From Beverwykella pulmonaria (Eukaryota > Ascomycota > Dothideomycetes > Pleosporales > Melanommataceae), in assembly GCA_001599595.1 (NCBI GenBank), contig BCHH01000014.1:257587-321586 (forward strand): 64,000 nucleotides of DNA, written 5' to 3'. A program made the position numbers and the translations under genes. This document shows positions 1 through 64,000 of the stretch, piece after piece; within the stretch, counting starts at the first letter, position 1; every line of letters starts with the position of its first letter. The notes under the pieces are model-generated. The model saw nothing but the letters and a program-made list of their open reading frames with translations. It had not been told where the DNA came from and did not search any database.

Positions 1-1251
1 GATGCGATGACCCGACCTCCAGAGGTCTTGAGGACATGGTTGGTAAGCGAGGTGCCGGCGTGGAAGAGAACAACATCTATCATCATTCATCAGTCATAAT
101 TCCAGCGTTCCTTCAACTCGATTGAATTGAAAATGCCGGGAAAGGGAGGGAGACATACCATCCGGCACTGGATCCAGCTTCATGGGTGTGCCTTTCGGGT
201 ACGATCCTGGGTAGCCCCCAGCAGCGACAACCACCGTCGCCGCACTCCTATCGCCAACCTCCACCTCGGCCTCGTCCAGCCTCCCCTCTGCACACGCGAC
301 CATGACCTCGGCGAGATCACTTGTCATAAGCGCGAGCAAACTCTGCGTCTCGGGGTCTCCAAACCGAACATTGTACTCAAGCACTTTCGGTCCCGACTTC
401 GTCATCATAAGGCCCGTGAACAACACGCCCTTGAACTCGTAGCCCTCGGACCGCATCCCATCGACTGTCGGTTGCAAAATCTCCTTGTGTATCTTGTCAA
501 TCACATCCACGGGCGCGATCTTGGTAGGCGCATATGTCCCCATACCCCCTGTATTTGGCCCGGTATCCCCATCCCCAATCCTCTTATGGTCCTGCGCTGG
601 CGGCAAACTCTTGATTGTTTTCCCATCACTAAACGTAAGTATACTCAGCTCATCGCCCTCCAGAAACTCCTCAATCACCACCTCATCCCCTGCATCCCCA
701 AATTCTTTGTCCAGCATGATCTCCTTGAGCGCGGCATGCGCCTCCTCTTTAGTCTGCGGTATTATGACGCCCTTCCCTGCTGCCAGACCTGATGCCTTGA
801 TGACCACGTTATGCGATATGGAGTCAAGGTATTCTCGCGCCTTCTCATAGAGGCTAAAGTTCTCGTACGCGGCGGTCGGGATATTGTGCATCTTCATGAA
901 GTCCTTGCTGAATGTCTTACTGCCTTCCATCCTCGCCGCTGCTTGGGTGGGCCCAAAGCTCTGTATCCCGCTCGCGTGCTCGGCGAAGAAGTCCACCACT
1001 CCATCGACAAGCGGTTGTTCTGGACCTGGAATTAAAAAATTGATCGCCGATGTTTTCGCGAAATCTACCAGAGCGGGGAAATCCGAGGGCGAAATGCTAG
1101 ACATGTTCGTGACATTGGGGAGGGCCGCGGTGCCCCCATTGCCAGGGACGACGAAGATGTGCGAGACGAGGGGCGATTGAAGGAGTTTCCAGGCGAGGGC
1201 GTGTTCGCGGCCGCCGTTGCCGATGAGTAGGATGCGGAGTTTGTTCGTCAT
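1..1251 (-). CDS. ADE5,7: Phosphoribosylamine-glycine ligase (GARS) part of bifunctional purine enzyme, 3' end off window
   Basis: GARS ligates glycine to phosphoribosylamine with ATP, an early step of cytosolic purine synthesis. In ascomycetes it is normally the N-terminal half of a GARS-AIRS fusion. Seen here: the N-terminal nucleotide-binding motif GNGGREHALAW, the ATP-grasp segments ASGLAAGKG and GDTGPNTGGMG, and VRFGDPETQ. The ATG is at 1251. The first exon runs to 159. A GTATGT...TAG intron at 158-77 restores the family reading across the junction (LDPVPD-DVVLFHAGT). The second exon continues past base 1, so the AIRS half cannot be seen. The stop at base 94 lies in intron-derived frame and is not real. 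The next gene upstream on the same strand (the 5-phosphatase) ends 254 bp away. Identity is certain; the fusion is inferred from family knowledge. Confidence 0.95.
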
Positions 1252-1505
1252 TGTGGGAATTGCGGGGTGGAGAGGCTGTTGATGATGTGTAGGCTCAAGG
1301 TCAAAAGTTTTTCGTACCTGAGCTGCCCCGCCATGGTGGGGTTGATAGAACTAAGGACATCCCTTGTCAGGGCACGTGCGCATCAATTCACATCCATGGA
1401 ATTGGGATACATGGCAAGGTCAGTTGCAATGATGGAATATCTATAGGGTATCATTCAACCCAGAATCTGTTCTGGGATTGGCTCTGCCACCAGTATCCAG
1501 GCTCA

Positions 1506-4500
1506 CTACCTATCGTCGTCAACCAAGAACAACTCCATCACCCTGACCATTCTCTCCGTCCTAATGGCTCTATCCTTTTCTTTCAGCTTCTCCATGCCCT
1601 CAGATCGGAAGATCACACCTGCGAACACACTGGCGTAGTTACGGTTGATGAGTTGCCGTAGAGCCACTTCCGGAACTTTGCTTAGGGTCTTTCGCCGAAC
1701 TGAAACCTGTGGCGAGGCGGGGAGATCTATGCTAGCACGTGGTGTCTTAGGATCAGGCATGGAGGCGTTGGCAATATCTCGTGCGATGCTTTGGAGCATG
1801 GTTGTGAGCAGGACGAAAGAGGCGTTGTGGTTGGGGGTCGACGACAAAACTTCCAGGACAGCAACTCGCTCTTCGAACCCTGGATGCTGCTTCCATTTCT
1901 CTCTTGCGACAATGCCGTCTTCTAAGCGCTTCCACATGGCTTCAGTGATGATTCCATCTTGGAGGCTGCCCAGAAACTGAAGCAGCACCTCCGCTAAAAT
2001 CTCCAATCTTTGCATCGGCGCAACCTCCGGGGTAAATGCCTTTTCGAATGCATGGTCGCAGTCGAGTGCCTCGTACACGTTTGCCAGCGCCTCCTCATGA
2101 TCCCCGTCTGCAAAGTATCGCGGATCTTTGACAAACGGCCAACCAGCATTATGCTGCCAGGGTGCTCCGCTCTCATGACCTGTCATATCCCAGTCAGCAA
2201 GTGTGCGTTCCGTCATTTCTTCTATGGCCTCCGTCAGCCGGAACAATTCGCGGGGAACCGACCACTTTACCCCTTCGTCAGCCGGCTTTTGATGCTGCAG
2301 TTTGCGGATTCCACCTTCTGGAATTCGAATCAATTTGTCGACGGAGCGCGCTAATGACGACTGGAGCCAGCGCCCGCGAATGGGTAGGAAGTGATCGCGA
2401 CCATTTTGGACCCGTAGCACTAGGATCTCGTCAAGTAATGTGGTCTCTTCATTCAAGTTCTTCACAGTTTCCATAATGTCAATCTTTAACCTGAGCTCGA
2501 CATTGCAGACATCTGCTGGCTGAAGAGTGTACTGGGGATGGGCTTTATCAAAAGAAGCCTTTTCGGGTTGGTCTGGCTCCCGGTCGAATGTGACGGTTAG
2601 CCATGGTGGGAAAGGCCCTGCTGGCTGGCCTTTCTGCACAGGACGATCGACAAACCCAAAGGTTGCTGGAACCCTGCCTATATTCGCAATAGTGATGCTG
2701 CGGCGTTTGGACTTTGCATACTGAATGTCGCCGTAGTCTACTCCGTCGAAGTGATTGCCTTTGTCGGTGTTGTCATCGGTAGGGGCAGTGGGGGCTGGCT
2801 GATCGACGACAAGTGTAATGGATGGCCTCCCCTCATTCTCCTGTCGATCGAGCTCTCTCACGACCTCTTGGTGGACGTGTGCCTTGAGCTCCGGTATCAC
2901 AGCGTCGTACTTTAAAGCAAATACTGCGTCTAGAGGCTTGTGATCTGACGAGAGCACTCGCATATGAGCCGTGTAGTACTCCAGCAGAATCTCGTCAGAA
3001 AATCCTTCCTTGGTTGTTACTTGTTCCAACTGGGGGTCTTCGGTCGCTTCGTATTCGTCATAATTGTCGTTGTCGCCGTCAGTTTCTGGGTCATAGTCGA
3101 AAAGAACATCTTCGTCGTCGGTTGCATGATCCAGGCCTTTCGCCTTCATCTCTTCATCTTTCTTCCTCGCGTCCTCTTGCTCCTTGGTTTTCTCTTCATA
3201 CCGCAGCCTGGCTGCCCGAGTTCGATACAAAATTCGATCACACCAGCTAGGACAGCGACGCTTTTCACTGGAATCGAAGACGCCGACTTTCCCGATATCA
3301 TACTTATATGTTGGTAGAAATCGGATTGGGCCCTCTTCCCAACCGTCATGAAATGCCTTCCTAGCTTTCCGCTGCTGCAGCAATTCATCGTGAGGTAGCA
3401 GTGACGTGATGGTTGTCTGCAGTGATGCGGGATCCAGATCGGGCGGCAGAGGTACAACGTCCAGGCCCGAATCTGTACTGTCTGGTCTATCCGAAGACGA
3501 CTTCGACTCGTAACCCGAATCGGCCGATGTAGATGAGCGGTCTTTCGGGTGGCCCTTGTCGAGATCAACGGTGTGGATAGTGAGAAGCCGCCGCACGTCG
3601 TCGCCTGGCATGCCTTCGAGTCTGTAGTTCAAGTCACCAAACCAAAAAGCAAAATCCTCGTCTCCAATCTTCTCGCCCTGCCCTTGACTCAGCCCCATTG
3701 AATCTACGATCGGATCGAAGCGCGTTCGAGTGACGACTTGCCCTGCGTCCCAGTTTCTCCGGTCCAGTGCGGCCTTGTCCGCACCGGCGGCGAGATGCGA
3801 GTTTATGAATACGAGGCGTGTGGTTTCTCCAATGACCATTCTTGCCGTGACGGCACCCTTGTTGCCCATGTAACCCATCAAGCCAGTTCCTACGCTCGTA
3901 GTGCTGACGGCCTTTACGTGGGGAAGGACAGAGGGAGCAGCGTAGATGAGCAGAAGGAGCCCAATCAGCTGCTGCTCAGCCACCAGCTCGTATCCTGCTG
4001 GTAGCGCATCTTGCACAACGCTCTTCCACTTGTTCGCCGCGGCTGGGTCTGTGTACGGCCTCAGAGCCTCGGAGGGAGATCCTATATCCACAATCTCCTG
4101 CAAGCCCAGCGCATAAATATCGACCTCTTGCCCGCCCGGCACGGCTCCATCATCGTTGAGAGGGATGGTTGGGGCATCTTTGGTCGCCCTCGCTTCCTGT
4201 TCCGCCACACTCTCACGGCGCTCTTTGCTCTCCGACTTGGGACCGCCCACGCCGAGTCCTGCCAGCGACTCCTCAATGCCTTTCCCGCCCACAAACCACC
4301 CGCCAATGTCTTGTTCGGTACCTGGCTGAGCCGCGACGTTCCAGGAGCCCACCTTGATCCGCACGTTTCGTGGGCGGGTGTACTCCAATCGGCGGGCGAA
4401 GAGCGCCTGTGACAGCGACTGCTGCGTAGACACGGCGGCCGGGAGTCTGCTGTCGCTAGGGAAGGCGCCCGGAATCGTTGCGTCGAGGCGCTCCGCGGAG

Positions 4501-4520
4501 CCTGTGTCTGAGGGCGGCAT
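1506..4520 (-). CDS. OCRL/INPP5B-like inositol polyphosphate 5-phosphatase with RhoGAP-like tail
   Basis: This 1,004-residue, intronless protein should remove the 5-phosphate of phosphoinositides such as PI(4,5)P2 at endomembranes. The catalytic exonuclease-endonuclease-phosphatase fold spans about residues 52-540. Its family motifs are KVGSWNV (57-62), GLQEIVD (139-145), MGYMGNKGAV (215-224), NSHLAAG (240-246), WFGDLNYR (293-300), PTYKYD (403-408), CPSWCDRIL (423-431) and SSDHKPL (524-530). A charged acidic insert at about 440-515 interrupts the core. The C-terminal half (about 600-1000) fits an ASH-like beta region followed by a weakly conserved RhoGAP fold, as in OCRL. The RhoGAP assignment rests on position and general pattern and is less sure than the phosphatase. 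The gene is divergent from DCP1, with 402 bp between the two start codons. Confidence 0.9.
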   Translation of the reverse strand: MPPSDTGSAERLDATIPGAFPSDSRLPAAVSTQQSLSQALFARRLEYTRPRNVRIKVGSWNVAAQPGTEQDIGGWFVGGKGIEESLAGLGVGGPKSESKERRESVAEQEARATKDAPTIPLNDDGAVPGGQEVDIYALGLQEIVDIGSPSEALRPYTDPAAANKWKSVVQDALPAGYELVAEQQLIGLLLLIYAAPSVLPHVKAVSTTSVGTGLMGYMGNKGAVTARMVIGETTRLVFINSHLAAGADKAALDRRNWDAGQVVTRTRFDPIVDSMGLSQGQGEKIGDEDFAFWFGDLNYRLEGMPGDDVRRLLTIHTVDLDKGHPKDRSSTSADSGYESKSSSDRPDSTDSGLDVVPLPPDLDPASLQTTITSLLPHDELLQQRKARKAFHDGWEEGPIRFLPTYKYDIGKVGVFDSSEKRRCPSWCDRILYRTRAARLRYEEKTKEQEDARKKDEEMKAKGLDHATDDEDVLFDYDPETDGDNDNYDEYEATEDPQLEQVTTKEGFSDEILLEYYTAHMRVLSSDHKPLDAVFALKYDAVIPELKAHVHQEVVRELDRQENEGRPSITLVVDQPAPTAPTDDNTDKGNHFDGVDYGDIQYAKSKRRSITIANIGRVPATFGFVDRPVQKGQPAGPFPPWLTVTFDREPDQPEKASFDKAHPQYTLQPADVCNVELRLKIDIMETVKNLNEETTLLDEILVLRVQNGRDHFLPIRGRWLQSSLARSVDKLIRIPEGGIRKLQHQKPADEGVKWSVPRELFRLTEAIEEMTERTLADWDMTGHESGAPWQHNAGWPFVKDPRYFADGDHEEALANVYEALDCDHAFEKAFTPEVAPMQRLEILAEVLLQFLGSLQDGIITEAMWKRLEDGIVAREKWKQHPGFEERVAVLEVLSSTPNHNASFVLLTTMLQSIARDIANASMPDPKTPRASIDLPASPQVSVRRKTLSKVPEVALRQLINRNYASVFAGVIFRSEGMEKLKEKDRAIRTERMVRVMELFLVDDDR

Positions 4521-4922
4521 GGCGGGGAAGTTTGGTGAAGGCGGGGCAGCAGCTAAGTCGTGATACTAGAGGGAGCGATGGGTGAGGGTGCGTGGTAATT
4601 AGTACGATCAGCCCATGGCGAGAAAAAAAGCAGTCACTGTGCAATATGCATGTGGATTGGCGAGGGGTGTGAGTTTTGCGTGTATGGCGGTGACGTGATT
4701 GAGGAGACGTGCAGCCTCCCGCAATGACGAGGATACTGTAGATAGACAGGAACCGAGCAGTGGTGGCGGTGCTATGGCTTTGCACGTGCCCTCACATGCA
4801 CGGCCACGAAAAGCTCCAAGCTCATAGACGACCGTCTCTCGCAAGCTACCGACATCCTCAAAACAGTCTTTGCTGGCATATCGCACGGCTTCTCTCCCCC
4901 CCCACATTTATACCATATCTTC
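4521..4922. promoter_or_regulatory. Divergent promoter region of the 5-phosphatase and DCP1
   Basis: These 402 bases separate two start codons pointing away from each other, so they must hold both core promoters. No clear TATA box or recognised operator was seen. Confidence 0.6.
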
Positions 4923-5681
4923 ATGCCTTCCCAAAAAGCCAGAGGCCGTGGGCAACAGCCCCAGCCACAGCCGTCCGACTACGAAACCGACGCGCCGCCC
5001 GCCGTTGATGTCCCCCCACCCCCGCCGCGCTCCAACGAAGAACTCAATCTTTCCGTACTGAAACGGCACTATCCAGATATCACGTCCCTACGCCATGTCG
5101 CGCCATACGCTGTACTCTACGCCTTCAATCTCGACACACAACACTGGGAGAAGATTGGGATCGAGGGTACGCTCTTTGTATGCGAGCTTACACCCTCCTC
5201 ATCGGGCGCGGACCGTTTCTCCGTCGTCATCTTGAACCGCCGCGGCCTGGATAACTTCGCCATGGAGCTCACCAGCGAGGCAGAGATGGAAATCACAGAA
5301 GAATACGTGATTTTGCAAGGGGACCAAGTGTACGGACTCTGGATCTTTTCCGAACCCCCGCCCTCGTCAACGGCGAATACGCGCGTCGAGACAGCGGAGA
5401 AGATAAAAGCGCTTGCGGCGCAGGCCGCGGAATCGCGGAGGGCGAGGGAACAGGTGGTCAGAAACGGCGCCGACCTGGCAGCGGAACAAGAACAAGATGG
5501 TGGTGTCCCCATGGGACGGCAGCTAAGTTTAAGGGAGCTGTTTGGGCGGCAGAGGATGCAAGATTCGGCGTGGAGCGTGCATAATCACCACAGCCCGAGT
5601 CCAGGGCCGGGTCTGGCGCAGAACGATGTGCTGGGGCAGCTGTTTCTGAAGGCGAAACAAGACTACAACGGCGTGGGCTGA
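4923..5681 (+). CDS. DCP1: mRNA-decapping enzyme subunit Dcp1
   Basis: Dcp1 is the EVH1-fold cofactor that activates Dcp2 for removal of the 5' cap of mRNA in cytoplasmic P-bodies. The 252-residue frame has a Pro/Gln-rich N-terminus (11-36), then the EVH1-like domain at about 38-150. The sequence LKRHYPDITSL, the tract YAVLYAFNL followed by a conserved Trp (about 75), the run EGTLFVCEL and the LNRRGLDNF segment are typical of the family. After LWIFSE the chain has a charged helix and a low-complexity tail. There are no introns, and the start is the first ATG of the frame. It converges on the lipid-droplet hydrolase gene with about 250 bp between stop codons. An ordinary housekeeping gene. Confidence 0.93.
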   Translation: MPSQKARGRGQQPQPQPSDYETDAPPAVDVPPPPPRSNEELNLSVLKRHYPDITSLRHVAPYAVLYAFNLDTQHWEKIGIEGTLFVCELTPSSSGADRFSVVILNRRGLDNFAMELTSEAEMEITEEYVILQGDQVYGLWIFSEPPPSSTANTRVETAEKIKALAAQAAESRRAREQVVRNGADLAAEQEQDGGVPMGRQLSLRELFGRQRMQDSAWSVHNHHSPSPGPGLAQNDVLGQLFLKAKQDYNGVG

Positions 5682-5929
5682 TGCGGGAGAACAGGTACAG
5701 AACAAACTAGACGCACCACATTCTTACATCGACAGACAAACGCAGTGGCATTCAGGGTGTGGAGAGGCAGCCGAACACCCTGCGCGATGAAGCTGGATGA
5801 CGAGAGCGGACCGTTGCATGCAGGAGCGCCGGGCGCAAACGAGTACCGAATACTGCACTGCATAGGATAGCCGTTTGCTCCGCCTTCGAGACTCGATGTA
5901 GTGTCCCGCAGCGTAGTGTTGTATAGCCG

Positions 5930-7092
5930 TCACGATCCCTCGAGGTCACTACGAATGATATCCTCAATATACCCACATACTCTCTCTGCCACCGGAATGC
6001 TGTGCTTGATGCAAAACCCATGCGGCCATCCGTGCACTTCATCAATCTCCATCTTCGGCTTCCAAGTTTCATCTTCACGCATACTCCCTCGAATTCGCAT
6101 CAACTCGTCTCGAGTCTCGTTTGCTACCCTGCTCATAAATTAGACTCTGCAACGAAGGGAAAAGAAGGAACACATACCAATGATCCTCCTCTGCAAACAG
6201 AAACCTCAATACTGGCCTCCTTTCCCCATGCCCCGCTCCCCAGATCTCTTCATCCCAGGCGTCTTCCGTAATGGTCACCATCTCGTCGTGCGCCATGTGC
6301 AGCGCTTGCTGAACGCCGTGGCGGCTCTTAACGAATGCGGCTGTCACGTTCGCGGCATCCGAGGGGAAGCTCATAAAGGCGCGAATCAGCAGAGCGAGAG
6401 CCGAAACGGGAAGTAGAAATGTGAGCGTTCTGGCGAGAAGGGAGGCCAGAAGTGGTAGAGAGGGGAGGGCTAGAAGAGGCTGACTCGCGGTTAGAAGAGA
6501 GCTGTCGACGTTTCTAAGTGATGTGTGGTATAGGACCCATGGGATGCAAGAAGTGGGAGCAGGAGGTTTTAATTTCTGTACATACAGTGGCTTTCTGCCC
6601 ACTCGCACTTTTCGCAATATGCGTCACTGTGGGGAACAAACACACGCCTCCCGCAATCCTGACATCGACTCCCTTCTCCCTCACCCGGCGGATGATCTCG
6701 AGCAAAATGTATGATCCCACAGAATGCCCCATCAAGATAACTCGCACATCATTCGCGCCCTCCTTCCTCGTCCTCTCGACGAGTTCAATAAGGCATCTCT
6801 CCGATTCTATAATCTGCTCTTCTAGGCTGTAGGGTGGTCTCTTCACGCCAGGAATAATGAGTTCAGAATCATCGACTTCGAAACCCGAAAGACTGCGGCC
6901 AAAGACTCTAAATCCAACAGAAGGAGATGATGACGACGATCTCGAAGTGAGCAGGCCGTACAGATGTGTCAAGAATGTGCTGTAGTATTCAATGAGACCA
7001 GGATTTCCGGTGATGTGGTAGATGATGTATGTGCGATAGGGTTGCGAGGTGTGTATTGGAGAGTAGAGATGGATTGCAGAGGAGAGGGGCAT
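5930..7092 (-). CDS. Lipid droplet-associated hydrolase (LDAH family, alpha/beta hydrolase)
   Basis: An alpha/beta hydrolase of the LDAH family, whose members sit on lipid droplets; the substrate is debated (sterol or triacylglycerol esters). I read three exons: 7092-6586, 6479-6178 and 6128-5930, total 335 residues. Intron 1 (6585-6480) has GTATGT and a CTAAC branch point just before the CAG. Intron 2 (6177-6129) has GTATGT and CAG. Exon lengths sum to a whole number of codons and rejoin EEDHW-VANETRDEL, which is typical of the family. The oxyanion segment HITGNPGLIEYYSTF is at about 26-40 and the nucleophile elbow MGHSVG places Ser124. The likely catalytic His is in the EVHGWPHGFCIKHS region of exon 3. 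A hydrophobic stretch encoded early in exon 2 could be the hairpin that inserts into the droplet. Confidence 0.88.
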
Positions 7093-8039
7093 GTTGAGTG
7101 TTGCGATCGTTATGCCATAGTGTTGGTGGAGCGAGGTGTGCGAGAAAGTTACAAAATGATGCTAGTCTTGTTGGGGTAAGGTGGCTGAGAGCAAACCTCA
7201 CCGAGAGCCTTCCTTGCGAATACTTCGCATCGACCGAGAGGATGCGAAATATCAAAAGTTCATGTGAAGATGTGCCTTTGCCCTCAAGTCTCACATTAGG
7301 AGCTGTCCAACAGGATATCGATTACCCACGGCGTTCGCTCAGCCGAAGGCCTTCTGAAGCCCACGCCCAATATTCAGTGCCAATTCAACGCTGCAGATCA
7401 AACGGATCTCACGTTCTTGACCTACACCGGCCGTTGATCTGCCCCAGGCGAGACGAGCCATGCGTCATATAGTTGAGTGGTCACGACGAAGGCAGTCAGA
7501 GGGTGCCTAAATTCAGTGCAGATTCCAGTAGGTGGACGAGATGTATGAGCTTCTGGGGAGCACAGTCCAATGTAGGTTATATTAAGATCTTCCTCCTCTT
7601 CCTGTTAAATAACCTTCTAATATATCCTACACTGTAGAGCTGCATGTGTGACTCCATTCTTCCTACCCATTCCTACTTTTCCAGGCGTCCAATAAAAAGC
7701 TCGCAAAGGGAGGTAAAGAGTAAAAAGATTTTTGACTCCAGTACGACTTGAATGTATTACCTCTACTACAAAAATCACAACTGCAGGTCCCCCATGCGAC
7801 TGCCAGCCTGGTAGAGAGAAACCAATACACCTGTGCAGTGTGAGAAGCTATTCTAGTAGCGCGCTTCTACTGCACTATGGAGTCTTGTTTGTTTTGATGA
7901 GGTGAGTGCGGTAGTAAAGGTATTTATCAGTCACAATAGATCTTGGATTGTGCGGTGTGAAGATGCAACCTATTCAATCTGTCTTTTACTCTCAACACCT
8001 TCCCAACCATCCCTCTCCAGCCTATATTCCCTCCAACCC
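7093..8039. other. Intergenic region upstream of the LDAH gene
   Basis: This holds the LDAH promoter and the 3' flank of the SDR gene, both on the minus strand. No supported gene was seen. There is an AT-rich patch at about 7575-7630. Confidence 0.5.
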
Positions 8040-8993
8040 CTAGGCCACACCTTTCTTCATTCTCTCTGCAACCTGAACATAACTCCCGCGCTCAATATCT
8101 TCCAAAATCCCCTTCTCCTCTTTGATTTCCCACCCTAGCTCCCTCTTCGCCTTCTTATTGCTCGCCCTATTCGCCATCATCAAGAACTTCGCCAAAAACG
8201 TTCCCATACCCTTCTCAACCTCCTCATAACTCTTCTCCTTGACCGGCACTCCAATCGCCTTCCCTATTGCCTCCGCAAGTTGGCGCTGCGTAACATCGGT
8301 CTCGAACGTTCCATTGTACGCCTCGCCTGTTCTGCCCTTTTCGGCGACGAGAAGGTAAAGACGCGCTGCGTCGTCGACATGCACAGTCGTCGTCTTCACC
8401 TCCTTATCACCGACCCAAAAGGCCTCGCCGGCAGCTTTAAACATGCCCATAAACAACGCCACTCCACTCCCCCCTCGTCCATATACATATGGCGCCAGTC
8501 TGACCGCAGATACCCTCACACCTTTCTCCTTCGCGGCAAGTGCATGCGCCTCTGTCACAGGCTTTAATGCTTCGTCCACCACTAACGGGCTGTTTTCATC
8601 GGTCTCTTTGCCCTCTGGGTCCGCCATGGCCATCAGACTCCCGGACGTAGCAACCAGTGGCTTGCCACTGCCCTTCAAGCCATCGACTATAGCATCGATA
8701 GCGGCGTTATTGATAGCATTGCGCTCGTCCATGGTCATAGAGCCGTAGTTTCCGGCGAGGGCATCGGCTAAGTGGATGACTATATCTGCTTCGGTAGCAG
8801 CCTGAGTAAGGACGTCGTGAGCATGTAGGTCGCCGCGAATAGGTGTAGCGCCCAGAGCAAGGAGTTTAGCATCGCTGGACTCGCTGCGCGAGAGAGCGTG
8901 GACTATGTAGCCAGCTGCGATAGAGAACTCGATCACCACAGAACCGATGTAGCCGCTGCCTCCCGTGATGAAGATTTTGTTGCCAGTGGACAT
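8040..8993 (-). CDS. Extended short-chain dehydrogenase/reductase (NAD-dependent epimerase/dehydratase fold)
   Basis: An intronless 317-residue protein with a Rossmann fold. The dinucleotide-binding motif ITGGSGYIGS is at 9-18, GDLHAHD follows at about 54-60, and the segment IVIHLADAL resembles the NAD-contact strand of atypical extended SDRs. The catalytic YxxxK of classical SDRs is not evident. At its expected place the chain reads TEAHALAAK, as in a fungal branch where a Ser/Thr-Glu replaces it, followed by VRLAPYVYGRGG. The substrate is unknown. It lies between housekeeping genes and the accessory region, on the same strand as LDAH, and nothing links it to the NRPS pathway. Confidence 0.85.
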   Translation of the reverse strand: MSTGNKIFITGGSGYIGSVVIEFSIAAGYIVHALSRSESSDAKLLALGATPIRGDLHAHDVLTQAATEADIVIHLADALAGNYGSMTMDERNAINNAAIDAIVDGLKGSGKPLVATSGSLMAMADPEGKETDENSPLVVDEALKPVTEAHALAAKEKGVRVSAVRLAPYVYGRGGSGVALFMGMFKAAGEAFWVGDKEVKTTTVHVDDAARLYLLVAEKGRTGEAYNGTFETDVTQRQLAEAIGKAIGVPVKEKSYEEVEKGMGTFLAKFLMMANRASNKKAKRELGWEIKEEKGILEDIERGSYVQVAERMKKGVA

Positions 8994-10796
8994 GGTTGTA
9001 GATGAGGCTTGAGATGTGAATGGAGAGGATTACGTGGACTCAAATATTTGAAGCTGATGGCTGACAAAGAAGTCGTAGAATGTAACAAGATGTGGTTGAC
9101 GACACCAATACCATCGAGAGCCGACTTTATTAACTCCCAAGCCCAACGCCCTGACTCAGCTCCACCGGAATTAACACTATAAGCCTCTATATCGTGTTCG
9201 CAGTTATAACTTCATCTCGTACTCATGTTCTCGATGTCAGCACCAACATCCAATCATTCGATCCCCAGATACGAAAAGCGGTTAGCTTCCAATCGATCTC
9301 ATTAGTTCATGCCAGATCCTACACATTGCCTTAAGACCAAAACGGCAGTGGAGAACGAAGTGTTGATTTGAATGGCTCGGGAGAAACTATGAAGAAGGAG
9401 CTGCAGTCCGATGTGTTAAGTGGTGCGGAAATAGGCGACGGAGTTAAACATGCGGCATACGTGTGTAACCAGGCTTTGACAGGCCGTGATTAGACCTCGA
9501 CACCTCGATACGATGAAACAAGAAGACAAATGAAAGAGGGCTAATGACAAACGACTAGAGGAAGGAGAGAAATGCGACAAAGCGATGAAAGAGAGATGAT
9601 TTGAGAAGAAAAAGCCAGTATTGGTGAGTGAAAGGCAAGCTCACGTGCCTAACTGTACAAATCTTTTCTCCATTTCATGATTATTGAGTTCGATTAGTGT
9701 ACCAAGCTTATATATCAGGCGGTGAGTAATAGGACAGAAAGATTTGTACTAAGACCTGCTGCATCTGCCAGGAGGGGCTTTGCGCTGTCGAGGCGGCCCT
9801 ACGACACGATATTGTATATGCGAGAAGGAATCGTGCCATATAAAGTCTTCGTTGCTGCCGCGTAGTTAGAATGCTATTTCTGGAGCACCCAGAGTAGCTT
9901 TAATCCTGCCTTATGGAAATGCGCCCAATACAATTAAGAGGATTCGTAGGGCAGAGTTGAGTAAGAGTTTCGAAGGCAAAAACCTAAAGGCTGGAATCGA
10001 CGTTAACGCTTTGAATGCGGCATAGAGTTGATATTGTGGTGGAGTAAAGGGATGATATAGAAATCAGGAGGTAGAGGCGACTTGCAGCCGTGCAATGTCC
10101 GAGGCAGCAATGCACTGGATAGAAAGTTCAAAAGTCTCGAGTGACGTTCACAAAGAAGATGATGAGGTTTGGTAGTAGACTGTTGCAATTTCATTGTATC
10201 TAGCTACCAAAGGAAAGATATATATATATATATGCCAGTACAGCGGGATATAAGAGTCGTTCGTGGTCTCGTTACTTTGTGGGTGTCTGAGGTTGGGTGC
10301 GATGGGTGATGGTTGCCGGATCCCCGTACCTTCGATGATGGGTCCTTGTTGAGTATATATCATATTGGATGATGACGAAACAAGCAGCTAAAGAGAGCCA
10401 AGACTCCTTCCCTGCACCATGTATCCAAGCTTTCAACCATTGCCTGAGGTGGATTCGGGCAAAGTAGCTCTTCGCTACGGCGCAATATTGGGAAAAAAAA
10501 TTGCTGATAGTTTTGCAGATATATTGGGGGCTGCAACGCTTTAAGCTAACAATGGCAAGTTGGAAGAATTTGAGTGTACAGGAAAAGTATGATAGAATAT
10601 GCTAACGCTAAGAGATATTTTGAAAAGTAAAAAGCTATATAAGTTGGCTTTAAGATGTTAGAATAGTGTAAATAGACTACAAAATACTCTAGATGGGCAA
10701 ATATAGTGGTGCAATGTGTAAGTGGAAGCGAATTCTCACTATTTCCCTTAGATTTAAACCCCCCATGAAGATTCCCTTATCTCATCCAGCTAGCAT
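8994..10796. other. Gene-free stretch between the SDR and a pseudogene
   Basis: About 1.8 kb with only short, non-conserved frames on either strand. It contains a small AT microsatellite and nothing recognised as an RNA gene or mobile element. It marks the change from the housekeeping block to the accessory region. Confidence 0.5.
10218..10233. repeat. AT dinucleotide microsatellite
   Basis: Eight tandem AT units in the intergenic stretch. This is simple slippage sequence. Confidence 0.9.
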
Positions 10797-12477
10797 TTAA
10801 GCCTTACTACAAGTAAAATCATCAAACCAAACATTCCCACTCTCCCCATCAAACAACGCCTTCTTTGGATAAGGGCAAAGCTTCGTCATGGCATTTGTGG
10901 CACTCTTTGCCTCCAACGCATCCGGTACCACACCATTCTCCACCCAATCCACTAACGCATCGAAACTTTTAGACGGGTATTCTCCGACACCACCACTACA
11001 ATGCGCTAGTCCTGGTGCTTCGGACAGGCGGTAGAAGTTGTACACATTGGGATCAAGCGCCGTGACTGCGTCATAGTACTGCAGAGTGTTGCGGAAGGCA
11101 ATTATTTCGTCGACTTTATATTAGAGTCAGCGATATATTATGAACAGTGTATAGGTAAAGATTTCGCGAATAAAGCGGAGGAAATGTACCCGCAGGACCG
11201 TGATACGTGTTCATCCTGCAACCAGCCCCACGAAACTCGGATAGATCGGGCGAGTTTATGCTGATGATTGATTCGTTCTCTCGAACTCTCTTGCGGAACA
11301 CATGCACGTAGTCCCGTCGAACTGCGAGTTCTTCTCCACAATCAGATTGATCCAGCTAGTGAAAGGATGACAACTTGAGAGGTGACCACGCTCGCACATG
11401 TCCCATTCGTATAACGTGTTGTAGCAGCGAGGCTCATGGGACCTGTCAGGTTTGCTTGGCAGCGCGGGGTGTACCAGAGGAAGCTGCCATCGGTGGCTTT
11501 GGCGTCGGCCCATACGGTATCGGCGACGGTTGCTGCGACTTTCGAGATTGATGTCGGTGCACTAGGCACACTGCAGCTGAGACGAGCTCCAACCATGGAG
11601 TAGGGGGGGAGGTGGCATGTGTCTAGATTTGAAATGATGCTGTCAGCAAGTCTATCATTTCCGTCGCAAAACCTAATGGTTGCCGTGGTCAGGGTATCAA
11701 ATTCGCACGGATGAGAATACTCTCACATCTCACTTATGACTTGCTGGGGAAAGTGTGCTTCGGTAAATAGCTCTGCTCAATTGATTGCCGGCGCCCCTGC
11801 GGCTATGCAGTCGATCACATTGGGGTATCGTTGAGTAAATGTAAGGCCTTTTCGTCTACCTTGCGAGCATCCGCTCCAGTACAAATATTTTGGTGGTCAG
11901 CCGTAGAAGCTATTAATGAAACCTTTTGCAACTAGTGCGGCATCATTCAAAGACACAGAGGCGAGGTCGTTAAGTAGGTATAGATTGACGTTACCCGGAC
12001 TTAGTAACGCCCAGTCTTCGGGAAGTTGGGACGGCACACCTCCATTGGCAGTGACAGTTGCATAGCCTTGGGCTACAGCTGCAGCTATACCGATGTCTGT
12101 GAACACAAATAGTCCTGCGATCCATTCTCCTCCGCCGATTGCTTGCAGTCGTTTGTTCCAAGTTGGACACATCGGTGACCAAATTTGTGGGATGAGAGTA
12201 TCATTTTGGCTTGAATGGGTATGTGTGATGGTAGCGTTGCAGAAAGTAACGTTATTTATTGAAAGTCTGGGTGGTTAAAGTTCCGTAACGAGGATGCGAA
12301 TGTCGAGTAGTTCTCGTCTAATACCGTTTCGGTCGAGATGAAACTGGATCCAAAGACTTCTGGAAATGGGATAGCCTGCGCAGTGCAGCTGCCGGGGTCA
12401 AGTACTTGTTGGCAGAGAGACATGGAGGCGTTATCTATGTTGCAGGAGTTGCGAGTGCTCGTGATTGAATGAGACAA
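10797..12477 (-). pseudogene. Decayed tannase/feruloyl esterase family gene
   Basis: Family segments occur in order but in different frames. The N-terminal Cys-containing part ends at 12256. Then NDTLIPQIW and a WNKRLQAIGGGEW segment (about 12230-12110) correspond to the family core. Next comes the nucleophile-elbow region WSGCSQGRR (about 11860), followed by IAAGAPAIN. The C-terminal DEIIAFRNTLQYYDAV and FYRLSEAPGLAHCSGG end with WFDDFTC at 10797. Breaks seen: a frame change between about 12256 and 12240, an in-frame TGA just before PPKYLYWSG (about 11896), a second TGA after APAIN (where the family usually has Trp), and frame changes near 11345 and 11300. One clean intron with GTACAT near 11190 still joins exons correctly, so decay is moderate. 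In live form it would have been a secreted esterase acting on plant phenolic esters. Confidence 0.75.
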
Positions 12478-12885
12478 AGATGAATACGAGCATCTTCCTT
12501 AAATACCCCCCATTTTGACCAAATTGTGATTGTATCTCCTTGCTAACTGTTCAAGTTTCTTCCGAGATTCGGTATATTTCCTAGCTGCGGCTCTGTGTGG
12601 TGTTGATACGGTCGTTGCGTCCTACAGTATGTGATTATCCAATCAAGCATCTTCTTCAGTTGCTGCGAGTACGAACCAAATACGATACGAGTGCGATACG
12701 AGTGCGATACGAGAATCTACCCGAGACGAGACGAGATGAACTTGGCAGGCACGCGTATGTGATCTCGCATCAGCATCTGTTTGAAGGTTAGGGAGTCAAT
12801 TCGTGAATTCAATAAGAGCATCAGGCAATCCTGATTCCAATGGAAATTCCCCAGCGCATACTTCAAATTCTTCTTTCATTACAGC
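12478..12885. other. Intergenic region between the pseudogene and the RTA1 gene
   Basis: This holds the 5' flanks of two divergent units. A short direct repeat of the unit GATACGAGTGC is seen near 12684-12715. Nothing else was identified. Confidence 0.5.
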
Positions 12886-13887
12886 ATGGCGACCACCACA
12901 GCACCTCGCACATACGCGCTTTACCAATATCCCCCTACTCTTGCCGGGGCCATCATTTTTTGCATCCTCTTCTTGTCGACGACCGCTTTCCATTTGTACC
13001 AAATGTTTAGGAAGAGAACTTGGTTCCTTATCCCACTTGTAATCGGCGGAATATGCAAGTCGAACCTCTCCAATACGACGAGCGCTGTAAGCTAACTGCT
13101 TTGCTACGTAGGTGAGTTCGCTGGGTACGCTGCACGATCGAAGTCCGCGACAGAACCTACAGGGCATAATCGCCTCATGCCCTTCGTCATTCAGAACATG
13201 TACATTCTCATTGCGCCAGCTTTGTTCGCTGCTACAATCTACATGACCCTCGGCCGGATTATAAAGTTGATCGAAGGAGATCAACATGCCATCGTCAGTG
13301 GCCAGAAGCTCACGAGAGTCTTTCTCTTGGGGGATGTTTTCTGTTTCGTCCTGCAGTCTCTTGGTATGTACTCTTCCGCTCTGGGCGTACATTTAGTCTT
13401 CTAGGAATTAATAAAGCTAATAGGGGGAACTCTAACCGCATTGGCAATGATAAATCAAAAGTCCACAAAGGCCAAATTCGGGCAAAATATCGTTCTTGCC
13501 GGCATCATTCTACAACTACTCTGGTTCGGATTCTTCATCATCGTGGCCTGGCAGCTGCAACACCGTTTGAATCGAAATCCCACTATAGCGTCTCGAAATC
13601 CAGATATCCAGTGGAAACGATACCTGTGCTCTTTGTACTTCGTCAGCGGACTAGTAATAGTACGATCTATCTTCCGAGTCATTGAGTTTTCGCAGGGACA
13701 CGATGGATATCTTCAAAGCCATGAGGTGTACTTTTATCTGTTCGATTCGATCCCAATGTTTGTTCTTATGGTATGGTTGAATTGGCAGCATCCTGGTGAG
13801 ATTGCATTACAGTTGCAGAGTACCGGAAATGGGGCTGTTGAGTATGTCATGGGTACGGATGTTGAAAGCTCAGGTGGTCGAAAGTGA
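12886..13887 (+). CDS. RTA1-like seven-helix membrane protein (lipid-translocating exporter family)
   Basis: RTA1-family proteins are fungal plasma- or vacuolar-membrane proteins tied to resistance to toxic lipophilic compounds and to sphingoid-base movement. I read three exons: 12886-13054, 13112-13363 and 13424-13887, total 294 residues. Intron 2 is ordinary (GTATGT...TAG). Intron 1 begins with GCAAGT instead of GT and ends CTACGTAG. Splicing there restores the family segment GGICEFAGYAAR; unspliced, the frame stops at once. Hydrophobic helices are clear (for example LAGAIIFCILFLSTTAF, MYILIAPALFAATIYM). Family marks include the YILIAPALFAA segment and the late FRVIEF region. The position beside the regulator and NRPS suggests self-protection, but many fungi carry unlinked paralogues. 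Confidence 0.85.
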
Positions 13888-14427
13888 TGAGAAGGTAGAG
13901 AGGTGTGACTCTTTTAGAGAGGGATAATAATAGTGGATGTAGGCTTATACGCTAACGCTGATGTAAAAATATGGAGGTTGATATACTTCAGTGAATACTA
14001 CACAGTCTGGTGAATTTCGCAAGGCGTAGTGAAGATCTACAGGATTCTGCTTGACGGCTGAACGCCTTTCGGCGGGCTGGGACTGATTTGAGCGCTGGCT
14101 ATGTTTGGGCATTCGCAAGATGAAAGGCGTGCTAGTGGCACGGTAGCGGAGCATGATTAAGCTTGCGAGGTCGACGATACAGCCGGAAACAGGGATGACA
14201 ATCCATCTATGTCGGATAGGTTGAAACTAATTGAGCTCGGGTTTTTCTTTTCCTTGTAAGAATATCTAAGCAATAGATCTCTGAATGGTGAAGGTGTTGG
14301 ATCGGTATTCTTGGCTGTGTAGAACAGTGACAACGAATTCCCATTTCTGCTATAATTGCCTCCTTACTATGCTTGTTGCTAAGTCGGTCGATGGCACGGG
14401 CCCCCAAAAATCTTGAACTCAATGCAC
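13888..14427. other. Convergent intergenic region
   Basis: This lies between the 3' ends of the RTA1 gene and the transcription factor. No gene was seen. Confidence 0.5.
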
Positions 14428-15734
14428 TCAGTCGTTGCTGGCCTCTTGAAGCTCTCGTCTCCGAAGTATAGACGTAAGAGAATCCATGGGAGGAATCCAT
14501 CCGACCTGCTGAAGAGGCCACTGTATCCAAGGATGATACTCAAGAGGGAGCCTCTCATGAATTCCGGAAAGGAGATGCGGAACCCAAAACCCCATTGCCC
14601 AATTCGATGATAGGTCGTGTATCGGGACACAGGCGTAAGCGAATATCGTAAGTGCGACCGGATTGAGTTGCTGCAGAAGGTCTGTGAAGCCGCTCGAGCA
14701 CCGATAAAGCCATAGTCCGATACTGCGAAGTTGCGACTGCGCCTTCCGGCCTTCCGCGACATATCTTGAGGAGTATAGCCGGGAAAGCTCCTCGAGGGCA
14801 GAGTGGAGAATATGTGATTCCTTGGGACATGTTGAAACGGACGTGATCATATCGCGGAGGCGATCCAGCTGATCAGATTCTGAAGACGGCAATGGTATAC
14901 AAGGTTGCAAGGCAGCTAAAATACCATCCTTAATCATTGGAGCCAGCGGTCCATTTTTGATAATCTCGCCATATGAATCGAATACCGGATGGGAGCCTCG
15001 AAACAGTGACATCCACTCAGCAGAGCCGTTATCGCTGAAGAGTAAGAAGTCTCCGGGCGTTGGCCCCCTGGCTAGTGTGAACGAGGTACACAAGCTCGAA
15101 AAGAGGAAAAGATAGTGGCAGTTGTCTTCGTTCAAGTTCCGCAATAATGAGGTGGCTATCCGTAGACCTGCCTGGTAATGTCTATTTGCGTGATCGAGAT
15201 AATGTTGCTTATTTTTTGGATTGAAACGAGCAAGATGCAATGCAGAGAGACCGAGAACCATGTGGAGGATATGAACGTTGGAGAATCCGATTCGTGGGAC
15301 ATTTGTTCTCATGAAGACTTCCAGCATCGGATTATCTGAAAGCGAAATGCATGTTGTTGTGACATAGTTGTGCATCAATTCAGCAGTAATCGGCCCCCAT
15401 TCAACAGGAAATTCATTCTCTGCAATGGTTGTTGTGGATGTTGCTTCACTTGGTGCAGAATCCTCGTAGCGAACCGTTGATGTTGAAGCTGGTGAATTGC
15501 CGGATGAGGTTGGACTTTGCTGCGAAGTGGCTGAAAAGCTGCAAACAGCTGAATGTTTGGTACAATTCTTGCACCTTGGTTTCGATTCATCGCACTAATG
15601 TATGCTCAGTACTAACCATGAGAAGAGCGGCTGGAAATCACCTTAATTCTTCTTCTTTTGCAGACGAGGCACCCAAGACGCGACTTGGGATGCGACCTAC
15701 GCTGTCCGAGCCCTGTGTACTGGGCTTCAGGCAT
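14428..15734 (-). CDS. Zn2Cys6 transcription factor, candidate pathway regulator
   Basis: A fungal binuclear zinc-cluster activator of 419 residues, in two exons: 15734-15642 and 15594-14428. The 47-bp intron (15641-15595, GTGATT...ATTAG) lies inside the zinc cluster, so the motif only appears after splicing. Its Cys residues are at 22, 25, 32, 39, 42 and 49, the exact CX2CX6CX6CX2CX6C spacing, with the basic run KRRRIK between. A Ser/Thr/Pro-rich linker follows (about 53-85). The rest is helical and resembles the regulatory domain of UPC2-like (sterol-uptake-type) factors, with HMVLGLSALHLA near the start. It lies directly downstream of the NRPS on the same strand, the usual position for an in-cluster regulator. 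The known HC-toxin regulator TOXE is a different protein type, so its role here is inferred from location only. Confidence 0.85.
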
Positions 15735-16676
15735 TCTGGGAGGGAGGCTCACAGTTCAGGTCTTTAGGCCTTGAGGTTGTTACTACTGATAGAGAGGGTG
15801 GCAATATAAATGGTGAAGTGTGACATCAAGAGTGTTGACAAGGGGCAGAGGAATAGCGATGGAGGATGGAGTGCAGCCGGCTCGGAAACACTTCGGCTCC
15901 GTCGTGGCTCCATATGGCCCGTGCAAACGCTTTCCTGCCAACCAATCAAAAAGCCTTTTGAGATCGTCGTCTTGAATCAACATCGTATATCTGAAAATTG
16001 GAAATAACAGTACGTAGATTTAAAAGTATTATGTTTAAAGAGTTTCGATTTCTTGCATGTCCTATTAGCTGTCGCAAAATTATTTCTAATGAGTACGTCC
16101 CGTCATCTCAATGCAGAACGACGGCAGATATATTGCTCATTGTTTATGTAAGAAGAGCGGCGATACGGTGAAGTGAACTCAGGCAGAGGGAGAAAGGATT
16201 AAGTCTGCTCTTCCAAGCTCTACCGCATGTGCCGATTGTACTCTTACTAACGCCTATTAGGCATCCTCTCTACATCTCCGTTATCCTCCTGGGTCCCAAA
16301 ACGTAGTCGATGCTTTCATCTTTGCTGAAAAATATAATAGCACAAAGCAAGCCTAAACCAATCCTATTGCCATCAAGCTAAATCGAGCGGTGAAACATGC
16401 GTGCAATTCGCCTTAAGACGTGAAAGGTTACAGGAAGTTGTTTCATGTGTTGGGAGTGTATCACGGTGTTAGAGGACAAATTTAGAGAAACAAAGTCATT
16501 AAACCATTAACACAAAAGAATAAGAGCCATGCGCGCGATACGAACCACCAAATCCAATGGCTTCCCTAGAAAACAACCAATGAGCCCTAAGAATCCCAAA
16601 GTCAAACCCAAGCATTATGAAAAATCAATAATCCAACGCCAACAACCCCCGAAACAACATCAAATGAGCTCCCCAA
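15735..16676. other. NRPS 3' flank and promoter of the transcription factor
   Basis: 942 bases without a supported gene. CGG triplets suited to zinc-cluster factors occur near 15880-15905 (a CGG-N2-CGG arrangement), about 150 bp upstream of the regulator's start. This might allow autoregulation, but such triplets are common. Confidence 0.4.
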
Positions 16677-19600
16677 CTATATAGTCAGCGCCTCAAGCCC
16701 TCCAATGGCTCCTTCCAGGGCATCCAACCTAACCCACTCCTCAACCACAGCCCTGTACATGACAGCAACCTCCATCATCATGCTCTTATCCATGATGCCC
16801 GACCAGTATCCCAGCTGTACCTCCAAGCTTCTCTCCCCAAGCAACACACCAAGCACGACATCGAATTCCGGTGCTCTCGTCCCAAACAGTGTGTCGAAGT
16901 TGAGCGCTGAGCCGCCACTCTTCTTGTCATTGGCGCTGGGATAGTACCCATTCGCGCTCTCCTCGTTTGCGTACTCGATAGAGAGCACAGAGTTCCAAGC
17001 GAGCATGCCATCGGCGGCTTCTTTAGCATTTGCTGCGGCCACGAAACCGTGTTGGTGGTCTAGTGTTTTAAAGAAGGAGTCGTGCGTCTTCTTCAACAAC
17101 TCCTTACTGCTCTCCTCATCTCCGATCTGTATCTTACAAGCCAGCATGTTGATCATAGGTCCAACTAATTCATCGACCCCCGGGATATCGAGCTCGCGGT
17201 TCGCGGTGATGTATCCGAAGAGCACGTCGTCTGATTTCGTGAATGCGCGTAGGACAAGGACCCATGCCGCCTGGAAGAGCGTTGCGGGTGTGATTTTGTA
17301 TTTGCGGCAATGCCGCGTTATGGCTTCTGTGGTGACACCGACGCTAATGGGGACGAGGATGTTCTCGCCCTTGTCTGCGACATCGATTGTGATCTTGCGC
17401 GGGATGTGGCAGGGTGTAACATCCTCGAGATAGGACGTCCAGAAATCATTCGCTGGACCCATGTCCTGCTTCACCATCCACTCGACGTAACTGGAGAAGC
17501 CCGGTGCAACACCCTCAGGTAGTAGATCTTGATATGCGAGAACGAGATCCTGGTAGATAATGCGGGTGGACATTCCATCTTGTAGCGCATGGCTGATCTC
17601 GAGCTTACAGTACACCGCGTCACGCGTCTGGAAGATTGTGAAGCCGACGTGTGGCTTGAAGGAGGAGTGTGAGACGGTGTGGTGGTTCTTAATGATGCGG
17701 GTCACATTTGTGATGTCGCAGTTGATGACGCCGACTATGGGTGTGTAGTCTTTGAGGATGAGCTGAGTGGATTCGGAAGGGTTGGAGACATTGGGAATGA
17801 AAACGGTACGCAGAGCCTCGTGGCGGGCGGTCACTTGCTTCCAGGCGGACTGGAGGCGAGCAATGTCAATTGTGGCAGAACCACCGGGAGTGATCTTGTG
17901 GGCGGTGTCGGACTGGTAGGATCCAGGAGTGATCTTTTGACTGTTCAGCATGCGCTGCTGGAGAGGTGTGCAAGGAACGATAGCCGCTACGTTAGACAAT
18001 GGCACGTTGATGTCGGCGATCACCTTTTCAAGGCTAGAAAGCTCAGCGTATTCCAAGCCAAGAAGAGGGAAATCGCTGAGAGTTGACTTGCGAGCCATGG
18101 TGACCAGATTAGAAGCAAGGCTAGGAAGTGACTGCTCGATGGTACTAATAAAGTTGGCAAGTGTCTCTTGCTGGGAGAGCTCGGCGCTGTGGGTGAATTT
18201 GATTGTGATTTCGCCGTTGGCGATAACGGCAGAGACAGTGATGACGGCTTGAGGAATCCCAAAAGTGGGCCTTCGGAGAACTTCCTCGTCATTGATGGTG
18301 GTGTATTCGATCGAATCAGCAAGGATCTCGACATACTCAGGAATAGACCGCATAAGAGAGGCACTGATATCCTCAGTGGCCCGATTGTCCTTGGCTTCGC
18401 TGAGAAGTTGGATGAAGTCCTGGGCATCGGTCTGTGGCAGTTGGCGGATGCGGTTGAATTGTCCCACAGTCCTGGCGTGTCGCGACTCCTCCTTGATGGC
18501 GATGGAAGCAGAACGACCAAAGGCAGTGCTCCACGCCTTGGCTAGGACAGCGACCAATATATCAGCGGGCTCAGTCGAGAGGGCGTTATTGCTGGCGCCC
18601 AGAAGTGTTGAGGTAACTCCAGAGGGAAATGTGATAGACCTTTCGACGATGTTGGCAGTCATGAGGGTGTCACTCTTGATACCCCAAGCACTGAAGTCGG
18701 CAGCAGGGTTTTCAATGCTAACGGAAGCGCGGCCCTGGATAAATAGAGACTGGAAAGACGAGGCCTTCGCTGCGACCATGTTGCCTTCAAGAAGCTGGCG
18801 AATATCTTGGATAATGATTCTTACCGACGCAGTGTCGGCAATCAGCGGATGGATAGTAAACGCTATTTGCTGGCTGGATGTTTCCATGAGGTCAAAGAGG
18901 TGAACCGCGAACAAAGGTCCATTCTCAACATCCAGCTCGATTTCATTGTTTGCCAGGAATTTCTTAACGTCGTCTCTGGTAGCAAGAGCATGCGCTTCGA
19001 AGTTGTAGGAACTCGCAAGCTCTCTCGTAATGGTCTGGCACCATTGTTGCTCAGAATCGCGCGAGAAACGTGCGCGAAGCATGGCGTGCTGCTGAACAAC
19101 ACCCTCGATAGCTCGGATGAGCTTTGGCACTGTAGTTGATGAAGCTAAATGTATCAGGTGAGTCTGAGCCTCCACCTTGTTGTCAAGGAGGGTCTTTTGC
19201 CAGGCCGTCAATGAAAACTCTTGCCCAATGACATCCTCTGCTCCCTCTTCTCCAATGAACTTTGCTTCAACGGCGAGGTGTGAGATGCTCTCACAAGTAA
19301 GGATGTCACGCACTGTTAGTAAAATACCTGCAGCCTGGCCCTTGGCCCTGAGCTGCATAGCTGTGATCGAATCACCTCCCAAGTCGAGGAAGGATCGGTT
19401 CATGTTGATGCTTGGGAGACCAAGCACGCTTGAAAGAAGATCGTGCAAGCGCTTCTGCTGTTCTGTTGCTGGCTCGCCGCCCTCATCTTTATCTCCTCCT
19501 ACGATTGTTTCGTATACCTTATCGTCCATTTCTACCAGCCACTTCGTCGTAGTCACCCTGTCCATCTTGTTGTTTGGTGTTAATGGAAGCGCACGAACGA

Positions 19601-22600
19601 TTATCCACACCGCAGGCACCATATAGTCAGGCACCTTGGTTGCGAGGTGGTTGCGGACACTGGAAATTTGCACATCTGCAATGCCCTTGTCGAGACCCGA
19701 AACCAATTTCAACTGGGTTTCTGGGCTGAGAGTTGATGACAGTGACTCAAGAGAGAGCACCGCAACTAGCCTCTTCTGAAGATAACCAGCCTTTGGGAGT
19801 AGAACGACTGCCTGGTTGACGCGTGAGTCGGCGACAATATGATGCTCGATTTCGCTGAGTTCGATACGCTGACCGTGATGCTTGACTTGAAAGTCCTTTC
19901 GGCTCACATAGCATATAGTTCCTTCGGAGCTGTACTTGCAGAGATCGCCTGTCTTGTACATGCGACGGGTTTTGCCAGAGCCTTGGGACCAAGCAGGGTC
20001 GAGGACAAATGCGGCATCAGTCTTGGCCTTGTCGTTGAGATATCCGCGAGAAACCATCCTTCCCTCGATGACAAGCTCTCCGATAGCGCCAATTGGTGCA
20101 AGCTTGTTGTGGTCCTCTGCGTCGACGATCCACATATGGCACCCAGATGGTCGGCCGAGGTCGGCGGGGTCGCTCTCGATCGTTAGAGGAACTGCGTCCA
20201 CGCAATGAATGCTGCACTCCGTCATACCGTAGGAGATGATAAGATCGACCACAGAAGCCCATCGCTGGACATTGTCTTGAGTGAGCAGCTCTCCGCCAAG
20301 GATGAGCCTCTTGAGAGTAGGAACCGCCTTGGGATCGAGCATACCGGCAACAGTTGGGGTCAGGAACCCGTAATTGCATTTCATTCTATTGATTGCACCG
20401 GGGAGGTCATTGATGCGCTCATCCTCAGATGGTACGCAAATGGTTCCTCCACGCTGGAGGGTGGTGAAAATGTCAGCTACACTTACGTCGAAAGTGTAGG
20501 CAGCGAACTGCAAAAGTCTAGTCGTGGGTCCGACCTTACGATTCGTTCCGTGAGCCTTCGAGCTGGTGCAGAGAGAGCCATGCTCGACCACCACACCCTT
20601 CGGTTTGCCCGTGCTACCAGAGGTAAACAGCACGAAAGCTGGATTGTTAGGAGAAACGTTGGGGAGCGCAGTGGATAATGTAAGGGCATCGAGCATGGCT
20701 TGGTCAACAACGATTGCCTCGTGGATACCGCTGAATTTGTGGGAGTGTATGTTGTCGGTAAGAACAAATCTTGCACCAGCCTGCTCGACAATCTCGCTCA
20801 TACGGGCAATCGGCGAGTTGCGGCCAAGGTGGACGCAAGCACCTCCCGCCTTGAGAGTTGCCATCATGGCAATAACGGTGTACATAGATTTGTCGAAGCA
20901 CATGGGTACGAGGCACTCCGGCTTGATACCTTTCTCGACGAGGTAAGCGGCCAACTTATCAGTGAGCTCATCGAGCTGCTTGTAGGTAACCTCGCCGTCC
21001 CATGAACTGACAGCGGTAGCGTTCGGACGGGTCTTGACCTGCTCCCGGAAAATATTGTGCACACAGTCATCGATCTCTTCGATTTCGACCAGGTTGTTCC
21101 ATTCCACCAATTGCTGGACATGTGCGGGGGTGACAAGGCCAACATTCTTAAGAAGGGTTGATTGGGATGCATTGATAAGTTGATGAACGACAAACTCAAA
21201 TTGGTCCAGAACAATGCGAGCCGATGCCTCAGGAAGGGCCTTGTGATCGAACTGGAGCTCAACGTCGACACGGTTCTCGCTCATGACCATGCATTCAACA
21301 ACAGCGGCATAGATGTGGAAGCCACGGAGGAGTTCCTTGTCGAGGACCTCCTCGAGCAGTGAGCCTTGCTCAATCTCCCCCAGTGGCTGTTGGATGACAA
21401 ATAGGTTTTTGAGGTTCTGTTTCTCCCCGGCCATAGCGTAGATGTTCTGGACACCGGCATGTTCGAAAGGAATCATGTCAGTGGATTGCTGCTGGACGGT
21501 GGACAAGAACTGGGCGATGGTAGAGGTGGCGTTGATCTGGAGTTGAATAGGTACTGTTGTGATTGTTGGGCCGACGAGGCTCTCAATATCTTGAATGGGG
21601 GCGTTACGTCCAGAGTTGGTGGCGGCAAAAGCGACATCCTCAGAACCCATATACCGGCTAGTTACGATGGCCCAGGCAGCGCGAAGAATAGTGGAGAGCA
21701 TGAAACCCTTGTCCGCGTCGCGAACGAACTCGATTGTGCGAGTGACCTCAGAATCAGGAGATGGTTGATAGGTGGCGGAAGGAAGATGCGGGAAGCTGTT
21801 GGGCGTTCCTTGTCCAAGTTGCTTCTTCCAAAATGTCTTGCACTCCTCCGCATCTACCTCGGTGATGAGCTTGATGAAGCGGTTGAAGCCTGGTGCAGCG
21901 CTGAGTTCTGCGCCGTTGTAGAGAGCTTCAAGCTGCTCCATCAAAGTGTTGGCACTGTGGCCATCGTATAGTGCGTGATGAACAGTCCAGATAAAGTGAC
22001 GATGCTCGGAGTCCAGAGCCCATCGAGCAAGAGGGCTTCCGTACTTTATGAATGATGATTTGTCGCGAGCTAGGTAGTCGGGCAGAGCAGTCTCAGGTTG
22101 TTGCCACGAGATATCCTCGTTGAGCACGACCTGGACAGCGCCAGAGGTCTTGGAGAGAACAATGCGAGTTCTCAAGATTGGATGGAGGGCAACGAGCTGA
22201 GTCCAGGCGTTCTTGAAACGCTGAACATCAATGTTCTCCTGGAGACGAAACACGCGCTGAGCAGTATACGCGCCTTGCTGCTGAGTCGCAAGCTCCATAA
22301 GGCCTTCTTGAAGAGGTGTGCAAGGATAGATATCCTCAATAGTTTCTTGGAGTACTTCGCACTGCTCAGCAGCATCTTCAACTAGGCTGGCCTCGGTAGG
22401 AGCCAATGAGAATGGCGCAATAGGACCGGTGGCTTCGGCAGCATCTGAACTTGCAACAACAGCCATGTCGCACAAGACAGGGTTCTTGAAGATGTCGGCG
22501 ACAATGAGATTAATACCTACGGATCGGGCCATAGAAGTAAGGCGCATGGCTTTGATGGAGTCACCACCCTTGCTAAAGAAGCTGTCGTCGGCGCCAACTG

Positions 22601-25600
22601 AGGTCGGATCGATACGGAGGAGTTCTGCCCAGAGAGACTGCAACGCAATCTCCATTCGAGTTGAAGGAGCGCGCTTAGAAGCGTGATCTTCCTCGCTGCC
22701 GAGCGAGTATTGTTGAATCTGGTCGATGGTCAAGGCGGCGCCAATGCGCTTCAATGCGTTGCGGTCGATCTTGTTGGTCTGGGTCTCTGGCATCTTGCGC
22801 AGTGGGATGTACAGCGAAGGCACCATGTATGCCTGAAGAGATTGCGCGATATGCTCCTTTAGCTTTACGAATTTGGCATTGAGGGTCGTAGTCAAGGGCA
22901 GGACCTCTTCGGAGTCATCCTCAATGTCCTCAGCAGAGGGAACGACAAAGGCTGCCAGAGCCGCCTTATCGACGTCTCCTTCTAAGAGGATTTTCTCAAC
23001 CACTTGCTTTTGGGCCCCGATAGAACTAGTCTTGACGTGATGCTCGATTTCTCCAAGCTCGACGCGCAGACCACGAATCTTAATCTGCGTATCCTTACGA
23101 CCCAGACAGAGCATATTGCCATCTTTGATGTAACGCACCAAATCACCAGTCTTGTAGAGCCTGGTAGGGTTGGGTGAGATCTTGGAGGACCAAGCAGGGC
23201 TGTAGATGTAGGATTCATTCGTCTTCTCAGGGTTCTTAAGATACCCTCGTGCAAGCAGCGGTCCTTCGATGAGGAGCTCACCAACGCAGCCGACAGGCAC
23301 CAATCGATCGTGGTTCTCCTTGTCAACGACCCAAGCGCGACCACCCTGCGTCTTTCCGATCATCGAGCACGGAGTGTCGAGGTGGGATCGGGTCATGACG
23401 GCCAGAATGGAGCATTCAGCTGGGCCGTAGTCGTTGAAGAGATTGACGCGAGGAGCCCATCGAGCATGAATATCTGCTCGGAGAGGCTCACCACCAAGAA
23501 TAATCGATTTCAGTCCTGGAACCTGGTCAGGATGGAAGGTATCGGCTACAGTCGACACCATAATGATCCAGTCGACTTTCAACTCGTTAATGGCGCCAAC
23601 TAGATTGTTCATTCTATCGTATTCGGATGGTACACAGACGCAGGCGCCCTTGACGAGAGGCGAGAAGCTCTCGAAGAGGCAGATGTCAAAAGTGTGCGTT
23701 GCGAATTGGAGAACGCGACAGTCCTCGTGAAGGAGGATCTGAGGAAGCTGATAATGGGCCATCGTGCAGAAGCCACGGTGCTCGATGATGACCCCCTTGG
23801 GCTTGCCAGTACTACCAGAAGTGAATACTATAAAGGCAGCATTCTCAGGTCCGTACTCGGCAGCAACGAAAGTACTATAGCTCTCAGGCATGGAGTCGAC
23901 GAAAGCCTGATCGATGGATAGGATGTTTGGAACCACACCATCGAAGATAGAAGCGTGTTGAGGGGCAACAAGGACTACATCAGCCTCGATATCCTCGAGG
24001 ATGCTAAGCATGCGAGGCATAGGGTAGTTTGGTAGAAGCTGAACACAAACACCTCCAGTTCTCATGACGGCGAACATGGAAATGATATTCCACAGGGACT
24101 TGTCAAAGCACAAGCCAACCTTGACTTCTGGGCCAACACCAAGCGTGACTAGGTGATTCGCAAGCTTGGAAGTGATGTGGTCAAGCTCACGGTACGTGAC
24201 ACTACCGTCCCAGGCACAGACTGCCTCGGCCTCGGGCCTGCGGGCAACGTTCTGGGCGATCAGGTCGGGAATTCTGGCATCGATGCTCGGAGGAAGCTCG
24301 GCGTTCCAGGTAGTGACGTCCTTGAAGTCGTACTTGTTCAAGAGGCTGATCTGCTCGATTGGCCTGTCGGCATCTCCGGAAAGCTCTTGCACAAAGTGCT
24401 CGTATTGGTGAAGCATGCGGGTCATTTGCTCCGTAGGAATGATATCCTCATCGTACATAGCCTCGATGGTGAAATCATTGTTCTTGCCAATGTTGCAAAG
24501 GACCACGAGAGGGTAGGTGTCGAAATTATCCTCAGATCTGGGAATAGACTCAAGGTCTAGAACAGTCTCACTGCCTTCGTCGGCAGGTTGGATGACAAAA
24601 AGATTTGTGATGCTGTCGACGGTGGTTTTGGCCTCGGCGCTAACATCTCGGATGTTTTGCAGTCCGAAGTGTTCATAGTCGATGGAAGCAATGGATTGGT
24701 TCTGAACATTCTCGAGGAACTGCTTCACAGTGATACCTTCCTTGGGAGCGAAGACACGGACTGGAACAGTGGTAATGGTAGGACCCATCATGCTGTCAAT
24801 TCCATCAAGCGCAAGGTTGCGACCAGCAAGGGTCTGTGCGAAAACCACATCCTCAGAATCGGCGTAGGTCGCAAGAGTCAATGCCCACGCAGCTCTCTTA
24901 ACCGTAGAAGGAAGGATATTGGATTCTGGGCCGCGGGCAAGAGGATCGGGTTGTGTGCCCGCACGAGTAGTGCCATGGACTGAAATGGTCTTCTTGGAAG
25001 CAGCTGCATATCCGAGCCCAACTTCGGGATAGCTGGTAGGGAAGCTACCCATATTGGTGAATTGGCTCTTCCAGAAATCGACATTGGCGGACTCGGAGAT
25101 TCTGCTGAGACGACCGATGAAGGTCTTGAATTGGGTGGAGCTCGTGACCTCCTCGCCGCCGTAGGCTTGAGCAACCTTCTCAAAGAGTAGGGCTACGGAC
25201 CAGCCATCGTAGATGGCGTGGTGAGCCGTCCACACAAAGTATTCCCGGTTAACAATGGCCAAGCGCATGAGGGGCTGGCCGTATTGGAAGGCATGAGCCT
25301 GGTCCTTGGCTAGGTAGGCCTCTAAGTCGCTAGCTTTTTGCCATGAGATTGGCAGCTTGTTGACAACTTGGAGATTACCAGAGCTAGAAGAGACAATTCG
25401 GGTGCGAAGGATAGCCTCAGTGGCGATAACTTTGGACCACGCGGATTGGAACTTGGAAATATCGAGGCTCTGAGGAAGACGGAAAACCTTCTGCGCAATG
25501 TATGCTCCCTCCTTCCTCAGACCCAAAGCCATCATACCCTCTTGGAGCGCGGAAGTGGGGTAGATGTCTTCGATATCCGTTGTAGATATGTTGCACTCAG

Positions 25601-28600
25601 CAGCAGATTCTGCGATGATCTTGTCCTGGGCGGTAGCATCGAGCAGTTCAAAAGGAGCGAGATCCTTGGTTGCGGATCCGTCCTGGCTGTTCGCAATAAT
25701 ATCGGCAAGCTCGCTCAGAATAGGATATTTGAAGATATCGGCAACGCGAATTGTGACGTTGTGCTTGCGAGCAGCAGCAACCATTTTCATTCCTCCAACT
25801 GAGTCTCCACCAAGGCCGAAGAAATTGTCGTCTCGGCTGATAGTCGCAGCTTCGATGCTCAGAATCTCGCTGAACAGGCTCTGGAGAGTCTGCTCCATGG
25901 GAGTTTGCGGCTGATCAGCGGAAGTGGATCTGAGCATGTAGTGGGAGACTTGGGACTGGTCGAAGCCAGATACAATCTGGCGGAGCACTGGACGAGCCAG
26001 TTTTCCGGAGGTAGTGTATGGAATGTTAAAGACGGGAACGAAAAGAGTGGGGATCATGTAAAAGGGAAGCACCTTAGCCAAAGAGCCTTGGAGGTCCTTC
26101 AGCACGCGTCTCAACTCGTCATCGATTTCGAAAGTCACTTGATCGTCGGCATGCTTGTACTTCGCAAAGTCATGGTTAGTAACGAATCCAACAATAGTCT
26201 TACTCTTTGTATGCTCCTCGATAGCGACGGCGTCAACTACTATCGAGTAGCTTTCAGGCAACAGCAACTGCGCCTGATACATGATCTCGTCAAGCTCAAC
26301 TCTCTGGCCGTTGATCTTGACCTGAGCGTCACGACGACCGACAATGGTAATACTGCCGTCAGTGTTGAGGCAACCAATGTCACCACTCTTGTAGAAGCGG
26401 CGTGGTTGAATTGCATTAGGATCCGGGAACTTCGCAACCCAATCCGGATTTTCAATGAAAGCCGCAGCGGTCTTCTCAGGCTCCTTGAGATATCCTCTGG
26501 CGAGAAGGGGACCTTCGATCAGAATCTCACCCGCGCAACCCATTGGAACAAGGCGATTGGAGTCCTGATCATTGGTAATCCATACGTGAGTCCCATAGGC
26601 GGGTCCAATGTTGGAGGCTGGCGAGGTTTTAGAGAGTCGCACACTGGCGGTTTGATTGACGGTGGTCTCAGCGGGACCATAAAGATTGTAAAGCTCGACG
26701 TGATCTGCCCAGGTTTCAACAACATCTCGGTTCAGAGGTTCGCCGCCGTTGTTGAGTCGTTGCATACTCGGAACGTCCTTGGGATTAAGCATACCGCTAA
26801 CAGTAGCTGTAAGATCAGCCCATGTAGCCCTTGTACGCCTGATACCAGCAGCAAGATCGTTCATTCGCTCCTCGTCTGAGATGACACAAATGGTGCCACC
26901 CACTTGGAGAGTGGTTAGGATATCTTGCAGCGATACGTCGAAGTTGTATGCAGCGAACTGAAGCGCACGGGTGTGGGGGCCGAATCCAAGACACTCTTTC
27001 ATTGAGGTAGTGCATGTTCGCATGTTTCGGTGTTCTAAAATGATACCCTTTGGCTTGCCTGTAGTTCCAGAGGTGAACACAACAAAGCAGGAGTTCTCGG
27101 GAGTGACTGTGGTGCAGGGAGCACTAGCAACATCTGGGAGCCTGTCGATAAAGTCCGCATCTACACCAATAACCTGCTTTAGGTTGGGAGTATTAGCGAA
27201 GAGCTGAACATTTCGAGGCGCAGCCAAGACGATAGTAGATTCGGTCTGCTCAATGAGGCCTTCGATACGGTCGATAGGGTGGCTAGGATCAAAGGCGACA
27301 CCACATCCTCCAGCTTTCAAGATGGCGAGAATGGAGACAGTAGCCCAACCAGACTTCTGGAACACGTATGGGACAATAACCTCAGGGCCCACGCCGAGGG
27401 AGACAATGTAATGTGCTAGGCGAGTTGCTTGGTCATCAAGCTCCTTGTAAGTCCAGCTTCCTTCGAAAGAACAGATAGCCTCTGCGTCAGGAGTGGCTAA
27501 CGCCTGGGCTTCGATGGCATGGTGGACACATTCGTTGACGTATTGAGGGTACACAGAGGTAATTTTCTGAAGTTGTTGCAAGTGGGAAGCGCTGACGAGG
27601 TCGACAGCGCCAATGGCCTTATCTGACTGAGTAACAATTGCATTGACGGCTTCTGAAAGTGTAGCGCCGATGTTTTTCGCCTGAGCGGGGGTGAAGTCAG
27701 ATGTCCAGAATTGAAGGTTTACATCGATCTTGCTCTCAGTGACGCCAACATCCAGAGAGAGCGCGTACTCCGTTGGGTCGTAGCCTTTGATTGCTTCGAC
27801 CTTGATGCTCGAATCAGTTAGCAGCTCATGATCAGTTTCTCTGTGGAAGGATATGATGGTGTTGAAGAGCGGCTGACTGCCCAGCTTCAGGGCGTGATGG
27901 ATCTCAGCAAGACCACAATGCTGATTTGGCAATGCGCGAGTGAGGTCGTCGGCAACCTTGTCGAGAGCAGCGGACATGGATACAGAATCGTCCAGGATCA
28001 TCCGGCTGACCAGCATGGTGATGAAGGCTCCGACTCCCTCTTCAATTCCGTTTAGAGGGGCGTCACGACCAGAAGAGAGATATCCAAAGCAGACATCCTC
28101 TGAGCCAATATACTGCTTCAGAATGAGACCCCATGCAAACTGGAAAATGTTGACCAAAGTAACATTCCTTTCATTACAGAAGTCAATAAGGTCTGAGGGC
28201 GCCATGCCAACATCAATGCTGACAGTTTCAAGCTTGCGCGCAGGATCGACGGCATCCTCCCAGTGAGCCATGAGAGGAAAGAAGCTGGGGTTGACGTTCT
28301 CGAGGTACTCCTTCCAGAAGTCGGTAGCGAGGTTTCGAGGCCGTTCTAAGACGTGCTTGATGTAATCTTCAAAGACGAAGCCATTGCGCTCAGAGATAGT
28401 GCCATCATAAGCCATGATGAAGTCACCCATGAGGTTAGCAATGGAAGATCCATCAATGATCGCATGGTTGATCTCGAACTTGCAGATAGCCACATTTGTG
28501 GCAACATGGCAGACTGTGAATCGATGCAAAGCGCCGCCAGGACGGAACGAAAGCTGACCTCTCGAGTTGAAGACTTGATCCACTTCATCTTCCTTGCATT

Positions 28601-31600
28601 TCTGAACATGAATGTTTGGATCAATCGCCTTGAGCACTACCTGGTCGTAAAGCCCTGCGTGGCTTACACTCTCGATGAACACAGTTCGCAGAGAAGTGTG
28701 GCGCTGCACAACCTTAGCCCAAGCAGCTTCCAAATTCTTCACGTCCAGAATGTCAGCAGGCCTTCTCGTCTCGACCTTAAGCGTGTGATTGTATTCATAG
28801 GCTCCTTGCGACTCCGAGCGAACCTGGCTGATCAATAAGCCATGCTGCATCGGAGAGGAGGGATAAACACTTTCAACGCGCTCGATATCGGAAATGCCGA
28901 TTTCGGGAAGTTTGGAGTGGATGAGAGTATTGAGATCCTCATAAGTCAGCTTCAACAGCGGGAAGTCGGAAAGCGTGAGTTCTTGTTGGCGGTTCTGCAA
29001 CTGGCTGAGGCTGTTGACGAGACACAGCTGGCAGTTCTTAATCCAGGACTGAATCAGGTCCTGGTTCTTCATGTGCTTGTTGAACACAAACAACAGCTGC
29101 ATTTGACCTTGAAGCACCTCAGCCGTGATTTCCACGAGTGCGAAGCGTGGCGCTTCCTTGCCAACATCCTCGAAGATGGCCTGGTATCCGGGAACTTGCG
29201 TTAGGAGTGCATCAGATCGCTCCATCTGTTGGTAAAGACCGAGATAATCGAATGACAGTTCCACATGGTCATGGTTACCAAACTTTGCGACACCAGCTTC
29301 ATTGAGATATCGAGAAGCAAAATAAGGTCGGCCGTTGGCAGGCACACTGTGTCGGACATCCTTAGCGCGCTTGACTACATCAAGGATGCTGAATTGCTCC
29401 TTCATATCCACATAAAGAGGATACATGGTAGTGAACCAACCCACAGTTCCGGAAATGTCAAGATCGTCATCCCAAGGCTCCCGGCCGTGACCTTCACGGA
29501 ACAGTGCCGGGACAGCGCGGTCGCTGAAGATTTGGTTGAAGGAATATACGAGTGATGCGAGCAGAATGTCGATGGGCTCGGTGTTGTAGGCCGAATGACA
29601 AGCACCCTCAAGAAGCTCCTTGGTCTGAGCCACGTCGAGTTTGATAATCGTCTCCTGAGTGTCGCACATGCGGTTCGGCTTGTTAGACATAGCCCAGTAA
29701 TCAAAGTCAGGTGAAGGAATCTCGTAGGGGAGCACGCTCGATACTTCCGTCGATTTCGCATGCTCTGACTGTAGTGCCAGCCAGTTCTGGAAAGGAATAG
29801 GCTTCTCAGCAGTCAGCAACCCGGTGGTCAGTACCTCTTCCAAATCGCGAAGAATCACGCGCCACGATACCAAGTCTATCATGACATGATGAGCAACGAG
29901 AAACAGAAATTGGCCTTCGGATACTGTGTTGAATAGAACGACAGCGAAGATGGGACCGTTTTGCGTATCCAATGACGTTTGCGTGTCAGCCATAACAGGG
30001 TATGCATTCTCGGGCGCATCGATTTCGTGTGTCGAAAAGCTGAAGGAATCTTCGACATTGGAGGGAATCCACTGCATCCACCTTCCATTCTCCTGGACGA
30101 AGCGGACCCGAAGCATGGAGTGTTGAGCAACAACAAGCTCGAGCGCCTTGGCGACAGCCGATCCGGCAACAGGTTTCTCGACCTTGAGGAAAAAACTTTG
30201 ATTGAATCGAGTCTGTCGCGAATCATCAATCTCAGGCGGGGCAATGTCAAAGTACATTCGCTGGACGGGAGACAGTTCGAAGGGGACGTCGAACTTCTCC
30301 TCGGTCGAATAGGCGGTTTCGCTCGCGGATGTGACGCAGTAGGACAATTCAGTGATGGATTTGCTTCGTAGTATATCCTTAACGCTGACAGCCAGTCCAG
30401 CGCCTCGACACCTAGCCATAACTTGCATGGCGGTGATGGAGTCACCTCCGAGACTTAGGAAGGATTTTGAAAGGCCGACATTAGGAGGGGGTAAATTGAG
30501 AACAGTGGCGATGATCGATCGAAGCTGTTCCTCAACGCTGTCGGATTCCTCCTCCGCTGGTATTTCTTCGAAATCAATGCCAACAACTTGGCGATACAGC
30601 TCGTTGTCTGCATCGGCAACCCAGTTGCTGACGAGCGAACGGTTGAGCTTGCCAGAGATCAAGAGCGGGAACCTCTCAAGAATTATCCAGGTTTCAGGGA
30701 CCATGTATTCGGGAACCTTTGAAGCCAATCCCTCTCTGATTGACTGAAGATGACCCTGAAGCTCCTCGCCGTGTATCTTCTCGTGCACATACGCAGTAGA
30801 CTCTGCAGCCTCGGAGCTCTCGATCAAGTAATTCTTGAGTGACACCAAGGCGACGAGTCGGTTGGCGAACAACCCCTTCTTCGGCAGGATGACCATTTGG
30901 TGGCGAACTTCTGGGTGGGTTCCAATATTGTATTCAATCTCCCCCAATTCGATACGAAGTCCTCGCAGTTTCACCTGGGTGTCCTTTCGTCCGATAAAGT
31001 AGATTGATCCATCTGGTAGAAATTTAGCAAGATCACCGGTCTTATAAAATCTTCTGTTCTCTCCAGTCTTGGTTGTTGGTCCCCAAGCAGGACGTTCGAT
31101 GAAGACTTCGTCCGTCTTTTCTTTATTCTTGAGATAGCCACGAGCCAGGATTGGACCCTCGATCAGCAATTCACCGACTTGATTTGGAGGAAGTAAGATG
31201 TCATGATCCTCCGCATCCACAATCCAACAAATACCTCCTACTGGGAATCCGATATTGGCGGGATCGGTGTCGGGTCGCATCTCTGTGTTCCCGGTGGCTG
31301 CAACGGAGCACTCACTAGGCCCATAACCGTTGATGAGTTGGAGGTGTCCAGCCCAGGTCTCAACATCAATCTTGGAAAGCGGCTCACCTCCCAGCGCAAG
31401 CGTCTTGAGAGTTGGCACCATGCTAGGTGCCATGAGCTTAACCAATGAAGGTGTCATGAATGTCCAGGTAATCTTATACTCGTTGACGATGTAGGCGGGG
31501 CCATTCGCCATCAATGCCATGTCCGGGGTGCAAATGCAGGATCCGTGGACCAGAGCCGTTAAAATTTCCAGCATTGATACGTCGAATGTGTACGATGCAA

Positions 31601-32240
31601 GTTGTAGAATGCGGGTTGTGTGATCCATATCTGCTCTATTTGCGTGTCGTAATGAGCCACTGAGGAAGGCTTGGTTCTCGATTAAGCAACCTTTGGGTTT
31701 TCCAGTGCTGCCAGATGTGAAAATTATGTACAGTAAATTAGATGGTTGTACGGCAGTCTTCGGTGCCGCAGTGTGTTGTGGAAGACTTTCTAAGGTATCT
31801 TTGCTGAGAACGAAGGTGGATGGGAAGTTGGTTTCGTAGAGATGTGATTGCGACGGCGATGATATTATCACTTTGGCCTCCACTTCCTCTGTAATATATT
31901 GCCGTCGGTCGACTGGATGTGATGGGTCCAGGAATACAAAGGCTGCGCCAGCCTTCAGAACCGCAAGGATAGCAACAATTGCCCATCGGGATTTCTCGAA
32001 GCATAGGGGAACAACCTCTTCTGGTTGGATGCCCAATCCAGTCAAGTAGTGGGCTACGCGGTTGGCTGCCATGTCCAGTTCGGCATATGTCCATGTTCCA
32101 TCATGAGCATCAACGGCGAGCGCGTTTGGTCGCAGCATCGCCTGCTTCTGAACCAGATCATGGACACATTCCTCAATAGTCGAAGGGACGTTTTCGTTCC
32201 ATAACCAAACGGCGGCGGTCGAGTCTGAAACAGAACCCAT
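16677..32240 (-). CDS. Four-module non-ribosomal peptide synthetase, HC-toxin/apicidin synthetase type
   Basis: A 5,187-residue cytosolic assembly line in one intronless frame. The start is the ATG at 32240; an in-frame TTG 32 codons earlier is not a credible start. Domains by residue: A1 23-535, T1 (carrier Ser601), E1 652-1086 (intact HHxxxD at 784-789), C1 1118-1558; A2 1571-2083, T2 (Ser2147), C2 2223-2640 (HHAIYDG); A3 2660-3165, T3 (Ser3228), C3 3300-3710 (HHALYDG); A4 3725-4235, T4 (Ser4291), an epimerase-like domain 4340-4720 with a broken active site, and a terminal C domain 4743-5173 (SHALQDG, His4884). C1 has Asn in place of the first His (NHAIIDG), but the catalytic second His is kept. 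All A domains keep the TSGS/TTGKPKG loop and the A10 lysine. E1 implies a D residue at position 1; the terminal C domain implies release by cyclisation. Size and layout match HC-toxin synthetase as I recall it. Product class is inferred; substrates are not proven. Confidence 0.9.
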   Translation of the reverse strand: MGSVSDSTAAVWLWNENVPSTIEECVHDLVQKQAMLRPNALAVDAHDGTWTYAELDMAANRVAHYLTGLGIQPEEVVPLCFEKSRWAIVAILAVLKAGAAFVFLDPSHPVDRRQYITEEVEAKVIISSPSQSHLYETNFPSTFVLSKDTLESLPQHTAAPKTAVQPSNLLYIIFTSGSTGKPKGCLIENQAFLSGSLRHANRADMDHTTRILQLASYTFDVSMLEILTALVHGSCICTPDMALMANGPAYIVNEYKITWTFMTPSLVKLMAPSMVPTLKTLALGGEPLSKIDVETWAGHLQLINGYGPSECSVAATGNTEMRPDTDPANIGFPVGGICWIVDAEDHDILLPPNQVGELLIEGPILARGYLKNKEKTDEVFIERPAWGPTTKTGENRRFYKTGDLAKFLPDGSIYFIGRKDTQVKLRGLRIELGEIEYNIGTHPEVRHQMVILPKKGLFANRLVALVSLKNYLIESSEAAESTAYVHEKIHGEELQGHLQSIREGLASKVPEYMVPETWIILERFPLLISGKLNRSLVSNWVADADNELYRQVVGIDFEEIPAEEESDSVEEQLRSIIATVLNLPPPNVGLSKSFLSLGGDSITAMQVMARCRGAGLAVSVKDILRSKSITELSYCVTSASETAYSTEEKFDVPFELSPVQRMYFDIAPPEIDDSRQTRFNQSFFLKVEKPVAGSAVAKALELVVAQHSMLRVRFVQENGRWMQWIPSNVEDSFSFSTHEIDAPENAYPVMADTQTSLDTQNGPIFAVVLFNTVSEGQFLFLVAHHVMIDLVSWRVILRDLEEVLTTGLLTAEKPIPFQNWLALQSEHAKSTEVSSVLPYEIPSPDFDYWAMSNKPNRMCDTQETIIKLDVAQTKELLEGACHSAYNTEPIDILLASLVYSFNQIFSDRAVPALFREGHGREPWDDDLDISGTVGWFTTMYPLYVDMKEQFSILDVVKRAKDVRHSVPANGRPYFASRYLNEAGVAKFGNHDHVELSFDYLGLYQQMERSDALLTQVPGYQAIFEDVGKEAPRFALVEITAEVLQGQMQLLFVFNKHMKNQDLIQSWIKNCQLCLVNSLSQLQNRQQELTLSDFPLLKLTYEDLNTLIHSKLPEIGISDIERVESVYPSSPMQHGLLISQVRSESQGAYEYNHTLKVETRRPADILDVKNLEAAWAKVVQRHTSLRTVFIESVSHAGLYDQVVLKAIDPNIHVQKCKEDEVDQVFNSRGQLSFRPGGALHRFTVCHVATNVAICKFEINHAIIDGSSIANLMGDFIMAYDGTISERNGFVFEDYIKHVLERPRNLATDFWKEYLENVNPSFFPLMAHWEDAVDPARKLETVSIDVGMAPSDLIDFCNERNVTLVNIFQFAWGLILKQYIGSEDVCFGYLSSGRDAPLNGIEEGVGAFITMLVSRMILDDSVSMSAALDKVADDLTRALPNQHCGLAEIHHALKLGSQPLFNTIISFHRETDHELLTDSSIKVEAIKGYDPTEYALSLDVGVTESKIDVNLQFWTSDFTPAQAKNIGATLSEAVNAIVTQSDKAIGAVDLVSASHLQQLQKITSVYPQYVNECVHHAIEAQALATPDAEAICSFEGSWTYKELDDQATRLAHYIVSLGVGPEVIVPYVFQKSGWATVSILAILKAGGCGVAFDPSHPIDRIEGLIEQTESTIVLAAPRNVQLFANTPNLKQVIGVDADFIDRLPDVASAPCTTVTPENSCFVVFTSGTTGKPKGIILEHRNMRTCTTSMKECLGFGPHTRALQFAAYNFDVSLQDILTTLQVGGTICVISDEERMNDLAAGIRRTRATWADLTATVSGMLNPKDVPSMQRLNNGGEPLNRDVVETWADHVELYNLYGPAETTVNQTASVRLSKTSPASNIGPAYGTHVWITNDQDSNRLVPMGCAGEILIEGPLLARGYLKEPEKTAAAFIENPDWVAKFPDPNAIQPRRFYKSGDIGCLNTDGSITIVGRRDAQVKINGQRVELDEIMYQAQLLLPESYSIVVDAVAIEEHTKSKTIVGFVTNHDFAKYKHADDQVTFEIDDELRRVLKDLQGSLAKVLPFYMIPTLFVPVFNIPYTTSGKLARPVLRQIVSGFDQSQVSHYMLRSTSADQPQTPMEQTLQSLFSEILSIEAATISRDDNFFGLGGDSVGGMKMVAAARKHNVTIRVADIFKYPILSELADIIANSQDGSATKDLAPFELLDATAQDKIIAESAAECNISTTDIEDIYPTSALQEGMMALGLRKEGAYIAQKVFRLPQSLDISKFQSAWSKVIATEAILRTRIVSSSSGNLQVVNKLPISWQKASDLEAYLAKDQAHAFQYGQPLMRLAIVNREYFVWTAHHAIYDGWSVALLFEKVAQAYGGEEVTSSTQFKTFIGRLSRISESANVDFWKSQFTNMGSFPTSYPEVGLGYAAASKKTISVHGTTRAGTQPDPLARGPESNILPSTVKRAAWALTLATYADSEDVVFAQTLAGRNLALDGIDSMMGPTITTVPVRVFAPKEGITVKQFLENVQNQSIASIDYEHFGLQNIRDVSAEAKTTVDSITNLFVIQPADEGSETVLDLESIPRSEDNFDTYPLVVLCNIGKNNDFTIEAMYDEDIIPTEQMTRMLHQYEHFVQELSGDADRPIEQISLLNKYDFKDVTTWNAELPPSIDARIPDLIAQNVARRPEAEAVCAWDGSVTYRELDHITSKLANHLVTLGVGPEVKVGLCFDKSLWNIISMFAVMRTGGVCVQLLPNYPMPRMLSILEDIEADVVLVAPQHASIFDGVVPNILSIDQAFVDSMPESYSTFVAAEYGPENAAFIVFTSGSTGKPKGVIIEHRGFCTMAHYQLPQILLHEDCRVLQFATHTFDICLFESFSPLVKGACVCVPSEYDRMNNLVGAINELKVDWIIMVSTVADTFHPDQVPGLKSIILGGEPLRADIHARWAPRVNLFNDYGPAECSILAVMTRSHLDTPCSMIGKTQGGRAWVVDKENHDRLVPVGCVGELLIEGPLLARGYLKNPEKTNESYIYSPAWSSKISPNPTRLYKTGDLVRYIKDGNMLCLGRKDTQIKIRGLRVELGEIEHHVKTSSIGAQKQVVEKILLEGDVDKAALAAFVVPSAEDIEDDSEEVLPLTTTLNAKFVKLKEHIAQSLQAYMVPSLYIPLRKMPETQTNKIDRNALKRIGAALTIDQIQQYSLGSEEDHASKRAPSTRMEIALQSLWAELLRIDPTSVGADDSFFSKGGDSIKAMRLTSMARSVGINLIVADIFKNPVLCDMAVVASSDAAEATGPIAPFSLAPTEASLVEDAAEQCEVLQETIEDIYPCTPLQEGLMELATQQQGAYTAQRVFRLQENIDVQRFKNAWTQLVALHPILRTRIVLSKTSGAVQVVLNEDISWQQPETALPDYLARDKSSFIKYGSPLARWALDSEHRHFIWTVHHALYDGHSANTLMEQLEALYNGAELSAAPGFNRFIKLITEVDAEECKTFWKKQLGQGTPNSFPHLPSATYQPSPDSEVTRTIEFVRDADKGFMLSTILRAAWAIVTSRYMGSEDVAFAATNSGRNAPIQDIESLVGPTITTVPIQLQINATSTIAQFLSTVQQQSTDMIPFEHAGVQNIYAMAGEKQNLKNLFVIQQPLGEIEQGSLLEEVLDKELLRGFHIYAAVVECMVMSENRVDVELQFDHKALPEASARIVLDQFEFVVHQLINASQSTLLKNVGLVTPAHVQQLVEWNNLVEIEEIDDCVHNIFREQVKTRPNATAVSSWDGEVTYKQLDELTDKLAAYLVEKGIKPECLVPMCFDKSMYTVIAMMATLKAGGACVHLGRNSPIARMSEIVEQAGARFVLTDNIHSHKFSGIHEAIVVDQAMLDALTLSTALPNVSPNNPAFVLFTSGSTGKPKGVVVEHGSLCTSSKAHGTNRKVGPTTRLLQFAAYTFDVSVADIFTTLQRGGTICVPSEDERINDLPGAINRMKCNYGFLTPTVAGMLDPKAVPTLKRLILGGELLTQDNVQRWASVVDLIISYGMTECSIHCVDAVPLTIESDPADLGRPSGCHMWIVDAEDHNKLAPIGAIGELVIEGRMVSRGYLNDKAKTDAAFVLDPAWSQGSGKTRRMYKTGDLCKYSSEGTICYVSRKDFQVKHHGQRIELSEIEHHIVADSRVNQAVVLLPKAGYLQKRLVAVLSLESLSSTLSPETQLKLVSGLDKGIADVQISSVRNHLATKVPDYMVPAVWIIVRALPLTPNNKMDRVTTTKWLVEMDDKVYETIVGGDKDEGGEPATEQQKRLHDLLSSVLGLPSINMNRSFLDLGGDSITAMQLRAKGQAAGILLTVRDILTCESISHLAVEAKFIGEEGAEDVIGQEFSLTAWQKTLLDNKVEAQTHLIHLASSTTVPKLIRAIEGVVQQHAMLRARFSRDSEQQWCQTITRELASSYNFEAHALATRDDVKKFLANNEIELDVENGPLFAVHLFDLMETSSQQIAFTIHPLIADTASVRIIIQDIRQLLEGNMVAAKASSFQSLFIQGRASVSIENPAADFSAWGIKSDTLMTANIVERSITFPSGVTSTLLGASNNALSTEPADILVAVLAKAWSTAFGRSASIAIKEESRHARTVGQFNRIRQLPQTDAQDFIQLLSEAKDNRATEDISASLMRSIPEYVEILADSIEYTTINDEEVLRRPTFGIPQAVITVSAVIANGEITIKFTHSAELSQQETLANFISTIEQSLPSLASNLVTMARKSTLSDFPLLGLEYAELSSLEKVIADINVPLSNVAAIVPCTPLQQRMLNSQKITPGSYQSDTAHKITPGGSATIDIARLQSAWKQVTARHEALRTVFIPNVSNPSESTQLILKDYTPIVGVINCDITNVTRIIKNHHTVSHSSFKPHVGFTIFQTRDAVYCKLEISHALQDGMSTRIIYQDLVLAYQDLLPEGVAPGFSSYVEWMVKQDMGPANDFWTSYLEDVTPCHIPRKITIDVADKGENILVPISVGVTTEAITRHCRKYKITPATLFQAAWVLVLRAFTKSDDVLFGYITANRELDIPGVDELVGPMINMLACKIQIGDEESSKELLKKTHDSFFKTLDHQHGFVAAANAKEAADGMLAWNSVLSIEYANEESANGYYPSANDKKSGGSALNFDTLFGTRAPEFDVVLGVLLGERSLEVQLGYWSGIMDKSMMMEVAVMYRAVVEEWVRLDALEGAIGGLEALTI
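18081..19223 (-). other. Degenerate epimerase-like domain in NRPS module 4
   Basis: After T4 the chain has the general length and framework of an E domain: a QQHAMLRARF segment like the QHSMLRVRF of E1, and the helix IIIQDI matching VILRDL. The active-site motif that is HHVMID in E1 reads HPLIAD here, so the second, catalytic His is Pro (codons at 18846-18851). The following SW is SV. The second E motif, EGHGRE in E1, is EESRHAR here. It should not epimerise; a structural or docking role is possible. Confidence 0.8.
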
Positions 32241-33738
32241 TGTGTAGGTGTTGTGTGTTGGTAGAAGTGGTGCTGTTGAAATAAGCCCAAGATTGATTTC
32301 TCCGCAGTTAAAGGAACATACAGTTGGGTATCTCAACGTAATATCTATCTAGTGTTGATTCAATGTCTCAGTTGGAATCGACTTTTGTGTGCGTGGGGCG
32401 GTGGGGTAGTAAGGAAGATGAATGTCTCAAAGCTTAAAGTAATTGTGGGGAAATCTATTGGGTATTGGTCTATAACGATTGGAGTCGAGAAAGAGGATGA
32501 GACAGTGACACAGATGAATGGAAAAGCCTAACGCTTGCTAAAGTGAGTCTCTTACGACGTGAGAAGGAGGAAAGATGAGGTCAAAAGACGGTCCCTTTGG
32601 CGCACAGGTGTACTTGTTCCTGCATTTCTCGCCCCGCGCTGGCCGAAATAGAACAGCGATCATTGCCATGGCGCTAGCTGTGAGGTTTGGCTACAGGGTC
32701 GGGGATTATTCGACCACTCAGAGGGGCTTCGAGAAGATGCATTGCCCTGCAAAGAAGAATGAAGGGGGAACAGCCCCGGCAGCCACGATGAACAAGACTT
32801 GACAAGTCAACGCTAGCATGAAGGACGGCGTGTGAGTGGATGAGGAGGCGAGGCTGAGGAGAGCTTGGTGAGCATTAGGCTCGTTTCAGCGGCAAAGGTG
32901 GTCCCCGAAGCTGATGTTGGAGATTTGAAAGCGTGGCGTGGGCAGTGTGAGATCTGAGCACCGGGTTGGTGCTGACGGGTGCTGCGGGTCCTTGAAGGCT
33001 GACTTTTGCCCAGCCCGGTCTCTAGCGTCGCCGCTAGATGTCATCTATGAGTCATCCGTTTTTGAAATTGAATACGCGGCTGGCCCCCAAGAATAGACGC
33101 GGCGGTTCTTGCAGGCGGCACCGTGCCACCCCCTGCTAGCACTGCATGGTTCCCCCTTGCTTGTCACCGCGGAAATGTAACACGGTCCCCCAGCCTGCCT
33201 TGCACACCTCATGCCTCACCGTCTTGGCCTCCCCACCCACTCTCATGCAGTGCTCCCGTGCGCAGCGATCTCCCAGCGACATGCGCGAATGGGCCACGCC
33301 GTTTCGCACTTTCCGGTCGGACAGCGGTCATTCAACGCACTCCGCTACCATGCTGTAGTGCAGCCTTGAAACCAAGTCAGGTTTCCGCTGATTGGCGTCC
33401 CATATTGAGGTGCTGAAACTGCACAGGAGCCAGCAGAGAATTTCTGTGGCACCCGTCCGGCACAGCAGAGCTCCACAACAGCGAAGACCGCCGCCCAGCA
33501 CTGTGCCGCATAAGCCTCTCCGCTGCGCCAGCCAACCAAATCCGGCAATCTGGGCACATCTCAGAGCTCTTCTATAAGACCACAGGCCCGCCATTCTACA
33601 CTCAAAAATCACAAGTCAGACCGCTCTCACAACTCCCACTCCAGCCTCCCCTCCCTCTCCTCCTTCCACTTGGACGATCCACGTGCCCTTCATCTCGTAT
33701 CTCAACTCTCCATACCGCCCTTGAGGACCTTATACACA
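32241..33738. promoter_or_regulatory. Divergent promoter region of the NRPS and the second RTA1 gene
   Basis: About 1.5 kb between two start codons pointing apart. No conserved frame was seen. Inverted CCAAT elements (ATTGG) occur near 32457, 32464 and 32479 on the NRPS side. A TATA-like TCTATAAGA lies near 33569, about 170 bp upstream of the RTA1 start. A perfect small inverted repeat sits at 33021-33038. Confidence 0.5.
33021..33038. promoter_or_regulatory. Perfect 7-bp inverted repeat, possible operator
   Basis: Arms TCTAGCG and CGCTAGA are separated by TCGC, in the NRPS/RTA1 intergenic region about 780 bp from the NRPS start. No known factor is assigned. A palindrome this short also occurs by chance. 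Confidence 0.25.
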
Positions 33739-34927
33739 ATGGCTAGCCCTCTAGCTAACCTCGCGCTGTCAGTGGTGGCACGCGCCACTGACAAGTTTGG
33801 CATCGACCCAGACCATCTTGTTATGAACACTACGAATGCCACTTTGATTGGTATGCAGAGGAAGTATTGCACATTAAACAATGGATGTCCAATATCGTGG
33901 GCGACCATCAAGTACCGTCCTTCCGTTGCAGGCAATACCATCTATATGCTCTTCTTCTTCGTACTATTTGCAGCCCAGCTCTTCTACGGCATTCGCAAAA
34001 AGACGTGGACATACATGGCCCCCCTTCTTTTGGGTATCTTTGCTGAAGCCATTGGATACATTGGCCGCATCATGCTCAACAAGAACCCCTTCTTGATGAA
34101 CAACTTCCTCATGTACGTTCAACTATCCTCCAATCCATTCGCTACCAACGCTAACTCTTTCTCAGCAACCTCATCCCTCTGACCATTGCTCCTGCTCTCT
34201 TCACCGCCGGCATCTACCTCTGCCTGAGCCGCGTCATTGTAGCCATCGGCTCCGAGAACTCTCGCCTCAAGCCTAAGATGTACACATACGTCTTCATCGG
34301 CTTCGATCTCCTTTCACTTGTTCTTCAGGGCGCTGGTGGTGGTATTGCCGCAACTGCCAAGGACAGCAAAGGCTCTAAGTCAGGAACCAACATCATGATT
34401 GGTGGTCTCGTCTCCCAGGTCATCTCTATGATCCTCTTCTTTATCGTCTGGGGTGATTTTGCCCTCCGCGTCCGCCGCAATAAGATTTCTGGAGCCCTTG
34501 CCCGCACACAACCCCCGCTATACAATGCCCTTCGTGCCACAAGGACATTCCATTACTTCCAGTGGAGTAAGTCTTATATCCCCTCTTTATCGATAGATCT
34601 ACACTAACCAAATATTCAGGCTTGTTCCTAGCTACCATATTTATCTTCGTGCGATGCATCTACCGTGTTGCCGAGCTCTGGAATGGCTTCAGCAGCCACC
34701 TTGCCAACGACGAGGCCACCTTCATGATCTTCGAAGGTCCTTTTATCATCCTCGCTCTGACTGCCATGACCGTGTTCCACCCTGGACGTGTCTTCGGCAA
34801 CCTTTGGATCCCTGCTGGCAAGGGGGTCCGCTCTGATGGTTCCCACAAGCTCGGCATGTCTCCCTCGACGACCGAGTTGAACGAGGAACCCGCGTGGCAA
34901 AGCGACTCTTCTTACACACGAGTTTAA
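33739..34927 (+). CDS. RTA1-like membrane protein, second paralogue
   Basis: Another member of the lipid-translocating exporter family, 360 residues in three exons: 33739-34112, 34166-34566 and 34620-34927. Intron 1 (GTACGT...CTCAG, with a CTAAC branch point) and intron 2 (GTAAGT...TTCAG) both restore family sequence: NNFLI-NLIPLTIAPALF and HYFQWS-LFLATIFIFVR. Typical features are an N-terminal Cys-containing extracellular segment, the helix GNTIYMLFFFVLFAAQLFYG, EAIGYIGR, IAPALFTAGIYLCLSRVI, FIFVRCIYRVAE and the late EGPFIILAL helix. The cytosolic tail is short and polar. It is divergent from the NRPS and could share its control. Proposed role: membrane protection against, or movement of, a lipophilic product. 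Only the family is certain. Confidence 0.88.
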
Positions 34928-37900
34928 GCTACAACTATATGAAAATCGATTATGAAGAGAAAGCATTGAGCGACGAAACGCTCTGCAATCTCTCTTTATC
35001 GGAAATCATCAAGCGACACAGACTCGGATGGATATCACGGATGGATGGAGCAGTTCCAGAACGGGAAGAAAGGCGTTTAATAAGGCTGTAGCATTATTGG
35101 GGGGTCACACCATCGTCATCATTTCACTTGCATTTACTTCTTTTCTTTGTTTTTAGATTACCACATAGCACCTTTTTAGAGATACCATAGTCGCAGGGAA
35201 TGAAGACTAGGATGTCAAAAAGCATTGTCTCCACCACATCTGTCTACACCTCTTGCAACATTTTCGTCTCTTCCTACGCCGCCAACAGAATTACGCCGCA
35301 TAATTGTCATTTGATAAGGCTGTGCCGCACATCTATCGTTGTGAGCCGAGCAGCCGTTTAGCCTTCTCCCTACCCCAGGAATCACATCTCGCGCAAGCGA
35401 ATAAGAAGCCAACTTTCATGTCCAACATTTTGCGCCGCCATCTTGCGTTTAGGGGGCCATTGCCCAAATTTCTTATGATGACATGGGGTATCTGTATGTG
35501 TTGTTGCGGCACAGCAACGCCCGTACAGCCTCTCAGATGTCTACTTCGACATCCTCGATTGACAGACTGAGACATATCGTAAAGAAGCGTAAAAGATAGT
35601 AACCGCGGTGTTATGATCGGTCTGATGGCTAGTAACTAGCGAGAAGTGCAAAAGTTTGGGTTTCATTCACCACCAGTCGCAACCATACGCGCTCTGTAAT
35701 GCGAAACAACGAAAGGAATATTGGAGTGACCTGTTTCGCGTTTGCTGCTGCGCTTGGGGCTTCATGCTTTGCTCATACAACTCTTCACGCGTGTTTATGA
35801 ATTTAGTGGATAGGTGTGCATTCATATCTACAGTGGCTCAGCAGTCCTCCAATACTCGCGGCCTGGTCATGCATTTCAAAGTACTGTAAGACTGTGCCTG
35901 GAATACGCGTCGTTGCACAACACGACGACACGGTGCGCAAGCCTAGACTCCGACCGGTTGTACGCGCCGTCCATATCCTTGTACACACCTCTTACTTTAT
36001 GCGTCTTAGCTGCCAAGCCTCCGCCGTCCCACTTTCCGCTCCTGCCCCGCCCTTGCCAAGAGTTTCCGCTCCCTCACAAGCAAACTCTTACGGGTCTCGG
36101 AGTCCGTCGCCTTAGATCAGTCATTCTCCGATCCCTCCTTACCCAGGATAGTAACGCTCTCATGCTGAATGAGAAGGTTAATTCACGATCGGACATGGAG
36201 GCGCACAGGCGTCCAACAAAATGTTCAGCATTAACCTTGTTCATCCTCTCGTAATGCTTGTTCACCCCGACCGGAGGATCGAATCCTATTGCACGGTGGA
36301 ATAGTGGGAACGTGCACTGCCTTGTCCGTACCCGTGTCGCCTTTCGACCGTCCGACCGTTTGAGTTTGCTAAGCTTTGGGGATGGGGGCGATGACTGGCA
36401 AGGGGCTGTGGTACACCTGAAATAGAATCCTGACAAATTAGGCGAGAGCGCTTAGATCGCAGGGTTAGGCGCGCACGGGTGTTCCCTGCTGTCGCTTGGG
36501 GAACCTCATCTTGGTTGGTTGGAAGGCAACTAGTACAGTGCAGGTGTGTGCATGGTTTCACTGCCGCGCGGCGGAATTGAGAGCTACGATGATGTTACAC
36601 TGTGCTCTGCGCTGGTAGCACCCATCTTCCACCAAGCCTCCGATCCAAATGCGGGTACCAGTTCCTAGAGCGAAGAAGGGAGGCGATACAGTCAGGTCTG
36701 GTAAGTAGTGGAGAATACGATGGTGGAAAGCTGAAAGAACCGTCTGCTGAGGCGTGCGTAGAAAAAAGGTAGTGATGAGGAATATGGTTGTATATAGATA
36801 GGGCTGAGGCCAGAAATAAGGCGCGTTTGTAAGGTACGGATAGGGTAGTGTGGCGAACAAGTGCTGATGATACCTGCAGTTATCATTCCAGATCACCAGT
36901 GGCACCTATGAGATTGTTGCTTCAGTTACTTGATCCACTCTACATCTAACTACTCGAAATGGAAGTCGGATGACGAGAAAAGCACTGTCAGGGATGTGTA
37001 GTCGTAAAGAAGTGACACAGTCACTCACTCCAGTACTACTCTGTAGCTTTGAAGCTGAAACTGAATTCAAGATAATGTCTAAATAGCTTGCTCTTACATA
37101 TGCATCTACTGCATATACGTAATTGTCCACTTGCCACGATCTACTCACGTCGCACATTTGCAGAGTGCTTGACTCCATGTAATGAGCACTTTCCAAATCC
37201 AGGGCTATGGAACCTGATAGTGTGCTATTGCCATGTGTGATACACTTCCACGTTGTGGCAAAGTGGTGTAAGAAGCCAGTTGAATATGAAATACCCGGCG
37301 ATTGAGACGTTTGCTAAAGTAAGATCAGGGCGGGCCCGATTATAGGATAACTGACTATGGCTGAGAGGTTACCAAGGTGCATCTGAAAGTCTTGGGAATG
37401 TTTGAGAGGGTTCAGAAAAGGTGATGTTGTTTCGTGAATATTTGAGTGTTTATTCATTGTAATATGTACATAAAAATGGGGCTCACCGTCAACACTGAGT
37501 CAGCGCATTTGTTTTGAACTTAAAATTCGTTATATCTCTTTCTGAGATGGACAAGGGCAGTTTGAGGAAATATAGAGGTAATTGAAGAATTTGGCGTTGC
37601 GGCGTGAATTTTTCAGTGTTGCGATGATCGGTTGGTAAATTCAATATTACAAGCGGAAACCTGGCATCGGTATTTACCCAACCGCTTTGAAGAACAAATA
37701 GTGATGTGAAAGCACATAAAATCTGTTGTGATGCGAGATTGATCTTAGAATCGATGCTACTGTAAAATATTATCAACATTCTTCGGCTTCCAAAGCTAGA
37801 GCAAACAGCAGCAAGGTAAAAAGAGAAGGATTTTAAATGCGTGTCTAATGTACAAAGAATAGTAATTGATATATACAGATGTAGACTTGCGCCCAATAAA

Positions 37901-38130
37901 GATTACACTCAAAAGTAACAACCCTTCTAATATGTATAGAGAAGAAGAAAAATAAAACAAAGGGAAAGTGGGTATGTCCAATCCACAACTCAACTCCACG
38001 CTCTAAAATGCTACACACGAACAAAAGAAAGCACCAACCAATGAATTCACAACACCCACCAATAACTCCATTGCTTTGCGAAACAATACAAGTTATCAAT
38101 GCGTTTTAGTTCGTACGGGAGTATAAGATT
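34928..38130. other. 3.2 kb gene-free region between the RTA1 and ABC transporter genes
   Basis: Only short, unconserved frames are present, and two 3' ends face each other here. The sequence becomes AT-rich toward 37400-38100. One 10-mer at 35386-35395 matches the TOXE tox-box consensus but is far from any promoter. No RNA gene or transposon was recognised. Confidence 0.45.
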
Positions 38131-41100
38131 CTACTCCTTTGTTTGCCGGCTCAGCAACGATACGCGATCACTCGCATCCCTGATGAGGTCCAGCGTCTCT
38201 TCATTCCAACTCGTACTCTCTCCCTTTTGTATCTGGTAAAGTTCCTTGAAGCTACTCTGTTTCGCGAGTAGATTCTCCGGGCGATCCTTCTCTAGGATCT
38301 TGCCCGCGTCTAGCACAAGCACGGCATCATAATCAATGATGGTGTCAAGACGATGGGCTGCGGCGATGATGGTATGGTGTTTGAACTCTGTGCGGATAAT
38401 CTGCTGCATGAGCGCGTCGGTGTGGACGTCTACGGAAGCAGTAGCCTCGTCGAGGATGAGGATGGACCCTTTGCGCACCATGGCGCGTGCAAGGCAGAGG
38501 AGTTGACATTGGCCATGCGAAAGCATGTCGGAGGAGAGATGTGCGTTGAGTCCTGCGTCTTCGCTGTCGATGAGGTGGTCCAATTGGACTTTACGCAGCG
38601 CGGAGATAATGGCTTCGTCGGAGACGGTGCGAAGCGGGTCGACGTTCTCGCGGATGGTGCCGGAGAGGATGTAAGGATCTTGGGGTAGGGCGATGAGTCG
38701 GCTGCGGACGGTTTGGCGGGGGAGAGTGGCAATGTCGATGCCATCGATGATGATTTGGCCGCTGGAGATATCCATGAGTCGGAGGAGAGCAGAGATGAGA
38801 GAACTTTTCCCACTGCCTGAGCGACCGACGAGAGCGAGCTTGGTGCCTGGAGCGACGGCGAAGCTGAGGTTGTCGAGAGTCGCCTTCTTGGCTTTCTTGT
38901 GCGAGGCAATAACTTCCCGGAACTCAATGCCACCGAACTTGGGCCAGTGATCAGGCGCAACGGTGTCTTCGCCAGGTTGATTCTCCGACTCGATGGAGGC
39001 GGCGAAACTGCGGACGCGGGATAGGGCGCCCATGGAGGTCTCGAGTAGGGTCCAGTTGGTAATGAGCTGCTTCAGCATTTGACTGAAGCCGACTAGGTTG
39101 GTAAGAGCGAGGCCAGTCATACCAGGGTCGACTGTGCCCTTGGTTCGGACAGCGATAGTGACAAGCAAGATGGCCATGGAGCCGACGATCAAATCAAGGA
39201 CCATGTTGAGCCATCTCTGAACGCAATACATGAGGTAGAAGGGTCTTTGGGCCTTCTTCAACATGCTGATGAAGTCAGAAAGATGCTGGTACTCCCACTG
39301 GAAGGCACGGATAGTGACGAGACCGCTAAGCATTTCAACAAATTGGGTCCCGAGAAACGCCTTGGTCTCAATGTCCAAGATACGCAGACGCCGGGATGTG
39401 CGTAGGTAGAACACTTGAAGGAAGTAGATGACGATGATAATGCCAGGCATTGCGATACCCACGAATTTGGCTGAAGCTAGGATAACGAGAAGTTGAGCGA
39501 CGAGCACGAAGAACATCATGGCGGTGCGGATGAGAGCAACCGGGAGCTCCATGTCGATAAGCTCGAGATCCTGACTGAAGCGGTTGGTAGTAATACCGGT
39601 GTCTGTGCTCGAGAAGAAGGACATTGGGGCATTGAGAACAGTGTTGAGGAGGCGTTGGTGAAGGACACGACCAGCTTGCGGGGCCATGGTCATAATCAAA
39701 GTCCAGCAAGCAACTACGAGTGCACCAAGGCCGAGGAGAGCAAAGAACGCATACATGCCAAGATAGTACCCAATCTTCTGGTTGGGATGCTCCATGTTGT
39801 ACGTCACCCACCACTTGACCCAGACATCTGGAAAAAATTGTTAGCAAACATCCATAGGTAACAATGTGAGAATACATACTCGGAAATGCGGTACCAAAGC
39901 CATATAGCGCACAGAAGAAACAGAATATGATCCACTTCAGCCATCCAAAAGTGCGGATATAGTACGCATAAATGGTGGCATCTCCTCCCGCTTGTTCCTC
40001 TTCAATTTGCTCAGCCTCCTTCTCTGTGACGAGCGACTGACTGAACTTCTTGATGGTAGGACGGTCACCCTTGGGTGCAGGGACATGCGGCTCAGAATTA
40101 TAGGCCATGTTACCGACATAGCCATCCATCTTGGATAGCTCATCGAAGGTACCTTGTTCCGCAATAGTGCCGTTGGGGCCCATTGCAATAATCTGGTCGG
40201 CTTGGTGAAGGCGGTGGACGGCATTAGAGACGAAAATGATAGTTGTGTCAGTGCCTCGGAGAAGACCCTGGTCGCCGAAGACGTTTTCAAAGACATGGTC
40301 TTCCGTGGATGCGTCTAAGCCGCAAAGAACGTCGTCGATGATGACGATGCTCCTGCGGAAGTAAACGGCACGGGCGAGGGCCACACGTTGCTGCTGTCCG
40401 CCGGAGAGACCCATACCCTTGCTACCAACGATAGTCTGGTCTCCTAGTGCCATGTTGGCAATGTCGGTCTCGAGATCGCACGCCTGGACGACTGTGTTGT
40501 ACCATTCTGGATCATACTCGGAGCCGTGAATGATGTTGTCCCGGAATGTTCCATTGACAAGCCATGCGACCTGGCTACAATAGGCCACTTCGGTGTAGAA
40601 GGATCGCTGGAAACCCTTGGATAAAGGGATCTCTCCCAAGATGGCCCTGAGAAGAGTCGACTTGCCGCTGCTAACTGGACCAACGACCATGGTAAGTGTT
40701 CCTTCCTTGATCTTGAAGTTAAGGTTGCTAAGAGTGGGATTCTTTTCCTTGTCCCATCCACAGTAAGCGTTTTCTGCAACGATGCAGTCCTGCTTTTCGT
40801 ATAGCGAAGCAAGTGTAGCATCGTCGCCCATATCTATGTCGGTGAATGACATTGCCATTTGCTTCTCAGAGACGGCCTTCGTCTTGCTCATTGCTATCCA
40901 TTCTCTCTGTTCCGGTGGCGGGCTGCTGAGTGGTGTTTCCTCGGAAATTATGGCAAGAGAATGTTCTGAGCGGTTAGATGGCCCAGCGCCCTGGCCGTGT
41001 CGCAGCGACATCCGAGGTCTGTATAGTGATGGCTCTTTCCTCATCTCAGTGTTGAGGTAGTTCTGAATGCGGTTCATGCAGCTCATTGTGTTGATCAATC

Positions 41101-42919
41101 CGGAAAGAGCCGTGATGAAGAAGGCCGTGGGCTCGAGGAGCAAGCTCATAAGAACCAATGAAGTCAGGGCTCTGTCCAAGGTCAACTCGGGGTAGCCTTG
41201 ATATTTGGTCATCATAATGTAGGTACCCAGCGCAAATACGGGGCTAAGCGATGTACTGGCGAAAGATGCGGTGACAATCTTGACTAACATGCCACGGAAT
41301 GTGCTAGCAGTCTTAATCTCCTCCTCGCGAAGACTGTGAATCCTAGATCCGAGATCGGGAGTTAGACCGGTCATCTTGACAGCTTTGATGGACCCGAGCA
41401 TAGACGCTGTAGCGTCTACACGCTCTTGGATCTTATCGAGCCACGTCTTTTGCGACTGAGCAAGTTTTGGGGATATGGCAATGGCGGTTGCAGTGCACAG
41501 GAAAATAACTCCTAATGGAGTCAACGCAGCCCAGCTGATCTGTCTGTGCAGCAAAAAGGTTGCCAAGGCTATCTCGTAGAAACTGGCCCAAAGCTCCTGA
41601 GACTGGCGGAGGCCAACTGTGATGCGTTCAACGTCGGCATTCATGAGTGTCACGGCATCCGACTCGGCCAAGGCGGAAGAGCTCATAGTCAATGTTTGCT
41701 TGAAGATTATGCCGATGAGGGAGCCACGAAGCTTTGAAACACTGCGATAGTTGCGATGTTGGTGCAAAGCGTTGGTAATCTACGCGATTGTCAGTAAGCT
41801 GACTAGTAATAAAGGACCAATATGAATACTCACTCCATAGCCAGTGTACACGAGCACGTATGCGGCGATGAGGCCCCATCCGATAGCTGGTCTGTTCGAG
41901 TAATTGTTCGTGGTGAGATATTTGAGCGTGCGCTGGAGGAGGAACGGTTGGCTAAAGTTGAAGGCACTGAAGATCATTCGGGGTAGAATGACTGAAGCGA
42001 ATGTCCGCCAATGGTGCTTAAACGCGAGCTTGAAGAGAGAGCCGGGGACCTCTTTGTGTGGAACTACGATGCCATGAGCAATGAATTCTTAACAGATTGT
42101 TGGGTTCACGTACATTTTTCCCACTTCTCAGCCAGGGCTAAGATATTTTTCTCTCCAATGATCTGCTCCTGAACCTCATAGAGATCATGCTCTTGAATAG
42201 GCTTTCTAAATCCCTTAATGAGAAGTGGATTCACCCAGAAGAATGTTAAACGGTTGAAGAAGTTGGCTGTTGCTTCGGGGGCTGGGAAGTCCTTCTCATT
42301 AATGAGCCACGCCCGCTTCTCCTTCAGCTCCAAACAAAGTAGGCCGAACTTGATGAGTGTTGCCAAAAGCACCATGTTTGCGATAGGTTTTGCATCTTTG
42401 ATTGCATAAAGTGTTCGTATCCGTGCGACATCAAAAAAGAATGTAACGGTTAGGTAGATGCTGACTGGAGAGGATGGTCGAGCGTTGCGGTAGTGCTCGA
42501 AATTTGATACTACTGCGAGAATGAATGTGGCAAGGAGAATGACTATTGTGTTTGCGACTGTTGCTTGTGTCTTGACGGTGTTGGGCATAAATATCGCGCC
42601 CAGAGAGAGGACTTGTAGCGCACCATATAGAATGTAGAGGGCCTAAAATGAAGCGCAATTAGTGTCAATACATAAAGCTAGACAGTTCATCACCACATAC
42701 CTGCTTTGCCAGATGCCATCGTCCGCCGTCGACGACAATCGGTGCTCTGTTTAATCGATATAACCGTAGTATGAGGAAGGGAAATGTGAGAAAGAAGGGA
42801 GCTATTGAAAGGACTGTCTCTTCAAAGTATAATGTGAAGTCGAAGCCGCCATAGCAGAATCGATTTGCTGGGCCAAAGCCCTTTTGAGTGTCGATCGTAC
42901 ACCCATTGAAGGCATCCAT
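38131..42919 (-). CDS. ABCC (MRP-type) full ABC transporter
   Basis: An ATP-driven efflux pump of 1,524 residues with five exons: 42919-42701, 42642-42114, 42063-41834, 41779-39880 and 39827-38131. All four introns are short GT-AG and keep phase. Order: an N-terminal TMD0 starting with CYGGFDFTLYFE, L0 linker, TMD1, NBD1, TMD2, NBD2. NBD1 has Walker A GPVSSGKST (693-701), signature LSGGQ (784-788) and Walker B ending IIDD (about 809), where ABCC proteins usually lack the catalytic Glu. NBD2 has GRSGSGKSS (1294-1302), ILILDE (Glu1420) and a variant signature LSHGQ (1395-1399). So NBD2 should carry hydrolysis, as usual for this family. The position between the NRPS and the P450/FAS genes suggests product export or vacuolar loading. 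Confidence 0.92.
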
Positions 42920-44792
42920 CTTGACTGAGCCCCAGCCTTGGAAGGTAACGATGAAACTCCTGGGACTTCTGAAGAAGAGGAAAGAACGAAAAAGGGACTA
43001 AACACAAGGTGGACGCAGGAAACACTATCATATGGGATACGCGGAAAACTCTGACAGCGTTTGAGATACTACTTAGGGATAACGGACTTGGAAAGGAAAC
43101 GGAAGTGAGTAACCAGGCTCGGGCCAGGAACGAGAGCAGTGCCTCGCCAGTCATACTCCAAGTCATCAGTCCAAATTGAGATAGGAAACGTGCCATCGGA
43201 CTTGAAGATTGGTGGACCAGTGAAGGGCTGACCAAGTCATTGAGCTTGGACAGAAGCTCTGGAAGAAAGTGACAGCCACCTTACACCGGAGTGCCGACAA
43301 GCCATGTGCCACAGGCCTAACGTATCCTCGATTAGTGCAGCTATACACCTACAACGGAGATGACGATTCGTATGTGCATGAGGCGTAGACCGGGGTATTT
43401 TTGGTAGGACTTAAGCTTACATGCTCTGGCTTGAAGGCGGAAAACCTTGGTACAATGCTGCCCCCTGTAGTGGATTGAGCTGCCACCCCTGCTAGCCAAG
43501 TTTTCCGCCAGCTGATGGCGGAACGTCTGTGCATCACGAGTCTAAGACTTGCGGCTGAACTGGTCTACTGTATGTTGTAATAGAATGGTGGCGTACTCAG
43601 CCCACTATTAAACTCAGTACTAGGCGGGGCGAGCTACCGAAGTGCTAGGCGGTGTCATTACTGACGACAGCCAACGGGCAGTGGAAATGCCATCGCGTGC
43701 TCGTATACCAGACGGCTATACGGGTGCTGCATTTTGGCGCGAAACCTATTCCGATCATCTTACGAAAACCGAAGAGTCTCCTTTGACGGGCGTGGTTGTG
43801 GAATCAACAACGGTGGTGGTGGAAGGATGAAACGCGGTGGGCGAAGCTCAAAGTCCCCGAACCGCGAAGGATGATGATGTAAACAGGGCACTAGAGCGGA
43901 TCAGGATTGAATCCAAGCCAACGCCTGTGCGTACATTTCGGCACGCATGTGGCAAAGTTAGCATGAGCCTTCGGTAGGATTGCGTACATATTGGCACGCC
44001 CCGGGTAAAGTTCAAGCATTCTGAGTGTGTTGCCTCCCCCGGATAAGATACGTCGATCAAGCCAACTCCGCCGGAAAGGATTCAGGAGCAGGACCAGCAT
44101 GTCGGGCAATATCTTAATTGAACCTGAGACGAACCACGGCATGTTGCTGCAAGCGGATAATTTCCACCTTCCTCCGGCTGGTTAATGCTGAGCGCCGTTT
44201 TAACGCACTGTTGGGCATAGGTGAGAAATATCCGAGTAGATGCGCATTCTTATGTTTCGAGTGCGATGGTTGTCCGTAAGGCTTGAGGGCTACTGTAGGG
44301 AGGGAAGTGTTATGCTCGAGTCGCCGACCTGCCAAGTCAATTTGTATTCGCAGGATCAAGTTCAATTGCAGCAAATGCAAACTCGAGTGGGTTTTCTGTA
44401 GGAGATGCAGTGTTCAACGTGATTGAAGGAGCAGATAGAACACCCAAATCCATCCCATACTCATTGAAAAACGTCTCAGAAGAATACGTACAGTGCATGT
44501 AGAGAATAGCCATTGACGTCTGCCGCAGGTCGAATGAACGTAGGGATTATTGTATATAGATAACCAAATACTTGAAGTGAAAAATGAACGCGGCATCATA
44601 CCGCAAAGTCGTGTAATCCATTATCACAGCATAAAATTTAAAGTATTTGGAAAGAAACAATCATCTTTCGAGAAGAATATAAATATATGTATTTTATGTA
44701 GAAGCGCCCTCTATTTCCCAATGTGTGAATCATGAAACTTTCCAGACAAATTATATACAATGGAAGTGAAACTCAAACCCATAATAGCCTCT
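42920..44792. other. Intergenic region between the P450 3' end and the ABC transporter start
   Basis: About 1.9 kb with the ABC transporter promoter at its left end. No supported gene. Short frames here show no family features. Confidence 0.45.
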
Positions 44793-46521
44793 CTACGCCA
44801 TCACCCTCGGCCTAAACCTCAGCATCGGCCCCTCTTTCGCGCTCGTGATATGGTCCCTAAGCTGGAACTCATTCGCCCTGTGTCTTCCATACTCGTTACC
44901 CACCCGCCCGCCTGCCTTATCGCTAGCATCCATCTTGAAGTCAAGTCTGAACATGACAACAGCGAACGTAGCCATCATCTCGACCAGCGCAACGCCCTTG
45001 CCCATGCACGACCGCGGGCCAACAGAGAAGGGGTTGTAGGCACTGTACATATCAAGAACCTGTTGACTCGCGCCCTCCTTCTCGACCATCCACCTCTCAG
45101 GGTTATAATTGAATGGATCGGGGTAGATATCCTCGCGGTGATGAATAGCGTAGATAGGGACACCGACGTCGCACCCGGCGGGGATGAAATCGCCATCAAC
45201 CATTGCGCCGCCGGCTGGTGCCTCACGGGCTAGAGTTTGACCGACAGAGGGTGACATGCGCATAGCCTCATCGATGCAGGCGCGCAGATAGCGGCAGGAG
45301 TTTAATTTTGCGCCGCCAGAGATATCCTCAACGCTGGAGAATGTGGCGCGAACCTCCTCGGCGGCCCTGGCATAAGCAGCCGGGTTGCGCGAAAGGTAGA
45401 AGAAGATAGCTGACATGGCTGTAGCAGACGTATCCGCGCCAGCGACAACGAGCGTCACGCTCTCAGCGACGATTTCCTCTTTGCTGAACCCCTTTCCTGA
45501 TTCAGGGTCCTTGGCGTGTGACAGCATCTCGAAGAGGTCTTTACGTTGAGTGCGGTCGTTCTTCTTCGTATCGCGGAGGAGCTTGCCTACAAAGCCGAGG
45601 AACATGTTGCGTGCGACGATGGCACGGGGGAAAAGGAGCTTATCGAGACGGAAGGCCTTGAGGATGGGTGCCTGGAGAATCGATGATACGCGAATATTGG
45701 ACTCCTCGATGCACTGCATCACGTAGCGGTACTGCTGGCGCTCGAGCATGTTATATTTGCCAGAGAAGATGAAGGTCGCCATCAAGTCGAAGGCAAGGTA
45801 GTTGCACCATTCGGACATGTTGCGTTCGGTCTTCCAGGTCGACGTCTTGAAGGCAGTCTCGGTGGATTCGCCACTCTCTTTGAGCTTAGCCTCTTCCTCC
45901 GACGTTTGGATGAGCCGGTCACAGAAGCGGTTGATGATTTCGTACATGTAGGGCTCGAAGGCGCGGAGAGTAGCGTCAGAGAGACCTTGCTGGATGACAC
46001 GTCGGCGGCGGCCATGATCTTTACGGTCGCGGACGGTGAGGGTGTTGGTGGCTTGGTGGACCATGGCGGCGTAGTTCTTGCTCTTGAGGAAAGGCTTGCC
46101 TTGACCATAGATGTCTGAGTGGTGGATTAGCATTATGCTCATGTTTGTATTAAGCGATTGACTTACTCTTGAGACCAGTGACCGTGTTCACATTGAGGCG
46201 ATTGGGAGCATATCGAACTTTGTCGCCATACTTCAGGTGACATCTCCACATATCGAGGTGGATATCGCCCTTCCAGGCATGGTAGCCAGCGTACAGATCT
46301 GTGAATTTGGCAAGGAAAGGGCCAGGGTACTTGGCGTAAGGGTGGAAAAAGACGTGGTAAATGAAGTTATAAATGAAGTAGCTGCAGAGACCAGCTGCAA
46401 TTACTGAGGAAGCAAGAACGATGCCTCGCTGAGCAGCAATAGTCTGGATCGCTGTGGCAAGGTGACGACTGGCACCAATTGCTGGCACAACAGGCGTGAT
46501 AATCTCGATGGGGCTGGACAT
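44793..46521 (-). CDS. Cytochrome P450 monooxygenase
   Basis: A 558-residue, ER-anchored haem monooxygenase in two exons, 46521-46167 and 46114-44793. The intron (46166-46115, GTAAGT...CTCAG) rejoins the segment before IYGQGKPF. A hydrophobic anchor lies at about 32-58, followed by HPYAKYPGP. The I-helix oxygen-binding motif AGADTS is at 343-348, the K-helix pair Glu401/Arg404 is in DEAMRM, NPERW is near 456, and the haem loop FSVGPRSCMG has ligand Cys488. All catalytic elements are intact. The gene is divergent from the FAS alpha gene, with 1,166 bp between starts. By analogy with HC-toxin/apicidin pathways it could oxidise the fatty chain (for example at C8 or the terminus), but the substrate cannot be read from sequence. 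Confidence 0.92.
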
Positions 46522-47687
46522 GGTGAATTTGAATTGAGTCTAGGAAAGAAGACAAATGAAACAATAACAAGCGAGAGAGGTAATGAAGACGATGATGAAA
46601 GGTGAAGGTTTTAGTCATGTCCTCTTATTATATACGGGCTCACTCCTGAGCGACTTAGGTTGCTGCGCAGCCTATCCACTCCACATGAGGCGGACTAGGC
46701 CTTGCACTCATGATCACACCACTGGAAACACAGAGTCCGTTGACCTCAACTTTCGAGATTGCCTGTAGCGGAAATGTCCGCAGCGGAAGATACGATAGCC
46801 ATGCAAGAAACAAACTACAGCTGCGGCGTTTCTAAAAACATCGTGCACTGTCCACGGTTCTGGTCAGTAAGTGGGCCAGGGCGAAGCTTCCATGAAAAAC
46901 TTCTAATTTGAAAGGACGGTGAGCCCGTGCCTGTGCAGGCCGACGGCCGATGAGGCTAGAAAGGCTGAGACCAGAGATCGTATGCTGTGATATGCTCTAG
47001 CTTGGTTGCATCAGCGCATATGGTGATATCCGCTATGAGATGTGGTGACGGACTCTGGCATAATGACAGTAGCCTGTTTGAGAATGACATGCTATAGCTC
47101 GGCGACGGACAGCCACAGCGTGGTACTTTGCAAACCCTGGTAGTCTACCTTTGTCAGTGTGTTTGTCAGTGTGGCCGGGCTGCCACGTGGGAGAGATAGG
47201 CTGAAAAGCGCGTGTGGTAGGCAGTGTCCGTTAGTCTGTGCGACTGAGGGTGGATCTCAGCGGACAATGCTTGGTTTCAGATCTCACTCAGCACGTCCCG
47301 GAATAGAGCAAGCGTTGGAGCAGAACCAAGGCAGGGGTGGCAGGCTTGTCAGCACCCAGCGGAATTGCCAGCGGACAGCAGGTTGGGGCGGAGTCAGTGC
47401 TATTTCCCAAATCGGTCTAGCGTGACATGATGGGCCCGCAGGGGGTGGACCACTGCACAGTCCGGGGACGTGGAATGGTAGATATCTACCCCAGAGGCCA
47501 GACAGACTCTTGGATTCACAGAAACCTCCGACCTCTCTCAGTCCCTCATTTGTCTTCGATAGATAGTCTCTCGCTCAGCCAACTCGAACACGACTCTTGC
47601 CTACCACGCATCTCCAACGCAGAACCCCAGGGCCCCGGCTCTTGGAATACACCTCCCACACCAATATCGACTACATCTATCGCCGCG
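46522..47687. promoter_or_regulatory. Shared promoter region of the P450 and FAS alpha genes
   Basis: 1,166 bases between divergent starts. On the minus strand at 46940-46949 there is a CGG-N4-CGG direct repeat (CGGCCGTCGG), a form that zinc-cluster factors can bind. No TATA box is obvious. Divergent layout suggests co-regulation of the two genes. Confidence 0.45.
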
Positions 47688-50600
47688 ATGAACACCTACG
47701 AAGCCATCACGCGCCAGCAGGAGCTGTGCCACACTCTGCTCATTGAGCTACTTGCGTAGGCCCTCCGCGTTTCTTCGCTCTTGCCGTGACGCCTGCTAAC
47801 TCTTCAACACAGACATCAGTTTTGTTCGCCTGTGAGATGGACCGAGACCCAGGATCTGTTGCTATCCGAGTTCCAAACACGCAAGACGGTCGAGATCGGC
47901 CCAGCAGAGACGCTGACGACGATGATGAAGCGCACGCGCGAGCTGGTACACCGCCCATACGACACAGCGAACTCGATTTCGCGCGGCTTCCTGTCGTTGA
48001 AGAAGAACAAGGACGACATCTACTTTGCGGGCCAGGAGAGATCACCCAAGGCCGCACCCAAGAAGAGGGAGGCGCCGTCCGCGCTAGCTAAGCCCGCGCC
48101 GGCAACCGCCGCCTCGCTAAACATTATCCCACCAACACCAACCACATCGTCGGCTCCGGCCCCCGCTCCCATCGCCGCAGGCCCTGTCGAGGACGCGCCT
48201 GTGTCTGCTGGCGAGATCATCAGGACCATCGTGTCCATTACTCTCAAGAAGCCCGCAAAGGATGTCGCCTTCGACCAGTCAGTTAAGGCACTTTCGGGGG
48301 GCCGCTCGACGCTTCAGAATGAGATCACGGGCGACCTAGACGCTGAGTTTGGCGGCGCACCAGATGGTGCTGAGGAGCTGCCACTGAGCGACCTTGCCTC
48401 GATTGTCCAGAAGACCTTCAATGGCTCGCTGGGTAAGCGCACGAAGTCGCTTGTCGATAAGCTCTTTACCTCAAAGATGCCCGGTGGCTTCAGCCCGGCA
48501 AAGGCCCGCGAGATGCTCGAGAGCGACTACGGGTTCGCGTCTGGTCGCCAGGACTCAGTTCTACTGATGGCTCTCCAAAGCCCACCGGCAGCGCGTCTTG
48601 GTTCGGATGCCGAGGCGAAAGCCTTCTGGTCCAGCACAGTCAACGCATATGTCGCCGTGGCAGGCATTCAAATCAACAAGGCGGCCGCGGGCCAGCCTGG
48701 CGCTGCGTCGGCCGCCGTCACCGTCGATCCCAAGGCCCTGGATGCGCTGAACAAACGGTCCAACGATTTCAATCGTGAGGTCTACGAGGCATACTCGCGA
48801 CATCTTGGCGAGGACAACAATGCCGCTGTCGAGGAAGTTGCACAGCTCAAGAGCGACATGCAGAGTCTCCAGAACGAGCTGGATCTGTGGAATCTCGAGC
48901 ATGGCAACGAGTATGCTAACGGCATCAAGCCGTACTTTGACAAGCGAAAGGCCCGCGTCTACGACTCCTTCTGGAACTGGGCTCTGCAGGATCTCTTCAA
49001 GATCTACCACGGTGTGCGCCAGGGCTACCTTCGCCTTGAATCTGAAGAGGTAATACGCCGCCGACAGGCTCTCCTCAATCGATCGAGCAAACGCCTCACC
49101 AACGTCCTTGCGCACATGCTAGGCGATATGAAAAAGCAACAAGCGCGTTCCATTGCAGTCGAACTCTGGTTTGAGGACCTCCTGGAAGACTGCACCGCAG
49201 CGTTGAAGCAGGCACCATTGTATATTGCTTCCAACACCGTCACAGCCCCGCGGACAACGATTGACGCCACTGGAGCCGTGAAGTTCCTCGAGCAGCCAGT
49301 TGCTCGTGCTCGATCCCGTTCGCGCTCGCGGTCCCGTTCTCGCTCTAGCTCTGCTGGGCCCATTGAAGTACAAAGTGCTGAGTCTAAGGCCTTCGAAGCT
49401 GCTATCGCGGCCAAGAACACCCGAGGATTCGCCCCTCAATTCAACATGCACGCTGGGCTTATGCCGCCAACACCTTCCATGACGCCCACTTTGACGCCAT
49501 CCATTACTCCAAGCAACTCATCTGATTCGGACGTTGCCTCTCTTCCTGAGAATCCCAGCGTCCGCGATGAGTACTACCCCATAATTCAGCGAAAAACGGA
49601 CGGAGTATGGAAAGAAGCGGAGGACCTCAGCGATGAGTATGGCGACATCTTGGACCGCGCAGTGGATTCTGGGTTGGTATTCCAGGGCAAGAATATCCTC
49701 GTCACTGGTGCTGGCAAGGGCTCAATTGGCGCCAAGATTGTGCAAGGTCTTCTGTCTGGAGGAGCTAGGGTCATTGTCACAACGAGCTCCTATGCGAAGT
49801 CGACCAAGTTTTACCAGCAGATGTTTGCCAAGTTTGGCTCCAAGGGCTCCAGCTTGATGGTCGTTCCATACAATGCGGGCAGCAACCAGGACACCGAAGG
49901 TCTCATCGACTACATTTACAGTCTCTCCGAAGCCGAATGGGATCTCGATCACATCATTCCCTTTGCAGCTATCTCGGAGACTGCCAACGGTATTGAACTT
50001 GGCTCCAAGTCCGAGTTAGCTCACCGCATGATGCTCACAAACACTCTTCGCCTTCTTGGAGCCGTCAAAAAAGCCAAGGAAGCTCGCCGTATCACCACCA
50101 GGCCTGCTCAAGTCATCCTACCTCTATCACCCAACCACGGTGTTTTCGGGGGAGATGGTCTATACTCTGAATCCAAGCTGGGCCTCGAAGGCTTGCTCAA
50201 CAAGTGGCACACCGAAGATTGGTCTGAGTACCTTTCTGTCTGTGGTGCCATCATTGGATGGACTCGTGGAACTGGTTTGATGAACGACAATGATATGGTC
50301 GCAGAGGGCGTCGAGTCTTTGGGTGTCAAGACCTTCTCGCAAGATGAGATGGCCGTCAACATCATGGGCTTGATGGCATCCCCACTGCTTGAGATTACCC
50401 AGGCCGAACCACTTCTTGCTGATCTTAGCGGCGGAATGAGCACTTTCCCAAATCTCAAGGAAGAAGTTGCCACTATCCGCAAGGAAATCTCTGAGATCAG
50501 CTCCAGCCGCCGCGCTCTGGTCAAGGAACAGAAGGCCGAGTTCGATTTACCTTTGGCTGCATCAGCCCCCAACACCCTTGCTCCTTTCAAGAAGCGTGCC

Positions 50601-52829
50601 AACATCAAGTTCAACTTCCCCAAGCTTCCCGACTTCACCTCCGAGATTGAACAACTTTCTGCCCTTGAGGGTATGATTGATCTGGAGAAGGTCGTTGTTG
50701 TTACAGGGTTTGGCGAGGTCGGCCCCCATGGAAGCTCCCGCACCCGGTGGCAGATGGAGTCTCAGGGCCAGTTCACTTTGGAAGGTTATATCGAGATGGC
50801 CTGGATGATGGGACTTATCGAATATCAGAGTGGCGAAGGTCTTCCCTACAGCGGCTGGGTCCAAAAAGACACTAAGAAGCCAATCAACGATGCCGACATT
50901 AAGCAGCAGTATGAGGAACACATTCTTAAGCATAGCGGTATCCGTGTCTTGGATGCTCGTTCCCTCGATGGCCCCGACCCAGCTTCTCGTCAAGTGCTTC
51001 ACGAAATCGATCTCCAGCACGACTTTGCTCCCTTCGAGGTGTCTAAGGAGACTGCTGCTGATCTGCTCCGCGAGAATGGTAACAAGGTTACTATCAAGCC
51101 TGTCTCCGGATCCGACACCTGCATGGTCACTATGCATAAGGGAGCTCGCTTGATGGTGCCCAAGTCATTGGCTTTTGATCGAACTGTCGGTGGACAGGTA
51201 CCGACAGGGTGGTGCGCGAAGACATATGGCATCTCCGACGATATCATCAACCAGGTCGATCCCGCTACCCTGTACGCTCTTGTTTGCACAGCTGAGGCCC
51301 TACTTTCGGCCGGTGTGACCGATCCTTATGAATTCTACAAGTACATCCATGTTTCTCAACTAGGTGTCTGCGTGGGCTCAGGGTTTGGCGGAGCTGCATC
51401 CCTTCAAGGTATTTACAAGGAGCGATTCATGGATAAGACTGTCCAGAACGATGTGTTGGCTGAGTCCTTCATCAATACCGGAAGTGCTTGGATCAACATG
51501 TTACTTCTCTCTTCTTGCGGCCCCAACATTACACCCGTTGGTGCCTGTGCCACCGCTCTTGAGTCTCTCGATGTCGGATTCGAGGTGATCTCCAGTGGTA
51601 AAGCTCAGGCTGTGCTCGTTGGCGGATACGACTACCTCGCCAAAGACGTCGCCTATGAGTTCGCCAATATGAAGGCGACAGTCAACACTGACGAGGATTT
51701 TGCGCGTGGCAGAACTCCTGCCGAGATGTCCCGCCCTGCGACAACCACTCGTAGCGGGTTCGTCGAGTCTGAAGGCTGCGGTATCCAGCTGCTCACCACA
51801 GCAAAGCTTGCGCTGGAGATGGGTCTTCCCATTCACGGCGTCATTGCTATGACTCGCACCGCCAGCGACAAAGCCGGCAGATCCCTTCCTGCCCCTGGCC
51901 GTGGGATCATCAACATCAGCGGCTCTTCTAAGACTAGCTTCGAGTCCCCACTTCTGAACATGAGCTACCGCAAGCGTCAAATCGAGCTTCGAATGACACA
52001 GATCAGGGAGAACGAGCTCTCCGAGCTTGAGTATCTGGACCAGGAAATCTCTTCTTACAAATCCCAATCGGTCGACTTCGACCTCGAGGCCTACCGCCAA
52101 CACCGCATTGAGGCTATCACGACCGATACAAAGAAGCAACGGTCAGAGGTGCTCAACAGCTACGGAAATGAATTCTGGAAGCGCGATACCAAGATTTCTC
52201 CCATGCGTGGTGCCCTTGCTACTTGGGGTCTCACTGCCGATGACATTCAGGTTGCCTCTTTCCATGGCACATCTACGGTCAAGAACGAGCTCAATGAGTG
52301 CGGTGTAATCCAGGAGCAAATGACCCAGCTTGGTCGTGCCAAGGGCAACCCTGTCCTGGCTGTCTTCCAGAAGCATCTCACTGGCCACCCTAAGGGTGCC
52401 GCTGCTGCTTGGATGCTGAACGGCGCGCTCCAGATCATGGACTCTGGTCTCATCCCTGGCAACAAGAACGCGGACAACATCGACAACGCACTCGAGAAGT
52501 TCGACCACATTGCTTTCCCCAGCGAGACCATTCATACTAGCGAGGACGTCAAGGCGTTCATTGTCAGCTCCTTTGGCTTCGGTCAGAAGGGCGCCCAGGC
52601 GATCGGTGTGCACCCCAAGTTTCTCTTTGCGGCTGCCGGCAAGGAGGCGTATGCTGCCTACCGCGAAAAGTTACGCAGCAGGCAGGACAAGGCCTATCAT
52701 CATTTCCACAAGAGTATGATGACCAACACGATGTTCAGGGCGAAGGACGACCCGCCTTATACAAAGGAGAATGAGACAGATTTCTTGACGAATCCGGATG
52801 CGAGGCTACCTATGGATATGGTGTTGTAA
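47688..52829 (+). CDS. Fatty acid synthase alpha subunit without PPT domain (pathway-dedicated type)
   Basis: The alpha chain of fungal type I FAS, 1,694 residues, in two exons: 47688-47755 and 47813-52829. The intron (GTAGGC...ACAG) restores the N-terminal segment LLAHQFCSPVRWTETQD. Order: the C-terminal piece of the malonyl/palmitoyl transferase (about 1-100), an Ala/Pro linker, acyl carrier domain (carrier Ser188 in GGRSTLQNE), structural helices, ketoreductase (VTGAGKGSIG at about 653-662, YSESK at 807-811) and ketosynthase (Cys1268 in VGACATAL, His1507 in SFHGTST, His1548 in LTGHPKG). The chain stops soon after the ketosynthase. The usual C-terminal phosphopantetheinyl transferase domain is absent, as in shortened secondary-metabolism alpha subunits such as the aflatoxin/sterigmatocystin hexanoate synthases. 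The carrier domain would need another enzyme to charge it. It pairs with FAS beta downstream. Confidence 0.93.
49305..49352 (+). repeat. Arg-Ser dipeptide repeat inside FAS alpha
   Basis: Residues 521-536 are alternating Arg and Ser, encoded by varied codons (CGT, CGC, CGG; TCC, TCG, TCT), so not a simple DNA slippage tract. It lies in the linker before the ketoreductase domain. Confidence 0.8.
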
Positions 52830-55434
52830 ATGATTTTTACTTTTTCTTGTCTATACTTCTTTTCTTAATGTCTTTATTTGGGCCATAGATTTGGGTTGGC
52901 ATTGGTCTGCTGGAGTATAGGATTCTGGCATCGAGGTTAACGGTCACAATTTCAGGTGCTTGGGTATAGATTCTACTGATATCGTTTGGGTGGTATTCAT
53001 GGTAGCTGTATTACCTGTATTGCATTGGGATAGCTCGCAATCTTATTTTATGTTAATGCAACTTTCACTCTTCATCACCATTTTACAATTCATTGTGCTA
53101 TCCTAAAATATGCTCTGTCATCTGGACCTCACATATGGCGAGATTTCACATGTCGCGATCAGAATATATATGGACGGAAGCCAAAGCATAAGGTCATGTA
53201 TTATGTTAATTAGTCATCATCATATGCCCCACGACCTCTTCAGTTCGGACTTGTAGATTTTATTTTTCATTTATTGGCTATGGATGTGTTCGAAGTAGCC
53301 CACTCATTACATATCTCCAATTTCTTTTGAGAACGATCGAAGGCGGTGCGCTCATGGCTGGAGAATTCACCTCTTCCATTTGCATGGGAGGTTAGGGTGA
53401 CAGTACGCCTGGGGATATTTCTCATATGCATATACCCGTTCCACATCTAAAATCGCTTCACCAGCTCCCTCGATCGCTGAGGCGCGAAGTAGGAGTGAGT
53501 GCGTCAGTGATGATGACAAGACGGATGGACATGGTAGACTGTAAGAAATGTGGAGATGGGCCAATGGCACAGCAGGTAGATGGATGGGCAGATTTATGGG
53601 AGAGACAAAACTAGTCTTAGATTTGCAACTGCATCAAATTGTCACTTTGATAGTCTTGAATGCGTGGAAGATAAGAGGGCATCGTTCCTGGTACAACAAG
53701 AGTGAGACAATCCGTAGAAGTGCATCTTCGAGACGAGAAGAGCGCAGTCAGACTCCGTTTATCCTGCTACTCTTTATCAATGGAATAATCTTGAATAGTT
53801 TTTGTAGACCCCTCCAGGTTGGCTAATCATGGTAGTGCGGTGCTACCACGTTCTTGATTTCATACACCGCCAGAGTTGAATCGTTGTAATGAGCTGGGCT
53901 AACCCAGAGATCTTTCCCTCTATGCAGAGAATTGGCCAGTCTACCGGATGTCTGACCAAGCGCTGCATCGCCCCAAAGATCGGATATCCGTCTTTGGTTT
54001 ATATGAAGAGTGAGCATCCTGAAACCTGCTGTCCGATGGGGGGCAAGGCTTAAGGCGCTGAAGGATATATATTTAAGAAGGCTGCCACTTCTCTAGACTG
54101 GATGGTTTCTTGATTTTACTCCTTAATCGAGGCAGGTAAGACGTTGTGTAAGGGAAATATGTCGAGCAGTTACACATCCAGCACAATGCAGGCTTCTGAT
54201 TGGTCGGAACTAATTGTGAGTATTTCACCAATCTGGACATGGCTAACACTCCTGCAGAAGTTGCTTAAAGTCGCCGTGCAGTCTTGAGAGATCTCGCCCT
54301 CCAGACCAGAAGCGAAGGCGCCATTCAAACTATCACCACCTACCTGTTCTTTCTCGTAGTAACGTTTCTTCGGTAAACCACCAACATAGGAAGGGCGCTA
54401 ACATGGTCGCACTTTCTGTTGCCAACACACGTCATCCCAGCCTCACACCGTTCACACCAACACTTCTTTTCACGCCAAAACGCCGTCCACGGCATCATCC
54501 ATTCAATCGATATTATTAGGTCCCCCTTTCAGGGATCACCCGTGGACCCTTTTCAAGCATCCAACATTCGCAAGCAGGTTGCCTTAGCCGCGCTCCTCCC
54601 GCGAGAAACGAAGGGAGCGGAGTCCGAGTGCGTCAGAGTACGGCGCCTCGGGAATTGACTGAGTAGTGAAACGATGGCTCGCGCTCAGGCTTTGACGATG
54701 GACAAGCGGAGCGGAAAGCTTGGGTGGGTTGGAGCGAGATGACTGATGACGGTGGTTGCCAGATACTGGGCGTGATGACTGATCGTATTAGATTCAGCTG
54801 AGAGATAAAGATGATTTGGGCACAGGGCTGATGAGAAAGCGTATCTGCTATTACAATTTGTTGGGCGCGGCAGGGCCGAACTGCGCGATGGCGGAGCGCG
54901 CTTAGAGGAGACAAGGGTGTGCAAGGCGGACCGCAGGCCTAAGCGCGCCTTTGAACACGCCCTGTATTGATACACTAGCGGTATTGTACTGCTGCGAGGC
55001 ATAAGAAATTGGGCTCGGGATTCCAGGCCCGTCAACCATGCAAAGCACAGCCCATTTTTGCCCCCGAGCGCCCACTCGAAGCTTCAGAACCTAGCAGCCC
55101 TGTTGCATCCGGGGAACAACGCTCAGCCCCAACACGCCAAAACTCCCCGATATAGCAAATAAGCACCATGTACGTACTCGGCCATGATGAACTGCTTAGA
55201 AGGAGGCGGACGGTGCGCGCAGCTCCACACAGATATACCCATCGTATGCAGATGGACAAATACATTCCTCCTCTCCATCTCTAACTTTGCGCTGCGATTC
55301 CGACTGTACTTGCAGTCGCACATTCACTTATTTGATACCCAAGATACATTCATTTGTACACCTATTCCTATTCCCGCTTTATTCCCTATTCCTTGCCTTG
55401 CTTTACCTTACACATCTGTCGCTCTATTGCCATA
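52830..55434. other. Intergenic region between FAS alpha and FAS beta
   Basis: 2.6 kb with the FAS alpha 3' flank and the FAS beta promoter. No phosphopantetheinyl transferase sequence follows the FAS alpha stop. The only gene-like item is a tiny spliceable frame at 54159-54287 (28 codons), too small to call. Pyrimidine-rich leader sequence precedes the FAS beta ATG. Confidence 0.45.
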
Positions 55435-58400
55435 ATGGACTTCGCAGGCCCACGCTTCATAGGCGAAATCAAAGAGGAGGAGTACGTGGTGCAGTGCACA
55501 TATGGTGGCTTCAATTTCCAGTTACCAGTCCCAGAGCATCTGCGGCTGTTTGCATGCCGAATGCGCAACGACTTCCTCGCATGTTTTGCAAACCAAAGCC
55601 TTCAAGAACCATGTTCAGATCTGCAGCTTCTGATCCAGTTTCTGAGATATCTGGCGGGCCGAGACGACAAGGCGACGTCCATGTCTTCGGAGCTGTTCTC
55701 CAAGGTGGTGGATAAGCTGGGTAGCGAACATCTCCAGGGAAGGGATATTCACACCCGTGCCGCGGAGCAGCCTGACTCGGAGCTCGCCAGCAAGCAAAAC
55801 ATAATCAGATCATACTTTGAGGCCATGCACCTGATGCAACGGCCTGTAGGAAGCCGGATACCGCATCTCTTTGCGGCATCTCATCCCTCAGAAAGGACCC
55901 CCACATACACAGTCTTTGGCGGCCAGGGAAACACACAGCAGTACTTCCAGGAACTCAGAGACCTCTACTCGACTTACGGCTGTTTGCTAGATGATATCCT
56001 GGATTTCGCATCCATGATTTTTGATCAGCTTTTGGACGACGAGTCGGTCATCGATCAGTACCCCCATGGCCTGGACTTCTTCAACTGGTTAAAGAAACCA
56101 GAAATGACTCCCGATCCAGATTATCTTCTCTCCGCCCCAGTCAGCTTCCCCTTGATTGCGCTCGGCCAGCTCGCCAGCTTCTACGTTGCGTGCAAGATTT
56201 GGCAGCTCACACCCGGTGAAGTTGTGGAGAACCTGCAAGGATCGACCGGCCACAGCCAGGGCATCATTGTCGCCGCCGGAATTGCAACATGCAGGACCTG
56301 GGACGACTTTGAGGGAGCGTTCCGGTCGTGTTTGATTGCGCTTTTCTACACTGGATGCCGCAGCCAGCAACAGTTTCCAAGGAAGACGGCCTGGCAGAAG
56401 ATGGTGGATGGTGATGCGGAATCCACGGCTGAGGATCCGACGCCCATGATGAATGTCATGCATCTTCCCCGCGCGGAACTCGAGAAACAGACGAACGCCT
56501 TCAACCAGCATCTCCCAGAAAATAAGCAAGTGGCCATTGCGCTCGTCAATGGGCCTTCCAACATCGTCGTCGGCGGCCCCCCAGAGTCATTGAAAAGCTT
56601 CGCAGACTGGCTCGAAGAATTCAAGAAGGCCTACACAAAGGCGAACCCCAAGAGCGGAAAGACAATCACAACAAGATTCTTGCCTATTACCGCGCCATTC
56701 CATACATTCTACCTCGCCGAGTCAAGACAGATCATCGTGGACGACATGGTCCGCCACAACATCGTCATCAAACCGAGCGATCTCCTGATTTCCGTCTACG
56801 ACAGCAAATCCGGCCGCGATCTGAGAGAAGTCGAGGAGGAAGCGCTCTTTCCGATCCTCACAGAAGCCATAACCACGCAGATGGTCGACTGGCCATGCGC
56901 TACTACATTCCCCACCCGCAGCTGCATCATTGACTTCGGGCCTGGTGAGACATCGGGCGTGGGAACTCTTCTACACCGATCAAAAGAGGGAACTGGGACT
57001 CGCGTTATCCTCGCTGGACCCCTCCAAGGATCTCTGCCTCACGTCGGATACAAGCCTGATTTGTTCGATGCGCCGTCCACCATTTCTTCGCAGCGCTCAG
57101 CGGACTGGCTGCGAGACTTTGAACCGACTCTGCTCTCTGATGCTTCAGGGAGGACGATGGTCAGCACCAAGATGAGCCAGCTGTTGGGTACGCCACCTCT
57201 TATGGTTGCGGGTATGACACCAACAACCGTTCATCCTGATTTCGTAGCTGCCGTCATCAATGCTGGGTATCACGTTGAGCTAGCTGCCGGAGGATATCCA
57301 AAGGAAGACATGCTCGTCAAGGCGATACGGACTATCGAACAACTCATCCCAGCCGGAAAGGGGATCACAATCAATTTGATTTACTCTGCGCCACGTGCAA
57401 TGCAATGGCAGATCCCATTGATCAAGAACCTCATCTCTCAGGGTACCCTTATTGATGGTATCACGCTCGGCGCTGGTGTACCATCGCTTGATATCGCAAC
57501 TGGCTATATTGAAGACCTTGGTCTGAAGCACATCTCCTTCAAGCCAGGCAACATCGACGCCATCCAGGCAGTGATTACGATTGCGAAAGCCCACCCTACA
57601 TTCCCAATAATGATGCAGTGGACTGGCGGACGAGGTGGTGGCCATCACTCAACTGAAGATTTCCACGCCCCCATATTGCAAACATATGCTGCTATCAGAA
57701 GGTGCCAAAACATTATCCTGGTTGCTGGTAGCGGATTCGGTGGATCAGATGATACATACCCCTACCTCACTGGCTCATGGGCATCAAAGTTCAATCAGCC
57801 TCCCATGCCCTTCGATGGCGCTCTTTTTGGTAGCCGAATGATGGTAGCAAAGGAAGCACATACCTCGCTCGCAGCCAAGCAAGCAATTGCAGCGTGTCAA
57901 GGTGTCGAGGACTCCATGTGGCAGCAATGTAAGGGCATCGTAACCGTCAAATCGGAAATGGGCCAGCCAATACACAAGATTGCAACCCGTGGTGTGCAGT
58001 TGTGGGCTGAGATGGACAAGACTATTTTCTCCCTCGAGAAGAAGAAGCAACTCCCCGCACTCGAGAAGAAGAAGGACTATATCATTGAAAAACTGAATAA
58101 GGACTTCCAAAAGGTTTGGTTCGGATACGATTTCTTTAGCGGCAAGGCCGTCGATCTGAAGAACATGACTTATCAGGACGTCGCCAGACGAATGGTGAAT
58201 CTATTCTATCTCAGCAAGCGCTCGCAGTGGATCGATCCTTCATACACTCGCATCTTCGGCGACTTTGTTCGTCGTATCGAGGAGCGTCTTCCTCTGTCCA
58301 ACTGGGAATTGTCCCAACCGATCTTTACCAGTTACGCCGATTTCGAGGAGCCCTTCGAGGCCCTACGCAATCTCGCCCACGCCTACCAGGACAGCAAGAC

Positions 58401-61400
58401 TCAGCTCATCAACCAGGAAGACCAAGATTATTTTCTTGCTCTCTGCCGCCGACCTGGCCAGAAGCCTGTCCCTTTCATTCCAGTTCTGGATGATAATTTT
58501 GAGACGTGGTTCAAGAAAGATTCGCTGTGGCAGTCTGAGTTCGTGGATGCTGTTGTGGATGAGGATGTGCAGCGGACTTGCATTCTTCAAGGGCCTGTTG
58601 CAGTCAACTATTCGACTCCGCAAAACATCAATGAGCCTGTCAAGGTGATATTGGATAAGATTAATGATGGTCACCTTGAGCGCATTCTCCAGCAGACATA
58701 TGGCGGAATCCGGAGGTCTATTCCTTCTGTCGAGTTCTTTGGTCATCACGCATCTCGCCAGTCTGCACGACAACACGGCGTCTCAGTCACGGTTGAGCCC
58801 AACGCAACTACTTTTAAGATTCCCACCGATATCAAAGAACTTCCCTCGAATGATGCATGGTTCGACCTCCTCGCCGGCAAGAAGCTTTCGTGGAGATATG
58901 CCGTATTCAAGAGCAAGACCGTTATGAGTGGACACGCTATGATTCCAAACCCTATTCGACAAGCCTTTGCCCCTGCTCACAACCTCTCCGTGATGATCAC
59001 TGACAAACTACGCCACAACTACGTTTCCATCACTATGAGCAGCAACGGCACGAGCCAGACCGATCTCTCCATTGCTACCGAGCCGGGTAACAAAATCATT
59101 TTGCGCATGTATTGCTACGAGAATGCGAACAAAGAAGCTCTGCCCCTTGAATTCCGCTTCTCGTACCACCCCGAGACTCCTCATTCCTTGCTGCATGAAG
59201 ATACTCACGGACGCACGGACCGCATCTGCGACTTCTACAAGAAGCTCTGGGTCGGCAAGGCATACAAGAATCCTGTTCTGCCCGCTGGAAGGCAAATATA
59301 CAAAGCTAATGGCGGCGAACTGGTTATCACGCAGGATCTCGTTGAAAAGTTCATGCAGACTATCGGCGGCGGGATGAGACGCATGGATCCGCAGGGCTTG
59401 GTGCCTATGGACTTCGCTATTGTGGTTGGCTGGAAGGCCATCATGAAGGCGCTCTTGCTTGTGCATGGAGACCTGCTGAAGTTGGTTCATCTTTCGAACA
59501 AGTTCCGCATGCATCCTGGTGCAGCACCTCTCAAAGTCGGCGACAAGACTGAGAGCTTTGCGCAGACGACTTCCATCACCATCGGCGATACGGGTAAGAC
59601 TGTCGAGGTTTGCGCTACGATCAGCAGAGACCACGTCCCTGTCATGGATGTCGTGTCTGAGTTCTTCTACCGTGGCGCGTATACCGATTTCTCGGAATCA
59701 TTTGTGACGCGCAAAGAAGATCTACGGGAAGTCAGCTTCTCGTCTGCAAGCTTGGCGAATCTGCTGCTGTCTAAGGAGTGGATCACATGGCATGAGCCTA
59801 TGGAGGTCGAGGAGCTGTGCGAGAAGACTCTGACGTTTGAGTTGGAGACTTTCTCTGCGCTCAAAGCCAAGGGCCAGCACAGCCGTATTCGGACTGTCGG
59901 AAAAGTATTCGCTATGTCCAAAGAGTCTAAGGGAGCGGTCGAAATTGGAACGGTGCACTACGACTCTAATACTAACGCAAGCCCGCCTACCAGTAACCCA
60001 GTAATGGGGTACCTCGACCGGCACGCCAAAGTCATCTCGAAGCGAATTATGCTCGAGCATCCTGTGTCCCTCGACTCCTCAGAAGAGGGTTTCGTCTTTG
60101 CTGCGCCAACGAGCAACTCCGAATACTCCAAGATCTCACAGGACTTCAACCCCATCCATGTCTCACCCGCCTTCGCGCGGTACGCCGGTCTGCCAGGCCC
60201 AATTACACACGGCATGCACACCAGCGCCATCATCCGGTCTATCGTCGAAATGCGCTGCGCGGCCAACAATCTCACTGCTATGCGCAACTTCTCCGCTACT
60301 TTCGCGGGTATGATTAAAGCTGGAGATAATATTGAGGTGCACCTTGAGCATATTGCCATGCTTGAGGGGAACAAGATTATCCGCATCGAGGCACGTAATG
60401 TCGGAAGTCAGGAGAAGGTGTTTATAGGCGAGTGCGAGGTTGAGCCCGAGGAGACGGCATACATCTTCACGGGACAGGGAAGTCAAGAATTAGGCATGGG
60501 TATGGATCTTTATGAGAGTAGTAAGGCGGCGAGAGAAGTTTGGGAGAGGGCGGATAAGCATTTCGACGAAAACTATGGTACGTCACTTCCCTCTCGCCCT
60601 CCACTGATTCGATTATCCTCCCTTGGACCCCTACTCTAATATCCAAGGTCGAAGCTAATCGTGTGACCAGGCTTCCGCATAACTGACATCGTCCGCCGTA
60701 ACCCCAAAACTCTGACCATCCACTTCGGTGGCCGTCGTGGAGCTCAAATACGCCAAAACTACCTCGCCATGTACTATGACTCGTATGACAAAGCTGGAAA
60801 TAAGACCAGCAAGCGCTTCTTCGATATACACGAGCACTCCCCCTCGTACACGTACCGGCACCCCAAGGGCCTTCTCTTTAGCACTGAATTCGCACAGCCG
60901 GCGCTTACGGTTATGGAGAAGGCTGCTTTTGAGGATATGGCCGCCAAAGGACTGGTGAGCGAGAAGAGCAAATATGCCGGGCATTCACTGGGAGAGTATG
61001 CCGCCCTCTGCGCCATCGCAAACATGATGCCGCTCGAGCAAATCCTGTCTATTGTATTCTATCGCGGCCTATCTATGCAGGTAGCCGTCGAGCGCGACGA
61101 AGAGGGCCGGTCCGAATTCGGCATGATGGCCGTGGATCCTTCTCGCGTGACGAAAGGCTTCAATGTCAAGATGCTCGAAGAAGTCGTCAGAGAGATTGCG
61201 TCTGAATCCTCAGCACTCCTCGAAATCGTCAACTACAACGTCGAGAACAGACAATATGTCTGTGCGGGCACGTTGCGCAATCTGCAGACGCTTACCGATG
61301 TCTGCAATGAGCTCAACGCTTCTGGCCTTTCCACCACCACCACCACCACCACCATCATTGCCAAGCATGTCAAGGCGAATGGAGACAAGGAAATTCACAC

Positions 61401-61680
61401 GCTTGACCGTGGTAAAGCGACAATACCCCTCGCAGGTATAGACGTCCCCTTCCATTCGTCCTTCCTCCGACCAAACCTCGCTGCCTTCCGCGAAGTTCTC
61501 GAAAAGAACATTCGTAAGGACTGGATGGATCCTGAAAAGTTGGTCGGACGGTACGTGCCGAATGTTACAGCGCGGCCGTTTGAGATTAGCAAGGAGGCGT
61601 TTGAGTATGCGTATAAAGTAACAGGGAGCGAGAGGTTGAGGGACGTGCTTGATGGGTGGGTCGATGAAGTCGAAGCGTAG
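55435..61680 (+). CDS. Fatty acid synthase beta subunit
   Basis: The beta chain of fungal type I FAS, 2,050 residues, in two exons: 55435-60577 and 60671-61680. The intron (GTACGT...CCAG) rejoins YG-FRITDIV. The ATG at 55435 is preferred over an in-frame one 27 codons earlier, because that extension is untypical and reads like leader. Order: acetyltransferase (GHSQG, Ser274), enoyl reductase (about 580-850, with PPLMVAGMTPTT and TGGRGGGHHS), dehydratase with a hot-dog fold (DFNPIHVSPAFA and GPITHGMHTSA late in exon 1), and the malonyl/palmitoyl transferase (GHSLGEYAAL, Ser1820). All catalytic motifs are present. In the HC-toxin locus the corresponding gene is TOXC, which also encodes a FAS beta chain. 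Its partner is the FAS alpha gene 2.6 kb upstream on the same strand. Confidence 0.93.
61331..61354 (+). repeat. CCA trinucleotide repeat coding a poly-Thr tract in FAS beta
   Basis: Eight tandem CCA units, read as seven consecutive Thr codons (ACC) within the transferase domain. This is a likely slippage-prone surface-loop expansion and keeps the frame. Confidence 0.9.
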
Positions 61681-62493
61681 GTGGGGGGGCTTTCTTTTCT
61701 GGGGAAAATAGAAACAGGAAATATGGCGTTTGGATGGGAGTTGGTTCCGATTTTGGAGGGTTGGGAAATTATAGGGGATGATGCATGTATAGAGTGGGGT
61801 TGGATACTGATACTTCTTTCTGCATTTATTTTATGCGGTGCTGGGCTTCGAAGGCATTTCTTGGCTAGGTGTTACGGTGACGCATTAGAGACTATTGTAT
61901 TTCAACAGATTAATCTTTCTTGGTTTGGCGTCTGTACTTCTCATACATGTCTTCTTCCGGTATTTGAATGTTATGCGCCCAAGCTAAGTGCTATATGCTC
62001 CTTCTTTGTAGTTAAGACTTTGAAGAGATAAGACGCTTGTCCTCTCCTTTATATATTGGATTAGCTTCTCTTCTAATATAATCCTACTCGTACAGTTAAT
62101 CGATCTACCGTCTCGGCCTTTACTTTCGAACCATGCCTCACTCGTTACACGTTATTCTTAACCTTATCTTACATTGCACTCTGCTTGCGTCTGCTTGTCC
62201 TTCCCTTAGCCTAAAAGACCTACATAACAACCTGACCACTAACAACTGAACTACGCTAGATTGTCTCCTCGACAAGAGGGTACTAAGCGATCACTCTGAG
62301 TCATGCTTGTGGGTGCTGCTATAGCCTAGGGCGCAGGTCCTCCTGTCGAGAACGGCTACCGCAAACCACTTAGGACCAGTTTAGAAGAATTGGATACCCC
62401 TTTAACATGAGTACGATCTTTGAGTTATTCTCTATTGAAAGGCATGTAAACAAACACCATTTCCATGAAAAATTCTGCTGAATCGAAATTCAG
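61681..62493. other. Downstream flank of FAS beta
   Basis: No supported gene. There is an AT-rich stretch at about 62040-62100 with a weak inverted repeat (GGATTA ... TAATCC). Confidence 0.4.
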
Positions 62494-63880
62494 TTGGCTA
62501 CTAGGGGTCTGGTTATCTTAAAGATTGGTAGCACGAAGGCCATCCTGACAAGACTATTGCAGAACCTCCAGGTATTTACTGCGTGCTCCATGAATGAGGG
62601 ATCAGATGTTATTCTCATTGTTCTTGGTAGCAGCGACTGCATCTCATCCAAAGTCAGAGGTGGTGTCAAATTTTTCTATGACGCCAAGAAGCGTATGAAG
62701 AGCCCGCTCGACTGAGTATCAGTAGCGAATGATGGCGTTACCGTAATTCTCTCGATGCTGCTCTCCTACGGAAATGTCACTCCTAACAACTATGTCAGAA
62801 TAGTCAACGATAGATGCCGGGACATGGCACAGACCATATCGTTCCCAAGAGTGGAAAATATACATTGCAGAAATGCGCAACGGCTTTATCGTCCAGCCCG
62901 ACGACTTCTGGAACGGGGGACGGACGCATCCAAATCCTGGCTGGCACGTGAAAATGGTGGCCCTTTAGGTATATGCGATCGTCAAGACGGAAAAGAACAT
63001 CATGAATCTAGTTGAGACTGGCAATCCAGTCACTGGGGGCCCATGCAGACCTAATATTGGACTTTTCGGTTGACCCCATCGACGCAGAGAGGCAGTAGCT
63101 GGAAAGAGGGAATGCTCATCATCTCGCAGCAGCTAAAGAGAGAAAGCACATTAGATCAAATCATACTATAAACCGGTTGACAGCGACAGCCGGGTCGAAT
63201 ACCTGTGCCTGAGAAATGATGGGCAGGCGATGGATTTTTTAAATACCAAGTCCAGTAAGATAGTCGATATGAGTTGGATTAGAGGTTCTTAGGGTTGGAC
63301 TATGCTATTCATCGTTTTGTCCATTGGGTAGGGATGGAAGAGTCGACATCCTGCGGGTAGATAAATGTAAGGAACATTTTACCTTGACTCTTGAACTCTT
63401 TGATATTGAAGATTCAAGTTATTCCCTTGCTAACCTTACCTCTAGTTACCGGTGTTGTTAAAGTGTGGATCAATAATGGCCGCATCCCTAGTAGCGGCAG
63501 TGAGTTCAAGTGGGAGCTTAAGGAGGGTTCCTAGATGAAAAGCGCAGACCGCGGCGCTAACATTTACTTCAGGAAGGTGCTTAGGCTAATCTGGCATCTA
63601 CGGGTCTGATGTGGCATCATGATACGCGTGGAAGGGTTTCGGAAACCAAGATGTCGTTACGGGTAATGATAGGATCCAAGATACGACCATGCACAACGCC
63701 AACAGTTTTGTTAGAATGATCTTGTACGAATGGGTCGAAAACAAGTACAATTGGTACGATGACAAATGCTTGAAGTCATGATGGGGCGCCACGAAGAGGC
63801 AAGCCGTGTTCAACGAGGAGCTGGCTGCCTGTGGTAGAAATGAACTGGCTACGGCCGTAATGAACATTGACATCTCTGAG
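62494..63880 (+). pseudogene. Remnant of a secreted SGNH-hydrolase/FG-GAP-repeat protein
   Basis: Scattered pieces in several frames, broken by stops. A segment reading EMRNGFIVQPDDFWNGG then RTHPNPGWHVKM (about 62867-62970) resembles the C-terminal HPN block of SGNH hydrolases. Further on are SRVEYLCLRNDGQAMDF (63189-63239), KVWINNGRIPSSGSEF (about 63459-63505) and SADRGANIYF (about 63541-63570), all like VCBS/FG-GAP repeats that follow such domains in fungal secreted proteins. No continuous frame exists, and splicing does not repair it. The family guess is tentative; the pseudogene state is clearer. Confidence 0.4.
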
Positions 63881-64000
63881 AAGCACTAATGGACTAAAAG
63901 TAACGTACACTACGAGATGGATCTATCAACCTTCCAACGCCCCTCGCACGAAAACGCAACAATCTCAGCCTCGGCTCGCTTAACCGCACCACTTCCGCAC

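What the first reader, a model, noticed from the sequence alone, without database searches (positions are those of the whole stretch)
12886..61680. A variant HC-toxin/apicidin-type cyclic tetrapeptide locus with both FAS subunits
A four-module NRPS beginning with an A domain and carrying an epimerase in module 1 plus a terminal C domain sits with FAS alpha, FAS beta, a P450, an ABCC pump, a zinc-cluster regulator and two RTA1 proteins. From established knowledge, the HC-toxin locus carries a FAS beta gene (TOXC) and the apicidin locus a FAS alpha gene (APS5); having the matched pair side by side is unusual. There is no starter C domain, so the fatty chain probably enters as an amino acid (HC-toxin logic) and not as an N-terminal acyl cap. 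This could be a new member of the HDAC-inhibitor tetrapeptide family.
Basis: partly seen in the sequence, partly recalled or inferred. Interest (0 to 1): 0.9.

Follow-up and report, generated by a model that had tools for sequence, protein, structure and literature searches.

The report
Conserved fungal lipid-amino-acid peptide gene cluster
A fungal gene cluster, kept nearly unchanged in a range of related moulds, probably builds a small ring-shaped peptide containing a fatty amino acid made by its own dedicated fatty acid synthase; it works like the HC-toxin and aspercryptin pathways but is not shown to be either, and its product is unknown.

Summary
In detail: an intronless 5,187-aa NRPS, both FAS subunits, P450, ABC pump, Zn2Cys6 regulator and two RTA1 genes lie where stated. 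The FAS pair is a second copy, outside the housekeeping FAS clade. Just outside the window, 5 kb past FAS beta, is a branched-chain-aminotransferase-like gene, which strengthens the "fatty chain enters as an amino acid" logic. Seventeen full-length NRPS orthologs (67-84%) have near-constant A-domain pockets; 12 of 22 ortholog rows share a contig length with a FAS-alpha and/or aminotransferase homolog. So the cluster is conserved, unlike race-specific HC-toxin. A matched FAS pair is not unusual: TOX2 also holds FAS alpha, TOXH (PMC3729494). HDAC-inhibitor membership is unproven: another regulator and pump, no P5C reductase or Methyltransf_2 match on the contig, a different E motif, and HTS1/APS1 could not be retrieved. 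A-domain trees leave modules 1 and 4 both possible for the lipid residue; I prefer module 1 (then epimerised), the reverse of HC-toxin. New variant of a known kind; product unknown.

The parts
16677..32240 (-). Four-module NRPS, 5187 aa, no intron: A1-T1-E1-C1-A2-T2-C2-A3-T3-C3-A4-T4-E*(degenerate)-C(terminal)
47688..52829 (+). Fatty acid synthase alpha subunit (ACP, KR, KS; no C-terminal phosphopantetheinyl transferase domain found); exon 1 47688-47755, intron, then to 52829; Phe at the KS acyl-gate position (yeast M1251)
55435..61680 (+). Fatty acid synthase beta subunit, one intron near 60.58-60.67 kb. (The BCAT-like aminotransferase gene of the cluster lies outside the window, at window-equivalent 66833-68071, + strand = L009:2833-4071)
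44793..46521 (-). Cytochrome P450 (heme motif FSVGPRSCMG)
38131..43000 (-). ABC transporter, probably ABCC, several exons; 5' end approximate
14428..15754 (-). Regulator with Fungal_trans_2 domain and Zn(II)2Cys6 motif (motif read by eye across one intron)
12886..13887 (+). RTA1-like membrane protein
33739..34927 (+). second RTA1-like membrane protein

Best explanation
A conserved, apparently vertically inherited Dothideomycete gene cluster that makes a cyclic tetrapeptide carrying one 2-amino fatty acid. Shown: the genes, their domains, intact or degenerate motifs, and co-inheritance in part of the orthologs. Inferred: the dedicated alpha/beta FAS makes a medium-chain acyl chain; the P450 and unknown enzymes give the 2-oxo acid; the linked BCAT-like aminotransferase turns it into the 2-amino acid; the NRPS activates four amino acids, epimerises the first with E1, joins them, and the terminal C domain closes the ring; pump and RTA1 proteins export or tolerate the product; the Zn2Cys6 protein regulates. 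My preferred order, at about even odds, is that module 1 loads the lipid amino acid, so that it ends as a D-residue. In mechanism it joins HC-toxin-like architecture with aspercryptin-like precursor supply.
For: Second FAS pair; its alpha subunit lies outside the clade of ten PPT-bearing rows (SH-aLRT 100), and of the FAS alpha genes only the C2 copy gave a PPT match. BCAT-like gene 5 kb away, in a clade (10 rows, 100/99) apart from the housekeeping-type copy L021. In Pleosporales sp. CAS-2024a the NRPS and BCAT locus tags are nine apart. KS gate (yeast M1251): Phe in 25 and Tyr in 2 of the 27 closest rows, Met/Ile in 47 of 49 PPT-bearing rows; M1251W together with G1250S raised C6 and C8 acids in yeast (PMC5353594, passages). 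E1 and terminal C motifs intact in 21 of 21 rows; module-4 E motif degenerate in 20 of 21. A-domain pockets near-constant in the 17 orthologs. The A1 clade (32 domains, support 1.0) holds a domain of 15 of 15 linked NRPSs and the last A domain of two six-module NRPSs with a PF07993 domain, P0023 and P0101; its nine read pocket positions fit D-[VTA]-L-x-x-G-G-[VI]-A in 14 of 16 rows (the final K was appended by the script).
Against: No product, expression or activity is shown. The A4 clade (34 domains, 0.974) holds a domain of 14 of 15 linked NRPSs (the missing P0019 is a partial protein) and has the same linkage statistics as A1 among non-orthologs (3 of 12 against 0 of 86), so module 4 may take the lipid residue as in HC-toxin; only its more variable pocket argues otherwise. 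BCAT linkage was not seen for Lindgomyces, Amniculicola, Lophium or P0002 although FAS is linked, and Mytilinidion (2.4-Mb contig) showed neither. The linked BCATs of Claussenomyces and Polytolypa fall outside the window's BCAT clade, so those links may be independent. Phe at the gate is not special to this cluster: 37 of 72 non-PPT rows have it, this cluster included, and the linked Sclerophora FAS has Leu. Relative P0021 (55%) has changed A2 and A3 pockets. No enzyme for alpha-oxidation is identified.
Confidence: 0.6

Rival explanations
1. True HC-toxin/apicidin-family HDAC inhibitor: module 1 loads D-Pro or D-Pip, module 4 the 2-amino-oxodecanoic acid, and the ring inhibits RPD3-type deacetylases.
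For: Same module count, one active E after module 1, no introns, similar length (5187 against 5218 aa for HTS1; PMC3729494 passages); terminal C as reported for HTS1 and APS1 (PMC3554632 passage); FAS and BCAT present; A4 clade shared by linked NRPSs.
Against: Zn2Cys6-type regulator and ABC pump in place of a bANK regulator and MFS pump; no P5C reductase or Methyltransf_2 match on C14; one P450 between regulator and aminotransferase, the next being 9 kb past it; Arg of the published E motif absent in 20 of 20 rows read, though the dead module-4 E keeps an RT(V/L)G stretch in many rows; no HDAC match on C14; conserved, not patchy. HTS1/APS1 not among the 120 listed hits, which only bounds their similarity.
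Confidence: 0.22
2. FAS makes a fatty acid for an acyl cap or another lipid; the aminotransferase is a neighbour with no role.
For: A GNAT gene and 5 kb lie between FAS beta and the aminotransferase; BCAT linkage not seen in some FAS-linked orthologs.
Against: No starter C domain, A1 is first; BCAT shares the NRPS contig in 7 of 17 full-length orthologs; the published HC-toxin and apicidin schemes use NRPS, FAS and aminotransferase together.
Confidence: 0.1
3. Member of the NPS4/AbNPS2/Pes1 group of conserved NRPSs with a surface-hydrophobicity role.
For: ChNPS4 is tetramodular and moderately conserved (PMC2823734, passages and section 28); Pes1/NPS4-named proteins are among the next hits at 33-40% identity.
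Against: In the trees A1, A3 and A4 of the window do not group with the A domains of the Pes1- and NPS4-named rows P0067 and P0111, and A2 only weakly; those two proteins have five A domains and several E domains. ChNPS4 itself was not retrieved.
Confidence: 0.05

Closest known systems
HC-toxin TOX2 locus (HTS1, TOXC, TOXH, TOXF)
   Same: Four-module NRPS with one E between modules 1 and 2, intronless, FAS beta and alpha genes, BCAT-like aminotransferase (PMC3729494 passages)
   Different: There: MFS pump, bZIP-ankyrin regulator TOXE, alanine racemase, mostly duplicated diffuse race-specific locus. Here: ABC pump, Zn2Cys6-type regulator, single compact cluster, conserved in many Dothideomycetes; whether HTS1 also has a degenerate E before its last C was not checked
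Apicidin / apicidin F (APS, APF) cluster
   Same: NRPS, FAS alpha, aminotransferase, P450s proposed for the 2-amino fatty acid (PMC4109984 passages)
   Different: There: no clustered FAS beta, plus P5C reductase, O-methyltransferase, FAD monooxygenase, bANK regulator, MFS pump
Aspercryptin (atn) cluster of Aspergillus nidulans
   Same: Aminotransferases thought to make 2-aminocaprylic, -decanoic and -dodecanoic acid for an NRPS product (PMC8262921 passages); its FAS alpha and beta genes are recalled, not from a call
   Different: Six modules, linear, C-terminal residue reduced (recalled); here four modules and a terminal C domain
Parastagonospora nodorum NRPS listed as SNOG_09081
   Same: Published domain string A-T-C-T-C-A-T-C-A-T-C-A-T-C-C resembles this layout if E is read as C (PMC4205913 section 7); a P. 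nodorum ortholog exists, P0011, 76%
   Different: That P0011 is SNOG_09081 is my inference; the string has an extra T; that paper's main text has no occurrence of fatty acid synthase or aminotransferase

Membership tests
HC-toxin/apicidin tetrapeptide synthetases | Four modules, A first, one active E after module 1, terminal C | tested here: met
   (plus a dead E in module 4)
HC-toxin/apicidin tetrapeptide synthetases | E motif (S/A)RTxGWFT(T/S) as published for HTS1; SRTVGWFTT in Apf1 | tested here: not met
   window SGTVGWFTT, 8 of 9 positions; Arg absent in 20 of 20 rows read, P0016 not read by the pattern; motif from PMC4109984
HC-toxin/apicidin tetrapeptide synthetases | NRPS domains group phylogenetically with HTS1 and APS1 | not testable with these tools
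HC-toxin/apicidin cluster | FAS subunit plus BCAT-type aminotransferase | tested here: met
   orthology to TOXF/APS4 themselves not tested
HC-toxin/apicidin cluster | bANK regulator and MFS efflux pump | tested here: inconclusive
   Regulator and pump found are of other types, but the genome-wide MFS search scored only 9 of 560 candidates, no bANK search was run, and the right flank was read by eye for frames of 170 aa or more
Apicidin cluster | P5C reductase and O-methyltransferase in the cluster | tested here: not met
   PF14748: 2 matches, none on C14; PF00891: 28 matches, none on C14; other methyltransferase families not searched
HC-toxin/apicidin family | Product inhibits RPD3-type HDAC, D-imino acid in ring | not testable with these tools
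   no product known; A1 pocket not compared with known Pro/Pip pockets
Aspercryptin-type | FAS pair and BCAT linked to NRPS | tested here: met
Aspercryptin-type | Six modules with reductive release (recalled) | tested here: not met
   four modules, terminal C
Housekeeping FAS | Groups with PPT-bearing FAS alpha | tested here: not met
NPS4/Pes1 NRPS group | A domains group module by module with NPS4/Pes1 | tested here: inconclusive
   not met against the Pes1- and NPS4-named rows P0067 and P0111; ChNPS4 and AbNPS2 themselves not retrieved

The most novel reading that the evidence does not exclude
An ancient, almost invariant Dothideomycete metabolite: a cyclic tetrapeptide whose first residue is a D-2-amino fatty acid (lipid residue first and D, the reverse of HC-toxin where it is thought to be last and L), kept by fungi of different lifestyles because it serves the fungus itself and not one host interaction. 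HC-toxin-like toxins would then be patchy relatives beside a conserved core pathway.
Probability: 0.3. Interest if true: 0.75.

Novelty: new variant of a known kind. Interest (0 to 1): 0.52.

Why it matters
It offers a defined, conserved cluster in which to test how fungi supply NRPSs with 2-amino fatty acids (which enzyme makes the 2-oxo acid, what sets chain length, which module takes the residue) and why such a peptide is retained widely. It also corrects two premises: paired FAS subunits are not rare in such loci, and HC-toxin-like anatomy does not imply a host-selective toxin.

Tried and rejected
Housekeeping FAS: rejected. Siderophore-type NRPS: not tested by a tree and no ornithine-monooxygenase search was run; set aside because of the E domains and the absence of T-C repeats. 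NPS4/Pes1 membership: disfavoured on two named rows. Cluster-encoded resistant HDAC: no PF00850 match on C14. My first idea that A1 is the only A-domain clade shared by linked NRPSs (97-domain tree) did not survive the 585-domain tree, where A4 is shared too; I keep A1 only as a preference because its pocket varies less. NCBIfam gave no named family over its cut-off for BCAT, P450 or the FAS frames. Ten paper searches listed no paper that I recognised as describing this cluster; most listed papers were not opened, and the library holds open-licence papers only. Aspercryptin papers PMC5119465 and PMC4724294 are not held.

P0011 and P0132 (many strains) cannot be compared that way. In one search the pattern gave no A4 reading for P0017 and a mis-hit in A1 of P0012. 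In one search domain fragments were merged by rule; A domains under 330 aa were dropped before the trees. Trees are quick searches; the own C2 and C7 rows are partial (49% of columns) and the deepest forks weak (19). One search sorted FAS rows by length, which misfiled short PPT-bearing rows; one search recounts by the Pfam column. Papers: passages only for PMC3554632, PMC3729494, PMC4109984, PMC8102738, PMC8262921, PMC6156440, PMC7071103, PMC4237128, PMC12278603 and PMC5353594; PMC2823734 passages plus section 28; PMC4205913 passages plus section 7; all other titles seen only in search listings. Names of orders, fungal lifestyles and the aspercryptin structure are recalled.
Full report
What is there. 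The window lies on contig C14 of a 45.6-Mb, 31-contig fungal genome. A single minus-strand frame (32240-16677) encodes an NRPS of 5187 aa from its first ATG. Pfam, motif and profile scans give A1-T1-E1-C1-A2-T2-C2-A3-T3-C3-A4-T4-E*-C. Around it lie RTA1, Zn2Cys6-type regulator, RTA1, ABC transporter, P450, FAS alpha and FAS beta genes. To the left are housekeeping-type genes and tannase-like pieces.

The adjoining 40 kb hold a class IV aminotransferase of the branched-chain type at window-equivalent 66833-68071 (L009:2833-4071, + strand), with a GNAT gene between it and FAS beta. [quoted passage not shown]).

The FAS is dedicated. The genome has one other alpha/beta pair, on C2, and a lone alpha-like gene on C7. 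A PPT match within a FAS alpha frame was found only for C2. In a 46-row tree the ten PPT-group rows, C2 included, form one side of a branch (100), and the window protein lies outside, with its orthologs. The KS gate position (yeast M1251) is Phe or Tyr in all 27 closest rows and Met or Ile in 47 of 49 PPT-bearing rows. In yeast, M1251W with G1250S raised C6 and C8 acids (PMC5353594, passages). This suggests a medium chain and no more: 37 of 72 non-PPT rows carry Phe.

The cluster is conserved. One search lists 17 full-length NRPS orthologs at 67-84% identity, among them Lophiotrema, Aaosphaeria, Zopfia, Parastagonospora nodorum, Glonium, Mytilinidion and Lophium, then relatives at 49-55%, one from the lichen fungus Dirinaria. 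Pocket motifs are near-constant in the orthologs. The window reads A1 DVLMAGGVA, A2 DVQLNGLVN, A3 DIFMIGDIL, A4 DVALIGSIH; Dirinaria differs at 5 of 36 of these positions, all conservative, while P0021 (55%) has changed A2 and A3. Matching contig lengths between the NRPS, aminotransferase and FAS-alpha tables link 15 of 120 NRPS rows to one or both: 12 of 22 ortholog rows against 3 of 98 others. The three others, Sclerophora, Polytolypa and Claussenomyces, have larger NRPSs of other layouts; the aminotransferases of the last two fall outside the window's aminotransferase clade, that of Sclerophora inside (93/91). Negative cases: Lindgomyces, Amniculicola, Lophium and P0002 (FAS, no listed aminotransferase on the contig), Mytilinidion (neither), Glonium (FAS on another contig), and short or multi-strain contigs that cannot tell.

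Which module takes the lipid residue. In a tree of 585 A domains the A1 clade holds a domain of 15 of 15 linked NRPSs and the sixth A domain of two six-module NRPSs with a PF07993 domain (P0023, P0101); the A4 clade holds a domain of 14 of 15. Linkage does not separate them. The A1 pocket is more constant and lined by small residues (14 of 16 rows fit one pattern), so I favour module 1, which E1 would turn into a D-residue. If aspercryptin's C-terminal residue is 2-aminododecanol (recalled), the sixth-domain grouping points the same way, although P0023 and P0101 are not shown to make aspercryptins. In HC-toxin the last A domain is thought to take the lipid amino acid (PMC8102738 passage).

Degenerate E. 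The E-type domain of module 4 has lost the second His of HHxxxD in 20 of 21 rows and keeps it in P0046, so epimerisation at residue 4 was probably lost within this family (inference).

Comparison with known systems. Architecture and precursor genes resemble HC-toxin; the paired FAS is no novelty because TOXH is reported in TOX2, though a later review says no alpha subunit was identified. Regulator, pump, E motif and distribution differ; P5C reductase and Methyltransf_2 genes exist in the genome but none on C14; an MFS pump nearby is not excluded, which scored 9 of 560 candidates, but none of the window frames scanned is one. Aspercryptin uses two aminotransferases for its 2-amino fatty acids (PMC8262921 passages). 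For P. nodorum a listed NRPS, SNOG_09081, has a similar domain string (PMC4205913 section 7); that it is P0011 is inference.

Verdict. A real, conserved lipid-amino-acid NRPS cluster; it works like the HC-toxin and aspercryptin pathways; HDAC-inhibitor membership is untested and weakened.

Noticed in passing
G000:C29:21020-57529: Condensation-domain matches within a single open frame of 12,878 aa, an exceptionally long NRPS.
   Followed up: no
G000:C7:1135559-1136134 (L015): A lone FAS-alpha-like gene; no matching beta was found by PF08354 outside C2 and C14. Long branch in the FAS tree.
   Followed up: partly
window 10797-11722: Tannase/feruloyl-esterase pieces in separate minus-strand frames (one over, one below Pfam's cut-off): intron-containing gene or decayed copy.
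   Followed up: partly
window-equivalent 71225-72553 and 77607-79070 (L009, L010): A second Fungal_trans_2 protein and a second P450 right of the aminotransferase; could extend the cluster.
   Followed up: no
Lindgomyces ingoldianus P0250 and P0257: Two close FAS-alpha paralogs (81% and 77%) on different contigs, only one on the NRPS contig.
   Followed up: no
Aspergillus hancockii P0152 and P0335: Related aminotransferase and FAS alpha two locus tags apart on one contig; no A. hancockii NRPS among the 120 listed.
   Followed up: no
window 34930-38130: 3.2 kb without a convincing gene between RTA1 and the ABC transporter, G+C 0.459.
   Followed up: partly
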